A DNA stretch of 64,000 nucleotides from Pigmentiphaga aceris (GTDB taxonomy: Bacteria; Pseudomonadota; Gammaproteobacteria; Burkholderiales; Burkholderiaceae_B). Location of the stretch: the NCBI RefSeq assembly GCF_008119665.1, contig NZ_CP043046.1, positions 1,550,001 to 1,614,000 on the forward strand, given 5' to 3'. Positions 1 through 64,000 of the stretch are shown here, one piece after another. Position numbers and translations under genes: made by a program. The notes below the pieces were generated by a model. The model did no database searches and was not told where the DNA came from. It saw nothing but the letters and a program-made list of their open reading frames with translations. The first letter of the stretch is position 1. Every line of letters starts with the position of its first letter.

Positions 1-185
1 ACGCAAAAGCGTGTGAAGCTGCAGCTCAGGCGCTTACATCGGCGTTATATACAGAGCCGCGAAGCTCCGTTCTTCATCGACAAAGTCAGCATTCGGCACG
101 GTTGAAAAAATTACATCAAATATCTACCCGCAGTTTTTTGAATAATACGCTCTAGACTTGAGGTGCTCCACTATTAGTTGGCGGG
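1..185. other. left window edge, no gene called
   Basis: No complete gene is visible. Two plus-strand frames are open from the edge, one to a TGA at 103-105 and one to a TAG near 155, so the end of a gene lying to the left could be here. Neither short peptide is recognisable. The base composition is clearly poorer in GC than the rest of the window, as in the neighbouring HNH/ATPase gene. Confidence 0.3.
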
Positions 186-1466
186 CTATCGAGTTAGTTG
201 AATTAGATCCCAAGACCGAAGGTGTGCAACGTCCTTTAAACGCAGCAATCCTTCGCGTTTTTCCAAGAGAAACTGCTCCTGCCGAGGTGGCAGGCAAAGA
301 ACGGCTTGAAACTCCTCTGCCGCGATTGTGTTGAGAAGATTCTGGTAATTAGGTTCGTCAAAATTGAACGAAATGCCATCAACCAGAAATAAAGTTAGTC
401 GCTGTTTGGCGACTTCCCGTGCCTTAGCAATGAAGAGATCAAGAATAACCTTGTCGGTACTACTCTTCGACAGTGATGAAAGCGGAAGCCATGAATTTCC
501 GTCGGAAAATTGGAGTTCAAAATGGGGCTTGCCGTTGATCTTGAATCTCAGCTGAACATCAGTGCCGTGTTCATTGTCTTCATAGCCTTGAGCTATACGA
601 TATTTACCAGGCAATAACTTCCCAACTGCCAGACTGAGAAGTGCGTGTACGGTACTGTGGTCTATATTTAGCAATCTCATCAAAAATTCGACATCGTCTT
701 CATCTGTTCGTTGCTCGGCGTCGTTCGAACTGCAAAGTATCACCTCAATATCACCCGGCGGGAGGAGGCAGGGTGTCGATCCTTCCCGTCGTCTAAAGTG
801 TCCAGCATCGATGTCAAGTTGAACGACCTTGTCTAATACATCGACCGTCGTGTATAAAACTTTGCCCGACCACGTGGGTAAATTTGATGCTGCGCGCGGT
901 CCCTGGCTTTGAGAGAGCATCCGACGAGCATTATGTGAGTTTGTGATCGAGGCCGCGAGCTCAAGGAGTACGGACTTCCCGCTGTTTGAGGGGCCGTGTA
1001 GAAGATTGAAGCGCGATAGCTTTATCTGTAGCTTTGCTGATACCGCGAATGGCAAGAGCGTGAGTTCGATGACATCGACCCAGCCTCGTGGAGACGGAAC
1101 CTGATCAACCTGCTTTCTGGCGCGTGCTTCAACCAGTTTCTTCCAATTAAACAGCTTCTCCGCCGCGAACTCTTTTCCTCCTTTCTTGTCGATCAGGTCG
1201 CCATGGACGGCGCAGCACCAGAGACCGTTCTCTGCACTCCGGATGAACGCTTCGTTTTTGCCACCACGACCTCTCGGCCCATCCTCTGATGCACTATATA
1301 TGTGCGCCGCTTTTCCCATATTTATCGCGCTAGAGTCCACTTCTGCGGGTGCAGCGGTGGAATTATTGCATCTAGGGAGCGAACATTTTCCGTTTGCGCG
1401 CTTGAATAGATCGAGGGGCACGCCGGACAGGAAATCCCATCTTTCAGGCTTCGTGTTGATACTCAT
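186..1466 (-). CDS. HNH-type nuclease domain fused to SMC/RecF-like ABC ATPase, putative defence protein
   Basis: A 426-residue protein. The first 100 residues look like an HNH nuclease of the kind seen in defence and mobile-element proteins: paired cysteines C28/C33, then AAHI (H55), NGLW (N80) and HGDLID (H88). After it comes a P-loop ATPase with Walker A GPSNSGKS (158-165), an ABC-signature-like LSKSS (332-336) directly ahead of a Walker B-like LTLFLVDG (357-364), which is the SMC/RecF order. The start is chosen at the internal ATG because GGAG sits five bases before it; an ATG nine codons upstream has no such site. GC content is visibly lower than in the genes that follow, which suggests horizontal transfer. 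A cut-and-sense role against foreign DNA is inferred. The aspartate usually followed by glutamate in Walker B is followed here by glycine, so ATP hydrolysis is uncertain. No partner gene is visible in the window. Confidence 0.6.
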   Translation of the reverse strand: MSINTKPERWDFLSGVPLDLFKRANGKCSLPRCNNSTAAPAEVDSSAINMGKAAHIYSASEDGPRGRGGKNEAFIRSAENGLWCCAVHGDLIDKKGGKEFAAEKLFNWKKLVEARARKQVDQVPSPRGWVDVIELTLLPFAVSAKLQIKLSRFNLLHGPSNSGKSVLLELAASITNSHNARRMLSQSQGPRAASNLPTWSGKVLYTTVDVLDKVVQLDIDAGHFRRREGSTPCLLPPGDIEVILCSSNDAEQRTDEDDVEFLMRLLNIDHSTVHALLSLAVGKLLPGKYRIAQGYEDNEHGTDVQLRFKINGKPHFELQFSDGNSWLPLSSLSKSSTDKVILDLFIAKAREVAKQRLTLFLVDGISFNFDEPNYQNLLNTIAAEEFQAVLCLPPRQEQFLLEKREGLLRLKDVAHLRSWDLIQLTR

Positions 1467-1598
1467 ACTTTCTCCATTAATCCTGGCAGCCATTAGTAAC
1501 TGCTGTGCGAGCTCGCCTCAAGTTTCCAAAGCGAGATTATTTGAGAGCTGACAATTGTTTGTTCAGCATGTAGGGCAATGGAACATTGCTTCGTTAGT

Positions 1599-1639
1599 GC
1601 TAAAACTGACCATCATCCTTAAGCTGTCGGCTAAAACTG
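1599..1639. repeat. short direct repeat GCTAAAACTG, two copies
   Basis: GCTAAAACTG occurs at 1599-1608 and again at 1630-1639, 31 bp apart on the same strand, in the 282-bp gap between the HNH/ATPase gene and the SWIM gene. Such pairs are common at transposon ends, but no transposase and no second end are visible, so this is only a possible scar of a mobile element. Confidence 0.3.
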
Positions 1640-1748
1640 GTATGGGTCAGCAGCTTCTGGCGATATCAGCACTACCCTGATGCAGAGCGAAACTAACTTT
1701 CATCGGAACTGATTCTTTGCGCTGAGTCGGTTTGCCGTCAACCAAAGT

Positions 1749-3875
1749 TCAGCGAATGGCTTGAATGAAACACGCTACGTTACCGAAGCTTGCCGGACCG
1801 TTGGGACCAGAGTCGCTCGTATTTGAGCTCGTCGACCAGTTCGATAGATAATCTGCGCCCTGGCGATAACCGGCTTCGTTAAGGCTTTCTGCGACAGTTC
1901 GGGCATGGTGCCGCACGCCCGCGTTGTTTGGTCCAGTACGGCGACCTACGTGCACTGCTCCGGCGAGCAGTTGCAAAGCCTGCTCTAGCGGTGTGGCAGC
2001 GGCGTTTTCGTGGTGGGGAAGGGAATTTGAGGCAGCGCCTGCTGGTACCGCCTCCAGATCCGGCACCAGCAGCCGGTCCGCCATTATCAACCACGGGTCG
2101 CAGATCAAGTTGTCGCTTTCCACGTACACCGGGCCGACGATGCGACGCAGTTTGCCGTATTGGCCGCTTAACGCCCTCGTGAGAGCTTCCAGTGCTTGGG
2201 GGGCTACCGCATCGTAACGCCGCTGCAGACGTAGTACACCTCCTTCGTTGGTCAACTGTACTGCCCCATGCCAACACTGTCCTCCCTCAGCCAGCGCCTG
2301 TCCAAGCACTTCCTCAATCTCAAACACCCGAACATCGCCGGTCGCATCATGCCGACGTACAAAAGCCGGTGGACGTGCGGACAGCGTTTCGATCAGCTCA
2401 TCGACATTCGCAACCATTAAGGGCGCACGCAATGCGGCGTTGCCGTCGTAGGGCATGGTTTGAGTCAACCCGCCACGCTGGCTACCCAGCACCAGCCTGC
2501 CGTCCACACGACGTTTTCCCGAACTGGTCAGAATCTGCCCGTGCGCGGCCGCAGACAACGACATGCCTGAAGAAAACTGGCGTTGCGCCAGCACCGCAGT
2601 GGAAGGCAACTTGGTGTCACGCGCCTGCGTAATACGACGCTCCAACACCATCACCGCACCAGTATCTAAGTCAGCCAACATCACACTGGCATCGACCTGC
2701 CCAGCATCACCGCGCAGGCGTGCGCCCAAAGAAACCAAGCGGGTGCGGCTCATTGCGGTTTCCAGCGATTCGCCGATACCTAACGCCACGCGTGGATCAG
2801 TCGTACGAGTGCGGGCGTAAAGCTCGGTGGCGTACTGCAATGCCAGCATTTCGTTGTGACGCGCGCTGCGGGCGGCGTAGGCGTCGATCTGTTGGGACAA
2901 GCCGTCCAGCGCAAGCAGGTATTGCACTGCCCCCAGCGTAGTAGCTGCGGCGCGGGCGTCGGCCAGGGGTTGGGCGAAGGCGTCGGGGCCGCTGCTCAGG
3001 CCTACGTCCAACAGTCTGGCCAGCAGGGCATCGCCTGCGACGCGCAGTGCGTCCAGGCGAGCTTCGGTTTTGGCGTCGAGCTGATTCCCGACCTGGGTGT
3101 CGTTTGCCCCTGTGCCGGAATCAATCGGCTCAAGACGCGTTTCTGTCGCGCCGCGTGCCTGCTTGAACGCCTGGATCGCCAGCGCAACGTGTACACAGTT
3201 TCCCCCCGCCACGCAGTCGCAGCGGGCGTAGGCCAGTACGTGCGGCACCAGGAAGCGCACGGTGGCCATGGGCAGGTGTGCGGCGGGGATCGCGCCTTGT
3301 TCCAGGCGCACGTCCAGCCGGGCGGCGCGTAGCCGTGTCAGTTCGGTACGCAAGGGGGCGGACAGCGACGCAGTGAATGCGTCGGCGTCCAGCTCCGCTG
3401 GGTCCCAAGCGGCACGGGCCGCAGGCGAGGTGGTGCCAGAAGTGTTTTTGCGCGCGTCTTGGTCAGGCGCTGTACTCGTACTGCTGCCAGTCGCTGTGCC
3501 TGCGTCTTGGCCCGCCTCGGTTCCTGCATCCTGGCCGGCGCTTGTCGCTGCGTTCGTGCTTGTGCTCGCAGCGGTCTCAACGTCAGCACCACCGCCCGCA
3601 CTCTGCTGCGCCTGATACGCCAGCACCAGCGTCACCCGATGACGACAAACACCACTCGCCGGGCAGGTGCACGTTGCATCGATCAGGCTGCGATCAGGTG
3701 CGAGCTTTGTCACCGTGCCGTCGGCAAAGTCGGCCTGAACCGAACCGTCGTCGCTCACCGTGATCGTGGGTGCCTTGCCCTCGGCCACATCACGTCGGCC
3801 GCGCTTGACCAAGCCTACATTCGCCAACTGCGCGAGCCCATCGTCACTCAAGGCGAGCAGATCGTGGCGGATCAT
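1749..3875 (-). CDS. double SWIM zinc-motif protein, YehQ-like
   Basis: A 708-residue protein with two SWIM zinc motifs of form CxCx5CxH: C69/C71/C77/H79 and C219/C221/C227/H229. A low-complexity linker rich in Ala, Gly, Gln, Asp and Thr (about 90-150) separates them. SWIM motifs bind zinc and mediate contacts with DNA or protein. E. coli YehQ is the likely counterpart, last gene of the yeh locus as here. The start at 3875 is preferred because MIRHDLLAL fits the usual N-terminus of this family. An in-frame TTG at 4022 would overlap the VWA gene and add 49 unlikely residues. No strong ribosome site is seen at 3875. It is the last gene of the MoxR/VWA set. The biochemical function is unknown. 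Confidence 0.7.
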   Translation of the reverse strand: MIRHDLLALSDDGLAQLANVGLVKRGRRDVAEGKAPTITVSDDGSVQADFADGTVTKLAPDRSLIDATCTCPASGVCRHRVTLVLAYQAQQSAGGGADVETAASTSTNAATSAGQDAGTEAGQDAGTATGSSTSTAPDQDARKNTSGTTSPAARAAWDPAELDADAFTASLSAPLRTELTRLRAARLDVRLEQGAIPAAHLPMATVRFLVPHVLAYARCDCVAGGNCVHVALAIQAFKQARGATETRLEPIDSGTGANDTQVGNQLDAKTEARLDALRVAGDALLARLLDVGLSSGPDAFAQPLADARAAATTLGAVQYLLALDGLSQQIDAYAARSARHNEMLALQYATELYARTRTTDPRVALGIGESLETAMSRTRLVSLGARLRGDAGQVDASVMLADLDTGAVMVLERRITQARDTKLPSTAVLAQRQFSSGMSLSAAAHGQILTSSGKRRVDGRLVLGSQRGGLTQTMPYDGNAALRAPLMVANVDELIETLSARPPAFVRRHDATGDVRVFEIEEVLGQALAEGGQCWHGAVQLTNEGGVLRLQRRYDAVAPQALEALTRALSGQYGKLRRIVGPVYVESDNLICDPWLIMADRLLVPDLEAVPAGAASNSLPHHENAAATPLEQALQLLAGAVHVGRRTGPNNAGVRHHARTVAESLNEAGYRQGADYLSNWSTSSNTSDSGPNGPASFGNVACFIQAIR

Positions 3876-4011
3876 GGGTTGTGCGTCCGAGTGCTCAGGG
3901 ACGCATTGCCTGCGAGCATGTTCGCCGGCCGTTTGCCTGCAGACGCTTGGTTCACAGTCCAATCTCGTGCAGTCTGCATCGCAGCGCACAGCTTCATTGT
4001 CGTCGTATCCA

Positions 4012-5154
4012 TCACTGTCCAATCTTCTCCGCCAACCATCCGGCCAATTCCCCCGGCGTCATCGCACCGACTTCCGCGCCCGCTGCCACCAGCCGATTCG
4101 CCATGTCCCGGTCATAAGCAGGATTGGCATCCGCATCCAGCGCGGCAAGCCCCAGCACCAAGCTGCGCTGGCTGGTCAGCGCACGCACGCGTTGGACCAG
4201 CATCTGTTCACTCGCGCCTTCATAAAAGTCGCTGATCAACACCACAATCGCACGCTCGGGGGTTTCGACCAGACTCGCGCCGTATCCCACCGCTTGCTGA
4301 ATATCGGTACCGCCACCCAGCTGCACTTTCATCAGTAGTTCACATGGGTCTTCCACATCCTTGGTCAGATCGACCACCTGGGTATCAAAGGCCACCAAGT
4401 GAGTTCGTATCCCAGGAAGGTTCCACAGGCATGCCGCGGTGACCGACGCATGAATCACCGAGCTGACCATTGACCCGCTCTGGTCCACCAGCAGAATGAC
4501 CTGCCACGGCCGCAGGTGCCGCTGCGACCGCGCGAAGAAGTGCACGCGTTCGACGGTGACGCGTTTGTTCACGGGGTCGTAGTTGCGCAGGTTGTCGCGC
4601 AGGGTGCGGCGTAAATCCAGGTTACGAGCACTACGCAGTCGTGTATGCCGACGACGGTCCAAGGTGCCTGAGAATGCGACCGCCATGTCTTTGGCCAGTT
4701 TCTCCATCAGCTTGCGAACGACCTCGGCAACCAACTGCCGCGCCAGTTGCAGAATGTCTGGCGACATCAAATGCTTGGTGCGCAACACCGCGCGCAGCAG
4801 GGTTTCGTTGGGCTCGGCGCGTTTCAGTACGTCGGGGTTGGTCACGACGTCATCGATGGCAAAGCGTTCGATGGCGTCGCGTTCCAGGCGTTCGATGGTT
4901 TCTTTGGGGAACAGGCGATGGATTTCGTTGATCCAGTCTGGCGTGCTCAGCCGCGAGCCTTCGCGGCCACCTTGTCGGCGCAGGTTGCGTTCGTCCTGAC
5001 CCTCGCCGCGCTGGTATAGCCAGTCCAGCGAGGCGTCCATGGCAAGTGCGTCACTGCTTAGCGTGCAGCCGGCGGCGCTGCATGCGCCGTCGGCTGACTC
5101 GCCCAGAATCAGGCGCCAGCGGGTCAGCGTGTCGAGTGCGGGTGGGGTGCTCAT
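4012..5154 (-). CDS. VWA-domain protein, YehP-like
   Basis: A 380-residue protein with a C-terminal von Willebrand A domain. The metal-binding MIDAS is intact: DQSGS (D224, S226, S228), then GGGTD and LISDF further on. The first 200 residues are helical and charged, as in CoxE/YehP-type proteins. Soluble VWA proteins encoded beside MoxR ATPases act as partners of that ATPase in metal insertion or remodelling of large protein complexes. That is family knowledge; the client here is unknown, and the adjacent WGR/DUF4132 proteins are the obvious candidates. The start lies 7 bases after the stop of the upstream WGR gene with no clear Shine-Dalgarno site, so translation is probably coupled. Length matches E. 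coli YehP (about 378 residues). Confidence 0.8.
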   Translation of the reverse strand: MSTPPALDTLTRWRLILGESADGACSAAGCTLSSDALAMDASLDWLYQRGEGQDERNLRRQGGREGSRLSTPDWINEIHRLFPKETIERLERDAIERFAIDDVVTNPDVLKRAEPNETLLRAVLRTKHLMSPDILQLARQLVAEVVRKLMEKLAKDMAVAFSGTLDRRRHTRLRSARNLDLRRTLRDNLRNYDPVNKRVTVERVHFFARSQRHLRPWQVILLVDQSGSMVSSVIHASVTAACLWNLPGIRTHLVAFDTQVVDLTKDVEDPCELLMKVQLGGGTDIQQAVGYGASLVETPERAIVVLISDFYEGASEQMLVQRVRALTSQRSLVLGLAALDADANPAYDRDMANRLVAAGAEVGAMTPGELAGWLAEKIGQ

Positions 5155-5161
5155 GGGGTGC

Positions 5162-8100
5162 TCACGTGCTTGCGCTGCTCGCTACCAGGCTTGGCACGCG
5201 CAGCAATTCGCTGATGCTGATGGGGTCCAGTTCACCAAAGGTGCGGCTAACTTTTTTGTTGCCTGAGCCTGAACCCCACGGGTCACCCAGCCCCAGGGTG
5301 CCCATTTTCTGGGTCTTGGGTTCGTACTCGGCGGCACCGGCGTAAATGCCCTCAGATATATGCATGTACACCTCACCTGGCTTGCCGTCGCTGAAGGTCA
5401 CGGGGCGTTCCAGCCAGACCGACACGCCGCCGTCTTGCGGTGAACCGATGTTCCATCCGCGTGTGCTCATGCCGCGCAGGCGGGTGGTTTCCACCTCGGA
5501 CTCGGCGAAGCGCGTAAGCGTGTGCAGCTCCCGTTCCTGGTCTTCCAGCGCGTAGGTTTCGCGGGACAGTTGCATAAAGGGCTGGGCGATTTCATAGTCC
5601 CCGAATACCGTGCCCCAGGCGGCGCGCGTGTCGGCATCCAGGTGCAGCGGGTGTACCAAGCCGATGCGGCTGCTTGCGTCTTCGGACAGGTCCACGTCAA
5701 GCGGGTCGTCGTTTACGTCTGCGGCCGACAGGTCTTCCGTCACGCGGAACACTTGGGTAGGCAGGCTGCGTGCATCGTCGTCGGCAAATACGCCCCACAC
5801 CAGGCGTTGCGTCAGGTGGCGGATCAAGGGGTGCGTCGCAAAGAAGGCATCGAACACGCTGGGTTTTACGCGGCGGGAATTGGCCAGCATGGATTCCAGT
5901 CGGGTGATCTGCAAGGACGCCACCGCACGCGCGTCTTTCTTCAGGGCGGACCATGTGGCGCTGGCCTGTTTGGACAGTTCCTCGTCGTCTGATTTGTTGG
6001 GCTTGGGCAGGTCTTTCAGGCGACGGCCTTCGGCGTCTTTCACCCAGGGCTTCAGGAATTCGTCGAAGCCTACGCGGAATTTGCGTTCGCCAAAGTCCAG
6101 GTCCATGCCGCCGCGTTCGTCCAGGTTCAGGTCGGGTGCAAGGCGGTCGGCAAGTTCTTCCGGCGTCAGGTCGCGGGCTTCGGCGATGACTGCAATTTTC
6201 TCGCGGGCTTTTTCCTGCAAGCCTTTGAACTTCAGTTTTTCTGCGATGCCGTTCAGGTTCATCAGCGCCACGTCGGTGCCAATGTCGGCCAGCACGTCCA
6301 GGCCGGTCACGGCGCGGGCATGTGCCGCTTCACCCGGCCATTTGCGGATCAGTTTGGTCAGCCTGCGTGCGCATTCGTCGTCGCCCAGCCAACCCACGCC
6401 GCGTAGCGCCCAGTTTTCCTTGGCGACAGCACCTTCGGACATCCAGGTCGAGAACACATCCCATGCGAAAGCAGCTGCGCTGTCGCGGGTCAATTCTTCA
6501 CGCACGCGCGCCACGCCCACGTACTGCTCGCCCGCTGCGCCCAGCATCAGCATCTCGCCCAGACCAAGCACGGCGTCGTCGGTCAGGGCACCGCTGCCGT
6601 CGGCCAACATGGGGCGCGACAGCACGGCGGGTTGGAACCAGTTGGGCAGTTTGGGTGGTTTGGATGGCACGTTGTCGGCAGCGTCGCGCGCAAGAATTTC
6701 GGCGACGGCATCGACCACACCGGGTTCTGCAGCCGCGTAGGCGGCGACGGCTTCGTCAATGGCTGCGCGGCCATCTTCTGTGTCAAACGCGTACCAGCGC
6801 AGCGTGTACTCGGCGACTTCCCGTGCTTCCCGTGCCTGGCTGGTTTTACCAACGGCGTCGGGAATCAAGCGCATCAACGCGGTGTGACGATGGCGGCGCA
6901 GCCAGGGCACGGCCAGCGCATGTGCCTTCTTCAATTTGGCCAATGCACGCGCGGCATGCGGCGCGATGTGTGCGCTGTCTACTGGCAAGGCCAGTTCCAG
7001 CATGCCCAGCGGGTCGCTGCCGACCAATGCCGCCATGCCGGGCGCGGCGCGTTCACCAAAGCGCTTGAACATCCGTGCGACGGTGGGTTCCCACGTCACA
7101 TAGCATTCCAGCGCTACCGTTGACAGTTCCCACAGAGCAAGCGTCAGCGTCTCGTGGTGAGTGGGCAGCGTGTCGTAAAGCTTCGCGTACTCGGTGCTGC
7201 TGATGTAGGTGTTGGCGGCGCGTGCTGCGCTTAAACGCTGCGTCAGCCACGTCACCCATTCTTCCCCCGACAATTCATCCACGGCGGGCAGGGGGGCGGC
7301 CGTGGGCGGCATGGGACGCCAGTTGGACTGCTTGCCACCTTCGGTGGCGTGTATGAAATCGCCAAGCTTGTCCAGGGTGTCGATCAGCGGCTTGGTTCGC
7401 GGCGGCATCTCGTCGCTGAGTTCGCCTTCGCTGTACACGAACGGCGTGGCAATCGGCTTGAGCGCAAGCACGGGTACCAGCTTGCCGCCCTTGCGGGCCG
7501 GGTTGCGCCAGGGGGCCTTGCGCAACAGGGCGGGGATGGCCTCGTCCGGTGCGGTAGCCGCATTACCGGCACTCAGGCGTTCGTCCAGGGTGGTAATGTC
7601 TTTCTCGCTCAGACCGTCGGCCCATTGGCGCACGGTCTGCTCACCGAATTTCGCAATCAATTCTGCCAGGCGGACTTTGATGGCAGGTTCGTCACGATGC
7701 TTGGTGGCCAGGCGCAGCAATTGCCGGAAGGTCCACACCGGGTAGGCCTTGCTGGCGGCATCTACGGCAGTGCGAATCCAGCGCTCGTGGAAGTAGGGCA
7801 GCAGCAAGCCCATCGCCTCGTCGTCGCGTGTTTCCAGCATGGCGCGCGCTGCCGTGGTGCGCCATGCTTCGGTTGCGTATTCCAGCAGCCAGTTCAGCGT
7901 GGACAGTGGCGATTCGTTGTAGTGGCGGCCAACCGCCATGGCGGTCGCCGCGATGCTTTCCAGCGAGGTCAGGGCATAGCGGTAGGTCAGGGTGTAGGGG
8001 CGCGTCTGGTGCCACTGCGCTGCCGCAGCCGGCGGCGCATCGATAATCAGCGGAAGCAGCGGCGATTGCGCAGGCACATCGGCACCCGCAGCCTGGGCTG

Positions 8101-9172
8101 CCTCTACCTGTGCCAGGGGCTTGAGTAGATGATCGCCGGGTCGGTCGTCGGCAAAGATGAACGCGTAGAACACACCATCGTCGGGGTCGGCCTGCGCGAG
8201 GTCCTGGGCGGCACGAAGCGCAGCGTCGTAGTCGGCTTCATCGGGCGTGGCGGGAAACGCCTGGCGCATGGCCAGGGTGAATGGCTGGGCCCAGGCGAAA
8301 TCCTGATAGCTTTGCTTGGGCTTTGCCGGTCGCGTCTGCTGCACGACGTCGATCATGGCCCGCGCACCCACGCTGGCGATGCCCAGCCGTACCAGGGCCG
8401 ACAAGCCGCCCAGGTAGTTCTCGAAGCGCCCTGTATAGAACATGCCGCCACGGCTGGTGATGTCATCCCACACGCGGCATGCATCGCGCTGCAAGGCGGT
8501 GATGGTCGCCAGATCGAAGGTCGGCGGGCTGTCCTTATCAATAGCTTTAAGGCGTTGCAGCTCGGTCGGTCGCTTCGAGCTTGACGCTTCGATGTCGGCA
8601 ATGTGTTTGCAAAAGGTCTTCCACTCTGCAGCCGCATCAATGGCTGGGCCAGGACGGCTGCGCGTGGTCAGTGCCTCGGCAGAAAACAGTACACCGTGGC
8701 GAGCGCATTCTTCTGCGAACGCAGTGGATGCATCTGTCGTTGCTGCGTCGGATTGGTCTTTCTGGCTGGTTGGCGCAGGCGCGCTGGACTTCTCAGCGGC
8801 GGCACTGTTGCTGTTCGTTTGCGCCACGGTAGAGGCAGCAGCGGCGTCTACTTTCTCACTGGTCGATGGCGATTCGCTGGCTGCGGGGGTAGCCATCGTC
8901 GCTGCCTTCTCCACCTTCGGTTTGGCAACGACAGGCGCACTGGCAGCCGGCACCGGGCTGGGCCCGCTTCCGGTCAGCGCATAGCCCTTGCCGGTCTTTT
9001 CCTTGACCAGTTTCAGCTTTTCTTTTTCCGCCGCAGCGGCATCGGCAAACTGTTTGTCTTTGGTCTGGCCATTGGTGCCGATGCGGCCAAAACGCACGGT
9101 TACGGTGTCGCCAGTAACCGAGACTTCCCAGAATTTCGATGCACTGCCTTCAACCAGTTCGTAGCGTTCCAT
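5162..9172 (-). CDS. WGR/DUF4132 giant protein, copy A (YehI-like)
   Basis: A 1,336-residue protein, third and last of three tandem paralogues in transcription order. It has an N-terminal WGR domain (about 1-70; core VRFGRIGTNGQ), a low-complexity Ala/Ser/Thr linker (about 75-165), a long helical-repeat-like middle, and a C-terminal DUF4132 region (about 1000-1200). WGR domains occur in PARPs and other nucleic-acid-linked proteins, while DUF4132 has no known activity. E. coli YehI (MolR family) has the same build. The start at 9172 is chosen because all three copies then begin MERYELVEGS; a start 18 codons upstream breaks this match. The WGR and DUF4132 parts are nearly identical to the other copies, while the linker and the part up to about residue 600 differ. 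It lies 65 bp after copy B and 7 bp before the VWA gene. Confidence 0.75.
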   Translation of the reverse strand: MERYELVEGSASKFWEVSVTGDTVTVRFGRIGTNGQTKDKQFADAAAAEKEKLKLVKEKTGKGYALTGSGPSPVPAASAPVVAKPKVEKAATMATPAASESPSTSEKVDAAAASTVAQTNSNSAAAEKSSAPAPTSQKDQSDAATTDASTAFAEECARHGVLFSAEALTTRSRPGPAIDAAAEWKTFCKHIADIEASSSKRPTELQRLKAIDKDSPPTFDLATITALQRDACRVWDDITSRGGMFYTGRFENYLGGLSALVRLGIASVGARAMIDVVQQTRPAKPKQSYQDFAWAQPFTLAMRQAFPATPDEADYDAALRAAQDLAQADPDDGVFYAFIFADDRPGDHLLKPLAQVEAAQAAGADVPAQSPLLPLIIDAPPAAAAQWHQTRPYTLTYRYALTSLESIAATAMAVGRHYNESPLSTLNWLLEYATEAWRTTAARAMLETRDDEAMGLLLPYFHERWIRTAVDAASKAYPVWTFRQLLRLATKHRDEPAIKVRLAELIAKFGEQTVRQWADGLSEKDITTLDERLSAGNAATAPDEAIPALLRKAPWRNPARKGGKLVPVLALKPIATPFVYSEGELSDEMPPRTKPLIDTLDKLGDFIHATEGGKQSNWRPMPPTAAPLPAVDELSGEEWVTWLTQRLSAARAANTYISSTEYAKLYDTLPTHHETLTLALWELSTVALECYVTWEPTVARMFKRFGERAAPGMAALVGSDPLGMLELALPVDSAHIAPHAARALAKLKKAHALAVPWLRRHRHTALMRLIPDAVGKTSQAREAREVAEYTLRWYAFDTEDGRAAIDEAVAAYAAAEPGVVDAVAEILARDAADNVPSKPPKLPNWFQPAVLSRPMLADGSGALTDDAVLGLGEMLMLGAAGEQYVGVARVREELTRDSAAAFAWDVFSTWMSEGAVAKENWALRGVGWLGDDECARRLTKLIRKWPGEAAHARAVTGLDVLADIGTDVALMNLNGIAEKLKFKGLQEKAREKIAVIAEARDLTPEELADRLAPDLNLDERGGMDLDFGERKFRVGFDEFLKPWVKDAEGRRLKDLPKPNKSDDEELSKQASATWSALKKDARAVASLQITRLESMLANSRRVKPSVFDAFFATHPLIRHLTQRLVWGVFADDDARSLPTQVFRVTEDLSAADVNDDPLDVDLSEDASSRIGLVHPLHLDADTRAAWGTVFGDYEIAQPFMQLSRETYALEDQERELHTLTRFAESEVETTRLRGMSTRGWNIGSPQDGGVSVWLERPVTFSDGKPGEVYMHISEGIYAGAAEYEPKTQKMGTLGLGDPWGSGSGNKKVSRTFGELDPISISELLRVPSLVASSAST

Positions 9173-9237
9173 GTGGTGCAAGTTTCCTATTCTTAAACTA
9201 AGTAGAGCGTCGTGTTGCAGGTTCAAGCCGCGGGTGC

Positions 9238-12200
9238 TTATGCGCCCGCGCTGTTCGCCACCAGGCTCGGCACGCGCAGCAGTTCGCTGACGCTGATGGC
9301 GTCCAGGTCACCGAAGGTGCGGCCAGATTTTCCCTGGCGTGCGTTCGATCCCCACGGGTCGTCCAGGCCCATGGTGCCCATCTTCTGTGTCTTGGGTTCG
9401 TATTCCTGGGCACCTGCCCAGATGCCTTCGGAAATATGCAGGTAGACCATGCCCTTGGTGCCGTCGGTGAAATTCACCGGGCGTTCCAGCCACATCGATA
9501 CACCCGCATCCTGCGGGTCGCCGACCCGCCAGCCGCGCGTGCTCATGCCGCGCAGACGGGTGGTTTCGACTTCGGCCTCCGCGAATCGTGCCAGCGTGTC
9601 CACGCCGCGTTCACTGTTTTCCAGCACATAGGTTTCGCGACCCAGTTGCAGGAAGGGCTGGGCGATTTCGTAATCGCCAAACACCGAGCCCCAGGCGGCG
9701 CGCGCCTCATCGTCCAGTTGCAGCGGATGTACCAAGCCGATCCGGTAGCTGGCATCGGCCGAGACATCCAGCTCGACAGGGTCGTCGTTCACATCGGCTG
9801 CCGACAGGTCTTCCGTGACGCGGAATACCTGCGTGGGTTGGGTACGTGAATCGTCGTCGGCAAAGATGCCCCACACCAGCCGCTGGGTCAGGTGGCGAAT
9901 CAGCGGGTGGGTGGCGAAGAAGACCTGGAACACATCGGGTTTCACCCGCCGCGAATTGGCCAGCATGGCTTCCAGGCGTGTGATCTGCAGCGAGGCAATC
10001 GCGCGCGCGTCTTTCTTCAGTGCCGACCACGTGGCGCTGGCCTGTTTGGACAGTGCTTCGTCATCCGATTTATTGGGCTTGGGCAAGTCTTTCAGGCGTC
10101 GGCCTTCGGCATCTTTCACCCAGGGCTTCAGGAACTCGTCGAAGCCCACGCGGAATGTGCGTTCCCCGAAGTTCAGATCCAGACCGCCGCGTTCGTCCAG
10201 GTTCAGGTCAGGGGCAAGGCGGTCTGCAAGTTCTTCAGGGGTCAGGTCGCGGGCCTCGGCAATGACGGCAATCTTCTCGCGGGCTTTTTCCTGCAAGCCT
10301 TTGAATTTGAGTTTTTCGGCGATGCCGTTCAGGTTCATCAGCGCCACGTCGCTGCCGATGTCGGCCAGTACATCCAGGCCCGTCACTGCGCGAGCGTGTG
10401 CCGCTTCACCTGGCCATTTGCGGATCAGCTTGGTCAGGTTGCGCGCGCACTCGTCGTCACCCAGCCAACCGATCGCTCGCATGGCCCAGTTTTCCTTGCC
10501 CGGTGCGCCTTCCGACATCCAGATCGAGAACAGATCCCAGGAAAACGCCGCCGCGCTTTCAGGTGTCAGGGCAGCACGCGTGCGCGCGACACCTACGTAG
10601 GGTTCACCAACGGAACTGAGCATCAGCATTTCGCCTAGCCCGCGCACGGCATCGTCCGACAGCGCGCCCGCGCCGCTTGCCAACATGGGGCGCGACATCA
10701 CCAGCGGTTGGAACCAATTCGGCAATTTCGGCGGCTTGGACGGCACGTCGTCGGCGGGATCGAGGGCAAGCATCTTCTCGATCTCGGCGGCAAGCTTTGG
10801 CTCAGTGGCGGTGTAGGCGGCCACGGCTTCATCAAGCGCGGCACGTCCATCTTCGCGGTCTTCGATGAACCAGCGCAGGGTCTGCGAGGCGGCATCGCGC
10901 ACTGGGCCGGCCTTGCCAATGGCGTCGGGGATCAGGCGCAGCATGGCGGTGTGACGATAGCGACGCAGCCAGGGGATGGCGAATGCACGCGCCTTCTTCA
11001 GTTTGGTCAGAGCGCGTGCCGCATGCGGGGCGATGTCGGCGCTGTCCACCGCCATTGCCAACTGCAGCTTGCCCAGCGGATCGGTGCCGACCAGCGCCGC
11101 AAAACCCGGTGCCGCGCGTTCGCCGAAGCGCTTGAACATGCGGGCGGTCGTTGCTTCCCAGTACAGATAGAAGCTCGATGCGACCGTGGGCATTTCCCAC
11201 AGGGCAAGCGCCAGCATCTCGTGGTGGAAGTGGATCGTTTCGTAAAGGCGCTGGTACTCGCTGCTGCCAAGATAGGAGTTGGCCGCCCGGGCGGCTTCCA
11301 GGCGTCGCTCGATCCACCTAACCCATTGCTCGCCCGACAGTTCACCGGCGGCAGGGAACGAGTCCGGGGTAGGCATAGGCTTCCAGCTCGACTGCCTGCC
11401 TTTCTCGGCCTCGTGCACAAAATTGCCAAGCGTCTCCAGATCCTCGATTTTCACGGGCTGGTGCCGCATCGGGCCTTGCTCGCTCAGCTCACCCTCGTGG
11501 TAGACAAAGGGCGTGGCGATCGGCGTCAGAGACAGCACGGTAAGGGCGTTGCCAGCCTTGCCGGCAGGCTTGCGCCACGGTGCGCTGCGCAGAATGGCGG
11601 GCAGCGCGTCGTCCGGGGCAATCTGCACATTCTGCGATGCGTAGCTGCGATCCAATGCCGCGATTTCCTTGGCACCCAAGCCCTCGGCCCACTGGCGCAC
11701 AGTGGTTTGGCCGTGCTTGGACATCAGGTCTGCCAGTCGTGCCTTGATCGCAGGTTCATTGCGGTTGTTCGCCGTCAGCTTCAGCAGTTGGCGGAAGATC
11801 CAGACCGGGTAGACCTTGGTGGCGGCATCGACTGCCGCCCGAATCCAGCGCTCGTGGAAGTAGGGCAGCAGCGCGGCCAGCGCGTCGTCGTCGCGGGTCT
11901 CCAGCATGGCGCGCGCAATCTTCGTGCGATCGCCTTCGTCTGCGTAATGCAGCATCCAATCCAGCGACGGCAGGGGCGACTCGCCGTAATGGCGCGCCGC
12001 GGCAATCAAGGTTGATGCGATCGTTTCAGGCGTGACGTGCAGATAGACGAAGTACAAAAAGTACTGGCGTTTCTCACGCCACTTTGCAACGGCAGAGGGC
12101 GGGGCATCGGCAACCAGCGGCAGCAGGGTAATCGACCCGGCCGCGACGAAGCCAGCGGCTTTTACTTGTGCCAAGGCTTGCAGCGCGTGGCTGTCGGTGC

Positions 12201-13233
12201 TGTTGTTGGGTCGGTCATCGGCAAACACAAAGGTGTAGAAAACCGCCAGCGACGGGTGTTGCACCAGGGTTTCCTGGGCGGCACGCAGCGCGGCATCGTA
12301 GTCCGCCTGGTTTTCGATTGCCGTGAAGGCCCAGCGCATGGCAAGCGTGTAGGGCTCGCCCCAGGCAAGGTCTTTGTAGGAGGTTTTGGGCGGCACGGGA
12401 ATGGCCAGACGCGCGACCTCGACCATGTCTATTGCGCCCAGCGTGGCGATGCCCCAGCGTGCCAGCGCCGCCAGGCTGCCGATGCGGTCGTCGATGCCTG
12501 TGGTATCGGTGTACATGCGGTTGGCCTGGGTGGCCTCCCACAGAAGATGCACGTCGCTCAGCCACTGAACCATCGCCTGGGCATCGACCGCCGGCGGGGT
12601 GTCCACGTTGCGGTCGGCAATGCGTCGGGCCTCTGCTGGCAACTTGCCGTCGTCTGCAGGCAGTTTGCTCATGTGCTGGCGATACGCCTTCCAGTCTTCC
12701 GCAGCATTGATGCGTGCGCCGGGCCGGCTGCGCGTGGGCAGGGATGTGCCTTCGAACAGCAAGCCGTGACGGGCGCATTCCTCGGAAAATGCTACTGAGG
12801 CGTCGCCGGTGGTTTCAGCTTCTTCGGCGGGCTTTGTTGCCGGGGGAGTGGTGTCAGCAGCATCGGCGGCGTTGGCCGAAGGCACCGTGGCGGGCGTTTG
12901 CGTCGCGACGGCTTTAGGTGTTTCTTCAGATGCTGCGTCGGCCGTTGCCGTATCTGCTTTCACCGAAGCGGCCTTCGCTGCCTTGGGCTTGGCGGCGGGC
13001 GCGGTGCTGGGCATCGGCGTTGTTCCACTTCCCGTCAGCACATAACCCTTGCCGGTCTTTTCCTTGACCAGCTTCACCTTCTCTTTTTCAGCCGCAGCTG
13101 CATCGGCCAATTGCTTGTCCTTGGTCTGGCCATTGGTGCCGATGCGACCAAAACGCACGGTTACGGTGTCGCCAGTAACCGAGACTTCCCAGAATTTCGA
13201 TGCACTGCCTTCAACCAGTTCGTAGCGTTCCAT
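9238..13233 (-). CDS. WGR/DUF4132 giant protein, copy B (YehI-like)
   Basis: A 1,331-residue paralogue of the genes on either side, with the same order: WGR domain (first 70 residues), Ala/Thr/Pro-rich linker (about 75-140), variable helical middle, conserved DUF4132 C-terminus (from about 950). It is closer to copy C than to copy A in the middle: both have versions of VEVARLAIPVPPK/VQRATPVPPK and of the block QKRQYLFYFVYLH, which copy A lacks. Upstream is AGGAAA, rather far (about 14 bases) from the ATG. All catalytic guesses would be premature: no enzyme motif is recognised. Keeping three full-length intact reading frames argues that all three copies are used. Confidence 0.75.
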   Translation of the reverse strand: MERYELVEGSASKFWEVSVTGDTVTVRFGRIGTNGQTKDKQLADAAAAEKEKVKLVKEKTGKGYVLTGSGTTPMPSTAPAAKPKAAKAASVKADTATADAASEETPKAVATQTPATVPSANAADAADTTPPATKPAEEAETTGDASVAFSEECARHGLLFEGTSLPTRSRPGARINAAEDWKAYRQHMSKLPADDGKLPAEARRIADRNVDTPPAVDAQAMVQWLSDVHLLWEATQANRMYTDTTGIDDRIGSLAALARWGIATLGAIDMVEVARLAIPVPPKTSYKDLAWGEPYTLAMRWAFTAIENQADYDAALRAAQETLVQHPSLAVFYTFVFADDRPNNSTDSHALQALAQVKAAGFVAAGSITLLPLVADAPPSAVAKWREKRQYFLYFVYLHVTPETIASTLIAAARHYGESPLPSLDWMLHYADEGDRTKIARAMLETRDDDALAALLPYFHERWIRAAVDAATKVYPVWIFRQLLKLTANNRNEPAIKARLADLMSKHGQTTVRQWAEGLGAKEIAALDRSYASQNVQIAPDDALPAILRSAPWRKPAGKAGNALTVLSLTPIATPFVYHEGELSEQGPMRHQPVKIEDLETLGNFVHEAEKGRQSSWKPMPTPDSFPAAGELSGEQWVRWIERRLEAARAANSYLGSSEYQRLYETIHFHHEMLALALWEMPTVASSFYLYWEATTARMFKRFGERAAPGFAALVGTDPLGKLQLAMAVDSADIAPHAARALTKLKKARAFAIPWLRRYRHTAMLRLIPDAIGKAGPVRDAASQTLRWFIEDREDGRAALDEAVAAYTATEPKLAAEIEKMLALDPADDVPSKPPKLPNWFQPLVMSRPMLASGAGALSDDAVRGLGEMLMLSSVGEPYVGVARTRAALTPESAAAFSWDLFSIWMSEGAPGKENWAMRAIGWLGDDECARNLTKLIRKWPGEAAHARAVTGLDVLADIGSDVALMNLNGIAEKLKFKGLQEKAREKIAVIAEARDLTPEELADRLAPDLNLDERGGLDLNFGERTFRVGFDEFLKPWVKDAEGRRLKDLPKPNKSDDEALSKQASATWSALKKDARAIASLQITRLEAMLANSRRVKPDVFQVFFATHPLIRHLTQRLVWGIFADDDSRTQPTQVFRVTEDLSAADVNDDPVELDVSADASYRIGLVHPLQLDDEARAAWGSVFGDYEIAQPFLQLGRETYVLENSERGVDTLARFAEAEVETTRLRGMSTRGWRVGDPQDAGVSMWLERPVNFTDGTKGMVYLHISEGIWAGAQEYEPKTQKMGTMGLDDPWGSNARQGKSGRTFGDLDAISVSELLRVPSLVANSAGA

Positions 13234-13298
13234 AGGGAGCGAATTTCCTTTTTTTCGTTAGCCGCAGGGCCATTGAGTCGCAGCATGTGATCGGAAGC

Positions 13299-16200
13299 TC
13301 ATGCCCCCGCGCTGCTTGCCACCAGGCTTGGCACGCGCAGCAGTTCGCTCGCGCTGATCGGGTCCAGGTCACCAAAGCTGCGGCCAGATTTGCCTTGGCG
13401 GGCGTTCGATCCCCACGGGTCGTCCAGGCCCATGGTGCCCATCTTCTGTGTCTTGGGTTCGTATTCCTGGGCACCCGCATAGATGCCTTCGGAAATGTGC
13501 AGGTAGACCGTGCCCGTCTTGCCGTCGGCAAAGTTCACCGGGCGTTCCAGCCACATCGACACGCCACCGTCCTGCGGGGCACCGATTTGCCAGCCGCGCG
13601 TGCTCATGCCACGCAGTCGGGTGGTTTCGACCTCGGCATCGGCGAAGCGGCTGATCGTATCCACGCCGCGTTCGGCCTCGTCCAGCACATAGGTTTCGCG
13701 GCCCAGTTGCAGGAAGGGCTGGGCAATCTCGTAATCGGCGAACACCGTGCCCCAGGCGGCGCGGGCTTCGTCGTCCAGTTGCAGCGGGTGCACCAGGCCG
13801 ATTCGATAGTTGGCATCCGCCGACACATCCAACTCGACTGGGTCGTCGTTCACATCGGCTGCCGACAAGTCTTCCGTGAGGCGGAACACCTGCGTGGGTT
13901 TGGATGTTGCGTGGTCATCGGCAAACGTGCCCCACAGCAGCCGCTGGGTCAGGTGGCGGATCAGCGGATGGGTCGCAAAGAAGACCTGAAACACCTCGGG
14001 TTTCACCCGCCGCGAATTGGCCAGCATCGCTTCCAGTCGCGTGATCTGCAGTGATGCAATGGCGCGCGCGTCTTTCTTCAGCGTCGACCAGGTGGCGCTG
14101 GCTTGCTTGGACAGTTCCGGATCGTCCGACTTGTTCGGCTTGGGCAGGTCTTTCAGGCGACGGCCTTCTGCATCTTTCACCCATGGCTTCAGGAACTCGT
14201 CGAAGCCTACGCGGAATGTGCGTTCGCCGAAGTTCAGATCCAAGCCACCGCGTTCGTCCAGACCCAGGTCGGGGGCCAGGCGGTCTGCAAGTTCTTCGGG
14301 CGTCAGGTCCCGTGCCTCGGCAATCGCAGCGATCTTTTCGCGGGCCTTTTCCTGCAAGCCTTTGAACTTCAGCTTTTCGGCGATGCCGTTCAAATTCATC
14401 AGGGCGACATCGCTGCCGATGTCCGTCAGCACTTCAAGGCCGGTCACGGCGCGGGCATGTGCCGCTTCACCCGGCCACTTGCGAATCAGCTTGGTCAGGT
14501 TGCGTGCACATTCGTCGTCGCCCAGCCAGCCCACCGCTCGCAGCGCCCAGTTTTCCTTGCCCGGTGCGCCTTCCGACATCCATGCCGAAAACACATCCCA
14601 AGAGAACGCCGCAGCACTTTCCGGCGTCAGTGCCGCGCGTGTGCGCGCCACGCCTACATACGGCTCGCCAGTTGCGCCGAGCATCAGCATTTCGCCCAGG
14701 CCGCGCACTGCGTCGTCCGATAGCGCGCCGGCACCACTGGCCAGTTCCGGGCGGGTGAACAAGGCGGCTTGGAACCAGATCGGCAGCTTGGGCGGTTTGG
14801 ACGGTACGTTGTCGGCAGGGTCTTGCGCCACTACCTGGTCGATGGACTCCTTAACCTCGGGGTTGGACGCTGCATAGGCGGCCACTGCCTCGTCGAGGGC
14901 GGCGCGACCATCTTCAGCGTCATCAACGAACCAGCGCAAGGTCTGGGACGCTGCGTCGCGCAACGCACCGGGCTTGCCCATGGCGTCGGGGATCAGCCGC
15001 ATCATCGCCGTCCGGCGGTAGCGGCGCAGCCACGGAATGGCCAGCGGTGACCCTTTTTTCAGCTTGGTCAGGGCACGTGCCGCATGCGGTGCAATGTGTG
15101 CGCTGTCTACCGCCATCGCATGGGGCAGGAAGTACAAGGGATCTTGACCCACCAGCACGCCAAAGCCTGGTGCTGCCCGCTCGCCAAAGCGCTTGAGCAT
15201 GCGTGCAGTCGTGACCTCCCAGTTCAGGTAGAACTCCTGCGCAACAGCGGGCATTTCCCACAGTGCAAGCGACAGGCTTTCGTGATGCATGTGGATCGTG
15301 GCGTACAGCTGCGCATAATCCGTGGAGGTCAGGTAAGCGTTTGCCGCGCGTGCTGCCTTAAGTCTGGCGACGACCCATTCAAGCCATTGTTCGCCCGACA
15401 GTTCGCTGGCGGCAGGCAGGGAGTCCAGCGCCGGCATGGATCGCCAGCCCGGCTTCTGGTTCTTCTCGGCCCGATGCACGAAGGTGGCAAGCTCCGTGAG
15501 TTTTTCCATCACCATGGGCTGGCCGCGCATGGGTGCCTCATCGCTTAGCTCGTCGGTAGCAAAGGCGAAGGGCGTATCGATAGGCGTCAAGGACAGCACG
15601 GTGATGGGCTTGCCTGCCTTGGATGCCGGTGTGCGCCAAGGCATGCTGCGCAGAATGGCGGGCAATGCATCGTCGGCAGCAATGGCGACGTCTCGGACCG
15701 CAAAACTCCGTTCGAGTGCCGCAGTTTCCTTGGCACCCAGCCCTTCTGCCCACTGGCGCACATTAGCTTCCCCGTGCGTGGCGATCACTTCTGCCAGCCG
15801 TGCTTTGATGGCTGGCTCAACGCGACTGCTGGCCGCGAGTCCAAGCAGCTGGCGGAAGCTCCATACCGGATAAGCCTTGATCGCGGCATCGAGCGCAGCC
15901 CGTATCCAGCGTTCATGCAGGTAGGGCAGCAGTACCGCAAAAGCGCTTTCGTCACGCGTTTCCAGCAAGGCACGTGCGACGGTGGTGCGACGGCCTTCAT
16001 CTGCGTAGTGCAGCAACCATTCCAGTGCGGGCAGTGCAGACTCGCCGTGATGGCGGGCAACTTCAGTCAAGGTCGCCGCCACCGTTTCCGGCGATACGTG
16101 CAGGTAGACGAAATAGAACAGGTACTGGCGCTTCTGACGCCATGCGGCAACGGCCGATGGCGGCGCATCGGCAAGCAGTGGCAGCAGCGAGGAGTTCGAC

Positions 16201-17312
16201 GCAATATCGATGTTGGCAGCGGCGGCTGCCTGAAGCTGTGACAACGCCTGCAATGCATGGCTGGCGGGGCGGTCATCAGCGAACACAAACGTGAAGAAAG
16301 TTGCCAGGCTTGGGTCGGCCGCGACGGCGTCCTGCGCAGCATTCAGCGCCGCGTCGTAGTCGGCATCGCTGGCAATGGCCGTGAACGCCTGCCGCATTGC
16401 CAGCGCATACGGCTCTGCCCAGGCCAAGTCTTGATAGCCCCGGTGCTTCGGGGGAACCGGCGTGGCGCGTTGGACCACGTCGACCATGGCTTGCGCGCCC
16501 AGCGTGGCGATGCCCCAGCGTGCCAGGGATGCCAGGCTGCCGATCCGGTCGTCGGTCACTGACGACCCCTCGCGGTAATTGCCCGAGCTGGCAACTTCCC
16601 ACACGACGGCAGCATCGTTCAGCCAGGTCACCATTGCGTCCAGATCGACGGTTGGCGGCGTGTCGGCGTCACGCTCCTTCAGCCTGCGCAATTCAGCAGG
16701 CCGATCCCTGGCTTCTTTTGGCAGCGCGGCCATGTGCTGGCGATACGCCGCCCAGTCGCGTGCTGCATCGATGGTGGCGCGCGGGCGGCTGCGCGTGGGA
16801 AGGGCGGTGCCTTTGAATAGCAGACCGTGGCGGGCGCTTTCTTCTGCGAAGGCGGCCGAGGCGTTGGCTGACGGGCTGGTAACGTCAGCAGTGCTGTCCT
16901 TCGGGGACGCATCAAGGGCGTCGGGCGCGGTCGTTGCATCGGCGGCTTTCTCGGGCGAAGGTGGAGGTGCCGCTGCGGCGCTCGATGCATGCTCATCGGT
17001 CGCGTCGTCTTTTGCCGTGGCTGTCTTCGCCTTTGTCGTTGTTGCCTTCGCGGCCTTGGGTGCTGCGGCAGGCGTTGCACTGGCCGCAGGTGCCGGGCTT
17101 GGCCCGCTTCCCGTCAGCACATATCCCTTGCCAGTCTTTTCCTTGACCAGTTTCAGCTTTTCTTTCTCGGCTGCAGCTGCGTCGGCCAGTTGCTTGTCCT
17201 TGGTCTGACCATTGGTGCCAATGCGTCCGAAGCGCACGGTTACCGTGTCGCCAGTCACCGAGACTTCCCAGAATTTCGCTGCACTGCCTTCAACCAGTTC
17301 GTAGCGTTCCAT
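13299..17312 (-). CDS. WGR/DUF4132 giant protein, copy C (YehI-like)
   Basis: A 1,337-residue paralogue, first of the three to be transcribed, 18 bp after the DUF5682 gene. It has AGGAG nine bases ahead of the ATG, the best ribosome site of the three copies. Domain order is as in copies A and B: WGR core VRFGRIGTNGQ (near residue 30), a linker of Ala, Pro, Thr and Lys (about 75-150), a variable middle, then the conserved block containing LKDLPKPNKSDD and the DUF4132 end. The classical WGR tryptophan is a phenylalanine in all three copies. Because it follows the MoxR and DUF5682 genes directly, it may be the ancestral copy, but this is inference. Confidence 0.75.
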   Translation of the reverse strand: MERYELVEGSAAKFWEVSVTGDTVTVRFGRIGTNGQTKDKQLADAAAAEKEKLKLVKEKTGKGYVLTGSGPSPAPAASATPAAAPKAAKATTTKAKTATAKDDATDEHASSAAAAPPPSPEKAADATTAPDALDASPKDSTADVTSPSANASAAFAEESARHGLLFKGTALPTRSRPRATIDAARDWAAYRQHMAALPKEARDRPAELRRLKERDADTPPTVDLDAMVTWLNDAAVVWEVASSGNYREGSSVTDDRIGSLASLARWGIATLGAQAMVDVVQRATPVPPKHRGYQDLAWAEPYALAMRQAFTAIASDADYDAALNAAQDAVAADPSLATFFTFVFADDRPASHALQALSQLQAAAAANIDIASNSSLLPLLADAPPSAVAAWRQKRQYLFYFVYLHVSPETVAATLTEVARHHGESALPALEWLLHYADEGRRTTVARALLETRDESAFAVLLPYLHERWIRAALDAAIKAYPVWSFRQLLGLAASSRVEPAIKARLAEVIATHGEANVRQWAEGLGAKETAALERSFAVRDVAIAADDALPAILRSMPWRTPASKAGKPITVLSLTPIDTPFAFATDELSDEAPMRGQPMVMEKLTELATFVHRAEKNQKPGWRSMPALDSLPAASELSGEQWLEWVVARLKAARAANAYLTSTDYAQLYATIHMHHESLSLALWEMPAVAQEFYLNWEVTTARMLKRFGERAAPGFGVLVGQDPLYFLPHAMAVDSAHIAPHAARALTKLKKGSPLAIPWLRRYRRTAMMRLIPDAMGKPGALRDAASQTLRWFVDDAEDGRAALDEAVAAYAASNPEVKESIDQVVAQDPADNVPSKPPKLPIWFQAALFTRPELASGAGALSDDAVRGLGEMLMLGATGEPYVGVARTRAALTPESAAAFSWDVFSAWMSEGAPGKENWALRAVGWLGDDECARNLTKLIRKWPGEAAHARAVTGLEVLTDIGSDVALMNLNGIAEKLKFKGLQEKAREKIAAIAEARDLTPEELADRLAPDLGLDERGGLDLNFGERTFRVGFDEFLKPWVKDAEGRRLKDLPKPNKSDDPELSKQASATWSTLKKDARAIASLQITRLEAMLANSRRVKPEVFQVFFATHPLIRHLTQRLLWGTFADDHATSKPTQVFRLTEDLSAADVNDDPVELDVSADANYRIGLVHPLQLDDEARAAWGTVFADYEIAQPFLQLGRETYVLDEAERGVDTISRFADAEVETTRLRGMSTRGWQIGAPQDGGVSMWLERPVNFADGKTGTVYLHISEGIYAGAQEYEPKTQKMGTMGLDDPWGSNARQGKSGRSFGDLDPISASELLRVPSLVASSAGA

Positions 17313-17330
17313 GTGTGTGGGCTCCTGTAT

Positions 17331-19679
17331 TTACTGGGTTGAGCGGGGCGGCGGCAACACCAGGCCCGCGCGCGCCATGCGCGCCACGGCCCGTTGCTCG
17401 GCCGCCAGTGCGTAGGCTTGTTGATCCAGCGGCACGCTTTGCCGCATCCAGTGCATGGCGTCGGCTTCCGCTTGTGCGGGTGCCATGCCATGTCGGGTCA
17501 GCAGCGCGCGTGCAATGCGTTCGCGTTCGCGTGGCGGGAACCATGCAAATGCTTCGCGCAGCGGTGGCAGCGCACGCAGAAAATCGCCGTCGTGCCAGTC
17601 CGCGACCAGTTCTTCGACGGCTTGCATGGCACCTTGATCGGTGCCGATTTCGTCACGGGCCAATGCAAACAAGCCGATCAGAAAATCGCCAAGCTCGGTA
17701 GGCTGCGACACGCGCCGAATGCGTGCATCGACACCATCGGCGGCTGTTTCGCCGCAAGCTATGCGCAGGCCCAGGGCCGCGCCCGCCAGTGTGGGCGGGC
17801 TGTCGGTCGATGTGATGCAGCGTGCTGCCGTCGCCAGAAAGGAGTCCCGCGCAAGCGGGATTTCCGGGCAGTCGCGCAGCAGGTCGCGGCAGGCCTGCAT
17901 GGCGGTCACGGCTTGTTTGCCATCGCCTGTGGCCTGGGGCGATTCCAGCAACCAGCCGGTCTGTTCGAACCCGGCTTGTGCCAGCCGGGCCAGGCCCGCA
18001 CGTGCATCCGCACCGAAGATGTCGCCGAAGCGGTACAGGGACACAATGCGTCGATGCGCTTTGCCCAGTGCACCCAGGTCGTGGGCCTGGCTCAATGCGG
18101 CATCAAGTGTTTTGACGGTGCCGTCGTGGGCGTCCATCAGCCCGGCGAACAAGGCATCCGACAAGGTGTTTGCCAGGCTGGCAATGTCGGTGTCGCGCGC
18201 CGCCAGGCAGCCTGATGCCGCCGCCTCCAGCGTGCCGCCCCAGCGCGATGCTTCGATCAGCGCGCCGTGCAGATCGCGGTGGCGGGTGATGCGGAAATTT
18301 TCGCTTGGCGTGCGGGTATCAGCCAAGGGCGTGCCGCCCACGCGCTCGAACCCCGGAATGCCCAGAATGCGCAGCGCGTGCAGCACATGCGCGCGCCTGC
18401 GATCTTCTGGCAGGCTCCAGTCCAGCTGCACCTCGCGTGGCATGGTCTGCGGTTCCAGCGTCAGCTGTCTCAGCAGTTCCTGAATTTCTAGCAGCAATGG
18501 TGGTTCGCGTGTACCTGCCGCAAGCTGGCCTTCACGTTTGCCGGACAGGGCGTGCAGCATGGTGCCCAGGAACGGATGCGCGCGCAGACCGCGTTGGCTG
18601 GACCAGTCGGGCACTTGGTCCAGGCCGTCTTTCAGCAGCGTGGACAGGGCACCATCCAGCAGGTCGTGGCGCAGCGCTGCACGATGACCGCGCAGGCGTG
18701 CCAGTCCTTCGGCTTGTGCTGCCCACGCGATGCGGTCTGCGGTGGACACCACTTGGCCGCGCTTGCGCAAAGTGCGTGTAATCACCGTGTATGCCCAGTC
18801 GCTTGCGCGGGCCAAGCCGTGTTGCCAAACCTGTTCGTAATACGCAGGGGAAGGCATGCCCGCCGCGTAGCCATTCAGGCGGTCAAGGCGAGGGTAGCTG
18901 TAGGGCACCAGATAACTGTCGACGCGGGTATCGCCATCCGGTTGGGGTGTGTCCGGCAGCTCAGCGCCATCGACACTGCGGGCAATTCGGCGGATGGCGT
19001 CGGCATGCCAGCCACCGCACACCAGCACCACCGGTCTTCCTGCTGCCTGGCGTACTGCCCAGGCGGCGTAGCGTCCCATGTGCTGTTCGCGTGCGGCTTC
19101 GCTGGGGTCTTCTGCGCCGTCGGGGCGAAGCAAGGCGAAGTATTGCGCCAGCCGCGCGGGCAGGGCATCTGGGTCGGCCTGTTCGGCCAAGGCATCCCAC
19201 AAGGCATCCAGGTCTTGCTCGCCCAGGCGGCTGGCCAATGCGGTTTCCACTGCGTCGATGTGCAGGCCGTGCGGATCGGCGTAGCGATTGGGCGTGTCGC
19301 CGAATGCACGTGTCCAGGCGGGCAGGTCGCAAAAGAGCGGCGTGGCACCTGTTTCGAAGGCAGCCGACAAGGCTTGCCATTCCGGGGAGTATTCGCAGAA
19401 TGGCGCGTAAGACGAGCGGCTGTCGTTTGGCCCGGCATGAAAGCTGAAGATGGCTACCGGCAGCGTGTGCGGGCGTTTCAAGTCTGCAATGTGCGGGTTG
19501 AAGTCGGCCGGGCCTTCGACCAGCACAAAGGCCGGGCGCGTGGACGCGATCACCTGGCGCACGTGGCGTGCGCAGGCAGGCGAGTGGTGACGGACGCCGA
19601 TGACGATCAGGCCGTCGTCTGATTGACCGGGATGCTCGCTCACCGTGCTGCTTGCTGCATGCATGGCATGCACGCTCAT
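17331..19679 (-). CDS. DUF5682-family protein, YehM-like
   Basis: A 782-residue protein of a family always found with MoxR/VWA genes. The N-terminus (about 24-100) carries the family block IGVRHHSPACARH followed by VLVEGPADFN and the FSFHAGPNDSRSSYAPF stretch. No enzymatic motif with known activity is recognised. The rest is mostly helical. The length agrees with E. coli YehM (about 759 residues), which also follows the AAA ATPase gene. Its ATG overlaps the stop of the MoxR gene by four bases (ATGA), so the two are translationally coupled and probably made in fixed ratio. A role as adaptor or client-linked factor for the ATPase is inference. Confidence 0.7.
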   Translation of the reverse strand: MSVHAMHAASSTVSEHPGQSDDGLIVIGVRHHSPACARHVRQVIASTRPAFVLVEGPADFNPHIADLKRPHTLPVAIFSFHAGPNDSRSSYAPFCEYSPEWQALSAAFETGATPLFCDLPAWTRAFGDTPNRYADPHGLHIDAVETALASRLGEQDLDALWDALAEQADPDALPARLAQYFALLRPDGAEDPSEAAREQHMGRYAAWAVRQAAGRPVVLVCGGWHADAIRRIARSVDGAELPDTPQPDGDTRVDSYLVPYSYPRLDRLNGYAAGMPSPAYYEQVWQHGLARASDWAYTVITRTLRKRGQVVSTADRIAWAAQAEGLARLRGHRAALRHDLLDGALSTLLKDGLDQVPDWSSQRGLRAHPFLGTMLHALSGKREGQLAAGTREPPLLLEIQELLRQLTLEPQTMPREVQLDWSLPEDRRRAHVLHALRILGIPGFERVGGTPLADTRTPSENFRITRHRDLHGALIEASRWGGTLEAAASGCLAARDTDIASLANTLSDALFAGLMDAHDGTVKTLDAALSQAHDLGALGKAHRRIVSLYRFGDIFGADARAGLARLAQAGFEQTGWLLESPQATGDGKQAVTAMQACRDLLRDCPEIPLARDSFLATAARCITSTDSPPTLAGAALGLRIACGETAADGVDARIRRVSQPTELGDFLIGLFALARDEIGTDQGAMQAVEELVADWHDGDFLRALPPLREAFAWFPPRERERIARALLTRHGMAPAQAEADAMHWMRQSVPLDQQAYALAAEQRAVARMARAGLVLPPPRSTQ

Positions 19680-20794
19680 GCAGTCAGACGATGTCGTGCC
19701 GCGTACAGTTCGCGCCAGACATCACCCTTGCGTTTGGACACGCGCTGTTCAAGATACCGGCGCAACTTGGCCAGGTCATCGGCGTTGTCCTTGGCAGCAG
19801 TACCGGCCAGACATTCGACAATGTCTTCGGCCCGTCCATTGTCGCCACGCATGAAGTGTCCGCGCACGCCAATGGCATGCGCCATGCTCACGGCCTCGGC
19901 CGTGCTCATCACGGATGACAGGCGTTCCATGCCCTTGCCGCCGTCGTCCGTGCCTTCACGCAGTTCGCGAAAGCACGTCACCAGCACACGCAGCACGTCG
20001 ACATGCGGGGCCTGCGGCACGCCCGAGCGAAGCAGCAGCGCAGCCGATTCCCGCTGCACCAGCGCCAGCTCGTCTTCCAGGTCTGCAATGGGGAACACGG
20101 TTTCGAAGTTGAAGCGGCGCTTCAACGCTGCCGACATATCGTTCACGCCCCGGTCGCGGGTGTTGGCGGTGGCAATGACGTTGAAGCCATCACGCGCGAA
20201 CACCATGGCCGAATCGCTTTTCAGTTCAGGCACGGCCAGCACGCGGTCGGACAGCACCGACAGCAGGCTGTCCTGCACTTCCAGCGGGCAACGTGTGATT
20301 TCCTCGAAGCGCACCACACGGCCTTCACGCATGCCGCGATACAAGGGGGCGGGTACCAAGGCGCGTTCGGTCGGGCCTTCGCTGACCAGCAAGGCGTAAT
20401 TCCAACCGTATTTGATCTGGTCTTCAGTTAGCGACGCGCCACCCTGAATCGTCAGCGTCGAATCCCCACTGACCGCAGCGGCCAGCAATTCCGACAACAG
20501 ACTTTTGGCGGTGCCAGGCTCACCAATCAACAGCAGCGCGCGCGAGGTCGCCAAGGTGACCATCGCGCGTTCGATCAGCGCGGGCGAGCACACCAGCTTG
20601 GGCGGCGAACCGTTGCCGCCCAGGATGAATTGCTTGACGCTTGCCAGTGACATGCTCCAGCCAGGGGGCCGCGCGGCGGTGTCGGCCGCACGCAGGGCAG
20701 CCAGTTCGTCTGCATAGCGCAGCTCGGCAGGTGGCCGTTGCCAGCTGGTGGAGTTTTCTTGCGCCGCGGGGGCTTGCACCGGTTTTGCAGTCAA
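19676..20794 (-). CDS. MoxR-family AAA+ ATPase, YehL-like
   Basis: A 372-residue AAA+ ATPase. Walker A is GEPGTAKS (91-98), the Walker B acidic pair is FEEI (163-166) with Glu in place of the usual Asp, and sensor 1 lies in IATANTRDRGV (about 208-218). MoxR ATPases work with VWA partners as ATP-driven chaperones for enzyme maturation or complex remodelling. The start is placed at a TTG with AAGGAG seven bases upstream; an ATG 41 codons earlier would add a Cys/Pro-rich tail not typical of the family. It is the first gene of the set. A TAATAAT box at 20813-20819 (minus strand) lies just upstream and could be the -10 of the promoter, with a very short leader. Length matches E. coli YehL. Confidence 0.8.
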   Translation of the reverse strand: MTAKPVQAPAAQENSTSWQRPPAELRYADELAALRAADTAARPPGWSMSLASVKQFILGGNGSPPKLVCSPALIERAMVTLATSRALLLIGEPGTAKSLLSELLAAAVSGDSTLTIQGGASLTEDQIKYGWNYALLVSEGPTERALVPAPLYRGMREGRVVRFEEITRCPLEVQDSLLSVLSDRVLAVPELKSDSAMVFARDGFNVIATANTRDRGVNDMSAALKRRFNFETVFPIADLEDELALVQRESAALLLRSGVPQAPHVDVLRVLVTCFRELREGTDDGGKGMERLSSVMSTAEAVSMAHAIGVRGHFMRGDNGRAEDIVECLAGTAAKDNADDLAKLRRYLEQRVSKRKGDVWRELYAARHRLTA

Positions 20795-21030
20795 CGACTC
20801 GCTCCTTGCAGAATTATTAGCCGGGTTTAATGGCCAAGTTCGCAATGGTAGAGCGTAGACGGCGAAATATCCGTGGCAAAAGGTTAGCGGCGAGCCAGCG
20901 GTGCAGTGGTTGGCCACCGGAACTGGTTACGAACACCTGACTGTCGGTACCCATCTGAATAGATGGCGATGGTCGGCACAACAATCATCCGCGTGCCTTC
21001 CATCGCCAGCACAAGCTGCGTTGACGTGCT

Positions 21031-21273
21031 TCAGCGTCCGCGCACGATGCGCAGTCCGATTCCCAGCGCAATCATGATGCCGCCGTAGACCTGGGCGAAC
21101 AGTTCGCCCTTGTACACGCCCACGGCAAGCAGCAGCACGCCCAGCCCTACCGCAACGCCCCAGTGAGCGTTACCCAGCTTGTTCAGCAAGCCGATGCGGC
21201 GTGGGGTGGTCGATGTTGCTGCGGGCTGCGCGCGGCCCGCATCGGGGCGCTCATCTGGGCGCGGAGCTGCCAT
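21031..21273 (-). CDS. small membrane protein, unknown
   Basis: An 80-residue protein with a Pro/Arg-rich polar start (about 1-27) and a hydrophobic remainder that probably makes two membrane helices (about 36-55 and 59-75), ending in basic RIVRGR. No family is recognised. Its ATG shares one base with the stop codon of the transaldolase gene (TAATG), the classical arrangement for translational coupling, which is the main reason to accept it as a real gene. The link with transaldolase need not be functional. Confidence 0.55.
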   Translation of the reverse strand: MAAPRPDERPDAGRAQPAATSTTPRRIGLLNKLGNAHWGVAVGLGVLLLAVGVYKGELFAQVYGGIMIALGIGLRIVRGR

Positions 21274-22226
21274 TAACGCAGTGCCTCGATCAGGCTGTCG
21301 AGCTTGCGTGCATCAGCCACAAAGGCGCGGATGCCTTCTGACAGTTTCTCAGTCGCCATCGCATCTTCATTCAGCAGGTTGCGGAAGGTGACTTCGTCGG
21401 CCGTCAGGCGTTCCACGGGCGAGGCAGCGGCCGTGGCCGGGTCCAGCAATGCAGGTACGTCGCCTTCTTCCGCCGCCAACTTGGCCAGCAGATCAGGGCT
21501 GATGGTCAGCAGGTCGCTGCCTGCCAGCGCGAGGATCTGGCCGACGTTGCGGAAGCTGGCACCCATGATCTCGGTCGGAATGCCGAACTTCTTGTAGTAC
21601 GCGTAGATTGATGCCACCGACTGCACGCCGGGGTCATTCACGCCGGCCTTGGCCGCTTCGTTCCAGGATGCGCCGGCAGACTTCTTGTACCAGTCATAGA
21701 TGCGGCCGACGAAGGGCGAGATCAGCTGTGCATCTGCGTCGGCGCAGGCCACGGCCTGGACCAGCGAGAACAGCAGCGTCATGTTGACCTTGATGCCTTC
21801 GGACTGCAGCACGCGCGCGGCCTGGATGCCTTCCCAGGTGGAAGCGATCTTGATCAGCACGCGATCGCGCGAGATGCCGGCGGCGTCATACAGCGCAATG
21901 ATCTTGTGCGCGCGGTCGATGGTGGCCTGGGTATCGAAGGACAGGCGGGCATCGACTTCAGTGGACACGCGGCCGGGCACGATGCCCAGAATCTCGGTGC
22001 CGAAGGCCACCAGCACCTGGTCGACCAGGTCCGGCAGCGGGGCGGTCTTGTTGGCCGCAACCACGCGCGTCAGGATCGGGCGATAGGCGTCTTGCTGGAC
22101 GGCTTTCAGGATCAGCGACGGGTTGGTGGTCGCGTCGGTCGGACGGAATTCGCGCATGGCTTCGAAGTCACCGGTATCGGCGACGACGACAGTGTGTTGG
22201 CGCAGGGATTCGAGCAAAGTGGGCAC
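21273..22226 (-). CDS. tal: transaldolase
   Basis: A 317-residue cytosolic enzyme of the pentose phosphate pathway. It moves a dihydroxyacetone unit between sedoheptulose 7-phosphate and glyceraldehyde 3-phosphate through a Schiff base on lysine. The family blocks [13 protein letters not shown] (near residue 30) and [12 protein letters not shown], holding the catalytic lysine (about residue 130), are clear. The start is a GTG with GAAGAG six bases upstream, giving the usual N-terminus [10 protein letters not shown]; an ATG 28 codons earlier adds residues not seen in the family. It is transcribed away from carA, and a small membrane protein gene is coupled to its 3' end. Confidence 0.93.
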
Positions 22227-22652
22227 GGCAATCTCTTCTTTGTTGAGCGGTCGATAACGCAAGTGTAGTGCGCCTGTCCGCAAACCGAGAATGTGGCGGG
22301 GCAGCAGCATTGCAGGGGCCGGGAGCGCGATATGACTGCAAAGCCCCTATCTTTAAAGTGCGGGGAAACGCTATAATCGGAAGGTTTAGCGTTTTCACTT
22401 CATACCTTCCCTAGCGCATAACCCCATCTGTCGCATGCTGGTCTGAGCCGGGCCACGCAGAACCATGAATACGTGTTTTTTTGACACGTTCCTGAGTTTG
22501 CGAGCCCCTCAAGACCGCGCAGCCCCCCAACACGAGTCGCCGCATTTCCTTGCGGCGTCCACAGCGTGCGGGTGGTGCGCTCCGGCCGCGCAGGATGCAG
22601 TCTCACTGCACTGCGGGCCGCCCCGGGAAGGTAACGACACGGAGATTTTCCT
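22227..22652. other. tal-carA divergent intergenic region and long carA leader
   Basis: A 426-bp region holding divergent promoters. On the plus side a TATAAT box (22372-22377) lies inside an inverted repeat, AAACGCTA (22366-22373) and TAGCGTTT (22387-22394). A leader of about 270 bases then follows to carA. It can form a hairpin CGCCGCA/TGCGGCG (22538-22544 with 22551-22557). No known riboswitch class is recognised. Confidence 0.5.
22349..22377 (+). promoter_or_regulatory. probable carAB promoter
   Basis: A perfect -10 TATAAT at 22372-22377. The -35 is weak (ATCTTT at 22349-22354, 17-bp spacing). The -10 box overlaps the left arm of the inverted repeat AAACGCTA/TAGCGTTT, which could be an operator spanning the start point. 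Confidence 0.5.
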
Positions 22653-23801
22653 TTGTTGCCGTCTCTCTTTCCCGAGACCTCCCCTGCGATTCTGGCCCTT
22701 GCCGACGGCACGATCTTTCGTGGTATCTCGATTGGCGCGTCTGGCCACACGGTCGGCGAAGTCGTGTTCAACACGGCAATGACCGGTTATCAGGAAATCC
22801 TGACCGACCCGAGCTACCACCGTCAGATCGTGACGTTGACCTACCCGCATATCGGTAATACCGGTATCAACGTGGAGGACAACGAGTCCGTCAAGGCATT
22901 CGCCGCCGGCCTGATTGTGCGCGACTACCCGCAAGTGGTCTCCAACTTCCGGTCCACGCAAACACTGCAAGCCTACCTCCAGGAACAGGGAGTCGTAGGC
23001 ATTGCCGGGATCGATACGCGCAAGCTCACCCGTATCCTGCGTGAAAAGGGTGCCCAAGGCGGTGCCATCCTGGCTGGCGACGACGCTGAAAAAGCGCTGG
23101 AACTGGCTCGCGAATTCCCCGGTATGTCAGGCCTTGACCTGGCCAAGGTTGTCTCGGTGAAGGAATCGTATTCCTGGACCGATGGCACCTGGGCGCTGGG
23201 CGAAGGCTTCAAGAAAGACAACGCCGGCACGTACCACGTGGTCGCCTATGACTTCGGCGTGAAGCACAACATCCTGCGCCTGTTGGCCGATCGCGGTTGC
23301 CGCATCACCGTGGTGCCCGCGCAAACCCCGGCCGAAGACGTGTTGAAGCTGAACCCGGACGGCGTGTTCCTGGCCAACGGCCCTGGCGACCCAGAGCCTT
23401 GCGACTACGCAGTCGCCGCCACCAAGGTGTTCCTGGATCGCAAGCTGCCGGTATTCGGCATCTGCCTGGGTCACCAGTTGCTGGGTCTCGCCGCAGGCGG
23501 CAAGACCTTGAAGATGAAGTTCGGTCACCACGGTGCCAACCACCCGGTGCAGGACCTGGACAGCAAGCGCGTGTTCATCACTAGCCAGAACCACGGTTTT
23601 GCGGTCGATCCGACCACGCTGCCGGCGACGGCGCGTGTGACGCATGTGTCGCTGTTCGACGGCTCGCTGCAAGGCTTCGAGCTGACCGACCGTCCGGCGT
23701 TCTGCTTCCAGGGTCACCCGGAAGCAAGCCCCGGCCCGCACGACATCCTGGGGCTGTTCGACAAGTTCGCGCAGATGATGCAGCAGGCGCGCGCGGCGTA
23801 A
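22653..23801 (+). CDS. carA: carbamoyl-phosphate synthase small (glutaminase) subunit
   Basis: A 382-residue subunit that hydrolyses glutamine and passes ammonia to CarB for carbamoyl phosphate, the precursor of arginine and pyrimidines. The N-terminal half is the CPSase small-chain domain ([31 protein letters not shown]). The C-terminal half is a class I amidotransferase with the nucleophile Cys in FGICLGHQ and the His/Glu pair in GHPEAS. It starts at TTG with GGAG eight bases upstream; a second TTG follows directly. carB lies 61 bp downstream and must be co-transcribed. Regulation may act through the unusually long leader. Confidence 0.96.
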
Positions 23802-23862
23802 CCGCCGCCCCGCAGCCACGCATCAAGCTCCGCAATCAAACAGACAAGCAGTTAGGCGTCCC

Positions 23863-26800
23863 ATGCCCAAGCGTACAGACATAAAAAGCATTCTTATCAT
23901 TGGCGCAGGCCCGATCATCATCGGTCAGGCTTGCGAATTCGACTATTCCGGCGCGCAGGCCTGCAAGGCCCTGAAAGCCGAGGGTTACAAGGTCATCCTG
24001 GTCAACAGCAATCCGGCCACGATCATGACCGACCCGGAGACGGCCGATGTCACCTATATCGAACCGATCACCTGGCAAGTCGTTGAAAAGATCATCGAAA
24101 AAGAGCGCCCCGATGCGCTCCTGCCCACCATGGGCGGCCAGACCGCGCTGAATTGCGCATTGGACCTGGCCAAGCATGGCGTGCTGGAAAAGTACAAGGT
24201 CGAACTGATCGGCGCGAACGAACACGCCATCGAGAAGGCCGAAGACCGCCTGAAGTTCAAGAACGCGATGACCAGCATCGGTCTGGATTCGGCCAAGTCG
24301 GGCGTTGCCCACAGCATGGACGAAGCCTGGGCCGTGCAGCGTCGCATCGCTGAAGAAGTTGGCACCGCCGGCTTCCCGACCGTGATCCGCCCCAGCTTCA
24401 CGCTGGGTGGCACGGGCGGCGGCATTGCCTACAACGCGGAAGAGTTCGAAACCATCTGCCGCCGTGGCCTGGAAGCCTCGCCGACCAACGAACTGTTGAT
24501 CGAAGAATCCCTGCTCGGCTGGAAAGAGTTCGAGATGGAAGTTGTGCGCGACCGCGTCGACAACTGCATCATCGTCTGCTCGATCGAAAACCTGGACCCG
24601 ATGGGCGTGCACACTGGTGACTCGATCACCGTTGCTCCGGCACAGACCCTGACGGACAAGGAATACCAGTTGATGCGTAACGCGTCGATCGCGGTCCTGC
24701 GCGAAATCGGCGTCGATACCGGCGGTTCGAACGTGCAGTTCGCGATCAACCCGAAGAACGGTCGCATGATCGTGATCGAGATGAACCCGCGCGTGTCGCG
24801 TTCGTCGGCGCTGGCATCCAAGGCCACCGGCTTCCCGATCGCCAAGATCGCGGCCAAGCTGGCGGTTGGCTACACGCTGGACGAACTGCGCAACGACATT
24901 ACCGGTGGTGCAACCCCGGCATCGTTCGAGCCCAGCATCGACTACGTGGTCGTCAAGGTGCCGCGTTTTGCGTTCGAAAAATTCCCGCAGGCCGATTCGC
25001 GCCTGACCACCCAGATGAAGTCGGTGGGCGAAGTGATGGCCATGGGCCGTACCTTCCAGGAATCCTTCCAGAAAGCCCTGCGTGGCCTGGAAGTTGGCGT
25101 AGATGGACTGAACCAGAAGACCACCGACCGCGAAAAGCTGACGGTGGAACTGGGCGAACCTGGCCCGGATCGCATCTGGTACGTGGGCGATGCCTTCGCG
25201 CAAGGTTTCTCGCTGGAAGAAGTGCAGAACCTCACGCACATCGACCCGTGGTTCCTGACGCAGATCAAGGAAATCGTCGACATCGAACTGGCGCTGGAAA
25301 AGCACACGCTTGCCGCGCTGGATCGCGACACGCTGTTCCAACTGAAGCGCAAGGGCTTCTCGGATCGTCGTCTGGGCTGGTTGCTGGACACGACGGAAAC
25401 CGAAATCCGCAAGCTGCGTCACCAGTTGAACGTGCGCCCGGTCTACAAGCGCGTGGACACCTGCGCCGCTGAATTCGCCACCAACACCGCGTATATGTAT
25501 TCCACGTACGAGGAAGAGTGCGAGGCCGCGCCGACCAATGCCAAGAAGATCATCGTCTTGGGCGGCGGTCCGAACCGGATCGGCCAGGGTATCGAGTTCG
25601 ACTATTGCTGCGTCCATGCTGCCCTCGCGCTGAGCGAAGACGGCTACGAGACCATCATGGTCAACTGCAACCCCGAAACCGTGTCCACCGACTATGACAC
25701 GTCTGACCGTCTGTACTTCGAGCCGGTCACGCTGGAAGACGTGCTGGAAATCGTCGACAAGGAAAAGCCGGTTGGCGTGATCGTGCAGTACGGCGGCCAA
25801 ACGCCTTTGAAGCTGGCCAAGGCGCTGGAAGCCAACGGCGTGCCGATCATCGGCACCAGCCCGGAATCCATCGACATCGCCGAAGACCGCGAGCGCTTCC
25901 AGAAGCTGCTGCACAAGCTCGACCTGAAGCAGCCGCCGAATCGCACCGCGCGTACCGAAGCCGAAGCCATGTCGCACGCACAAGAGATCGGCTACCCGCT
26001 GGTCGTGCGCCCGAGCTACGTGCTGGGCGGCCGCGCGATGGAAATCGTGCACGAGCCGAAGGACCTGGAGCGCTACATGCGCGAAGCCGTGCAGGTCAGC
26101 AATGACTCGCCGGTGCTGCTCGACCGCTTCCTGAACGACGCGATCGAAGTCGACGTGGACTGCCTGTCTGACGGCAAGCGCGTGCACATCGGCGGCGTGA
26201 TGGAACACATCGAGCAAGCTGGCGTGCACTCGGGTGACTCGGCTTGCTGCCTGCCGCCTTACTCGCTGTCTGACGAGACGGTTGAAGAGATCAAGCGTCA
26301 GACCGCCATCATGGCCCGCGCGTTGAACGTGGTCGGCCTGATGAACGTGCAGTTCGCGATTCAAGCCGGTACGGTCTACGTGCTGGAAGTGAACCCGCGT
26401 GCGTCGCGTACCGTGCCCTACGTGTCGAAGGCAACCGGCATCCAGCTCGCCAAGGTGGCGGCGCGTGCGATGTCCGGCCAGTCGCTTGACGCGCAAGGTC
26501 TGGGCAAGGAAATCGTGCCGTCGTACTACTCGGTGAAGGAAGCCGTCTTCCCCTTCGTCAAGTTCCCGGGCGTGGACACGATTCTCGGCCCCGAGATGAA
26601 GTCGACCGGTGAAGTCATGGGCGTGGGCATCAGCTTCGGCGAAGCCTTCGTGAAGTCGCAGCTGGCTGCCAGCGTGCGCTTGCCCGAATCGGGCACCGCC
26701 TTCATCAGCGTGAAGAACGAAGACAAGCTGCGTGCCGTGGAACTGGCGCGTGGTCTGCATGGCCTGGGCTTCTCGCTGGTCGCCACGCGCGGCACGGCGG

Positions 26801-27105
26801 CAGCCATCGAGCAAGCCGGCATCCCGGTTCGCGTGGTGAACAAGGTTGCCGAAGGCCGCCCGAACATCGTCGACATGGTGAAGAACGGCGAAATCTCGCT
26901 GGTCGTCAACACCGTCGAAGAGCGTCGCAACGCCATCGTCGATTCGCGGGCCATCCGCACCTCGGCACTGGCGTCGCGCGTGACCTACTTCACGACCATG
27001 GCCGGTGCACGCGCAGCGGTCGAGGGCATGCAGTACATGCGCGAAAAGAACGGCTTCCAGGTGTACTCGGTGCAGGAACTGCACGCCGGGCTTGAGAAGG
27101 CCTGA
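23863..27105 (+). CDS. carB: carbamoyl-phosphate synthase large subunit
   Basis: A 1,080-residue subunit making carbamoyl phosphate from bicarbonate, ammonia and two ATP. Two homologous ATP-grasp halves are visible, each beginning with a glycine-rich block ([19 protein letters not shown] near residue 12 and [19 protein letters not shown] near 565). The C-terminal 140 residues form the allosteric MGS-like domain. Length and blocks are typical of the family. It forms an operon with carA and is followed by an intrinsic terminator. Confidence 0.97.
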
Positions 27106-27184
27106 TCGACGGTTCTGCTACGGTTCAATGCGGCCCGGGAGGGTTCCGGCTGCATGTTGAACAAAGCCGGTAGAGCAAAGACAG

Positions 27185-27210
27185 AAAGTGGCCGCATGGC
27201 CACTTTTTTT
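27185..27210 (+). terminator. rho-independent terminator of carAB
   Basis: A 9-bp stem AAAGTGGCC/GGCCACTTT with the four-base loop GCAT, running into seven T residues (27204-27210), 80 bp after the carB stop. Confidence 0.9.
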
Positions 27211-27279
27211 CGTCTGTACTTTGTTCATTGCGATCTTCGCCACATTGCAATCAACACTGCGCCAGCAGGGCGCGCGTCG

Positions 27280-27286
27280 GTATACT
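27280..27286 (+). promoter_or_regulatory. possible promoter/operator of the MarR gene
   Basis: GTATACT: the -10-like TATACT at 27281-27286 contains GTATAC, the core of the motif seen upstream of the ABC operon and of nicX. Autoregulation of the MarR gene through this site is inferred. No good -35 is visible. Confidence 0.35.
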
Positions 27287-27314
27287 TGTCGATGCCCAGC
27301 CCGGTATTCATCAC

Positions 27315-27812
27315 ATGTCCGATTTGACCTCTGCGCCGCATGTCTCCAGCGCCCGTGCCTCTACTGACGACTATCAGTTCTCTGAACAGATCGGTCATCT
27401 GTTGCGCCGTGCCTATCAGCGCCATGTGGCCTTGTTCCAGCAGACCATTCCCGATTCGCAACTGACTGCCGCACAGTTCGTGGTGCTGTGCGCGGTGCGC
27501 GACCAGGACGCCTGTTCGCTGAGCGACGTGGTACGAATCACCGCCATCGACCAGGCCACCGTGCGTGGTGTGATGGAACGCCTGAAATCCCGCGACCTGC
27601 TCCAGGTTGCGCAAGACGCCGTAGATCGCCGCAAGGTCATGGTCACCCTGACCGACACCGGGCGCGCGCTGGTCGGTGAAATGGTGCCCTTCGCCGAGAA
27701 GATCACCACCGACACCTTCGGCGATCTGAATCCCGCCGAACGGGTAGCCATGATCTACCTGCTTCGCAAGATGTGCGAAGTCGACACTGCCCCCTCATCC
27801 TCGGGCAACTGA
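27315..27812 (+). CDS. MarR-family regulator, NicR/BpsR-like
   Basis: A 165-residue winged-helix repressor. After a polar tail come the dimer helix SEQIGHLLRRAYQRHVALFQQ, the recognition region ITAIDQATVRGVMERLKSRDLL, and the wing DRRKVMVTLTDTGRAL with the DRR signature of MarR. The pattern resembles NicR/BpsR, the MarR repressors of nicotinate degradation in Pseudomonas and Bordetella, and nic genes lie 11 kb away. The start at 27315 removes 29 upstream codons that look non-coding; no clear Shine-Dalgarno is present, and the putative -10 lies only 29 bases before it. It precedes the ABC importer genes on the same strand by 327 bp. The ligand is unknown; 6-hydroxynicotinate is the obvious guess. 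Confidence 0.7.
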   Translation: MSDLTSAPHVSSARASTDDYQFSEQIGHLLRRAYQRHVALFQQTIPDSQLTAAQFVVLCAVRDQDACSLSDVVRITAIDQATVRGVMERLKSRDLLQVAQDAVDRRKVMVTLTDTGRALVGEMVPFAEKITTDTFGDLNPAERVAMIYLLRKMCEVDTAPSSSGN

Positions 27813-28139
27813 ATACCGATATCCCAATAGGGGAAACCCGAAATTACCGGGAGGACGTGCTAAATGCACGATCCCCGCGTAATGGTATTCACGTATTCAT
27901 ATGCACTTTCAGCACTGAGTTGGTGCTGTTTCTGGTGCTGAAGTGCACTGTATTTGTGATGTGTCACGCCGTTTGCACCGTTATTTGCCAATACACCTTT
28001 TTGTTGTAAGGTTATTTGCGCCAGCGCAAGTTTCTGCGTGCAATATCGAGCGTATACACCTGAATCAAGCCTTGTGCGTTCAGTCGATGCCCAGGTCTTT
28101 CCGCCATTTGTGATACCGCCATACCTCCGAGGGGACACC
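27813..28139. other. intergenic region before the ABC operon
   Basis: No gene is seen in these 327 bp. The stretch is poorer in GC than its neighbours in 27880-28020. It holds the AGCGTATAC motif (28049-28057) and, just before the binding-protein gene, a strong ribosome site GAGGGG. A CAATAT box at 28041-28046 could be a weak -10. Confidence 0.5.
28049..28060. promoter_or_regulatory. candidate MarR operator upstream of ABC operon
   Basis: AGCGTATACACC. The first nine bases are identical to the left part of the perfect palindrome AGCGTATACGCT in front of nicX. The site lies close to where transcription of the ABC operon would start. Binding by the nearby MarR protein is inferred. Confidence 0.4.
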
Positions 28140-29348
28140 ATGTACGGTTTCAAACGCTATACCCAGATCCTGGGCGCAACCTGCCTGGCACTGACGGCCG
28201 CGTCGGCCTGGGCTCAGGGCACGATCAAGATCGGCGAAATCAACAGCTACAAAGCCCAGCCGGCCTTCCTCGACCCGTACAAGAAGGGCATGCAGTTGGC
28301 CCTGGACGAAGTCAACGATGCCGGTGGCATCAATGGCAAGAAACTGGAACTGGTCATCCGCGACGACAACGCCACGCCGGGCGACGCCGTGCGCGCGGCC
28401 GAAGAACTGGTGTCGCGTGAAAAGGTTGACGTGCTGACGGGTTCGTTCCTGTCGCACATCGGCCTGGCGCTGACCGACTTCGCCCGCCAGAAAAAGGTGT
28501 TCTTCCTGGCCAGCGAACCGCTGACCGACAAGATTACCTGGCAAGACGGCAACCGCTACACCTACCGCCTGCGCACCTCGACCTACATGCAGGTTGCGAT
28601 GCTTGTGCCGGAAGCATTGGCGCTGAACAAGAAGCGCTGGGCCATCGTGTACCCCAACTACGAATACGGTCAGTCGGCAGTCGCCACCTTCAAGGCCTTG
28701 ATGAAGGCCAAGCAGCCCGACATCGAGTTCGTGTCTGAGCAGGCAGCACCGCTTGGCAAGGTTGACGCCGGCAGCGTGGTGCAGGCCCTGGCCGATTCCA
28801 AGCCCGACGCCATCTTCAACGTGCTGTTCGCCGCTGACGTGACCAAGTTCGTGCGCGAAGGCACCACCCGTGGCCTGTTCAAGGACCGCCCGGTGGTCAG
28901 CGTGCTGACCGGTGAGCCGGAATACCTGGACACCTTCCGCGACGAAACCCCGGCTGGCTGGATCGTTACCGGCTACCCGTGGCAATTCATCGACACGCCC
29001 GAGCACAAGGCGTTCTTGGCGGCCTACCAGGCCAAGTTCAAGGACTATCCGCGCCTGGGTTCTGTCGTTGGCTACAGCGCGATCAAGTCGATTGCCGAAG
29101 GCATCAAGCGTAGCGGTGGCTCGACGGAAACCGAGGCCATGATCAAGGCCTTCTCGGGCCTGAAACTCACGATTCCGTTCGGACCGATCGAATACCGTGC
29201 CATCGACAACCAGTCGACCATGGGTGCTTATGTCGGCAAGCTCGCCAGCAAGGACGGCAAGGGCGTAATGGTTGATTTCCGCTATGTCGATGGTGCCAAG
29301 GTTCAGCCTTCGGACGAAGAAATCCGCAAGCTGCGCAAGCCGGACTGA
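28140..29348 (+). CDS. periplasmic binding protein of Liv-type ABC importer
   Basis: A 402-residue type I periplasmic binding protein (Peripla_BP_6/LivK class). It has a Sec signal peptide of about 23 residues ending ASAWAQG. The mature part starts TIKIGEINSYKAQPAF and contains the usual block GINGKKLELVIRDDNATPGDAV. The start is set by GAGGGG six bases upstream. Such proteins bind branched-chain amino acids, amides or aromatic acids. The shared motif with nicX raises nicotinate or a pyridine derivative as a possible ligand, which is inference only. It is followed by permease and ATPase genes. Confidence 0.88.
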   Translation: MYGFKRYTQILGATCLALTAASAWAQGTIKIGEINSYKAQPAFLDPYKKGMQLALDEVNDAGGINGKKLELVIRDDNATPGDAVRAAEELVSREKVDVLTGSFLSHIGLALTDFARQKKVFFLASEPLTDKITWQDGNRYTYRLRTSTYMQVAMLVPEALALNKKRWAIVYPNYEYGQSAVATFKALMKAKQPDIEFVSEQAAPLGKVDAGSVVQALADSKPDAIFNVLFAADVTKFVREGTTRGLFKDRPVVSVLTGEPEYLDTFRDETPAGWIVTGYPWQFIDTPEHKAFLAAYQAKFKDYPRLGSVVGYSAIKSIAEGIKRSGGSTETEAMIKAFSGLKLTIPFGPIEYRAIDNQSTMGAYVGKLASKDGKGVMVDFRYVDGAKVQPSDEEIRKLRKPD

Positions 29349-29452
29349 CACTTCCGTAATGGTCATGGCGGCAACGGTGTCGCCATGCCCCTGCGGCTTT
29401 TGCACGATGCGTCGCGCCCGCGACGCACGCATTCCTCACAGGTGCCAGGTTC

Positions 29453-31387
29453 ATGGATCTGACGGGTTTTCTTGCGCAGATGCTCAACGGCTTGGCCGAG
29501 GCATCATCGCTATTCTTGGTGGCCGCTGGCCTCTCGCTGATCTTCGGCGTGACCCGCATTGTCAATTTCGCACACGGCTCGCTCTACATGCTGGGCGTGT
29601 ATGTGGCGTATTCGCTGGTCGAGCGCATCGGCGGCAGCGCGCTCGGTTTCTGGTTCGGGCTGATCGCCGCGTCGCTGATCGTGGGTGCCGTCGGTGCGGC
29701 CATCGAAATCGTATTGCTGCGTCGGATCTACCGCGCACCTGAACTCTTCCAGTTGCTGGCGACCTTTGCGCTGGTATTGATCATCAATGACGCCGCCCTG
29801 TGGATCTGGGGTGCCGAAGACTTGCTGGGCCGTCGCGCCCCGGGCATGACCGGCGCTATCGATCTGTTTGGTCGTCAATACCCCGTCTACAACCTGGCGC
29901 TGATTGTCATCGGCCCGATTGTGCTGGGCTTGTTGTGGCTGCTGCTGACCCGTACCCGCTGGGGCACGCTGGTGCGCGCCGCCACGCAAGACCGCGAGAT
30001 GTTGGGTGCGCTGGGCGTGAACCAGGCGTGGCTGTTCACTGGCGTGTTCGCGCTGGGCGCGATGCTGGCAGGCTTGGGCGGCGCGGTGCAACTGCCGCGC
30101 GAACCCGCCAGCCTCGGGCTTGATCTGCGCGTCATCGGCGATGCCTTCGTGGTCGTGGTGGTAGGCGGCATGGGCTCGATTCCGGGTGCCTATGTGGCCG
30201 CGCTGATCATTGCGGAACTGAAGGCGCTTTGCGTGGGCCTGGGTACGGTCACGCTGCTGGGCATCAGCATTTCGTTCCCGAAGCTGACACTGGTGGTGGA
30301 ATTCGTATTCATGGCCTTGGTGCTGGTCTTCCGGCCCTGGGGGCTGTTCGGCAAACCGCAGGGTGCCAGCCGCAATTCTGCTCCCTTGGAAGCACCGCTG
30401 CGCGCCGCGTCCAAGTCTTTCAAGCTGATGGCCGTGGTGGTGTTTGCGGCGCTGGCGGTCTTGCCCTTGCTGTCGCCCTGGTTGCCTTATGCCACCGTGC
30501 TGACGCAGGACATTCTGGTGGCCGTGCTGTTTGCCATCAGCCTGCACTTCATCATGGGGCCGGCCGGCATGCACTCCTTCGGTCACGCCGCGTACTTCGG
30601 TCTGGGCGCATATGGGGCTGCGCTGCTGTTGAAAAGCGCATCCATGCCAATGCCGCTTGCGCTGGCCTTGGCCCCCATGGTGGCCGGGGCGGGCGCGCTG
30701 ATCTTCGGCTGGTTCTGCGTGCGCCTGTCCGGTGTCTACCTGGCCATGCTGACGCTCGCGTTCTCGCAGATTGTCTGGTCCGTGGTGTACCAGTGGGACG
30801 ACTTCACGGGCGGGTCAAACGGCATTGTGGGCGTGTGGCCGGCCGAATGGCTGTCCGGCACGCCGTACTACTACCTGAGCCTGGCGCTGGTCGGCCTGTC
30901 CATCATCGTGTTGCGACGGGTACTGTTCTCGCCCTTCGGTTACGCCTTGCGAGCTGGGCGGGATTCGCCGCTGCGTGCAGATGCGATCGGTATTGACGTC
31001 AAGCGCATCCAGTGGATCGGCTTTGTGATCGCGGGCCTGTTTGCGGGCTTGGCAGGTTCGCTGTTTGTCTTCTCCAAAGGCAGCATCTCGCCAGATGCAA
31101 TGGCGGTGGGCAAGTCGGTTGACGGCCTGGTGATGGTGCTGCTGGGCGGTATTCAGACTTTGGTTGGCCCGATCGTGGGGGCGGCCAGCTTCAGCCTGCT
31201 GCAGGACTACATCATTCGATCCACGGAATATTGGCGCGCCTTGTTCGGCGGCGTGATCTTGCTGCTGGTGCTGGTGTTCCCGCAAGGCATTGCAGGCTTC
31301 TGCCGCGAGCTGGGTGAGCGCTGGCAAGCACGAAAGGGCAGCAACGGCAACGGGGCTTCGTTGGCAACATCCAAGGAGGCATCATGA
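29453..31387 (+). CDS. fused LivH-LivM type ABC permease
   Basis: A 644-residue membrane protein that joins two permease subunits normally encoded apart. Residues 1-300 are LivH-like (TRIVNFAHGSLYMLGVY near 36, VVGGMGSIPGA near 240). Residues 325-620 are LivM-like (GPAGMHSFGHAAYFGLGAYGA near 365, SVDGLVMVLLGGIQTLVGP near 560). A linker of about 25 polar residues separates them. Together they form the inner-membrane channel of the importer. The gene overlaps the ATPase gene by four bases (ATGA). Fusions of this kind are known in Burkholderiales importers and fix the 1:1 ratio. Confidence 0.9.
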   Translation: MDLTGFLAQMLNGLAEASSLFLVAAGLSLIFGVTRIVNFAHGSLYMLGVYVAYSLVERIGGSALGFWFGLIAASLIVGAVGAAIEIVLLRRIYRAPELFQLLATFALVLIINDAALWIWGAEDLLGRRAPGMTGAIDLFGRQYPVYNLALIVIGPIVLGLLWLLLTRTRWGTLVRAATQDREMLGALGVNQAWLFTGVFALGAMLAGLGGAVQLPREPASLGLDLRVIGDAFVVVVVGGMGSIPGAYVAALIIAELKALCVGLGTVTLLGISISFPKLTLVVEFVFMALVLVFRPWGLFGKPQGASRNSAPLEAPLRAASKSFKLMAVVVFAALAVLPLLSPWLPYATVLTQDILVAVLFAISLHFIMGPAGMHSFGHAAYFGLGAYGAALLLKSASMPMPLALALAPMVAGAGALIFGWFCVRLSGVYLAMLTLAFSQIVWSVVYQWDDFTGGSNGIVGVWPAEWLSGTPYYYLSLALVGLSIIVLRRVLFSPFGYALRAGRDSPLRADAIGIDVKRIQWIGFVIAGLFAGLAGSLFVFSKGSISPDAMAVGKSVDGLVMVLLGGIQTLVGPIVGAASFSLLQDYIIRSTEYWRALFGGVILLLVLVFPQGIAGFCRELGERWQARKGSNGNGASLATSKEAS

Positions 31388-32157
31388 GTCTCTTGCAGGT
31401 CAGAAACATCAGCAAGTCCTTCGGTGGCGTGCAGGCTGTTGCCGGTATCAGTTTCGATGTGGCGGCAGGTGAACTGCTTGCGCTGATCGGCCCGAACGGT
31501 GCAGGCAAGTCCACCACCTTCAATATGGTCGGCGGGCAATTGGCGGCGTCCAGCGGGTCGGTGAAACTCGATGGCCACGAACTGGTGGGCATGCGTCCGC
31601 GCGATATCTGGCGGCTTGGCGTAGGCCGGACGTTCCAGATCGCCGCCACCTTTGCGTCGCTTACCGTGGTGGAAAACGTGCAGATGGCCTTGCTGTCGCA
31701 CCGCAGCCGTATCTATTCCTGGTTCAGCCGCGCAGCAAACGAATATCGCAGTGAGGCCATGGAATTGCTGGCCCAGGTGGGCATGGCTGCGCAGGCCGAC
31801 CGGCCTTGCAGTGAACTGGCCTATGGTGACGTGAAACGTGTCGAGCTGGCCATGGGTTTGGCCAACGATCCCAAGCTGTTGTTGATGGACGAGCCTACTG
31901 CCGGCATGGCACCGCAGGAACGCAATGATTTGATGGCGCTGACCAAGCGCCTGGTGGTCGATCGCGGCATGGCGGTGCTGTTCACCGAGCACAGCATGGA
32001 CGTGGTGTTTGCCTATGCCGACCGCATGATCGTACTGGCGCGCGGCAAGCTGATCGCTGAAGGCAGCGCGCAGGAAATCCGCAATCATCCCAAGGTGCAG
32101 GAAGTGTATTTCGGCAGCGGCAAGACCTTCGAGAAACCTACCGGAGTGGCCGCATGA
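31384..32157 (+). CDS. LivG-type ABC ATPase
   Basis: A 257-residue ATP-binding subunit. Walker A is GPNGAGKST (about 38-46), the signature is LAYGDVKR (about 145) in place of LSGGQ/LSYG, Walker B is LLLMDEPTAGM (about 163), and the switch histidine lies in FTEHSMDVVF. The extended C-terminus is typical of LivG. It overlaps its neighbours by ATGA on both sides, so the three genes are translationally coupled. Confidence 0.92.
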   Translation: MSLLQVRNISKSFGGVQAVAGISFDVAAGELLALIGPNGAGKSTTFNMVGGQLAASSGSVKLDGHELVGMRPRDIWRLGVGRTFQIAATFASLTVVENVQMALLSHRSRIYSWFSRAANEYRSEAMELLAQVGMAAQADRPCSELAYGDVKRVELAMGLANDPKLLLMDEPTAGMAPQERNDLMALTKRLVVDRGMAVLFTEHSMDVVFAYADRMIVLARGKLIAEGSAQEIRNHPKVQEVYFGSGKTFEKPTGVAA

Positions 32158-32924
32158 GCACGCTTGCTTCTCGTTCTTCTACGGCCTCGGCTGCTGATGC
32201 CAACCTGCTGTTGAAGGTGCAGGATCTGAACGCCTGGTACGGCGCGGCGCACATTCTGTTCGATGTGTCGCTGGATGTGCGGCGTGGCGAGGTGGTGGCC
32301 TTGATGGGTCGTAATGGCGCGGGCAAGTCGACCACGCTGAAGGCGATCATGGGCATGCTGGCCAAGCGGCGCGGCAACATTGCGTTCATGGGGCAGGACA
32401 TCAGTTCGCGTGAACCGTTTGAGGTGGCGCGGATGGGGTTGGGGTTTGTGCCGGAAGATCGGCGGGTGTTTACTGATCTGAGTGTGACGGAGAACCTGGA
32501 GGTTGGGCGTCAGCCGGCGCGGAAGTGGCCGGATGGGACGGATGCGTTGAATTGGCAGCCGGAGGCTTTGTATAAGCTGTTCCCGAATCTGGGGGAGATG
32601 CGGAATCGGCCGGGTGGGCAGATGAGCGGCGGTGAGCAGCAGATGCTGACGGTTGCGCGGACGCTGATGGGGAATCCGTTTGTGGTGTTGTTGGATGAGC
32701 CGTCTGAGGGTGTTGCGCCGGTGATTGTGGAGCAGATGGCGCAGATGATTCTTGAGCTGAAGGCGCGGGGTGCGAGCATTCTGTTGTCTGAGCAGAATGT
32801 GCACTTTGCCGAGCTGGTGTCGGATCGGGTTTATGTGCTTGAAAAGGGGCAGATTCGGTATACGGGCAGCATGGCTGAGCTGGCTGAGAATGAGGAAGTT
32901 CGGCGGGCTTATTTGACGGTTTGA
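32154..32924 (+). CDS. LivF-type ABC ATPase
   Basis: A 256-residue ATP-binding subunit with a 20-residue Ser/Ala-rich start. Walker A is GRNGAGKST (about 52-60), the signature is MSGGEQQML (about 160), Walker B is VVLLDEPSEGV (about 180), and LSEQNVHFA carries the switch region. The last half (from about 32400) uses codons ending in G and T far more than the first half, part of a local strand bias that continues beyond the gene. Last gene of the importer operon. Confidence 0.92.
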   Translation: MSTLASRSSTASAADANLLLKVQDLNAWYGAAHILFDVSLDVRRGEVVALMGRNGAGKSTTLKAIMGMLAKRRGNIAFMGQDISSREPFEVARMGLGFVPEDRRVFTDLSVTENLEVGRQPARKWPDGTDALNWQPEALYKLFPNLGEMRNRPGGQMSGGEQQMLTVARTLMGNPFVVLLDEPSEGVAPVIVEQMAQMILELKARGASILLSEQNVHFAELVSDRVYVLEKGQIRYTGSMAELAENEEVRRAYLTV

Positions 32925-33545
32925 ATGGTTTTGCTTTGGTTGCTTGGGGCGGTCCTTTATGGGGCTGCCCTTTGTTTTTGGTGGGTCGTGGCGGTGTGTC
33001 TTTCTTTTGCCAGTCGCGGGTGGTGGGGCCGGCTCGTCTGCCCCGCTGGACGTTGGCGTCGGGACTCCCGCCCTCCACCTCGTCCAGAAGGGCAGCCAAC
33101 CCGGCCCCACCACCCACGCCTTCAAGGTCGTTTGGTTAAAAGCCAATCCCGCCTGTGGACGGCTCCGTCTTTCTGGCTGCTTGGTGCTGGAATCGGTTCT
33201 CGGCATTCGTTGGCCATCGTCTTTTAATCGCCGTGCGGCTGGCCTTGGGGATTGGTTGGCCAGGTCGCCACGAAGTAGCTCAACGGCTCGCGTTTCGGAG
33301 TGTCCTTCAGTGGCCTTTTACATTTCGGCAGTTCGGTACGTCACCAATCCTTCAACGGGTGGGGTGACACGGAAGCGGGTGGCCGCGCATACAGGCATGC
33401 GACGAAAAGGCGTTTGGCGGCCTTCTGCGTTCTGGCGTTGGGACTTCGAGTTTTCAGCGGGTGGGGTGACGCTGGCGCGGGTAGATGCGCGTCGCCTGCT
33501 CGCGATGGGAAGGGCGTTGGTGCGCAGCTTGATGTGCTGAACGAG
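32925..33545. other. non-coding spacer with repeats, left of the IS element
   Basis: A 621-bp stretch without a credible gene. It is rich in G and T on the plus strand. It contains a long imperfect inverted repeat (33018-33115) and a direct repeat CGGGTGGGGTGAC (33356-33368 and 33458-33470). Open frames across it have no recognisable product. Confidence 0.6.
33018..33115. repeat. long inverted repeat
   Basis: A perfect 15-bp pair GGGTGGTGGGGCCGG (33018-33032) and its complement CCGGCCCCACCACCC (33101-33115) enclose weaker nested pairs such as CTGGACG/CGTCCAG. The whole could fold into a structure of about 100 nt in RNA or cruciform DNA. It may act as a transcript end for the ABC operon or be a REP/MITE-like repeat; there is no T-run. 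Confidence 0.65.
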
Positions 33546-33584
33546 TGTAGTGGTCAAGTTTTAATGGACACGGAGATAGGGTGT

Positions 33585-34762
<1,178 letters not shown>

Positions 34763-34800
34763 CTATCGAGGTGTCCACTTTTATTGGACCACTACAGAGA

Positions 34801-37800
34801 TCAGTGGTTCTTGCGCAGGGCGTTCACGCGGTCGGGGACGTTTTCCCAGGCGGCTTTGTCGGGGGCGTAGCGGGCGCGCATGTAGGCGATGAGGTCGGCG
34901 ATCTGGGTGTCGTTCATGCTGTTGCCGAAGGCGGGCATGTAGCCTAGGTCGCCGGTGGCGGGGTCGGCGATGCCGTTCAGGATTACCTGGATCAGGTTGT
35001 CAGGTTTGTCGCTGTGCAGGTTGGTGTTGAGCGCAAGCGGCGGACGGACGCCGAACATGGGGGCTGCGTTGCGGGTGTCGTGGCAGACGGCGCAGGCTCC
35101 TTCGAAGATGCGTTCGCCGTTGGGGGGGAATACTTGGGTGCTGCGGTCTGCGGCGGTTTCCAGTGCGGTGATGCTGGCGGCACGTTCGGTGTCGGTGGTG
35201 GTGACGGGGTTGAGTGACGCCAGGTATACGGCCATGGCGCGCACGTCTTGTTCGGGCAGTTGTGACAGGCCTTGCACCACGGGGGCCATGGGGCCGGCGG
35301 CGACGCCGTGGGCGGGTGAGAAGCCTGTGCGCAGGTAGGAGAAGTAATCGTTTTCTGTCCACGGAATCGGTGAGCGGGACAGGGCGTTCAGGGGTGGGGC
35401 TTCCCATCCTTCTGCTTCGCCTCCGGCCAACCAGGCCTGTGCGCCTGTTTTTTCTGCGCCCAGGGCGTTGCGGGGCGTGTGACAGGCTCCGCAGTGGCCG
35501 ATGCCTTGCACCAGATACGCGCCTCGGTTCCAGACGGTGGACTGGGTTTCGTCGGGCTGGTAGACCTTGTTTTCGTGGAACAGCAGGTTCCAGCCGGCCA
35601 TCAATGGGCGCACGCTGAATGGGAAGGCCAGCTTGGTTTCCGGTGGCGTGGCGCGTACGGCCGGTTCCGACATCAGGTAGGCGTACAAGGCCTGCATGTC
35701 GGCGTCGGTGAGCTTGGCGAAGTCGGTGTACGGGAAGGCAGGGTAGAGCTGGCGGCCGTCGCGGTGGATGCCTTGTCGCATGGCTCGATCAAAAGCCTGG
35801 AATGACCACATCCCGATGCCGGTTTCCGGGTCGGGGGTGATGTTGGTGGTGAAGATCTGACCGAAGGGGGTGTCCAGTGCCAGGCCGCCCGTGTTCGGTG
35901 TGCCGCCCGGCACCGTGTGGCAGACCACGCAGTCGCCGGCGGCGGCGACCAGGCGGCCTCGGTCGATGGCGGCGGTGGAGTAGATGCTCAGGTCGGGCGT
36001 GACAGGTGGAATCTCTGCGCGCCACGGCATGGCCGTCACGAGCAATCCGGTGGCTGCGGCCGCAATGCCACCCAGCCACGCACCGGCCACGCGACGCGAT
36101 GGGCGGCGGGGTTCGGTGGTCAGTGCGGCGCGGGCTGCCGCACCGTTGAAAGGCGGCTCGCGCAGCCGGACGCCGGTGGCGTCGAAGATGGCGTTGGCGA
36201 CGGCTGCTGCGGCGGGCAGCGATGCGGCGTCTGACCAAGCCAAGCCCGTCGGGACGCTGACCGTGGTGCTGGCGGGCGCTACTTCGTAGTTCGTGCTGGC
36301 GACGTTCACATCAGCGGATGGCACGATCGCCGTCCCCGGCGTGTCGGTTGTGCCCCAATCATCGAATGCTGCCGGTGCCTGCAGCAGACGGCCGGTGGTG
36401 TCTCGCACCTGGTCTTCGATCTGGCGTGCGCCGGGCGCAGCGGCTTGCATGTGCTCCAGGTCGTGGCCGACGACTACCCGCGTGATGTCGATGCGGCCAT
36501 CGGTCGGGTCGACCGCCACGTCGGCGACCCATGCAGACCAGCTGCGCTGCGCAGGGTCCACTGAATCGTCGATCACGCTGGCGTAGGCAAACCCTCGGCC
36601 GGTGCGTGGCGTGCTGCCGTTGTTGGGGGCAGAGCCTGGCTTGTTGCCGGCACGCTGATCTGGGTTTGACGAGGTGCCCGCCCAGCCTGCGTGCTCAGAC
36701 ACCTGACGCACCAATGCTGCGCCGCGCGCATCGTCCAGATGGCGCAGGCGATAGTCGACCGGATCGATTTCAGATGCTGCCGCCGCTTCGTCAATGAAGG
36801 ATTCCTGCGCGAAAACCTGCGCCGCTTGTTGTGCTGCACCCGCCTGGGCGACTGTCGCCACGGCCGCATTTTCCGGGACCGCGAGCGAGGCCGCGTCGAA
36901 ACGGTAAGGCACCAATCCCGGTTGGTTCACCGTTCCGCCACCATCCGACAGCAGGCGTGCCAGTGATGGCCGGCTTAAGTGGCTGCCATCGGCATGAATG
37001 GTCTGCGACAGAACATAACCATCGCCAGCGAGCGTCGCGCGAATCGATGTGCGGCCACGTGCTGTGTCAGCCTGTGATCCGGGCTGTTCGTGATGATTCA
37101 GCCCACGCGCATCCGCTGCTTTCTTGCCGCTGCCTGATGGCTGCAACACCTGATCTACATAAACAGATCCTTGCGCATTCGACATGTTCGACACATGCAC
37201 CGCGCGTCCAACAGCACGCGACAAGAGCACTGCATCTGCTGCCACATCGAACGCTGCATCGCATGTGGCTTGGCCATTGCCCAGCACACGAACCACATCC
37301 AGTGGCAGCCCTGTCAGCGCGGACAGCTCACGCCGCAAGGGCAGGGCAGGGGCGGCGCTCCAGACGCTGAGTCCGTCGCCATGCCACCACGCCACGGCCC
37401 AGGTGGAATCCGTGTTTGCCGTGACAGGCCAGCGATACTCGTGCGCGATGGCACGAGCGTCGGTTGTATCGTTCGCGTCATCGTCAGATGAAGCGCTCGT
37501 GGACGCAAGGCCTGCACGATTCGCAGATGCGCCTGTCTCAATATTCGCAGAAGCATGTGCCTGCGATGCGGACGTAGACGATGCATGTGTTGAAGACGAT
37601 GCCGAATCAGGCCTTCCGCCCGCATCCCCATTCGCCGCCGCATTGCTGCTGTGCCAAACCGTTCTCGGCGTATCGACCGCCGAAGCCGCTGACCACGCAA
37701 CATGCACACGTGCGGCAGCCTGACTGGCCGCATCTGAACTGAGCGCCACGACCCCGACAAAGTCGCCGTCGCGCACCACTCGCACCAGCCCAGGCAAACC

Positions 37801-37971
37801 TTGCACACCAGATTCATCCACGCGCAACACACGCGAACCGGTGTAGCGATGCCCGTTCCACTGCAGAACCGGTGGGCGCAGCACGCAGCCCCACAGCACA
37901 TCGGCTCCGTTGGGCGGGCTCAGGTCGGCACCGCCTACGGTCTGCATGGCACCAGGTTTCGACACGCTCAT
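34801..37971 (-). CDS. degenerate Mo-hydroxylase domain fused to triple cytochrome c, NicB-like
   Basis: A 1,056-residue protein. Residues 1-620 resemble the later part of a xanthine-dehydrogenase-type molybdenum subunit, but about 235 N-terminal residues present in the 774-residue protein encoded at 41037-43361 are missing. The catalytic block GAGESAS of that protein reads WSDAASL here, so the active-site glutamate is lost. A Ser/Ala/Asp-rich low-complexity stretch lies at about 95-170. A membrane helix (about 640) is followed by three haem c sites, CVVCH (about 682), CGACH (about 828) and CAVCH (about 961). In Pseudomonas putida, NicB carries both the Mo domain and three cytochromes and passes electrons from nicotinate to the respiratory chain. 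Here the protein is probably a membrane-bound electron carrier that docks NicA and the separate Mo subunit. It is last in the nicC-nicA-nicB order, 24 bp after nicA. Confidence 0.75.
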   Translation of the reverse strand: MSVSKPGAMQTVGGADLSPPNGADVLWGCVLRPPVLQWNGHRYTGSRVLRVDESGVQGLPGLVRVVRDGDFVGVVALSSDAASQAAARVHVAWSAASAVDTPRTVWHSSNAAANGDAGGRPDSASSSTHASSTSASQAHASANIETGASANRAGLASTSASSDDDANDTTDARAIAHEYRWPVTANTDSTWAVAWWHGDGLSVWSAAPALPLRRELSALTGLPLDVVRVLGNGQATCDAAFDVAADAVLLSRAVGRAVHVSNMSNAQGSVYVDQVLQPSGSGKKAADARGLNHHEQPGSQADTARGRTSIRATLAGDGYVLSQTIHADGSHLSRPSLARLLSDGGGTVNQPGLVPYRFDAASLAVPENAAVATVAQAGAAQQAAQVFAQESFIDEAAAASEIDPVDYRLRHLDDARGAALVRQVSEHAGWAGTSSNPDQRAGNKPGSAPNNGSTPRTGRGFAYASVIDDSVDPAQRSWSAWVADVAVDPTDGRIDITRVVVGHDLEHMQAAAPGARQIEDQVRDTTGRLLQAPAAFDDWGTTDTPGTAIVPSADVNVASTNYEVAPASTTVSVPTGLAWSDAASLPAAAAVANAIFDATGVRLREPPFNGAAARAALTTEPRRPSRRVAGAWLGGIAAAATGLLVTAMPWRAEIPPVTPDLSIYSTAAIDRGRLVAAAGDCVVCHTVPGGTPNTGGLALDTPFGQIFTTNITPDPETGIGMWSFQAFDRAMRQGIHRDGRQLYPAFPYTDFAKLTDADMQALYAYLMSEPAVRATPPETKLAFPFSVRPLMAGWNLLFHENKVYQPDETQSTVWNRGAYLVQGIGHCGACHTPRNALGAEKTGAQAWLAGGEAEGWEAPPLNALSRSPIPWTENDYFSYLRTGFSPAHGVAAGPMAPVVQGLSQLPEQDVRAMAVYLASLNPVTTTDTERAASITALETAADRSTQVFPPNGERIFEGACAVCHDTRNAAPMFGVRPPLALNTNLHSDKPDNLIQVILNGIADPATGDLGYMPAFGNSMNDTQIADLIAYMRARYAPDKAAWENVPDRVNALRKNH

Positions 37972-37995
37972 TTCCGCCGACTCATTTCAGACCAC

Positions 37996-38484
37996 TCATG
38001 GCGCACACCCGCCGCAGCGTTCGGCCGCGCAACGCACGGCGGCCAGGATTTCCATGTGTGTGCCGCAGCGGCACAGGTGGTACTGCAAGGCCTGGCGAAT
38101 GTCTGCTTCGGATGGCGACGGGTTGCGCAGCAGCAAGGCCTGTGTCGCCATGATCATGCCGTTCAAGCAGTAGCCGCACTGGGCCGCCTGCTGATCGATG
38201 AACGCCTGCTGCACCAGCCCGGGGGACTCGCTTGTACCAAGTCCTTCCAGCGTGGTGACGCGGCGCGTGCCGATGCCCTTGACGGGCACCACGCAGGACC
38301 GCGCCGGCAGGCCGTCCACCAGCACCGTACAGGCACCACACTCGCCCAGGCCGCAGCCGAACTTGGGGCCATTCAGCCCCAGGTCGTTGCGCAATACATA
38401 GAGCAGTGGCGTGTCGGGATTGACCTCGACCACATGACTGTGGTCGTTGACGTTGAGAATGACGTGGCGAGAGGTGGCGCGCAT
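37996..38484 (-). CDS. nicA: nicotinate dehydrogenase, 2Fe-2S subunit
   Basis: A 162-residue iron-sulfur subunit of a molybdenum hydroxylase. The plant-type ferredoxin cluster is in CGLGECGACTVL (about 44-55), and the second, helical cluster uses CGYCLNGM (about 100) and CRCGTH (about 137). In the NicAB enzyme it passes electrons from the Mo centre to the cytochrome part while nicotinate is hydroxylated to 6-hydroxynicotinate. It lies between nicC (25 bp) and the nicB-like gene (24 bp). Homologous IorA-type subunits serve other substrates; the nicC and nicX neighbours decide for nicotinate. Confidence 0.85.
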   Translation of the reverse strand: MRATSRHVILNVNDHSHVVEVNPDTPLLYVLRNDLGLNGPKFGCGLGECGACTVLVDGLPARSCVVPVKGIGTRRVTTLEGLGTSESPGLVQQAFIDQQAAQCGYCLNGMIMATQALLLRNPSPSEADIRQALQYHLCRCGTHMEILAAVRCAAERCGGCAP

Positions 38485-38509
38485 GGTGCGCAGAGCTTAC
38501 TGCGTGCGC

Positions 38510-39664
38510 TCAAGCCGCGGTCTTGCGGCGACCTTCGACCAGCGGTTCTTTGAACACGTCGTAGCCGAAGCACCAGTCGGGGTTTTCGTTGGTGCGCAGC
38601 CAGGTGTTGTTGTGTGACACCAGCTGCACGCGGCCCGCGCGTTCGGCACGGTTGTCTTCGTACAGGCGGAAGGCGGTTTCGTGGTCATCCAGGCCAACCT
38701 GCTGGAACACGCGCGTCAGCATGGCGGCATCTTCGATGGCCATGGCGGCACCTTGTGCCATGTGCGGTTTCATCGGGTGGCAGGCGTCGCCCAGCAACAC
38801 AATGCGGCCACGGCTCCACAGCGGCAGCGGGTCGCGTTCCAGCAGCGGCCACTTGGAAATTTCCTTGGTGCCGTTGATCAGTGCCTGCACAGTCGGGTGC
38901 CAGCCGGCGAAGGTGTCGCGCATTTCGGCCTGGCTGCTGGGCAAGTTGCTGTGGCTCAGGTTCCATTCGGCTTCCGGTACACCGGTCACGTAATAGATTT
39001 CGTCGCGCTTGCCGGTGACGAAGTACACCATCATGTGACGGTCGTCGGCCCACCACTTCACACACATGTCGAAGGGCAGGGGGCCGCTGTCTACCGGGGT
39101 CTGGAACACGGCGCGATGCGCGATCAGACCGGTGTACTTCGGCGGCTCGACGCCCAGCAGGTGTTCGCGCAGACGCGAATTCACACCATCGGCACCGATC
39201 ACGATGTCGGCTTCTTCGACCGTGCCATCGGCGAATGACAACTGCACCTTGTCGCCCAGGTCTTCGACCTTGGTCAGGCGCTTGTCGAATTCCAGAATGC
39301 CGGGGGGCAGGGCAGCAGTCATCAAGGCATGGAAGTCACCACGGTGGACGGTCAGGTAGCTTGCGCCATAGTGGGAAACCGCATAGTCACCGAGCGGGAT
39401 CTGGGCGAGGATATCGCCGGTCTTGCCGTCGCGGCTGTACCAGTAGTCGGGGTGCGAGCCCTGGCGGTTGAGTTCGTCTTCGATGCCGATCTCGCGCATG
39501 ATCTTCATCACGTTCGGGCCGACGTGGATGCCTGCTCCCAGACGCGAGAAACCCGGTGCCTGTTCATACAATTTGACGTTGAAACCCGCGCGCGCCAGCA
39601 AGGCTGCACCTGCAGTTCCGCCGAGGCCTGCGCCGATGACGGCGATTCTTGGTTTATTTTTCAC
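38510..39664 (-). CDS. nicC: 6-hydroxynicotinate 3-monooxygenase
   Basis: A 384-residue FAD monooxygenase that converts 6-hydroxynicotinate with NADH and oxygen to 2,5-dihydroxypyridine and CO2. The FAD motif is IAVIGAGLGGTAGA near the N-terminus, the middle block is VIGADGVNSRLRE, and the second FAD site is VLLGDACHPMKPHMAQGAAMAIEDA. These and stretches such as LGAGIHVGPNVMKI and CVKWWADDRHMMVYF closely fit P. putida NicC (382 residues). The start is a GTG with GGAG seven bases upstream rather than the ATG 11 codons earlier. It is first in the operon and divergent from nicX. Confidence 0.92.
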   Translation of the reverse strand: MKNKPRIAVIGAGLGGTAGAALLARAGFNVKLYEQAPGFSRLGAGIHVGPNVMKIMREIGIEDELNRQGSHPDYWYSRDGKTGDILAQIPLGDYAVSHYGASYLTVHRGDFHALMTAALPPGILEFDKRLTKVEDLGDKVQLSFADGTVEEADIVIGADGVNSRLREHLLGVEPPKYTGLIAHRAVFQTPVDSGPLPFDMCVKWWADDRHMMVYFVTGKRDEIYYVTGVPEAEWNLSHSNLPSSQAEMRDTFAGWHPTVQALINGTKEISKWPLLERDPLPLWSRGRIVLLGDACHPMKPHMAQGAAMAIEDAAMLTRVFQQVGLDDHETAFRLYEDNRAERAGRVQLVSHNNTWLRTNENPDWCFGYDVFKEPLVEGRRKTAA

Positions 39665-39877
39665 GAGGGGTCTCCGGAGATGATGCGCGTCCGACACTGG
39701 TTCGCCAATGGAAAATAAATGTACACACTAAATTTTCGGCTGTAAACGAGTTTGCCGGAAGCGGAGGAAAACTCCCTTTCACGGTGCGTTTTGCACCATC
39801 GTGAATCGCGTTTTGCCCTAATTTGGATGGGTTTTCCCCAGTTTTTCAGGCTGTCATGTCGCGCTATCAACTAGCTA

Positions 39878-39906
39878 TTGTCAGCCACCGCTCCAGCGGT
39901 GAGAAT
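39878..39906 (+). promoter_or_regulatory. probable nicX promoter
   Basis: -35 TTGTCA and -10 GAGAAT with 17-bp spacing place the start of transcription near 39913, inside the palindromic operator. This position would suit direct repression. Confidence 0.4.
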
Positions 39907-39908
39907 GC

Positions 39909-39920
39909 AGCGTATACGCT
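39909..39920. promoter_or_regulatory. palindromic operator AGCGTATACGCT
   Basis: A perfect 12-bp palindrome overlapping the predicted nicX start point. Nine of its bases recur upstream of the ABC operon (28049-28057) and the GTATAC core upstream of the MarR gene (27280-27285). The likely binder is the MarR protein encoded at 27315-27812 (inference). Confidence 0.5.
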
Positions 39921-39965
39921 AAATAAGTCGATTCAAAATCTTGCCGGCCATCCAGGAGAACAAGC

Positions 39966-41009
39966 ATGCCCGTTAGCGACTACGAACTGATCCGCGCCTG
40001 GCAACAGGTGCTGACCCTGTCGAAGCTGGAGGCCGGACAAAGCGTAACGGTGTTGACCAGCGCCACCACGCACCCGCAAACCCTGTCCACTGCGTTGATC
40101 GCTGCCCAATCCATGGGGGCCATCGTCAATCGCCTGGACCTGCCACCGGTCAACGCCGACAAGGCGCTTAGTCGCGATTCGCTGGCTTACCTGGGCACCA
40201 CGCCGCTGACGGGCAACCGTGCGGCGATTGCTGCCTTGAAAGAAAGCGACCTGGTGCTGGATTTGATGACACTGCTGTTCTCGCCCGAGCAGCATGACAT
40301 CCTGTCGGCCGGCACCAAGATTCTGCTTGCCGTCGAACCGCCGGAAATCCTGGTGCGCATGGTGCCCACCGAGGCCGATCGCACGCGCGTGAAAAAAGCA
40401 GCCACGCTGATCGAAGCCGCGAAAGAGATGCACGTGGTGTCGGCAGCAGGCACCGACCTGCGCTGCCCGCTGGGCGAATTCCCGGTGGTCAGCGAATATG
40501 GATTTGTTGATGAGCCGGGTCGCTGGGATCACTGGCCCAGCGGATTCGTGTTGACGTGGGCCAACGAAGGCGGTGCCAACGGCACCATCGTGATCGACCG
40601 GGGCGACATTCTGCTGCCGCAGAAGTCCTACGCGACCGATCAGATCGTACTCACGGTGGAAAACGGTTTTGCCACCAGGATCGAAGGCGGCGTCGACGCG
40701 GAATTGCTGCGCGAATACATGGAGTCCTTCAAGGATCCCGAGGCCTATGCGATTTCGCACATCGGCTGGGGCCTGCAACCGCGCGCGCATCGCGCCACGC
40801 TGGGTCTGTACGACCGCGAAGCCACCATCGGCATGGACGCCCGCGCCTACGAAGGCAACTTCCTGTTCTCGCTCGGCCCCAACAACGAAGTGGGCGGCAG
40901 CCGCACCACCACCTGCCACATCGACATTCCGCTGCGCGCATGCACGGTCAGCCTGGACGGCGTGCCGGTGGTCGAGAGAGGCAAAGTGCTGGACGGCGGC
41001 GGCAACTAA
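39966..41009 (+). CDS. nicX: 2,5-dihydroxypyridine 5,6-dioxygenase
   Basis: A 347-residue non-haem iron dioxygenase that opens 2,5-dihydroxypyridine to N-formylmaleamate. The length and overall sequence agree with P. putida NicX (about 350 residues), a peptidase M29-like fold adapted to iron. Candidate metal ligands lie in VSEYGFVDEPGRWDHW (about 178-193) and TTTCHIDIP (about 317-325). GGAG seven bases before the ATG sets the start. It is followed 27 bp later by the Mo-subunit gene. The downstream enzymes NicD, NicF and NicE are not in the window. Confidence 0.88.
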   Translation: MPVSDYELIRAWQQVLTLSKLEAGQSVTVLTSATTHPQTLSTALIAAQSMGAIVNRLDLPPVNADKALSRDSLAYLGTTPLTGNRAAIAALKESDLVLDLMTLLFSPEQHDILSAGTKILLAVEPPEILVRMVPTEADRTRVKKAATLIEAAKEMHVVSAAGTDLRCPLGEFPVVSEYGFVDEPGRWDHWPSGFVLTWANEGGANGTIVIDRGDILLPQKSYATDQIVLTVENGFATRIEGGVDAELLREYMESFKDPEAYAISHIGWGLQPRAHRATLGLYDREATIGMDARAYEGNFLFSLGPNNEVGGSRTTTCHIDIPLRACTVSLDGVPVVERGKVLDGGGN

Positions 41010-41036
41010 GGTCTGGCCGACGTCGGGTTCTCGTCC

Positions 41037-43361
41037 ATGAGCACGCTTTCTTCCTTGTCGGCGGCTGGGTCGGCTGACTCGTTGGCGGCAGCGTCGGGAT
41101 CGTCCGGCGCGGCTGCCAACGCGCTGATCACCACGCACAAGCCGCAACATCTGGCGCTGCTGCAAGATCGGCATGCATTGCTGGTGACGCGCGCGCCGTT
41201 GCCGGGCGTCAAGCCCGCACCCGGACAGCCGGGTGCAGCGTCTGACTACGTGCCGCCAACACCGGATATTTTCGTCGCGGTGCTGGCCAACGGTCTTGTG
41301 CTGGCGTTCAACGGCCACGTCGATCTGGGCACGGGTATTCGCACGTCTTTGGCGCAGATCGTTGCCGAAGAACTTGATGTCGACCTGGAGCGTGTCGACA
41401 TGGTGCTTGGCCACACCGAGGCCGCCCCCAATCAGGGGCCGACGATTGCCAGCGCCACCATTCAGATATCAGCTGTGCCCTTGCGCAAGGCTGCGGCTCA
41501 AGCGCGCGCCTGGTTCGTCGCGCAGGCCGCCAATGTGTTGGCGGTGGATGCCGCCACGCTTCGTGTGGACGACGGGTTGATCCAATCTGCCGACGGCGGG
41601 CGCATCGATTACTGGACCGTGCTGAATCGAGGCGGTGCAATCCTGTCGCTGGCCGACGCCGTGGTGCTCAAGCCCGCCGCAGAGTACCGCATCGTCGGCA
41701 AGTCCACGCCTCGCGTGGACATTCCTGCAAAGGCCACTGGCGCATTGACCTACGTGCACGACGTGCGTGTGGCGGGCATGTTGCACGGCCGGGTGGTGCG
41801 CCCGCCTTATGCTGGGTTGGACAGCGGAAGCTTCATCGGCAACAGCCTGCTCGATGTGGATGAAGCGTCCGTTGCGAACCTGCCCGGCATCGTCAAGATC
41901 GTGCGGCAGGGGGACTTCGTTGGCATCGTCGCCGAACGGGAAGAACAGGCCATTCGTGCGGCCCGTCAACTCAAGCTGCGTTGGGCACCGATCCCGCCTG
42001 CGCCCGATCTGTCCGACTTGGCCCAGGCCCTGCGCACCGCGCCGTCTACCTTGCGGCCTTTGACCGAGCAGGGCAACGTCGACGCAGCCTTGGCTGACGG
42101 CACTGAACTGGCCTGCGACTACCTCTGGCCTTATCAGATGCATGCGTCCATCGGGCCGTCCTGCGCCGTGGCCGATTATCGCGACGACGGTTTGACTGTC
42201 TGGGCCGGTACGCAGAATCCGCATATGCTGCGCATCGACCTGAAACGCCTGCTCGACCTGGGCGAAGACAAGATCGAAATCGTACGCTTGGAAGCGGCCG
42301 GTTGTTACGGCCGCAATTGTGCAGACGACGTTTGTGCCGACGCGGCGTTGTTGTCCAAGGCCGTGGGTGCGCCGGTGCGCGTGCAGCTCAGCCGCGAGCA
42401 GGAACACGCGTGGGAACCCAAAGGCACCGCGCAGTTGATGACCGTGCGTGGCGCGGTGGATCGGCACGGCAATTTGTCTGCTTACGACTTCAGCACGCGT
42501 TACCCCTCCAACGACGCGCCCCTGTTGGCCTTGCTGCTGACCGGGGTAGTGCCTGCCGAACCGCGTACCTTGCAGATGGGCGACCGCACCGCAGTGCCGC
42601 CTTATCGCTACGAATCGATGCGCATCGCCTGCCACGACATGCCGCCTTTGGTGCGCTCGTCATGGCTGCGTGGCGTGTCCGCGTTGCCGAATTCGTTCGC
42701 GCACGATTGTTTTGTCGATGAGCTGGCGGAACAGGCTGGGCAAGATCCGTTGGCGTTCCGGCTGCGTCATCTGGACGATTCACGTGCGGTCGATTTGCTG
42801 CGCGCGGTCGCAGCACGTGCAGGCTGGCAGCATGGCGCTAACGGCTCGCGTGGACAGCCGAATGCCGATGGCTGGCTGCACGGAAGGGGCGTGGCGTACG
42901 CCCGCTACATCCACAGCCGTTTCCCCGGCTTCGGTGCCGCCTGGTCCGCCTGGGTGATCGACCTGCGTGTTGACCCGAAAACAGGTCGTATCGTGGTCGA
43001 CAAGATCGTGGTCGGCCAAGACACCGGCATGATGGTCAACCCCGACGGCGTGCGCCACCAGATCCACGGCAACGTGATCCAGTCGCTCAGCAGGGCGCTG
43101 AAAGAGTCGGTCAGTTTCGACGCAAAAGGCGTCACCAGCCTGGAGTGGGGTGCCTACCCCATCCTGGGCTTCAAGGACATCCCGGACATCGATGTCGTCC
43201 TGATGCCGCGCCAGGACGAGCCGCCAATGGGGGCAGGCGAATCGGCTTCCGTCCCGGGTGCCGCTGCGGTTGCGAACGCCCTGTTCGACGCCACCGGCAA
43301 ACGCTTCCGCGCCCCGCCGTTCACGCCCGAGCGAGTGATGCAGGTGTTGCGCGACAAGTGA
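41037..43361 (+). CDS. nicotinate dehydrogenase-type molybdenum subunit without cytochromes
   Basis: A 774-residue molybdopterin-binding subunit of the xanthine dehydrogenase/IorB class. The two Mo-binding parts, including GHVDLGTGIRTSLAQIVAEEL (about 95-115) and the closing catalytic block PPMGAGESASVPGAAAVANA (about 725-745) with the active glutamate, are intact. The domain starting PAKATGALTYVHD corresponds to the start of the truncated copy at 34801-37971. It ends after the Mo domain and has no CxxCH haem site. It therefore most likely provides the nicotinate-hydroxylating centre, working with NicA and the haem-bearing protein encoded by the divergent operon. P. putida has all of this in one NicB chain. 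The first 30 residues are Ser/Ala-rich, with no clear signal peptide. Confidence 0.8.
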   Translation: MSTLSSLSAAGSADSLAAASGSSGAAANALITTHKPQHLALLQDRHALLVTRAPLPGVKPAPGQPGAASDYVPPTPDIFVAVLANGLVLAFNGHVDLGTGIRTSLAQIVAEELDVDLERVDMVLGHTEAAPNQGPTIASATIQISAVPLRKAAAQARAWFVAQAANVLAVDAATLRVDDGLIQSADGGRIDYWTVLNRGGAILSLADAVVLKPAAEYRIVGKSTPRVDIPAKATGALTYVHDVRVAGMLHGRVVRPPYAGLDSGSFIGNSLLDVDEASVANLPGIVKIVRQGDFVGIVAEREEQAIRAARQLKLRWAPIPPAPDLSDLAQALRTAPSTLRPLTEQGNVDAALADGTELACDYLWPYQMHASIGPSCAVADYRDDGLTVWAGTQNPHMLRIDLKRLLDLGEDKIEIVRLEAAGCYGRNCADDVCADAALLSKAVGAPVRVQLSREQEHAWEPKGTAQLMTVRGAVDRHGNLSAYDFSTRYPSNDAPLLALLLTGVVPAEPRTLQMGDRTAVPPYRYESMRIACHDMPPLVRSSWLRGVSALPNSFAHDCFVDELAEQAGQDPLAFRLRHLDDSRAVDLLRAVAARAGWQHGANGSRGQPNADGWLHGRGVAYARYIHSRFPGFGAAWSAWVIDLRVDPKTGRIVVDKIVVGQDTGMMVNPDGVRHQIHGNVIQSLSRALKESVSFDAKGVTSLEWGAYPILGFKDIPDIDVVLMPRQDEPPMGAGESASVPGAAAVANALFDATGKRFRAPPFTPERVMQVLRDK

Positions 43362-43520
43362 TGATTTGGCAGCGTGTCGCGGTGGATACGCCATGCCGCG
43401 TCGGCCTGGTACGTCGATGGCAAGGCTTGTCGGGCCGCACTTTCCTGAGCGTCAGTCCTTAATCTCTTCCAGCATCTTCATCCGCAGAATCTCGTTCATG
43501 CGGGAAGGGACTTTTGTGTC

Positions 43521-44432
43521 CTATTCCTTCCTGTGCACGTCCTTCGGACGCCGCAACAGCATCAAGTCATACAGCTCCTGTGCCGCCATCGGCAGGCTCG
43601 CGCCGCGCCGTTTCACCAGCGAAATCTTCCGCACCAAGCCTTCCACATTGATTGGCCGGCTCACCAGCTCGGGCCGCTGAAACTCATACAGCGTCAGCGC
43701 CGGCACCACCGTGATGCCCATCCCCGCCGCGATCATTGCGGTCACGGTTGCCAGTTGCTCGACCTCCATGGCGGTCTGCATTGGGTAGGGGTGAAACGCG
43801 CGCTCCAGTTGCAGCCGCACGCTGTGTGATCGCGCCAGGTGAATGAAGGGCGCTGCCGCCAGGTCGCGCACGCCGATCTTGCGTTGCGTGGCCAGCGGGT
43901 GCGATCGGTGGCAGACCAGGTGGAAACGGTCGTTGCACAGCAGTTGGGTGTCCAGGTCTTCGGCGTTCGTGTGCGACGACGCCAACGCAAAGTCTGCGCG
44001 ACCCGAGCGCACCAGTTCCAGACAAGGTGCCGACAACACATCGGCCAATGCCAATTCAATGGCCGGATAACGCTGCCGAAATTCCGCGAACACGCCGGGC
44101 AACCAACCCGATGCCAAGGACGGCAGGGCGGCGACCGACACGCGGCCTTTGTGCAGCATGGCGTGGCCCTGGAAGTCCGCGATCATCGCGTCGAAGTCGC
44201 CCACTACACGGCGCACCGAGGTTTCCAGCAATTCCCCTTGCGGGGTCAGTTCCACATTGCGGGTGTCCCGATCAAACAGGCGATACCCCAGCGTGTCTTC
44301 GATTGCTTTGATCAGGGAACTGAAGGCCGACTGGGACAGATGACATTGCCGGGCAGCCCGCGTGAAGCTGCGTTGTTCCACCAGCGCCAGAAAGGCCCGC
44401 AGGTCACGTGTAGAGAGATTTATCTCTTTCAT
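43521..44432 (-). CDS. LysR-family regulator of the TRAP/RLP operon
   Basis: A 303-residue LysR regulator: N-terminal HTH (LRAFLALVEQRSFTRAARQCHLSQSAFSSLIKAIE, 10-45) and a substrate-binding domain from about 95. It is transcribed away from the TRAP-VOC-RLP-kinase genes, with 186 bp between the two start codons, the usual layout for a LysR protein controlling its neighbour. The inducer is probably the sugar acid taken up by the TRAP system or an intermediate of its breakdown (inference). The nic genes lie behind it and are less likely targets. Confidence 0.85.
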   Translation of the reverse strand: MKEINLSTRDLRAFLALVEQRSFTRAARQCHLSQSAFSSLIKAIEDTLGYRLFDRDTRNVELTPQGELLETSVRRVVGDFDAMIADFQGHAMLHKGRVSVAALPSLASGWLPGVFAEFRQRYPAIELALADVLSAPCLELVRSGRADFALASSHTNAEDLDTQLLCNDRFHLVCHRSHPLATQRKIGVRDLAAAPFIHLARSHSVRLQLERAFHPYPMQTAMEVEQLATVTAMIAAGMGITVVPALTLYEFQRPELVSRPINVEGLVRKISLVKRRGASLPMAAQELYDLMLLRRPKDVHRKE

Positions 44433-44618
44433 CGCTTAATCCATTCAAATTTTCTGTTTTCCAGATTCTAGCCACGGGTCTACAGTCTACGCATCAGAAG
44501 TTGGCGCATGCCACGCATTGCAGCAGTGCCGGGTTCCCGGATGCCCACTGCACCAAGCCGCTCGACAAGAAACGCGATCCGCCGATCCGAGGCCGGGTCC
44601 ACCCAGGAGAGACTGTCC

Positions 44619-45626
44619 ATGTCCGTCACCCGTCGCACCGTGTTGCGCGCGCTTGCTGCCGCGCCCGCTTTGTATCTGGCCCCGCGCTTCGCGCACGCTG
44701 CCGAGTTCACTTACAAGTACGCCCACAATCTGCCGATCACGCACCCGCTGCACATCCGTGCGCAGGAAGCCGTGGATCGCATCAAGAAAGAATCCAACGG
44801 CCGGCTTGAGATCAACATCTTCCCGAGCAACCAGCTGGGCGGTGACACCGACATGCTGTCGCAGGTGCGCAGCGGCGGCATCGAGTTGTTCACCCCCTCG
44901 GCGCTGGTGATTGCCACGGTCGTGCCGGTGGCGGCGATCAACGCAGTGGGCTTTGCGTTTGCCAACTACGACCAGGTCTGGAAGGCGATGGACGGCAGCC
45001 TTGGCGCGCATGTGCGCGAAGCCATCGGCAAGGCCAACCTGTATGCGTTTTCCAAGATGTGGGACAACGGTTATCGCCAGATCACCACCAGCAATCGCCC
45101 GGTGCAGACTGCGAAAGACCTGGAAGGCACGAAGATTCGTGTGCCGGTGAGCCCGCTGTCGGTGTCGATGTTCAAGGGGCTGGGTGCTGCACCCGCCAGT
45201 TTGCAGTTCAGCGAGGTCTATTCGGCCTTGCAGACCAAGATCGTGGATGCCCAGGAAAACCCGCTGCCGATCATTCAGCAGGCCAAGCTGTTTGAAGTGC
45301 AGAAGTTTGCCTCGCTGACCAATCACATCTGGGATGGCTACTGGTTCATTGCCAACGGCCGTGCTTTCAAGCGCTTGCCTGAAGACCTGCAGAAACTGTG
45401 GGAATCTGCTTTCAACGATGCGGGTGAGCGTCAACGCGACGACTTGCGCAAGATGAACCAGTCGATCCAGACCGATCTGGAAAGCAAGGGCCTGAAGTTC
45501 AACACCGCTGCGCCCGACAGCTTCCAGGCCAAGCTGCGCGAAGCGGGTTTCTACGCCGAGTGGAAGAAGAAGTTCGGTGATCAGGCTTGGGGTCTGCTCG
45601 AAAATACCGTCGGCAAACTGGCCTGA
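44619..45626 (+). CDS. TRAP transporter binding protein DctP-like (system 1)
   Basis: A 335-residue periplasmic solute-binding protein for a TRAP importer. The N-terminus has a twin-arginine-like signal (SVTRRTVLRALAAAPALYLA) cleaved after about residue 27. Family blocks are YKYAHNLPITHPLHIRA, LEINIFPSNQLGGDTDML, KIRVPVSPL near the substrate arginine, and FSEVYSALQTKIVDAQENPL. It is about half identical by eye to the second DctP at 62768-63787. AGGAG nine bases upstream sets the start. The ligand is unknown; a branched sugar acid is inferred from the downstream enzymes. Confidence 0.9.
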   Translation: MSVTRRTVLRALAAAPALYLAPRFAHAAEFTYKYAHNLPITHPLHIRAQEAVDRIKKESNGRLEINIFPSNQLGGDTDMLSQVRSGGIELFTPSALVIATVVPVAAINAVGFAFANYDQVWKAMDGSLGAHVREAIGKANLYAFSKMWDNGYRQITTSNRPVQTAKDLEGTKIRVPVSPLSVSMFKGLGAAPASLQFSEVYSALQTKIVDAQENPLPIIQQAKLFEVQKFASLTNHIWDGYWFIANGRAFKRLPEDLQKLWESAFNDAGERQRDDLRKMNQSIQTDLESKGLKFNTAAPDSFQAKLREAGFYAEWKKKFGDQAWGLLENTVGKLA

Positions 45627-45628
45627 TC

Positions 45629-47500
45629 ATGCACCTCGCTGATGCTTCGGTCCAGCCGGGTAACCCGGTTGGCACCGGCGGCTTTCTTGCCGCCGCTGAC
45701 CGTGCGCTGGGCCTACTGGTCGAGATTCCCGCTGCCCTGCTGGTGCTCGCCGAGATCGCTTTGCTGCTGGCAAGTGTGATTGCCCGATACGTCTTCCACA
45801 CGCCGCTGGTGTGGGGGGACGAACTCGCGTCGATGATGTTCCTGTGGTTGTCGATGCTGGGCGCGGTCGTGGCCTTGCGGCGCGGCGAACACATGCGCAT
45901 GACGGCACTGTTGTCACGGGTCAGTCCGCAGGCACGGGCGTTCATCGACGTGCTGACGATTGCGGCGTCGATTGCCTTCATGTTCATGGTGTTCCCGCAT
46001 GCGCTGGAATACGCCGAAGAAGAGGCGGTCGTCTCGACGGCGGCGCTTGAAATCAGCAACGCATGGCGGGCCTCGGCCTGGCCGGTGGGCATGGGCCTGA
46101 TGTTGTTGACGGGTGTGCTGCGCCTGACGCGTGTCGCGACATTGAAGCAGGCCGTGTCGTCTCTGGCACTGGTTGCGCTGATCGTCGGCGTCTTCTACCT
46201 TGCCAGCCCGATCCTGATGACGCTGGGCAAAGTCAATCTGATCATCTTCTTTGTCGGGGTGGTGGCGGTCAATGTGTTCCTGGGTGTGCCGATTGCGTTC
46301 GGCTTTGCACTCGCCACCTTCGGCTACCTGGCGCTGACTACGCATACGCCGCTGGTCGTGATGGTCGGGCGCATGGACGAGGGCATGTCGCACATGATCT
46401 TGCTCGCGGTGCCGATGTTCATCTTCCTGGGCATGCTGATCGAGATGACCGGAATGGCACGCGCCATGATCGGTTTCCTGGCCAGCCTGCTGGGCCATGT
46501 GCGCGGCGGCCTGTCTTATGTGCTGATCGGTGCGATGTACCTGGTGTCGGGTATTTCGGGTTCCAAGATTGCCGACATGGCGGCCGTCGCCCCGGCCCTG
46601 TTCCCCGAGATGCAGAAGCGGGGTTCCAAGCCTGGTGACCTTGCCGCGCTGTTGTCGGCTACCGGCGCGCAAACCGAAACCATTCCGCCGTCCATCGTGC
46701 TGATCACCATTGGTTCGGTGACCGGTGTGTCCATCGCGGCGCTGTTCACGGGTGGTCTGCTGCCCGCCGCAGCGCTGGGCCTGGTGCTTGGTTTCATCGT
46801 CTGGCGTCGCAGCCGCAAACAGGATCTGCAAGGGCTGGTGCGTGCCACGCGCAAGGAAATTCTGCGCACGCTGTGGATCGCCTTGCCTGCCATCGTGTTG
46901 CCTTTCCTGATCCGCGCTGCGGTGGTGGAAGGTGTGGCAACGGCGACGGAAGTCTCGACCATTGGCATTGCGTACTCGGTGATCGCCGGCCTGTTGCTGT
47001 ATCGCCAGTTCGACTGGAGCCGTCTGCCGAAGATGCTGGTCGATACCGCCACCTTGTCGGGTGCCATCATCTTCATCGTCGGCGCAGCTACTGCGATGGC
47101 CTGGGGTCTGACCCAATCTGGTTTCTCGCGTGACCTGGCGGCCCTGATGACGCAGATTCCTGGCGGCACCGTCGGCTTCCTGCTGGTCTCCATCGTGGCC
47201 TTTGCGATCCTGGGCAGTGTGCTGGAAGGCATTCCCGCCATCGTGTTGTTCGGACCGCTGCTGTTCCCGATTGCCCATGCGGTCGGGGTGCACGAAGTCC
47301 ACTACGCCATGGTCGTGATCCTGGCGATGAGCCTGGGCCTGTTCGCACCGCCTTTCGGCGTAGGTTTCTACGGTGCCTGCGCGATCAGCAAGGTCGACCC
47401 GGACGAAGCGATTCCCTATATGTGGGGTTATCTGGTTGCGCTGGCCATCGGTACGGTGATCATCGCGCTGGTCCCCTGGATCTCCATCGGTTTCCTGTGA
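45629..47500 (+). CDS. fused TRAP permease DctQ-DctM (system 1)
   Basis: A 623-residue inner-membrane protein joining the small DctQ subunit (about 1-190, with SVIARYVFHTPLVWGDELASMMF) and the large 12-helix DctM subunit (about 200-623, with AVPMFIFLGMLIEMTGMA and SGSKIADMAAVAPALFPEM). It uses the sodium gradient to take up the ligand delivered by DctP. The start codon lies two bases after the DctP stop, so the genes are coupled; the in-frame codons before this ATG overlap DctP and are not needed. Fused QM chains are a known subtype. Confidence 0.9.
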   Translation: MHLADASVQPGNPVGTGGFLAAADRALGLLVEIPAALLVLAEIALLLASVIARYVFHTPLVWGDELASMMFLWLSMLGAVVALRRGEHMRMTALLSRVSPQARAFIDVLTIAASIAFMFMVFPHALEYAEEEAVVSTAALEISNAWRASAWPVGMGLMLLTGVLRLTRVATLKQAVSSLALVALIVGVFYLASPILMTLGKVNLIIFFVGVVAVNVFLGVPIAFGFALATFGYLALTTHTPLVVMVGRMDEGMSHMILLAVPMFIFLGMLIEMTGMARAMIGFLASLLGHVRGGLSYVLIGAMYLVSGISGSKIADMAAVAPALFPEMQKRGSKPGDLAALLSATGAQTETIPPSIVLITIGSVTGVSIAALFTGGLLPAAALGLVLGFIVWRRSRKQDLQGLVRATRKEILRTLWIALPAIVLPFLIRAAVVEGVATATEVSTIGIAYSVIAGLLLYRQFDWSRLPKMLVDTATLSGAIIFIVGAATAMAWGLTQSGFSRDLAALMTQIPGGTVGFLLVSIVAFAILGSVLEGIPAIVLFGPLLFPIAHAVGVHEVHYAMVVILAMSLGLFAPPFGVGFYGACAISKVDPDEAIPYMWGYLVALAIGTVIIALVPWISIGFL

Positions 47501-47545
47501 TCCGCCTAGTGGCGTGATCCCCCAAATTCTTCGAGGTAAGCATTC

Positions 47546-48085
47546 ATGAGCCGCTTTTTTGGTGAAGTGCGTCAGCTGGGCTATGTGGTCCACGATATTG
47601 AAAAAGAAATGAAGCACTGGACGGAAGTCCTGGGCGTGGGTCCCTTCTATTACGCCGAGCGTGTGCCGGTGCAGAACTTCCACTACCAGGGCAAGCCCTC
47701 GCCCATCGAAGTGTCGGTGGCGCTGGCCAACTCGGGCCCGCTGCAGATCGAACTGATCCAGCAGCGCAACGATGCACCGTCGATGTACAAGCGTTTCCTG
47801 GACGAAGGCCGCACGGGTCTGCAACACATCGCCTACTGGACCGAAGACTTCGACAACGATGTCGCGCGTCTGGACAAGCAGGGCCTGATCGTCGGCATGA
47901 GCGGCGACGTGGGGGATAAAGGCCGCTATGTGTATTACGAGACCGAGACCCATCCGGGCACGATCATCGAGTTGTCTGAAGTTGCCGGTCCCAAAGGTCG
48001 CCTGTTCAAGCTGATCCGCGAAGCCTCGCAAGGCTGGGATGGCAGCGACCCAGTGCGCAAATTCCCTGATCTTTCTACGCTGTAG
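47546..48085 (+). CDS. VOC-family (glyoxalase/bleomycin-type) protein
   Basis: A 179-residue protein with the paired beta-alpha-beta-beta-beta modules of the vicinal oxygen chelate fold: LGYVVHDIEKEMKHWTEVLGVGPFYY at the start and GLQHIAYWTEDFDNDVARL in the second half. Metal ligands may be the His in LQHIAY and the Glu in GTIIELSE. VOC enzymes catalyse isomerisation, epimerisation, dioxygenation or C-C cleavage at a bound metal. It lies 45 bp after the TRAP permease and 8 bp before the RuBisCO-like gene, so a step in the same sugar-acid pathway, perhaps epimerising or isomerising an oxo acid, is inferred. The exact reaction cannot be read from the sequence. Confidence 0.75.
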   Translation: MSRFFGEVRQLGYVVHDIEKEMKHWTEVLGVGPFYYAERVPVQNFHYQGKPSPIEVSVALANSGPLQIELIQQRNDAPSMYKRFLDEGRTGLQHIAYWTEDFDNDVARLDKQGLIVGMSGDVGDKGRYVYYETETHPGTIIELSEVAGPKGRLFKLIREASQGWDGSDPVRKFPDLSTL

Positions 48086-48093
48086 GCCGATCC

Positions 48094-49368
48094 ATGAGTG
48101 ATTCATCACGGGCGTCGCGCCCCGAGTTCGAGGCGACCTACCTGATCGAGACGCCGTTTCCGCTGGCCCAGGCGGCCGACGTGTTGGCCGGTGAGCAGTC
48201 CAGCGGCACGTTTGTACGGGTGGCGGGCGAGACCGATGACCTGCGTCAGCGCACCCGCGCCGAGGTCGTGAAGATCGAAGAACTGCCGTCGTTTGATACG
48301 CCCAGCCTGCCGAATGCGTTCCTGGATCGCCGCCAGAAGGGCGGGCCGTACAAGCGTGCTCACATCACTGTGCGTTTCCCCGAGGAAAACATCGGCAATA
48401 ACCTGCCGACCTTGGCCGCGACGGTTACCGGCAACATCTACGACCTGGGCGAGATGACGGGCGTGAAGCTGCTGTCGCTCAAGCTGTCGCCATCCTACGT
48501 GAAGCAGTTCGATGCGCCGCGTCAGGGCGTGGCGGGCACACGGCGCTTGGTGGGGCGTGACAGCGGTCCGATTCTGGGCACGATCATCAAGCCGAACGTT
48601 GGCCTGTCGCCTGCCGACACCGCGCGCACCGTGGCGCAGCTGTGTGAAGCGGGCGTGGACTTCATCAAGGACGACGAGTGCATGGCAAACCCGCCGCACT
48701 CGCCGCTGGCCGAGCGCGTGCGTGCCGTGATGCGGGTGATCAATGATCACGCCCAGCGTACTGGTCGCAAGGTGATGTACGCCTTCAATATCTCGGACGA
48801 ACTGGATGCCATGCGTCGGCATGCGGCTCTGGTCGAAGCCGAAGGCGGCACCTGCGTGATGGCAAGCGTGAACTGGTGTGGCTACAGCGCGATGCAAAGC
48901 CTGCGCCGGTCTACCTCGCTGGCCATTCACGGGCATCGCAACGGCCTGGCCATGATGACGCGTCATCCGTCGCTGGGTATTGCGTTCCAGCCCTACCAGG
49001 TCATGTGGCGTCTGGCCGGTGTCGATCAATTGCACGTGAACGGCCTGGCGGGCAAGTTCTACGAGCATGACGATAGCGTGGCCGCTTCGGCGCGGGATTG
49101 CCTGACACCCCTGGGTGGTTATGATGCGGTGATGCCGGTATTTTCGTCAGGGCAGTGGGCGGGCACGGTGCCGCCGACCTTCGCGGCGGTGGGCAGCGAC
49201 GACTTGATCTTCCTGTCGGGCGGCGGCATTCTGGGCCACCCCGATGGCCCGGCTGCCGGCGTGCAAAGCATTCGGGATGCATGGGACGCCGCGCGCAGCG
49301 GGATTGCGTTGCCGACGTATGCGGAAAACCGTCCTGCGCTGGCCAGTGCGCTGTCGTTCTTTGGTTGA
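48094..49368 (+). CDS. RuBisCO-like protein, possible OiaX-type
   Basis: A 424-residue form IV RuBisCO-like protein. The N-terminal alpha/beta domain leads into a TIM barrel with IIKPNVGLS (K166) in place of the RuBisCO KPKLG, and the magnesium site VDFIKDDE (K192, D194, E195) is kept, as is a lysine in loop 6 (NGLAGKFYE). The loss of the second lysine of KPKLG argues against carboxylase activity. RuBisCO-like proteins paired with DUF1537 kinases include OiaX, which acts on 3-oxo-isoapionate 4-phosphate in D-apionate breakdown. The kinase gene follows here, so an OiaX-like reaction is plausible. The exact substrate remains open. A methionine-salvage role is unlikely because no other such genes are near. 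Confidence 0.82.
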   Translation: MSDSSRASRPEFEATYLIETPFPLAQAADVLAGEQSSGTFVRVAGETDDLRQRTRAEVVKIEELPSFDTPSLPNAFLDRRQKGGPYKRAHITVRFPEENIGNNLPTLAATVTGNIYDLGEMTGVKLLSLKLSPSYVKQFDAPRQGVAGTRRLVGRDSGPILGTIIKPNVGLSPADTARTVAQLCEAGVDFIKDDECMANPPHSPLAERVRAVMRVINDHAQRTGRKVMYAFNISDELDAMRRHAALVEAEGGTCVMASVNWCGYSAMQSLRRSTSLAIHGHRNGLAMMTRHPSLGIAFQPYQVMWRLAGVDQLHVNGLAGKFYEHDDSVAASARDCLTPLGGYDAVMPVFSSGQWAGTVPPTFAAVGSDDLIFLSGGGILGHPDGPAAGVQSIRDAWDAARSGIALPTYAENRPALASALSFFG

Positions 49369-49723
49369 ACGGTTGTTGGCTGAGCTGCTTGGCTGAGCTG
49401 CTTGGCTGAGCGATTCGGCTGGAAGATCTGGCCGTCCGGTCTTGGTCAGCATTCTTAGCCAAATATCTTCGGCTAGAGCGCTTTGACCAAGCCTCTCTGC
49501 CGAACGTCATTGAGTCGGCATGTCGGCTGAAGCGCGGTTTCTTGTTGACCGTGTTTCGGCCGACTGTCTTTCGGGTTGATGGTTTTCCTGGCTGACCGCT
49601 TTGGCTGACCTTTCTGGCTGCGTGTTGGCCGACGCCGTCAGTCCATTCCGTTGACCGAGTCCTTCGGCTGACTTTCTTGCAGCCCCTTTTGCTGCGACGA
49701 CTTTTGTCCCGCCCCTTTCCTCC
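49369..49723. repeat. degenerate TTGGCTGA repeat spacer
   Basis: A 355-bp non-coding stretch between the RuBisCO-like and kinase genes. It opens with three head-to-tail units TTGGCTGAGCTGC at 13-bp steps (49376, 49389, 49402). At least eight looser relatives follow (forms such as TCGGCTGA, TTGACCG, TTGGCCGAC, TGGCTGACC) up to about 49670. No promoter of standard form and no gene is visible. Confidence 0.6.
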
Positions 49724-51145
49724 ATGACATCTACTGCCACCCCCGCCGACGCCGCCTCCACGCAACGCGGCGTTCGCTTCGCCTATTACGGTGACGACTT
49801 CACCGGATCGACCGACACCTTGTCGTCCGTGGTTCAGGGTGGCTGGCGTGCCGCCTTGTTCATGAAGGTGCCTGATGCAGCACAACTGGCGGCCTTCGGC
49901 GAACTTGACTGCGTCGGCGTCGCCGGCACGGCACGCGCGATGTCACCGGCCGAGATGGACGCCGCGCTGCCCGATATCTTTCGCGGGCTTGCGGCCACCG
50001 GGGCCGATGTCGTGCATTACAAGACCTGCTCCACGTTCGACAGCGCGCCGCATATCGGCAGCATCGGTCATGCGGTGCAGCTGGCGCAGTCGGTTCTTGG
50101 TTCCCAGCCGGCAATGATCGTGGGCGGACAGCCGAACCTGGGGCGCTACTGCGCCTTTGGCAATCTGTTCGCCCGTGCGGGTCAGCAGGGCGCGGTGTAT
50201 CGGCTGGATCGTCATCCGACCATGAGCAGGCACCCGGTCACACCGATGGACGAGGCAGACCTTGCCCGTCACTTGGCAAAACAGGGACTGGCCAGGATTG
50301 CCGGCGTAGATGTCGTGGCGCTGAGCGCAGCAGATACCAACGCCCGTGTCGATGCGGCATTGGCCGACGCACCGGATGCCCTGCTGTTCGACGTGCTGGA
50401 GCCGTCGCACCTGGTGGCGGTGGGTCGCCAACTGTGGCGGCAGGCAGAGAAGCGAGGCCCACTGTTGACGGTGGGGCCAACTGGCGCTGCGCAGGCGTTG
50501 TTGGCAGCGTTGCCAGCAAGCGGGCAGGGCGGTGTGTCTGGGGAGTTGTCGACCGGGGCAAAGAAAGAGGCAACATCGCAAGGTTCAGCGAACATCTCGG
50601 CGGGGGGTACGGCCCAGGCCGCAACCGCGCACGCAGTTTCCCAGACCTTGATCGTCGCCGGCAGCCGTTCCCCGGTGACGGCTGCGCAGATCCGGCATGC
50701 TGAACAGGCTGGGTTCGTTTCCATCGAGCTTGACCCGGTGCTGCTGGCCGACTCCCAGTCGTCGTTGGTGCCCTTGATCGAACAGGTGCTGGATGCGCTT
50801 CGTTCAGGGCGTAGTGTGGTGGCACATACGACTTTTGCCGACGACAGCCATGGCCGTACGGCAGGATTCACGCGGGCGCTGGCCGTCGGTAGCGGCAGGC
50901 TGGTGCGCGAGGTGCTTGCCGTGCATCCGCTGGCTCGCGTCGGTCTGGCTGGCGGCGACACGTCCAGTCTGGCGGTCGAATCCTGGGGAATCACGGCGTT
51001 GACGCTGGCCTACATCCTGGCACCGGGTGTCGGGGTATGCCGCGTCCACGCCGCGGGTCACCCGCTGGATGGGATCGAGTTGATGTTGAAAGGCGGTCAA
51101 ATGGGACCACCTGATGTTTTCGAGGCACTACTGGCGGGTACCTGA
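49724..51145 (+). CDS. DUF1537 four-carbon acid sugar kinase, possible OiaK-type
   Basis: A 473-residue two-domain kinase (SBD_N, then NBD_C). The N-terminal block [18 protein letters not shown] and [18 protein letters not shown], and the C-terminal nucleotide site [16 protein letters not shown], are typical of the family. Members phosphorylate oxo-tetronates and 3-oxo-isoapionate (OtnK, DtnK, OiaK). With a RuBisCO-like protein upstream, 3-oxo-isoapionate is a reasonable substrate guess. A low-complexity insert rich in Gly, Ala, Ser and Thr lies at about 265-305. The ATG has no Shine-Dalgarno site (the preceding bases are CTTTCCTCC), and no other start fits the family better. Confidence 0.83.
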
Positions 51146-51269
51146 ACCCGCGCTCAGGCCATCGCGCGTGGGTTTTCGGCCCACGGAGTGGGCATCCATG
51201 CCGAACTGGGTGTTCTCGGGCCAACCCGGCTTGCATGGTGGGCCGAGTTTCAGGACAATTGACCTTAGT

Positions 51270-51304
51270 CGCCCCGGTTTTCGCACCGGGGCGTTTATAT
51301 TTTT
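51270..51304 (+). terminator. intrinsic terminator between kinase gene and greA
   Basis: A perfect 9-bp stem CGCCCCGGT/ACCGGGGCG with a six-base loop, followed by TTTATATTTTT. It would stop transcripts from the sugar-acid operon. If a greA promoter lies upstream it could equally act as an attenuator. Confidence 0.85.
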
Positions 51305-51313
51305 AGACACTAT

Positions 51314-51350
51314 GTGTCCCGAGCCGCAGGCAGTGCCGCGCTCGGGACAC
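51314..51350 (+). promoter_or_regulatory. leader hairpin in front of greA
   Basis: An 11-bp perfect stem GTGTCCCGAGC/GCTCGGGACAC with a 15-base loop, ending 11 bases before the AGGAAG ribosome site of greA. No T-run follows, so it is not a terminator. It may affect stability or translation of greA mRNA. Confidence 0.5.
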
Positions 51351-51371
51351 GTGCATTTGAAGGAAGCAAAC

Positions 51372-51848
51372 ATGGCTGCCATTCCGCTGACCGTGCGCGG
51401 TGCCGAGCGCCTTAAAGAGGAACTGCATCGTCTGAAGACGGTCGAACGCCCCGCTGTCATCAATGCAATTTCCGAGGCACGCGCGCAGGGCGACCTGTCG
51501 GAAAATGCTGAATATGACGCCGCCAAGGAAAAACAGGGCTTCGTCGAAGGTCGTATCGGCGAATTGGAAGGCAAGTTGTCGAACGCGCAGATCATCGATC
51601 CGACCACCCTCGATGCAGAAGGCCGCATTGTGTTCGGTGCCACGGTTGACCTGGAAGACCTGGAGTCCGGTGACAAGGTGACGTATCAGGTCGTCGGTGA
51701 CGACGAAGCCGATATTCGCGAGCGCAAGATCTCGGTGTCCAGCCCGATCGCGCGTGCTCTGATCGGCAAGTCGGCAGGCGACGTGGCCGAAGTCCAGGCA
51801 CCTGCGGGCATCCGCGAGTACGAAGTCCTGGATGTGCGTTACATCTAA
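51372..51848 (+). CDS. greA: transcription elongation factor GreA
   Basis: A 158-residue factor that enters the secondary channel of RNA polymerase and stimulates cleavage of backtracked RNA. The N-terminal coiled coil (about 1-75) carries the acidic tip in [18 protein letters not shown], and the C-terminal FKBP-like domain follows ([30 protein letters not shown]). AGGAAG eight bases upstream fixes the start; upstream in-frame codons run through the terminator and are not coding. In E. coli greA also heads the greA-yhbY-rlmE-ftsH neighbourhood. Confidence 0.96.
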
Positions 51849-51917
51849 AGAGAGAAGGGTCTTGGAACAAGACCTGAGAAGCGCGACTTGAAAAAGTGCG
51901 ACCTGAGAAAGCGGACC

Positions 51918-52024
51918 GGCAACTGACAAAAATACGTCAGTTGCCTGCCGTTGGTCGGTCGGCGGCAAAGGCCGCCGAACGGCAGGGGGCCGCTCCCGAC
52001 ACAGGCCAGTCGTGAAGACTGGCC
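51918..52024. terminator. cluster of three hairpins between convergent greA and yhbY
   Basis: Three perfect stems in 107 bp: GGCAACTGAC/GTCAGTTGCC (51918-51945), TCGGCGGC/GCCGCCGA (51959-51978) and GGCCAGTC/GACTGGCC (52004-52024). None has a good T-run, but the position between convergent genes suits a bidirectional transcript end. Confidence 0.5.
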
Positions 52025-52074
52025 CGGTTTCCTGCAGTAAGGCACTTGCGAACTGCTGTTCGCAGGCCTGCTAC

Positions 52075-52860
52075 TTACTTCTTGGTCGAGCGAGTCTTGC
52101 GCGGCGATGCCGTGCTGCGGGGAGCACCCGACGCACGAACTCGCGGTGCATCACGGGCACCAGCACGCAGCGACAGGGCGCTGCGACGCGGGGTACGTGC
52201 CGGTGCTGCGCCGCCTTCGTTGCCGCGTTCACCGCCACGCTCGCTGCGTTCGGCGCTGCGGGCTTCGGCGGCACGGCGTTCGGCCGGGCTGCGGGTGGTG
52301 CTGAAGCGATCGGCCAGTTTGCGGGCTTCGCCACGGCGCGAACCGGTTTCACCGGTTGACGGACGTGTACGCTTGCCGGAGTCGCCAAGGTAGCGTTCGC
52401 GGGCAGTGACCGGGCCGGCAGGGCGCTCGACGCGTTCGCTGCGCTTGACGCGCTCGGGAGCCGGCTTGCCAACAGCGGCGAGCTTCTTGGGCACGTGGGC
52501 TTCGTTGGGGTTGCGGGCACCCTTGAAGTCGGGATCGGGCACAGCCGGACGTCCGGCGAGCAAATCCTTGCCCTGGGGATCGGCTTCGGTCGGTCGGAAC
52601 AAGATGAAAATCTTGCCCAGATGATGGACCGGGGCGCAGGAAACCGCTTCGCAGATGGCGTTCAGCAGTTCGTCTCGCTCGGCGCGATCCTTGGCTGACG
52701 CGCGCACTTTGATCAGGCCGTGGGCTGACAGGCTGCGGTCGATTTCTTGCAGGACCGCGTCGGACAGCCCCTTGTCGCCCATGAGGACGATAGGCTTGAG
52801 CGGATGGGCGGCAGCGCGCAGGGCGCTACGGGTTTGGGAGGTAATGTCAAGAACAGGCAT
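52075..52860 (-). CDS. yhbY: YhbY/CRS1-CRM RNA-binding protein with long basic tail
   Basis: A 261-residue protein. Residues 1-100 are the CRM (YhbY) RNA-binding domain with the family loop [11 protein letters not shown] (near 24-34) and GLIKVRA. YhbY associates with pre-50S ribosomes. E. coli YhbY stops at about 97 residues, whereas here about 150 further residues follow, nearly all Arg, Ser, Ala, Gly, Glu and Pro, predicted to be disordered and strongly basic. No Shine-Dalgarno is seen; a TACAAT box (minus strand, 52872-52867) only seven bases before the ATG would suit a leaderless transcript. It is divergent from rlmE. Confidence 0.88.
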
Positions 52861-53055
52861 GGCGCGATTGTACGGGCTGGCGGGCTTGGGGTGGCGCTGA
52901 ATTGTTGGAAATCACTGCGATCGACGCCTGCATGCCGCCACCGTCGCTTGAGCCCAACGTCACGGCACGATCCACGTCGATCAAGCTTCGCATTTGGAAC
53001 CCGGGCACAATGCCGGGCGTTATTGTTTTTGTCTCACGCCGAATATCGGGCAATC

Positions 53056-53724
53056 ATGGCCAAGAAAAAGTTTTCCAAAGAATGGATCATGCAGCACATC
53101 AATGATCCATACGTAAAGTTGGCCAAAGAGAAGGGCTATCGGGCCCGTGCCGCTTTCAAGCTCACCGAGATTCTCGACAGCGAGAAATTGCTGCACATCA
53201 ACGACGTGGTGGTCGATCTCGGGTCCACTCCTGGCAGTTGGTCGCAAATCGTAAGCGAGCGCCTGGCCGGTGCCGGCGGCACGCTGCGCGGTCGCGTGAT
53301 CGCCCTCGACATCCTGCCTATGGAACCGATACACGGCGTGGAATTCATCCAGGGCGATTTCCGCGAAGACGAGGTCTTGTCCCAGTTGTCCCAATTGGTA
53401 GGCAATCAGCAGGTAGACCTTGTTCTTTCGGATATGGCCCCAAACTTGTCCGGAGTGGGGATCGCAGACGCCGCGCGCATTCAGCACGTCTGTGATCTGG
53501 CGCTGGAGTTTGCGAAGGATCATTTGAAACCTGATGGCGCGTTGATCGTCAAAGCGTTCCATGGAACCGGGTTTTCCCAGATCGTTGAGAGCTTCAAAAC
53601 GGTTTTCACCCGTGTCGTGGAGCGCAAACCCAAGGCCTCGCGGGACAAATCGTCGGAAACCTTTCTTGTTGCACGGAACCTGAAGGCTTCGGTGCTCGCG
53701 GGAAGGGTAGAATCAGGTAATTAA
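53056..53724 (+). CDS. rlmE: 23S rRNA 2'-O-ribose U2552 methyltransferase
   Basis: A 222-residue FtsJ/RrmJ methyltransferase that methylates U2552 of 23S rRNA in the assembled 50S subunit. The SAM site [13 protein letters not shown] (about 55-67) is present, with Ser in place of the usual Ala of LGxAPG. The K-D-K-E tetrad is in AAFKL, DMAPN, VKAFHG and ETFLVA. The start is set at [10 protein letters not shown], as in relatives; the in-frame codons before it are non-coding. ftsH follows 64 bp downstream, as in many proteobacteria. Confidence 0.95.
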
Positions 53725-53788
53725 GTCGATATTCAGGCGATGGACGCGTTTGTCCGCAGCCGGTCGGTAATCTAGCGGGAGATCGACC

Positions 53789-55672
53789 TTGAACAATATG
53801 TTCTCCAAAGTAGCGGTCTGGATGGTGATCGCCCTCGTGCTGTTCACGGTCTTCAAGCAGTTTGAAGGTCGTGCCCGGCCGCAGGACACAGTGTCGTATT
53901 CGCAGTTCATGGACGACGCCAAAGCCGGACGCATCCAGAAGGTCGACGTCCAGAGCGATGTGCTCTACGTGACGCCGTCCGATGGCCGCCCCTACACCCT
54001 CACGTCGCCCGGCGACCTGTGGATGGTTGGCGATCTGATGAAGTTCGGTGTACAGGTGTCTGGCAAGGCCAAGGAAGAGCCGTCGCTGCTGATGAGCATC
54101 TTCGTGTCCTGGTTCCCGATGCTGCTGCTGATTGGCGTGTGGATCTTCTTCATGCGACAAATGCAAGGCGGTGGGCGCGGTGGTGCCTTCAGCTTCGGCA
54201 AGTCTCGCGCCAAGGTATTGGACGAAACCACGAACCCGATCACCTTCGCTGACGTCGCCGGTTGCGACGAAGCCAAGGAAGACGTGTTCGAGCTGGTCGA
54301 GTTCCTGCGCGACCCCAGCAAGTTCCAGAAGCTGGGTGGCCGTATTCCCCGTGGCGTGCTGATGGTCGGCTCGCCGGGTACCGGTAAAACCCTGCTGGCC
54401 AAGGCCATTGCCGGTGAAGCCAAGGTGCCGTTCTTCAGCATCTCGGGTTCGGACTTCGTGGAAATGTTCGTCGGCGTGGGCGCTGCCCGTGTCCGTGACA
54501 TGTTCGAAAACGCCAAGAAGCAGTCGCCTTGCATCATCTTCATCGACGAAATCGATGCGGTGGGTCGTCAGCGTGGCGCAGGCCTGGGCGGCGGTAACGA
54601 CGAGCGCGAACAGACGCTTAACCAGATGCTGGTGGAAATGGACGGCTTCGAAGCCAGCCAGGGCGTGATCGTGATCGCCGCTACCAACCGTCCGGACGTG
54701 CTTGACCCGGCGCTGCTGCGTCCGGGCCGTTTCGACCGTCAAGTCGTGGTGCCGCTGCCCGATATCCGTGGTCGCGACCAGATTCTGAAGGTCCACATGC
54801 GCAAGGTGCCGCTGTCCACCGACGTGGATGCAAACACCCTGGCACGCGGTACGCCTGGTTTCTCGGGTGCTGACCTGGCCAATCTGGTCAACGAAGCTGC
54901 GCTGTTCGCTGCTCGCCGCAACGGTCGTACCGTTGAAATGGGCGATTTCGAAAAGGCCAAGGACAAGATCATCATGGGTGCGGAACGTCGCTCGATGATC
55001 ATGCCCGAGGAAGAGCGCCGCAACACCGCGTATCACGAGTCCGGCCATGCCATCGTGGCGCGCAAGCTGCCGAAGACCGATCCGGTGCACAAGGTCACCA
55101 TCATCCCGCGCGGTCGTGCGCTGGGTGTGACCATGCAACTGCCGGAAGGCGATCGTTACAGCACCGACAAAGAGCGGATGCTGAACACCATCGCCGTGCT
55201 GTTCGGTGGTCGGATTGCCGAAGAGATCTTCATGAACCAGATGACCACTGGCGCATCGAACGACTTCGAACGTGCGACGGCCATTGCCCGTGACATGGTT
55301 ACCCGCTACGGCATGACCGACAGCCTGGGGCCCATGGTCTACGCCGAGAACGAGGGTGAAGTATTCCTCGGTCGCAGCGTAACCAACACGACCAAAATGT
55401 CGGAAGCCACCATGCAGATGGTGGACAGCGAAATTCGCAAGATCATTGATGAGCAATACCAGGTTGCCCGCAAGATCCTGGAAGAAAATCGCGAAGCCGT
55501 GGAAGTCATGACGCGTGCTCTGCTGGAATGGGAAACCATCGATGCAGACCAGATCAACGATATCTGCGATGGTCGTCCGCCCCGTGCACCGACCCCGCCG
55601 GGCTCGTCGGGAAACAATCCCACCACGCCGCCCACGTCTGGTTTGACGCCGAACGCAGCAGCACCGGCTTGA
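53789..55672 (+). CDS. ftsH: ATP-dependent zinc metalloprotease FtsH
   Basis: A 627-residue inner-membrane AAA protease that degrades misassembled membrane proteins and regulators. Two membrane helices (about 7-25 and 105-125) flank a short periplasmic domain. Walker A is GSPGTGKT (about 193-200), Walker B is IIFIDEID, the second region of homology is [20 protein letters not shown], and the zinc site is HESGH (about 415). The tail is Pro/Thr-rich. The TTG start is preferred because GGGAG lies seven bases upstream; an ATG three codons later is farther from it. Confidence 0.96.
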
Positions 55673-55737
55673 CGTAACAAGGCAGGCAGCGGCCAAGACA
55701 AGCATTTGCACGATAAGCGGTCCGCTGCTTTGTAAAC

Positions 55738-55766
55738 AAAGGCGTCCTTCGGGGCGCCTTTGTTTT
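55738..55766 (+). terminator. intrinsic terminator after ftsH
   Basis: Stem AAAGGCG/CGCCTTT with a ten-base loop (TCCTTCGGGG), followed by a T-rich run TTTGTTTTTG, 66 bp after the ftsH stop. Confidence 0.85.
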
Positions 55767-55884
55767 TGTCACGCTGCCGCAGCGTTATTCTTGAGCCCCC
55801 GCGCTGAGCGCGCCATGAATATGCGCAGACCGCAGATAATTCACGACTGTTTTTGCCAACGCACTGATCTCCAAGACTCGAATC

Positions 55885-56739
55885 ATGAATTCCCTGTTTC
55901 TTTGCGGCCGTTTTGAGCTTTCGCTGGCGCGGCCGCTTGTCATGGGTATCGTCAATGTGACCCCAGATTCTTTCTCGGACGGGGGGCAACATGCCCGGCT
56001 GGACGCGGCCATTGCCCATGCCAGGCATCTGGTGGCCGAAGGTGCCGACATGCTTGATATTGGTGGCGAGTCCACCAGACCGGGGTCTGACTCGGTGCCT
56101 GAAGACGAAGAGTTGCGGCGGGTGGTGCCGCTGATCGAGGCCTTGGTCAGCCTGAACGTGCCGCTGTCGGTCGATACCTGCAAACCTGCGGTCATGCGCG
56201 CAGCCTTGCGTGCCGGGGCCGATATGATCAACGACATCATGGCCTTGCAGGCCGATGGTGCCCTGGCGGTGGCGCAGGACTATCCCGCCAGCGGTCTGTG
56301 CATCATGCACATGCAGGGCGAGCCGCGCACCATGCAGGCTGCCCCGGTTTATGACGATGTGGTCGAAGACGTTGCAGCATTCCTGTGCGCGCGCCTGGCG
56401 GTGCTGGATACGGCCGGCATCGATCCTCGCCGGGTCGTGCTCGACCCCGGTTTCGGCTTTGGCAAGACTGTTGAACAAAACTATCGACTGTTGCGCGAAT
56501 TGCCGCGCTTTGGCGAGATTGGCTTGCCTGTTCTGGCCGGCGTCTCGCGCAAGTCCATGATTGGCGCATTGACCGGCCGCCAGCCCGCTGAACGTGTGGC
56601 CGGCAGCGTGGCTGCTGCGCTGGCATCGGTTGCACGTGGCGCGGCGATTGTCCGGGTGCACGACGTTGCCCAGACAGTCGACGCACTGAAGGTCTGGCAA
56701 GCGGTCGAGTCCCCATCCTTTTTCCAGGAGCACGCATGA
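55885..56739 (+). CDS. folP: dihydropteroate synthase
   Basis: A 284-residue TIM-barrel enzyme that joins p-aminobenzoate to 6-hydroxymethyl-dihydropterin diphosphate in folate synthesis; it is the target of sulfonamides. Signature blocks are [14 protein letters not shown] (about 21-34), [10 protein letters not shown] (about 58-67), [10 protein letters not shown], and the C-terminal GVSRKSMIG. Length is normal. Its stop overlaps the glmM start by ATGA, so the two are coupled. Confidence 0.96.
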
Positions 56740-58094
56740 GCGCGCGCAAATATTTTGGCACCGACGGTATTCGCGGTGTGGTTGGCGGCGAGCGCATCAA
56801 TGCGATGTTCGCGCTGAAGCTGGGTTATGCCGCAGGCCGCGTATTGACGCGAGCGCCGCTCAAGGGCGGGGCACGACCTGTCGTGCTGATCGGCAAGGAC
56901 ACGCGCATTTCCGGCTACATGCTGGAGTCCGCCCTTGAGGCCGGTTTGTCGTCTGCAGGGGTGGATGTGTTGCTGGCCGGGCCGATGCCGACGCCGGCGG
57001 TTGCTTACCTGACCCGTACGCTGCGCCTGTCGGCCGGTATCGTGATCAGTGCCTCGCACAACCCGTACTACGACAATGGCATCAAATTCTTCTCGGGGGG
57101 CGGCATGAAGCTGCCGGACGAGCAAGAGCTTGCGATTGAAACGGCTTTGGAAGAGCCGCAGGGTTGCGCATCTTCCGAATCGTTGGGCAAGGCGCGCCGC
57201 TTGAACGACGCGGCAGGGCGCTATATCGAATTCTGCAAAAGCACCTTCCCCGCCGAACTCGATCTGAACGGGCTTCGGATTGTGGTCGATGCCGCCAACG
57301 GGGCGGCCTACGACATCGCGCCCCACGTGTTCCGTGAACTGGGTGCCACCGTCATTCCGGTGGGATGCGCGCCTGACGGTTTCAACATCAATGACGGCGT
57401 GGGTGCCACGCACCCTGAATCATTGGCTGCTGCGGTTCGCGACAATGCCGCCGACTTGGGTATTGCGCTGGATGGGGATGCCGATCGACTGCAGATGGTG
57501 GATGCGTCCGGGCGGGTCTTCAACGGTGACGAACTGCTGTATGTGATCGTGCGTGATCGCATGCTGCGGGCACCGGTTCCCGGCGTGGTGGGCACCTTGA
57601 TGACCAACTTTGCCGTCGAGCGGCGCTTCCTGGATTTGGGCGTGGACTTTGCGCGCGCAGCGGTGGGCGACCGTTATGTGCTGGAGCAGATGTTGGAGCG
57701 CGGCTGGAATTTCGGTGGAGAAAGTTCGGGTCATCTGATCTGCCTGGACCGCCAGACCACTGGCGACGGGATTGTGGCGGCCTTGCAGGTACTGGCTGCC
57801 ATGCGGCAAGCGGATAAAGACCTGGCCGAGCTGCTGCAAGACCTGCGGCTGTATCCGCAGATCCTGGTGAACGTGCCGCTGGACCCGGAGATCGACTGGC
57901 AATCGCATGGCGGTCTGACTGCCGCGCGCAAGGAAGTCGAAAGCACACTGGGCAAACGCGGTCGGGTCTTGATTCGCGCGTCGGGCACCGAACCCAAGCT
58001 GCGATTGATGGTGGAAGCCGAAGACCGTCGCCTGGCCGAGGAAAGTGTCGAGCGCCTGCGCGAAGGGCTGATGGGTGTGCACCAGCAAGCCTGA
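56736..58094 (+). CDS. glmM: phosphoglucosamine mutase
   Basis: A 452-residue enzyme that converts glucosamine 6-phosphate to glucosamine 1-phosphate for peptidoglycan and LPS. The phosphoserine loop is [17 protein letters not shown] (S near 102), the magnesium site is DGDADR (about 245), and the sugar-phosphate end is [14 protein letters not shown]. The folP-glmM order with overlap is the same as in E. coli. Confidence 0.96.
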
Positions 58095-58254
58095 ACCAGC
58101 CCCCAATAAATCTGAACCTGCCGCGGCAGGCTTCAACATGCATTGGAAGTAGGTACTGACACAAGGTTTGCCCGTGGCCGTCAATAGACGGTCATGGAGC
58201 GACGTCACAATGCCGTTTTTGCGCCCGGTGGGTGCTTTCAAGGAAGCGTTTTTC

Positions 58255-58707
58255 ATGAATTTGATCTTGTGGCGTCATGCAGAAGCCGAGGAAGGCGAGG
58301 ACGATCTGGCACGTGCGTTGACACGGCGCGGGCGTCGTCAGGCCGAAATGGCTGCCGGCTGGTTGGGCCGTCATGCGCCGGAAGACATGCAAGTGCTGGT
58401 AAGCCCCGCCGTGCGCACCCGCCAGACGGCTGACATGCTGGGCCGCGACTACACCGTGGTGCCGGACATCGCACCGGGTGCGTCGCCCGACCTGGTGCTG
58501 GCTGCGGCAGGCTGGCCGCTGAATGCGCAGACCGTGCTGATCGTGGGTCACCAGCCGACGCTCGGTCAGGTCGCCAGCATTTTGCTCGCCGGCAACACGC
58601 TGAACTGGACGCTGAAGAAAGGCGGCATCTGGTGGCTGGGTCGCCGTCAGCGCGACGAAGACTTTCAGGTTGTGTTGCGCGCCGTGGTGAATCCCGAATT
58701 TCTTTGA
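58255..58707 (+). CDS. SixA-type histidine phosphatase
   Basis: A 150-residue histidine-acid phosphatase of the phosphoglycerate-mutase superfamily. The phospho-acceptor is in LILWRHAEAEEGED (His at 8), the arginine is in SPAVRTRQTA, and the second His is in VGHQPTLGQ. SixA removes phosphate from HPt proteins (ArcB, or PTS phosphotransferases such as NPr in E. coli). The start is the ATG with AAGGAAG nine bases upstream; 29 earlier in-frame codons look non-coding. It lies 160 bp after glmM and may have its own promoter. Confidence 0.85.
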   Translation: MNLILWRHAEAEEGEDDLARALTRRGRRQAEMAAGWLGRHAPEDMQVLVSPAVRTRQTADMLGRDYTVVPDIAPGASPDLVLAAAGWPLNAQTVLIVGHQPTLGQVASILLAGNTLNWTLKKGGIWWLGRRQRDEDFQVVLRAVVNPEFL

Positions 58708-58811
58708 TTCATTTTCCGAAGTGTGCGGGCTTCATCGGCCTGTCATTTCAGCTTCAACGTAGTGAAATATGCGGGATCGACACTGACTACTCCTAGCCAA
58801 GGAGTCTGTCC

Positions 58812-59609
58812 ATGCTCGAGTTTTCCCGTATCGCCGCCCATGTGGGCAAGCCTGTCGGCACCGCCGGCATCTCGGCCGATTGCGCCGGCCTGGCAGTCGG
58901 CCTGGCGCGTTCCTGGGACGAAGTGGAGCAAGCGCAACGCTTGCGCCACGACGTGTTCACCACAGACATGGGTGTGGTGTTCGAGGGTGCGCGCGATGGC
59001 ATCGATGAAGACCGTTTCGACCGCTGGTGCGAGCACCTGCTGGTACGCGAAGTCGATACGGAACGGGTGGTGGGGACCTACCGCATCCTTACCCCGGAGC
59101 GCGCCCGTCAGGCGGGTGGCTATTACTCGGAATCCGAATTCGACCTGAGCGGCCTGGCCGGCATTCGCGACGGCCTGGTCGAGTTCGGTCGTTCATGCAC
59201 CCACGAAGACTATCGTGGCGGCTCAGTGATCATGTTGCTCTGGTCTGGCCTGGCAGAATTCGTTCGCCGTCATGGCTATCGCCACGTATTGGGCTGCGCC
59301 AGTGTCAGCTTGCGGGATGACGGTGCGACTGCCGCAGGTGTGTATCGCCTGGTGGCCGACCAGATTGCCGAAGCCGGTGACATGCGCGTCACGCCGCGTC
59401 TGCCCCTGCCGATCGAGCGCCTGGATCACGCACTGCCGACCAAGGTGCCGCCGCTGATCAAGGGTTATCTGAAGACTGGTGCGCGTGTGTGTGGAGCCCC
59501 GGCCTGGGACCCTGACTTCAACGCGGCTGATTTCCCGGTGCTGCTGTCGGTGCGCGATCTGGACGAGCGTTATCGTCGCCGGCTTGGCATGCCGGGTCGG
59601 GCGGATTGA
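58812..59609 (+). CDS. olsB: ornithine-acyl-ACP N-acyltransferase, OlsB-type
   Basis: A 265-residue GNAT-fold enzyme that attaches a 3-hydroxyacyl chain to ornithine, the first step of ornithine-lipid synthesis. Family features are AQRLRHDVFTTDMGV, then RVVGTYRILTPERARQAGGYYSESEFDLS, VEFGRSCTHEDYRGGSVIMLLWSGL and the late PPLIKGYLKTGARVCGAPAWDPDFNAADFPVLL. AAGGAG seven bases upstream sets the start. The second enzyme, OlsA, is often the next gene in relatives but is not seen here. A GNAT enzyme for another lipid amino acid is the main alternative. Confidence 0.85.
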   Translation: MLEFSRIAAHVGKPVGTAGISADCAGLAVGLARSWDEVEQAQRLRHDVFTTDMGVVFEGARDGIDEDRFDRWCEHLLVREVDTERVVGTYRILTPERARQAGGYYSESEFDLSGLAGIRDGLVEFGRSCTHEDYRGGSVIMLLWSGLAEFVRRHGYRHVLGCASVSLRDDGATAAGVYRLVADQIAEAGDMRVTPRLPLPIERLDHALPTKVPPLIKGYLKTGARVCGAPAWDPDFNAADFPVLLSVRDLDERYRRRLGMPGRAD

Positions 59610-59761
59610 ATGCGTCCGCTCCCGGGCAATATCGCGGGCGGGTCGATGGACCCGTCTTTTGAATCCGCAGCACTTGAGTCGGCTCCGCTTGAACCCGCCG
59701 CGCTCAAGTCTGTTGCATTGGAAGTACTGAGCAGGGTGCCCAGGCGACGCCGCGTATTGCG

Positions 59762-59777
59762 GCGCACCCGGGTGCGC
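59762..59777. repeat. 16-bp perfect palindrome between olsB and ppx
   Basis: GCGCACCCGGGTGCGC in the 198-bp gap between these convergent genes. Just before it GCCGC/GCGGC can also pair. It may help end transcription from either side; no T-run is seen. Confidence 0.4.
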
Positions 59778-59807
59778 ATGCTTCGACTGCTGACCGGGCG
59801 TGTGCGC

Positions 59808-61295
59808 TCAGTGCTCAAGCAGTTCGAAGTTGAACCCTATCTTGCTCCATTCTGAGGTCTCGCTGCGCAGGGTGAAGTCGGTCAGGGGGTGGGCAGCGAG
59901 CCATTCGCTGTCTGCCTTGACGATGATCGACGAACCTTGTGCAGATACCGAGATCGGCAGCACGTCGCTGTCTTCACGACGGCGGAACAGCAAGGTGGCA
60001 AGACGCAGGCTCAGGATTGCCATCCACTGTTCCTGGTTGCGCACCAGGGGTTGCAGTTTGGCCAGCTTGCCGATGTGTCCGAGTGCCAGCAGGGACATCA
60101 GCTTCTGGTCCTGGCGCGAGAACCCCGGCATGTCGGCGTTTTCCAGCACGTAGGCTGTGTGCTTGTGGAAGGCCGCGTGGGCGATCGACAGACCGACCTC
60201 GTGGAGTTCGGCGGTCCAGGCCAGCATGCGGATCAATTCTTCGATACCGGGCTGATCGCCGGGAACCAGACGCGCGAAGATCGCCAGTGCGGCCTTGCGC
60301 ACACGCATGGCTTGGGCAACATCGACTTCATAACGCGCCATGAACTGGCGCACGGTGTCGTCGCGCTTGTCGTGCGAGGCGTCGCGGCCCAGCAAGTCAT
60401 ACAGCACGCCCAGGCGCAGGGCACCATCGGCGGTCTGCATGCGGTCGATCTGCAACTCGTCGAACACGGCGCTCATGATGGCCAGGCCACCGGGCAGCAC
60501 CGAGCTGCGGTCGTGCTTGATGCCGGCGAGTTCGGCGCGGTCTACCGTGCCCATCTTGATCAGGCGTTGCTTGAGCAAGTCCATGCCCTTGCGGGTAATG
60601 CCCGATTCCGAGAAGCCCGATTCCACCAGAATCGCGCCCAGTGCCTTGGCGGTGCCTGAGGAACCATAGGCTTCCTTCCAACCGCTGCGGCGGTAGGTAC
60701 GGCTGATGACCTCGACCTCGCGGCGGGCGGCCAACTCGGCCTGCTTCATGCCGTGCGCGTCGACGATGCCGTCGGGGAAGAATTGGCGGCTGTAGCTGAC
60801 ACAGCCCATGTACAGCGATTCCATCAGTTCGGGTTCGAAACTGCGGCCGATGATGAACTCGGTCGAACCGCCACCGATATCGACCACCAGACGGCGCGAA
60901 GGCGAGGGCGGCAGCGAGTGTGCGACGCCCGAGAAGATCAGCCTGGCTTCTTCGCGTCCGGCAATCACTTCAATCGGGAAACCCAGCGCGGCTTCGGCCA
61001 GCGGCAGGAATTCAGAGACGTTGCGGGCAACGCGGAAAGTATTGGTGGCAACGGCGCGCACGCGATCCGGGTGGAAACTGCGCAGGCGTTCGCCAAAACG
61101 TTGAAGCACTTCAACGGCACGTGCGACGGCGGCGTCATCCAGTTCTTTGGTCGGTGTCAGGCCGGCAGCCAGACGAACCGTTTCTTTCATGCGATCAACC
61201 GGGTAGACCTGACCCATGCCGTCGCTGTCGGCACGGCCGATCAGCAGGCGAAAACTATTGGAACCCAGGTCGACGGCGGCAAGCAGATTATTCAT
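59808..61295 (-). CDS. ppx: exopolyphosphatase, Ppx/GppA family
   Basis: A 495-residue ASKHA-fold phosphatase that removes terminal phosphates from polyphosphate or pppGpp. Family blocks are LAAVDLGSNSFRLLIG (4-19), VRAVATNTFRVARN, VIAGREEARLIFSGVAHSL, VVDIGGGSTEFIIG, and the C-terminal HD-type domain with AWTAELHEVGLSIAHAAFHKH. The start at 61295 gives the usual MNNLLAAVDLG; an earlier ATG adds 18 unsupported residues. No good Shine-Dalgarno is present. The distinction between Ppx and GppA cannot be made by eye. Confidence 0.92.
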   Translation of the reverse strand: MNNLLAAVDLGSNSFRLLIGRADSDGMGQVYPVDRMKETVRLAAGLTPTKELDDAAVARAVEVLQRFGERLRSFHPDRVRAVATNTFRVARNVSEFLPLAEAALGFPIEVIAGREEARLIFSGVAHSLPPSPSRRLVVDIGGGSTEFIIGRSFEPELMESLYMGCVSYSRQFFPDGIVDAHGMKQAELAARREVEVISRTYRRSGWKEAYGSSGTAKALGAILVESGFSESGITRKGMDLLKQRLIKMGTVDRAELAGIKHDRSSVLPGGLAIMSAVFDELQIDRMQTADGALRLGVLYDLLGRDASHDKRDDTVRQFMARYEVDVAQAMRVRKAALAIFARLVPGDQPGIEELIRMLAWTAELHEVGLSIAHAAFHKHTAYVLENADMPGFSRQDQKLMSLLALGHIGKLAKLQPLVRNQEQWMAILSLRLATLLFRRREDSDVLPISVSAQGSSIIVKADSEWLAAHPLTDFTLRSETSEWSKIGFNFELLEH

Positions 61296-61448
61296 GGGGC
61301 GGCAGAAGTGCAGCGAGTAAACCCGAAGAATACGCAATTTGCGTGACATTCGGGCTTCTCGAGGCTTTTTGCGTGCATCAATTGCTGGTTTGCCGACCTG
61401 TGGCGATGGCTGTCTTGCGTTCTATCAAGCCTGTATTTCAGGCCTGGC

Positions 61449-62264
61449 TCAGACGCATTTCAAGGTCAGACCGCCATCCACGGGCAACTCGACGCCTGTG
61501 ATGTAGCGCGCATGGTCAGATGCCAGGAACAGCGCCGCGTAGGCCACATCCCAGGCGTCGCCCATGCGACCGGTCGGCACCTGCGCATGGCGTTTGGCCT
61601 TCATGGTTTCGATGTCACCGCCATACGCCGCTTTCAGCGGTTCGCGGATCATCGGCGTGTCCATCAAGCCGGGCAGGATGCAATTGCAGCGCACGCCGTG
61701 CGGGGCGTATTCCACGGCAATGTTCTGGGTCATGCCGACAATGGCAGCTTTCGACGCGGTGTAGCCCAGGTAAGGGAAGCCGATCCAGCGACGCGAGGCA
61801 ATCGACCCGATGTTGATGACCACGCCAGACTTCTGCGCCTTCATCACCGGCAATACATATTTGCAGGTCAGGAACACGCTGGTCTGGTTGATTGCGATCA
61901 GGCGGTTCCAGCTTTCGATGGAGGCGTCTTCCGGGCCGCCGGTTTCGGCGATGCCGACATTGTTGTGCAGGACGTCGATGCGGCCGAAACGCGCCAGGGT
62001 GTCGGCGACGATGCGCTGAATGTCGTCCGCGCTGGATACATCGGCCTCGACGGTGATGCATTCGCCACCTTCGCCTTCGATGATGCTGCGGGTTTCCTCG
62101 GCGGCAGACAGCTTGCGATCGACGGCAACGATCTTGCCGCCAGCGCGTGCATACAGCACGGCAGCGGCCTTGCCGTTGCCCCAGCCTTCACCGACCGAGC
62201 CTGCGCCCATCACGATGATGACCTTGCCTTCCATCGATTTGCCCAGTGGCAGATCCGTATTCAT
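61449..62264 (-). CDS. SDR-family dehydrogenase linked to TRAP system 2
   Basis: A 271-residue short-chain dehydrogenase. The nucleotide motif is GAGSVGEGWGNG (about 21-32), longer than the classical TGxxxGIG, with AVDRK after beta-2 suggesting NAD. NNVGIA, the serine in NIGSIAS, and YLGYTASK (Tyr/Lys) complete the active site; the end VELPVDGGLTLK is standard. GGAG ten bases before the ATG sets the start. It is divergent from the second TRAP importer across a 503-bp control region with a sigma-54-like promoter on each side, so it probably oxidises the compound taken up by that importer. The substrate is unknown. Confidence 0.85.
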   Translation of the reverse strand: MNTDLPLGKSMEGKVIIVMGAGSVGEGWGNGKAAAVLYARAGGKIVAVDRKLSAAEETRSIIEGEGGECITVEADVSSADDIQRIVADTLARFGRIDVLHNNVGIAETGGPEDASIESWNRLIAINQTSVFLTCKYVLPVMKAQKSGVVINIGSIASRRWIGFPYLGYTASKAAIVGMTQNIAVEYAPHGVRCNCILPGLMDTPMIREPLKAAYGGDIETMKAKRHAQVPTGRMGDAWDVAYAALFLASDHARYITGVELPVDGGLTLKCV

Positions 62265-62341
62265 AGCTGTGTATCTCCGGGTGAACGTGCGCCTTGTCCG
62301 GCACGGCGTGCCTGGCGGGCGCTTTGTTGTGGGAGCGCTGA

Positions 62342-62357
62342 TGCAGATTGCATGCCA
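62342..62357 (-). promoter_or_regulatory. sigma-54-like promoter for the SDR gene
   Basis: On the minus strand TGGCATGCAATCTGCA fits the -24/-12 consensus TGGCACG-N4-TTGCA with GG and GC exactly ten bases apart (one mismatch in the -12 element). The start point would be near 62331, about 67 bases before the SDR start codon. Confidence 0.5.
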
Positions 62358-62387
62358 ATGGGTGCGACGGTGCATGCGCCAGAACAG

Positions 62388-62493
62388 GCGACGGGGGGGC
62401 GACAGCGGTGCGACACATTGGCGACATGAGCGCGACATGAGCACGACACTAAGGCGACATCAAGGCGACACCTGATGCGACAGGTGTCGCATC
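62388..62493. repeat. 11-bp phased GCGACA array with terminal palindrome, putative enhancer
   Basis: Hexamers GCGACG (62388), GCGACA (62399, 62410, 62421, 62432), ACGACA (62443), GCGACA (62454, 62465) lie in exact 11-bp steps; one more follows at 62477. The last copy is part of a palindrome GATGCGACA-GG-TGTCGCATC (62474-62493). The 11-bp step places all half-sites on one face of the helix. The array lies between two outward-facing sigma-54-like promoters, the place expected for activator binding. Confidence 0.7.
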
Positions 62494-62688
62494 CCATTGT
62501 CCCGGTTCACAGGCCGCGAAGCGACAGTGTCCGGCAACTGTCAAGCATGTTGACGTCACAGAGGTACCCAGGGGTGGCACCCCATGCGCCAGTCTCAGGG
62601 TAGACACCTAATTCACCTGCCAAACCCGCGTGCTAGCTTACGCTCCGATGCCGCGACCCCCAGCAATGACCACGGTTTTACGCATCGA

Positions 62689-62704
62689 TGGCATACATAT
62701 TGCA
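62689..62704 (+). promoter_or_regulatory. sigma-54-like promoter for TRAP system 2
   Basis: TGGCATACATATTGCA has the -24 GG and -12 GC exactly ten bases apart and a perfect TTGCA. Transcription would start near 62715, about 53 bases before dctP. TRAP and Dct importers are classical sigma-54 targets. Confidence 0.6.
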
Positions 62705-62767
62705 ATTGCCACGTTGGGGCGGCCTCGCCCTTCATAGACGATAAGTCAGAGAGTCCAGGAGACCTGA

Positions 62768-63787
62768 ATGACGCAGACGCGACGCACCTTTCTCAAGACC
62801 ATGAGCGTGGCTTCGGCCGCATTGGCCGGTGGCTTCTATACGACTCGCGCCAGCGCAGCCGCAGAATTCACCCTCAAGTACGCCAACAACCTGCCGCTCA
62901 CCCACCCGATGAACGCACGGGCCAAGGAGATGGCCGAGGCGATCGCCAAGGAATCCAACGGCCGCGTTGAACTCCGCATCTACCCGACCAGCCAGCTGGG
63001 CAACGACACCGACACGCTGGGTCAGGTCCGTGCAGGCGCTGTCGACTTCTTCACGCTGTCGCCGCTGATCCTGGGCACGCTGGTTCCCGCCGCGCAGATC
63101 TCCGGCGTCGGCTTCGCGTTCAAGGACTACAAGCAGGTCTACAGCGCGCTGGACGGTGAACTCGGTGCCCACGTGCGCGCACAGATCGCCAAGACCTCGA
63201 TCTTCGCGTTCGAGAACATCTGGGACAACGGCTACCGCGTCACCACGACCAGCACCAAGCCGATCACCAAGCCCGAAGACTTCAAGGGCATGAAGCTGCG
63301 CGTGCCGCCGAGCCCGCTGTGGACCTCGATGTTCAAGGGCTTCGAAGCATCGCCTTCCAGCATCAACTTCGCCGAGACCTACTCTGCGCTGCAGACCAAG
63401 ATCGTGGAAGGCCAGGAAAATCCGATGGCCATCATCGAGACGGCCAAGATCTACGAAGTGCAGAAGTACCTGTCGATCACCAACCACATGTGGGACGGTT
63501 TCTGGTTCCTGGGCAACAAGAAGTCCTTCGAGCGCCTGCCGCAAGACCTGCAGGACATCGTTCGCAAGAACGTCAATGCCGCCGGCCTGAAGCAGCGCGA
63601 CGACGTCGCCAAGTTGAACGACAACCTGACCGAAACCCTGAAGGGCCACGGTCTGACCGTCAACACCGTGAATCCCGAACTGTTCCGCGACAAGCTGCGC
63701 AGCGCCGGGTTCTACGCCGAGTGGAAGAAAAAGTTCGGTGACGACGCTTGGGCCTTGCTGGAGAAGGTCACAGGAAAGCTGGAGTAA
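62768..63787 (+). CDS. TRAP transporter binding protein DctP-like (system 2)
   Basis: A 339-residue periplasmic solute-binding protein with a twin-arginine-like signal (TRRTFLKTMSVASAALAGG) cleaved near residue 31. The family blocks are LKYANNLPLTHPMNARA, RVELRIYPTSQLGNDTDTL, MKLRVPPSPLW and FAETYSALQTKIVEGQENPM. It is clearly paralogous to the binding protein of system 1 (44619-45626). The ATG is fixed by GAGTCCAGGAGACCTGA upstream (AGGAG seven bases before it). The ligand is unknown. Confidence 0.92.
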   Translation: MTQTRRTFLKTMSVASAALAGGFYTTRASAAAEFTLKYANNLPLTHPMNARAKEMAEAIAKESNGRVELRIYPTSQLGNDTDTLGQVRAGAVDFFTLSPLILGTLVPAAQISGVGFAFKDYKQVYSALDGELGAHVRAQIAKTSIFAFENIWDNGYRVTTTSTKPITKPEDFKGMKLRVPPSPLWTSMFKGFEASPSSINFAETYSALQTKIVEGQENPMAIIETAKIYEVQKYLSITNHMWDGFWFLGNKKSFERLPQDLQDIVRKNVNAAGLKQRDDVAKLNDNLTETLKGHGLTVNTVNPELFRDKLRSAGFYAEWKKKFGDDAWALLEKVTGKLE

Positions 63788-63789
63788 GC

Positions 63790-64000
63790 ATGCATTTGGA
63801 TTCGGATTTTCCAGTGATCGAGCGCGGCGGTCTCGTCCGCGGTTTCGTCACGTTCAATGACGCGGTGGTGCGCCTGGTTGGGTTCATCACGGTGATCTTG
63901 TTGGTGGTCGAGACGACCATTTTGTTGAGCGGCGTGATTTCGCGTTATGTGTTGCATGCGCCGCTCACCTGGTCCGACGAACTGGCGTCGATCTTGTTCA
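63790..64000 (+). CDS. TRAP small permease DctQ domain (system 2), partial at window end
   Basis: Seventy codons before the window edge. The sequence begins MHLDSDFPVIERGGLVR and goes into a membrane helix, then ISRYVLHAPLTWSDELASILF, the DctQ signature. It begins two bases after the dctP stop, as in system 1. Because the matching gene of system 1 is a DctQ-DctM fusion and the sequences run parallel, a fusion is likely here too, but the 3' part is outside the window. Confidence 0.88.
   Translation, partial: MHLDSDFPVIERGGLVRGFVTFNDAVVRLVGFITVILLVVETTILLSGVISRYVLHAPLTWSDELASILF

Follow-up and report, generated by a model that had tools for sequence, protein, structure and literature searches.

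A seven-gene MoxR-VWA locus encoding DUF5682, SWIM and three WGR-DUF4132 proteins, related to the E. coli yeh genes

Organization of the locus

The window, the whole 64,000-nucleotide stretch of DNA analysed here, carries a module of seven genes, all on the minus strand. Head to tail, they encode a MoxR AAA+ ATPase, a DUF5682 protein, three WGR-DUF4132 proteins (D1, D2 and D3), a VWA protein and a double-SWIM protein. All seven genes are intact, and neighbours overlap or lie at most 65 bases apart, which bears out the single tight co-directional string of the preliminary description. The MoxR gene (19676..20917) is of the YehL subfamily and matches AAA_5 in Pfam with an E-value of 3e-36. Its frame opens with GTG at 20917, but TTG at 20794, the start given in the preliminary description, is the better one because AAGGAG lies directly ahead of it. 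The YehM-like DUF5682 gene (17331..19679) matches PF18934 with an E-value of 4e-102. D1 (13299..17312) is composed of a WGR domain (residues 9-66), a helical solenoid and a DUF4132 tail (residues 1050-1241), and D2 (9238..13233) and D3 (5162..9226) have the same architecture. Pfam finds WGR and DUF4132 (E 7e-47 to 5e-48) in each of them. All frames are open, and the three copies are intact, as had been claimed. Register with D1 and D2 makes ATG at 9172, rather than 9226, very likely the start of D3. The D genes encode 1331-1354 amino acids versus 1210 for YehI, and no other DUF4132 gene was found in the 6.17-Mb genome. The string ends with a CoxE-type VWA gene (4012..5154; VWA_CoxE PF05762, E 6e-57) and the gene of a YehQ-like protein with two SWIM motifs (1749..4022; PF04434, E 6e-4, one stretch).

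The locus is a seven-gene relative of the uncharacterised E. coli yehI-L-M-P-Q genes. MoxR, DUF5682, VWA, SWIM and WGR-DUF4132 genes are contiguous on one strand, and the same five families stand contiguous and co-directional in E. coli as yehF/H-yehI-yehK-yehL-yehM-yehP-yehQ. The match to this set that was first proposed holds for gene content, and the set is the closest named relative; lengths agree only roughly, and the order is D-D-(K)-MoxR-DUF5682-VWA-SWIM in E. coli versus MoxR-DUF5682-D-D-D-VWA-SWIM in the window, with identities of 26-61%. An intact E. coli strain has two tandem D genes ahead of yehK-L-M-P-Q, while in K-12 the first D gene is broken.

Related loci were compared in a set of named loci, the best 80 of 529 confirmed, picked by likeness to the window DUF5682. 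The order MoxR-DUF5682-VWA is kept in 80 of these best 80. The same gene string includes SWIM in 78 and D in 71, and nine show no D within this contiguous string. D precedes MoxR in 64 of the 80, and seven share the window arrangement with D between DUF5682 and VWA. The form found in Rhizobium, Agrobacterium, Shinella and Methylobacterium (L043-L049) has a gene order identical to that of the window and a DUF5682 protein 53-55% identical, but one or two D copies versus three; the window D genes form a clade of their own.

MoxR-VWA pair and SWIM protein

The MoxR protein has an intact Walker A motif (GEPGTAKS) and a Walker B motif ending in FEE. Over 354 columns it shares 61% identity with YehL (E 2e-155), while RavA is unmatched at 1e-3; with the Walker motifs intact, this places it closer to YehL than to RavA in a comparison within the two MoxR proteins of E. 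coli. According to the available text of PMC3893208, YehL represents one of seven MoxR subfamilies, and E. coli K-12 has a single further MoxR protein besides it. The VWA protein, 56% identical to YehP, retains the MIDAS elements DQSGS, GGTD and ISD. The SWIM protein is 26% identical to YehQ (E 3e-39) and has motifs at residues 118 and 268, the second seen by pattern alone, as Pfam reports one stretch. Among the named loci (best 80 of 529), counting matches above a length limit, Walker A is present in 81/81 MoxR proteins, SWIM in 74/74 and DxSGS in 77/80 VWA proteins; the counts of 81 take in an additional, partial module of L085. Other patterns in this set are incomplete, with Walker B in 74/81, GGT[DS] in 77/80 and the third MIDAS element in 53/80, and only 15 of the 74 SWIM proteins have two SWIM motifs. 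Judging by the domain names WGR and SWIM, nucleic acid may be a target.

The earlier reading of the MoxR-VWA pair as a remodelling motor agrees with the available text of the literature on such pairs (PMC13036017, PMC7159879). NorQ/NorD and CoxD/CoxE share with the window a MoxR ring and a MIDAS-bearing VWA protein, of CoxE type in the window. By analogy, the pair could open a client enzyme for metal insertion, with DUF5682, D and SWIM proteins as helpers and D (MolR) tying the module to molybdenum enzymes. We consider such cofactor maturation unlikely, although the CoxE-type VWA favours it, several MoxR-VWA pairs of known role insert metals (PMC13036017, PMC7159879, in the parts available), and ChaN, the family to which DUF5682 is compared below, is named for haem uptake in Pfam. 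Unlike NorQ/NorD and CoxD/CoxE, the module carries DUF5682, D and SWIM proteins, and no client enzyme is seen alongside. No metalloenzyme is evident among the scanned module neighbours in the window or E. coli loci, and a client may be encoded elsewhere. The accessible part of PMC8533742 points both ways: it considers the DUF4132 region of Deinococcus DRA0166 as possibly acting in molybdopterin biosynthesis, but moeA and moeB gave no response in the DdrO experiment. No housekeeping maturation role for the locus was found in the literature searched. The open-access literature searched, with subscription journals mostly outside it, gave no function for YehL.

Fold and two branches of DUF5682

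DUF5682 probably consists of an N-terminal TIKI/TraB/ChaN-like domain (approximately residues 20-262), a moderately supported assignment, and an all-helical solenoid. Residues H31, H32, E55, D118, R197, E198, M201, G222 and H225 are invariant in all 86 alignment rows. The TIKI/TraB/ChaN signature, which we take to be GxxH, E and GxxH in this order and which is also seen here in TraB rows, is present: H31, E55, H225 and G222 occur in 86/86 rows and G28 in 83/86. A narrow pattern, GGxH[AV], matched only 24/81 proteins, yet the alignment has the histidine in 86/86 rows. In the profile comparison, ChaN aligns with DUF5682 with Prob 55 and E 1e-4 over 85 columns in the second half of the N-domain. 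As controls, VWA, MoxR and the C-part of DUF5682 were each compared with ChaN and TraB; all six pairs have Prob below 1, and ChaN against TraB, two accepted relatives, reaches Prob 19; TraB against DUF5682 is weak (Prob 3.3). Set A3 contained 53 of 120 proteins listed among at least 1627, and A4 contained 50 rows, with 120 listed among at least 594. The AlphaFold2 model of DUF5682 has a mean pLDDT of 87.6, and its top match among viral models (BFVD) is a TraB family protein with prob 1.00 and E 0.011, with an rmsd of 10.8 over 249 columns. In the PDB there was no sequence match and no fold match at E 0.001. Pfam ChaN matches 4/54 DUF5682 proteins weakly (best E 0.033), and some unrelated Pfam families match single members at lower E-values (0.003-0.02). 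Some members of TIKI-type folds lack the catalytic residues.

In the phylum sample, DUF5682 falls into two branches, A paired with WGR-DUF4132 and B with DUF5691. DUF4132 is close by in 8/9 branch A loci and DUF5691 in 0/9; in branch B, DUF5691 lies within 2 kb in 6/6 loci and DUF4132 is nearby in none. No kinship between DUF5691 and DUF4132 was detected with hhalign (Prob 0.6). The Deinococcus-type branch B locus, SWIM-DUF5691-MoxR-DUF5682-VWA, shares the SWIM protein with the window module and has DUF5691 where the window has WGR-DUF4132; MoxR, VWA and DUF5682 are 48%, 36% and 27% identical to those of the window. The DUF5691 branch is missing among the 80 named loci because these were selected by likeness to the window DUF5682. 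This partner swap is new here, as is the probable assignment of the N-domain.

WGR-DUF4132 proteins

D1 and D2 are 74% identical, and D3 is 66% identical to either. The model of D1 residues 155-1337 has a mean pLDDT of 88.8. The proposed comparison of DUF4132 copy number across genomes shows that the number varies: among the named loci (best 80 of 529), 38 have at least two D copies and 20 at least three, counting partial and edge-cut copies, and five loci hold three full copies. Of the 84 DUF5682 loci, 19 are truncated at an edge. Two or more D copies are therefore common, and triplication as an oddity was rejected. D genes occur also without the module.

The differences among D1-D3 are greatest in the region separating the WGR head from the DUF4132 tail, as they are among D proteins of separate loci. 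Mean solenoid identity of same-locus versus between-loci pairs is 0.43 versus 0.35 at tail identities of 0.55-0.65, 0.49 versus 0.38 at 0.65-0.75 and 0.58 versus 0.53 at 0.75-0.85. Only in the top bin (0.85-0.92) are same-locus pairs lower, 0.64 versus 0.71, with two same-locus pairs, one of them D1/D2 (0.66). Same-locus pairs are thus no more diverged than between-loci pairs in three of the four bins, and a diversifying solenoid was rejected as not shown. The suggestion that three copies are exceptional or mark a diversifying conflict system is not supported, given this general lack of solenoid excess and the frequency of multiple copies.

Multi-copy loci hold 95 D copies, and 80 of these have their nearest copy at a different locus; for several Methylobacterium copies, the nearest row is a database entry from the same strain or from a sister strain. 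The D tree omitted copies shorter than 650 HMM columns. The D copies are old, mostly separate lineages, and this placement makes distinct roles plausible. Alternatively, D1-D3 could share one job, with tandem duplication lifting the dose and the copies drifting. The three window genes group in a small clade of their own, the solenoids show no general excess of divergence, and D1/D2 identity at fourfold sites is raised to 0.80 in the final 240 residues, a pattern like that left by gene conversion, all in keeping with a dosage effect. It is nevertheless improbable, given the extra-locus relatives of most copies and a fourfold-site identity among D1-D3 of 0.40-0.65 in 31/42 stretches, which indicates that the copies are old, yet all are still open.

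Genomic setting

The locus was probably acquired, as none of the 10 congeneric genomes examined has it, DUF4132 included, and its neighbours are HNH-effector-like and OLD-like genes. DUF4132 is rare in the order (9/300). Outside the module, at 186..1493 on the minus strand, lies a gene with 50% GC for a protein whose N-terminal region (residues 25-131) matches the SAVED-HNH and endonuclease effector models of PADLOC (best E 2e-17). An OLD/AriA-like ATPase gene follows 3.7 kb beyond. On the other flank, an 80-residue ORF (21031..21273, minus strand) between a transaldolase gene and MoxR had no match at a usable E-value in five congener loci.

These neighbours, the patchy occurrence and the variable D copy number would suit an anti-phage or inter-bacterial conflict system with the D copies as diversified sensors. 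The vWA-MoxR ternary conflict systems (VMAP, iSTAND, beta-propeller), as described in the available part of PMC7159879, have a MoxR-VWA motor with further proteins in common with the window, and MoxR matches NCBIfam MadB and GvpN weakly, far below the cut-offs. We find this reading quite unlikely. No third component of the ternary systems, VMAP and iSTAND domains included, is found in the module by Pfam at E 0.01, although remote versions may be present, and bpMoxR reaches 18 bits, short of its cut-off of 27. PADLOC 2.0.0 on the seven module proteins gave one borderline match (E 0.009) and no catalogued anti-phage system. Among 50,697 phage records, DUF5682 has one match at 27% identity and D1 none, and same-locus D copies show no general excess of solenoid divergence. 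The DUF5682 gene, sporadic in the group of the window, is near-core in E. coli; its retention in 5284/5426 genomes makes the yeh gene unlike a typical conflict system.

Proposed mechanism

In our best model, with a probability of about 0.4, an ATP-driven MoxR-VWA motor acts on or through the TIKI-like DUF5682 with the D proteins as scaffolds, perhaps induced by stress. It supposes that the proteins form a complex, that DUF5682 hydrolyses, that D proteins recognize and that a signal induces the module. By analogy with NorQ/NorD, the MoxR ring would pull or twist its VWA partner, and the MIDAS site of VWA would grip the client. The motor would work on, or through, DUF5682, with its putative hydrolase domain and helical solenoid. 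D1-D3 may be exchangeable recognition scaffolds, in which the WGR head and the DUF4132 tail are conserved and the solenoid between them varies, and the SWIM protein may be an additional adaptor for nucleic acid or protein. No functional evidence on any locus member was found. More broadly, ATP-driven machines of a two-branch family, in which MoxR-VWA controls a TIKI-like hydrolase, DUF5682, and targets are read by interchangeable scaffolds, either DUF5691 or giant WGR-DUF4132 proteins amplified to between two and four copies, might serve a DNA-damage-linked protein-processing response that nearly all E. coli have retained, which we hold to be doubtful. The anatomy opens the question to experiment: DUF5682 has residues that may be catalytic, the five proteins form a defined set for reconstitution, DUF4132 and DUF5691 replace each other as partners, and the scaffolds of multi-copy loci are singly removable.

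DNA damage and LexA-type sites

Use under stress is probable, with DNA damage as the best lead. In the available parts of PMC11039860 and PMC3978071, molR is listed as LexA-regulated, and in that of PMC8533742, Deinococcus DRA0166 (DUF4132) and DR2173 (WGR) rise upon DdrO depletion. In E. coli, the strict LexA consensus with three mismatches allowed found nothing. A looser pattern, shaped by the published molR box, gives one LexA-box-like site, 9 bases ahead of yehF; 8 of 100 shuffles give at least one such site. In the window, an exact GTTC-N7-GTTC direct repeat lies in the gap before MoxR (20920..20934, minus strand). Alphaproteobacterial LexA boxes have this form, which may not be that of the host. 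Four exact copies, in either orientation, occur in the 64-kb window, corresponding to approximately 0.015 expected in the 236-base gap. No exact CTGTN8ACAG was found near the window operon.

LexA control as a family rule was rejected, as the position of LexA-type patterns ahead of the module operons is not consistent. A scan of 84 loci for four exact patterns gave 75 sites, of which 23 precede a module match by no more than 700 bases; several repeat a single Lentzea site, and most of those near modules fall inside the preceding gene. Among 46 other named loci, only L057 has exact GAACN7GAAC, the other orientation of the window repeat, ahead of its first module gene. Five of the seven Rhizobium-type loci have no exact copy at 800 bases or less from the MoxR match, and two have one, at 559 bases in L046 and at 308 bases in L047, here apparently inside a small ORF.

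A conserved motor with an exchanged large partner

The module is real, well conserved and already known, and P. aceris is an added member with three WGR-DUF4132 genes (D1, D2 and D3) in Rhizobium-type order. In the window, seven intact genes for MoxR, DUF5682, D1, D2, D3, VWA and a two-SWIM protein run on the minus strand from 20917 (more likely 20794, the preferred MoxR start) to 1749. Gaps between them are at most 65 bases, or the genes overlap slightly, and the preliminary description of a co-directional and tightly packed string stands. By motif patterns, MoxR carries Walker A and Walker B and VWA carries MIDAS elements. The consensus scan of 20001–24000 found no sigma-70-like site, and the minus strand has no terminator-like sites between module genes; the seven genes are likely to form a single predicted transcript. 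No further DUF4132 genes were found elsewhere in the genome (one contig, 6.17 Mb).

In a phylum sample of 398 genomes, 15 DUF5682 matches exceed the cut-off, spread over 14 genomes. By bit score they split into branch A (328–371, nine loci, window included) and branch B (658–865, six loci). DUF4132 lies within a few kb on the same contig at eight of the nine branch A loci, and at the ninth (genome G471) on a different contig of the draft; it is beside none of the six branch B loci. All six of these have DUF5691 within 2 kb, and no branch A genome has DUF5691 except G143 (L035, G143:C24), which holds branch A with three tandem D genes and branch B with DUF5691 on different contigs. A Deinococcus plasmid carries the full branch B module of SWIM, DUF5691, MoxR, DUF5682 and VWA. 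No sequence kinship between DUF5691 and DUF4132 was detected. The motor is common to both branches in this sample, and the large partner is swapped. We see D as a recognition or scaffold part mainly because the motor is kept while the large partner is exchanged.

Excerpts of published work on MoxR-VWA systems describe a ring that pulls its VWA partner, with the client held by the MIDAS (PMC13036017, PMC7159879, PMC9976466). The MoxR ring would pull VWA in the same way here, and the motor may act on or through DUF5682 in a complex whose targets would be chosen by D1–D3. The function of the YehL-type family is a testable question.

Gene order and copy number

Scanning for DUF5682 with each species represented by a single genome yielded 529 confirmed relatives, and the best 80 were kept. 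Among these best 80 of 529, all 80 loci have the order MoxR-DUF5682-VWA; 78 have SWIM within the same gene string, and 71 have D there. D precedes MoxR in 64 and lies between DUF5682 and VWA in seven (L043–L049); the other nine have a contiguous string that lacks D. The window shares the D position between DUF5682 and VWA with the Rhizobium/Methylobacterium form. At least two D copies are present in 38 of the best 80 of 529 and at least three in 20, with partial and edge-cut copies included; five loci have three full copies. One intact E. coli strain has two D genes. Because multi-copy loci are so frequent, having three copies falls inside the normal spread, and the triplication is not exceptional as first proposed. 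In E. coli K-12 (L042:6475–10270), yehF and yehH are fragments of one broken WGR-DUF4132 gene that is intact in other strains, and part of a published report describes a DUF4132 region interrupted by a transposon in one ST131 sublineage (PMC9334617).

Six sequence stretches (L027, L030, L031, L032, L033 and L034) contain D with no MoxR, DUF5682, VWA or SWIM within them, and genomes G316 and G502 have DUF4132 and lack DUF5682. Pfam finds no WGR in the D relatives P0127, P0128 and P0192, the first two of which are each listed on a contig of 9181 bases. From sequence, WGR seems dispensable in some D copies.

Divergence among D copies

The D tree holds 228 sequences, with 95 copies from 40 multi-copy loci. 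The nearest neighbour is in another locus for 80 of the 95 and in the same locus for 15. Separate lineages of copies run across species in both Lentzea and Methylobacterium, and the window triplication falls inside a small clade with database proteins P0123–P0125, apart from the Methylobacterium duplications. D1–D3 are old copies, since their fourfold-site identity is mostly 0.40–0.65 (31 of 42 stretches; range 0.32–0.81). Between D1 and D2 it reaches 0.80 over the last 240 residues (13299–14020 and 9238–9960), which suggests gene conversion between their 3' parts.

Identity among D1–D3 is 67–95% in heads and tails and 31–78% in the solenoid middle; the tail-to-middle contrast is also present between D proteins of different loci. 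At equal tail identity (33 same-locus versus 6841 between-locus pairs), same-locus solenoids are less diverged than between-locus ones in three of four bins. The fourth bin, with two same-locus pairs, one of them D1/D2, shows them more diverged. Separate roles for the copies are plausible; the comparisons do not demonstrate diversifying selection.

The DUF5682 protein

The AlphaFold2 model of DUF5682 is confident (mean pLDDT 87.6) and has two parts, an alpha/beta domain that ends near residue 262 and helices after it. Across 86 sequences there is little or no variation at G28-V-R-H-H, E55, D118, R197-E-x-x-M and G222-G-x-H225. The profile matches ChaN with Prob 55 and E 1e-4 over 85 columns, covering the second GxxH and not the first, and TraB weakly (Prob 3.3); as benchmarks, ChaN-TraB gives Prob 19 and six control pairs give <1. 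Pfam ChaN matches four of 54 members (best E 0.033) and is the one additional family to hit more than two of them, while single members match unrelated Pfam families at lower E. The best-scoring viral structure model belongs to a TraB family protein (prob 1.00, E 0.011); the PDB gave no sequence match and no fold match at E 0.001. The N-domain is likely a member of the TIKI/TraB/ChaN superfamily, an assignment with moderate support, and may be a hydrolase. That superfamily, according to part of one paper, includes proteases, esterases and a member that lacks the catalytic residues (PMC6254334).

Genomic setting and possible regulation

None of the ten other genomes examined in the genus has DUF4132; across the order, 9 of 300 genomes carry it, P. 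aceris counted. One flank of the module consists of transaldolase and carA, a pair that stands side by side in each of the five congener loci read. On the other flank, five ORFs read have 40–56% GC versus ~62% for most of the window. A 435-residue HNH-effector-like protein (186–1493) adjoins the SWIM gene; its N-terminal 100 residues match SAVED-HNH and endonuclease effector models, and no Pfam family scored above the cut-off. An OLD/AriA-like ATPase of 706 residues (L015:9910–12030, G000:C1:1545910–1548030 in the same genome) lies 3.7 kb past the SWIM gene. It is AAA_15/OLD-like with a weak Toprim match, its gene has 50% GC, and its top PADLOC models are AriA and Old. No empty site for module insertion could be defined.

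Acquisition of the module by the P. aceris lineage is the simplest reading, because its DUF5682 is closer to Rhizobiales proteins (51–57% identity among the matches listed; 53–55% to Rhizobium-type loci within the best 80 of 529) than to L028 (~40%), which is the nearest of the full modules read within the order. A simple donor story is weakened, since P0071, a protein named Accumulibacter, is likewise 53% identical among the matches listed.

An exact GTTC-N7-GTTC direct repeat lies at 20920–20934, in the 236-base gap before MoxR, where ~0.015 would be expected from window frequency. This is the form taken by alphaproteobacterial LexA boxes. A LexA-box-like site also occurs 9 bases before E. 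coli yehF. In passages of two papers, E. coli molR is counted as a LexA-regulated gene (PMC11039860, PMC3978071). As part of another describes, DdrO depletion in Deinococcus radiodurans strongly raises DRA0166 (DUF4132) and DR2173 (WGR) and leaves moeA and moeB with no rise (PMC8533742). DNA damage may be the inducing signal, but LexA control of the module is only a lead, because LexA-type sites have no consistent placement across module loci.

Stability and mobility

Of 5426 complete E. coli genomes, 5284 carry the DUF5682 gene, and 5166 match it over 80% or more of its length. Among 72,556 plasmid records, 35 match DUF5682 and 19 match D1, several of these records being chromosome-sized. Because the gene is near-universal in E. 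coli and plasmid and phage matches are few, this does not look like the usual distribution of an accessory defence system, though the P. aceris copy adjoins defence-like genes. The proposed likeness to conflict systems is weakened, keeping those neighbours in its favour. Among 50,697 phage records, none matches D1 and one matches DUF5682: L169 (MT835988.1), a phage clone of metagenomic origin and unverified, with a DUF5682-like stretch that is 27% identical.
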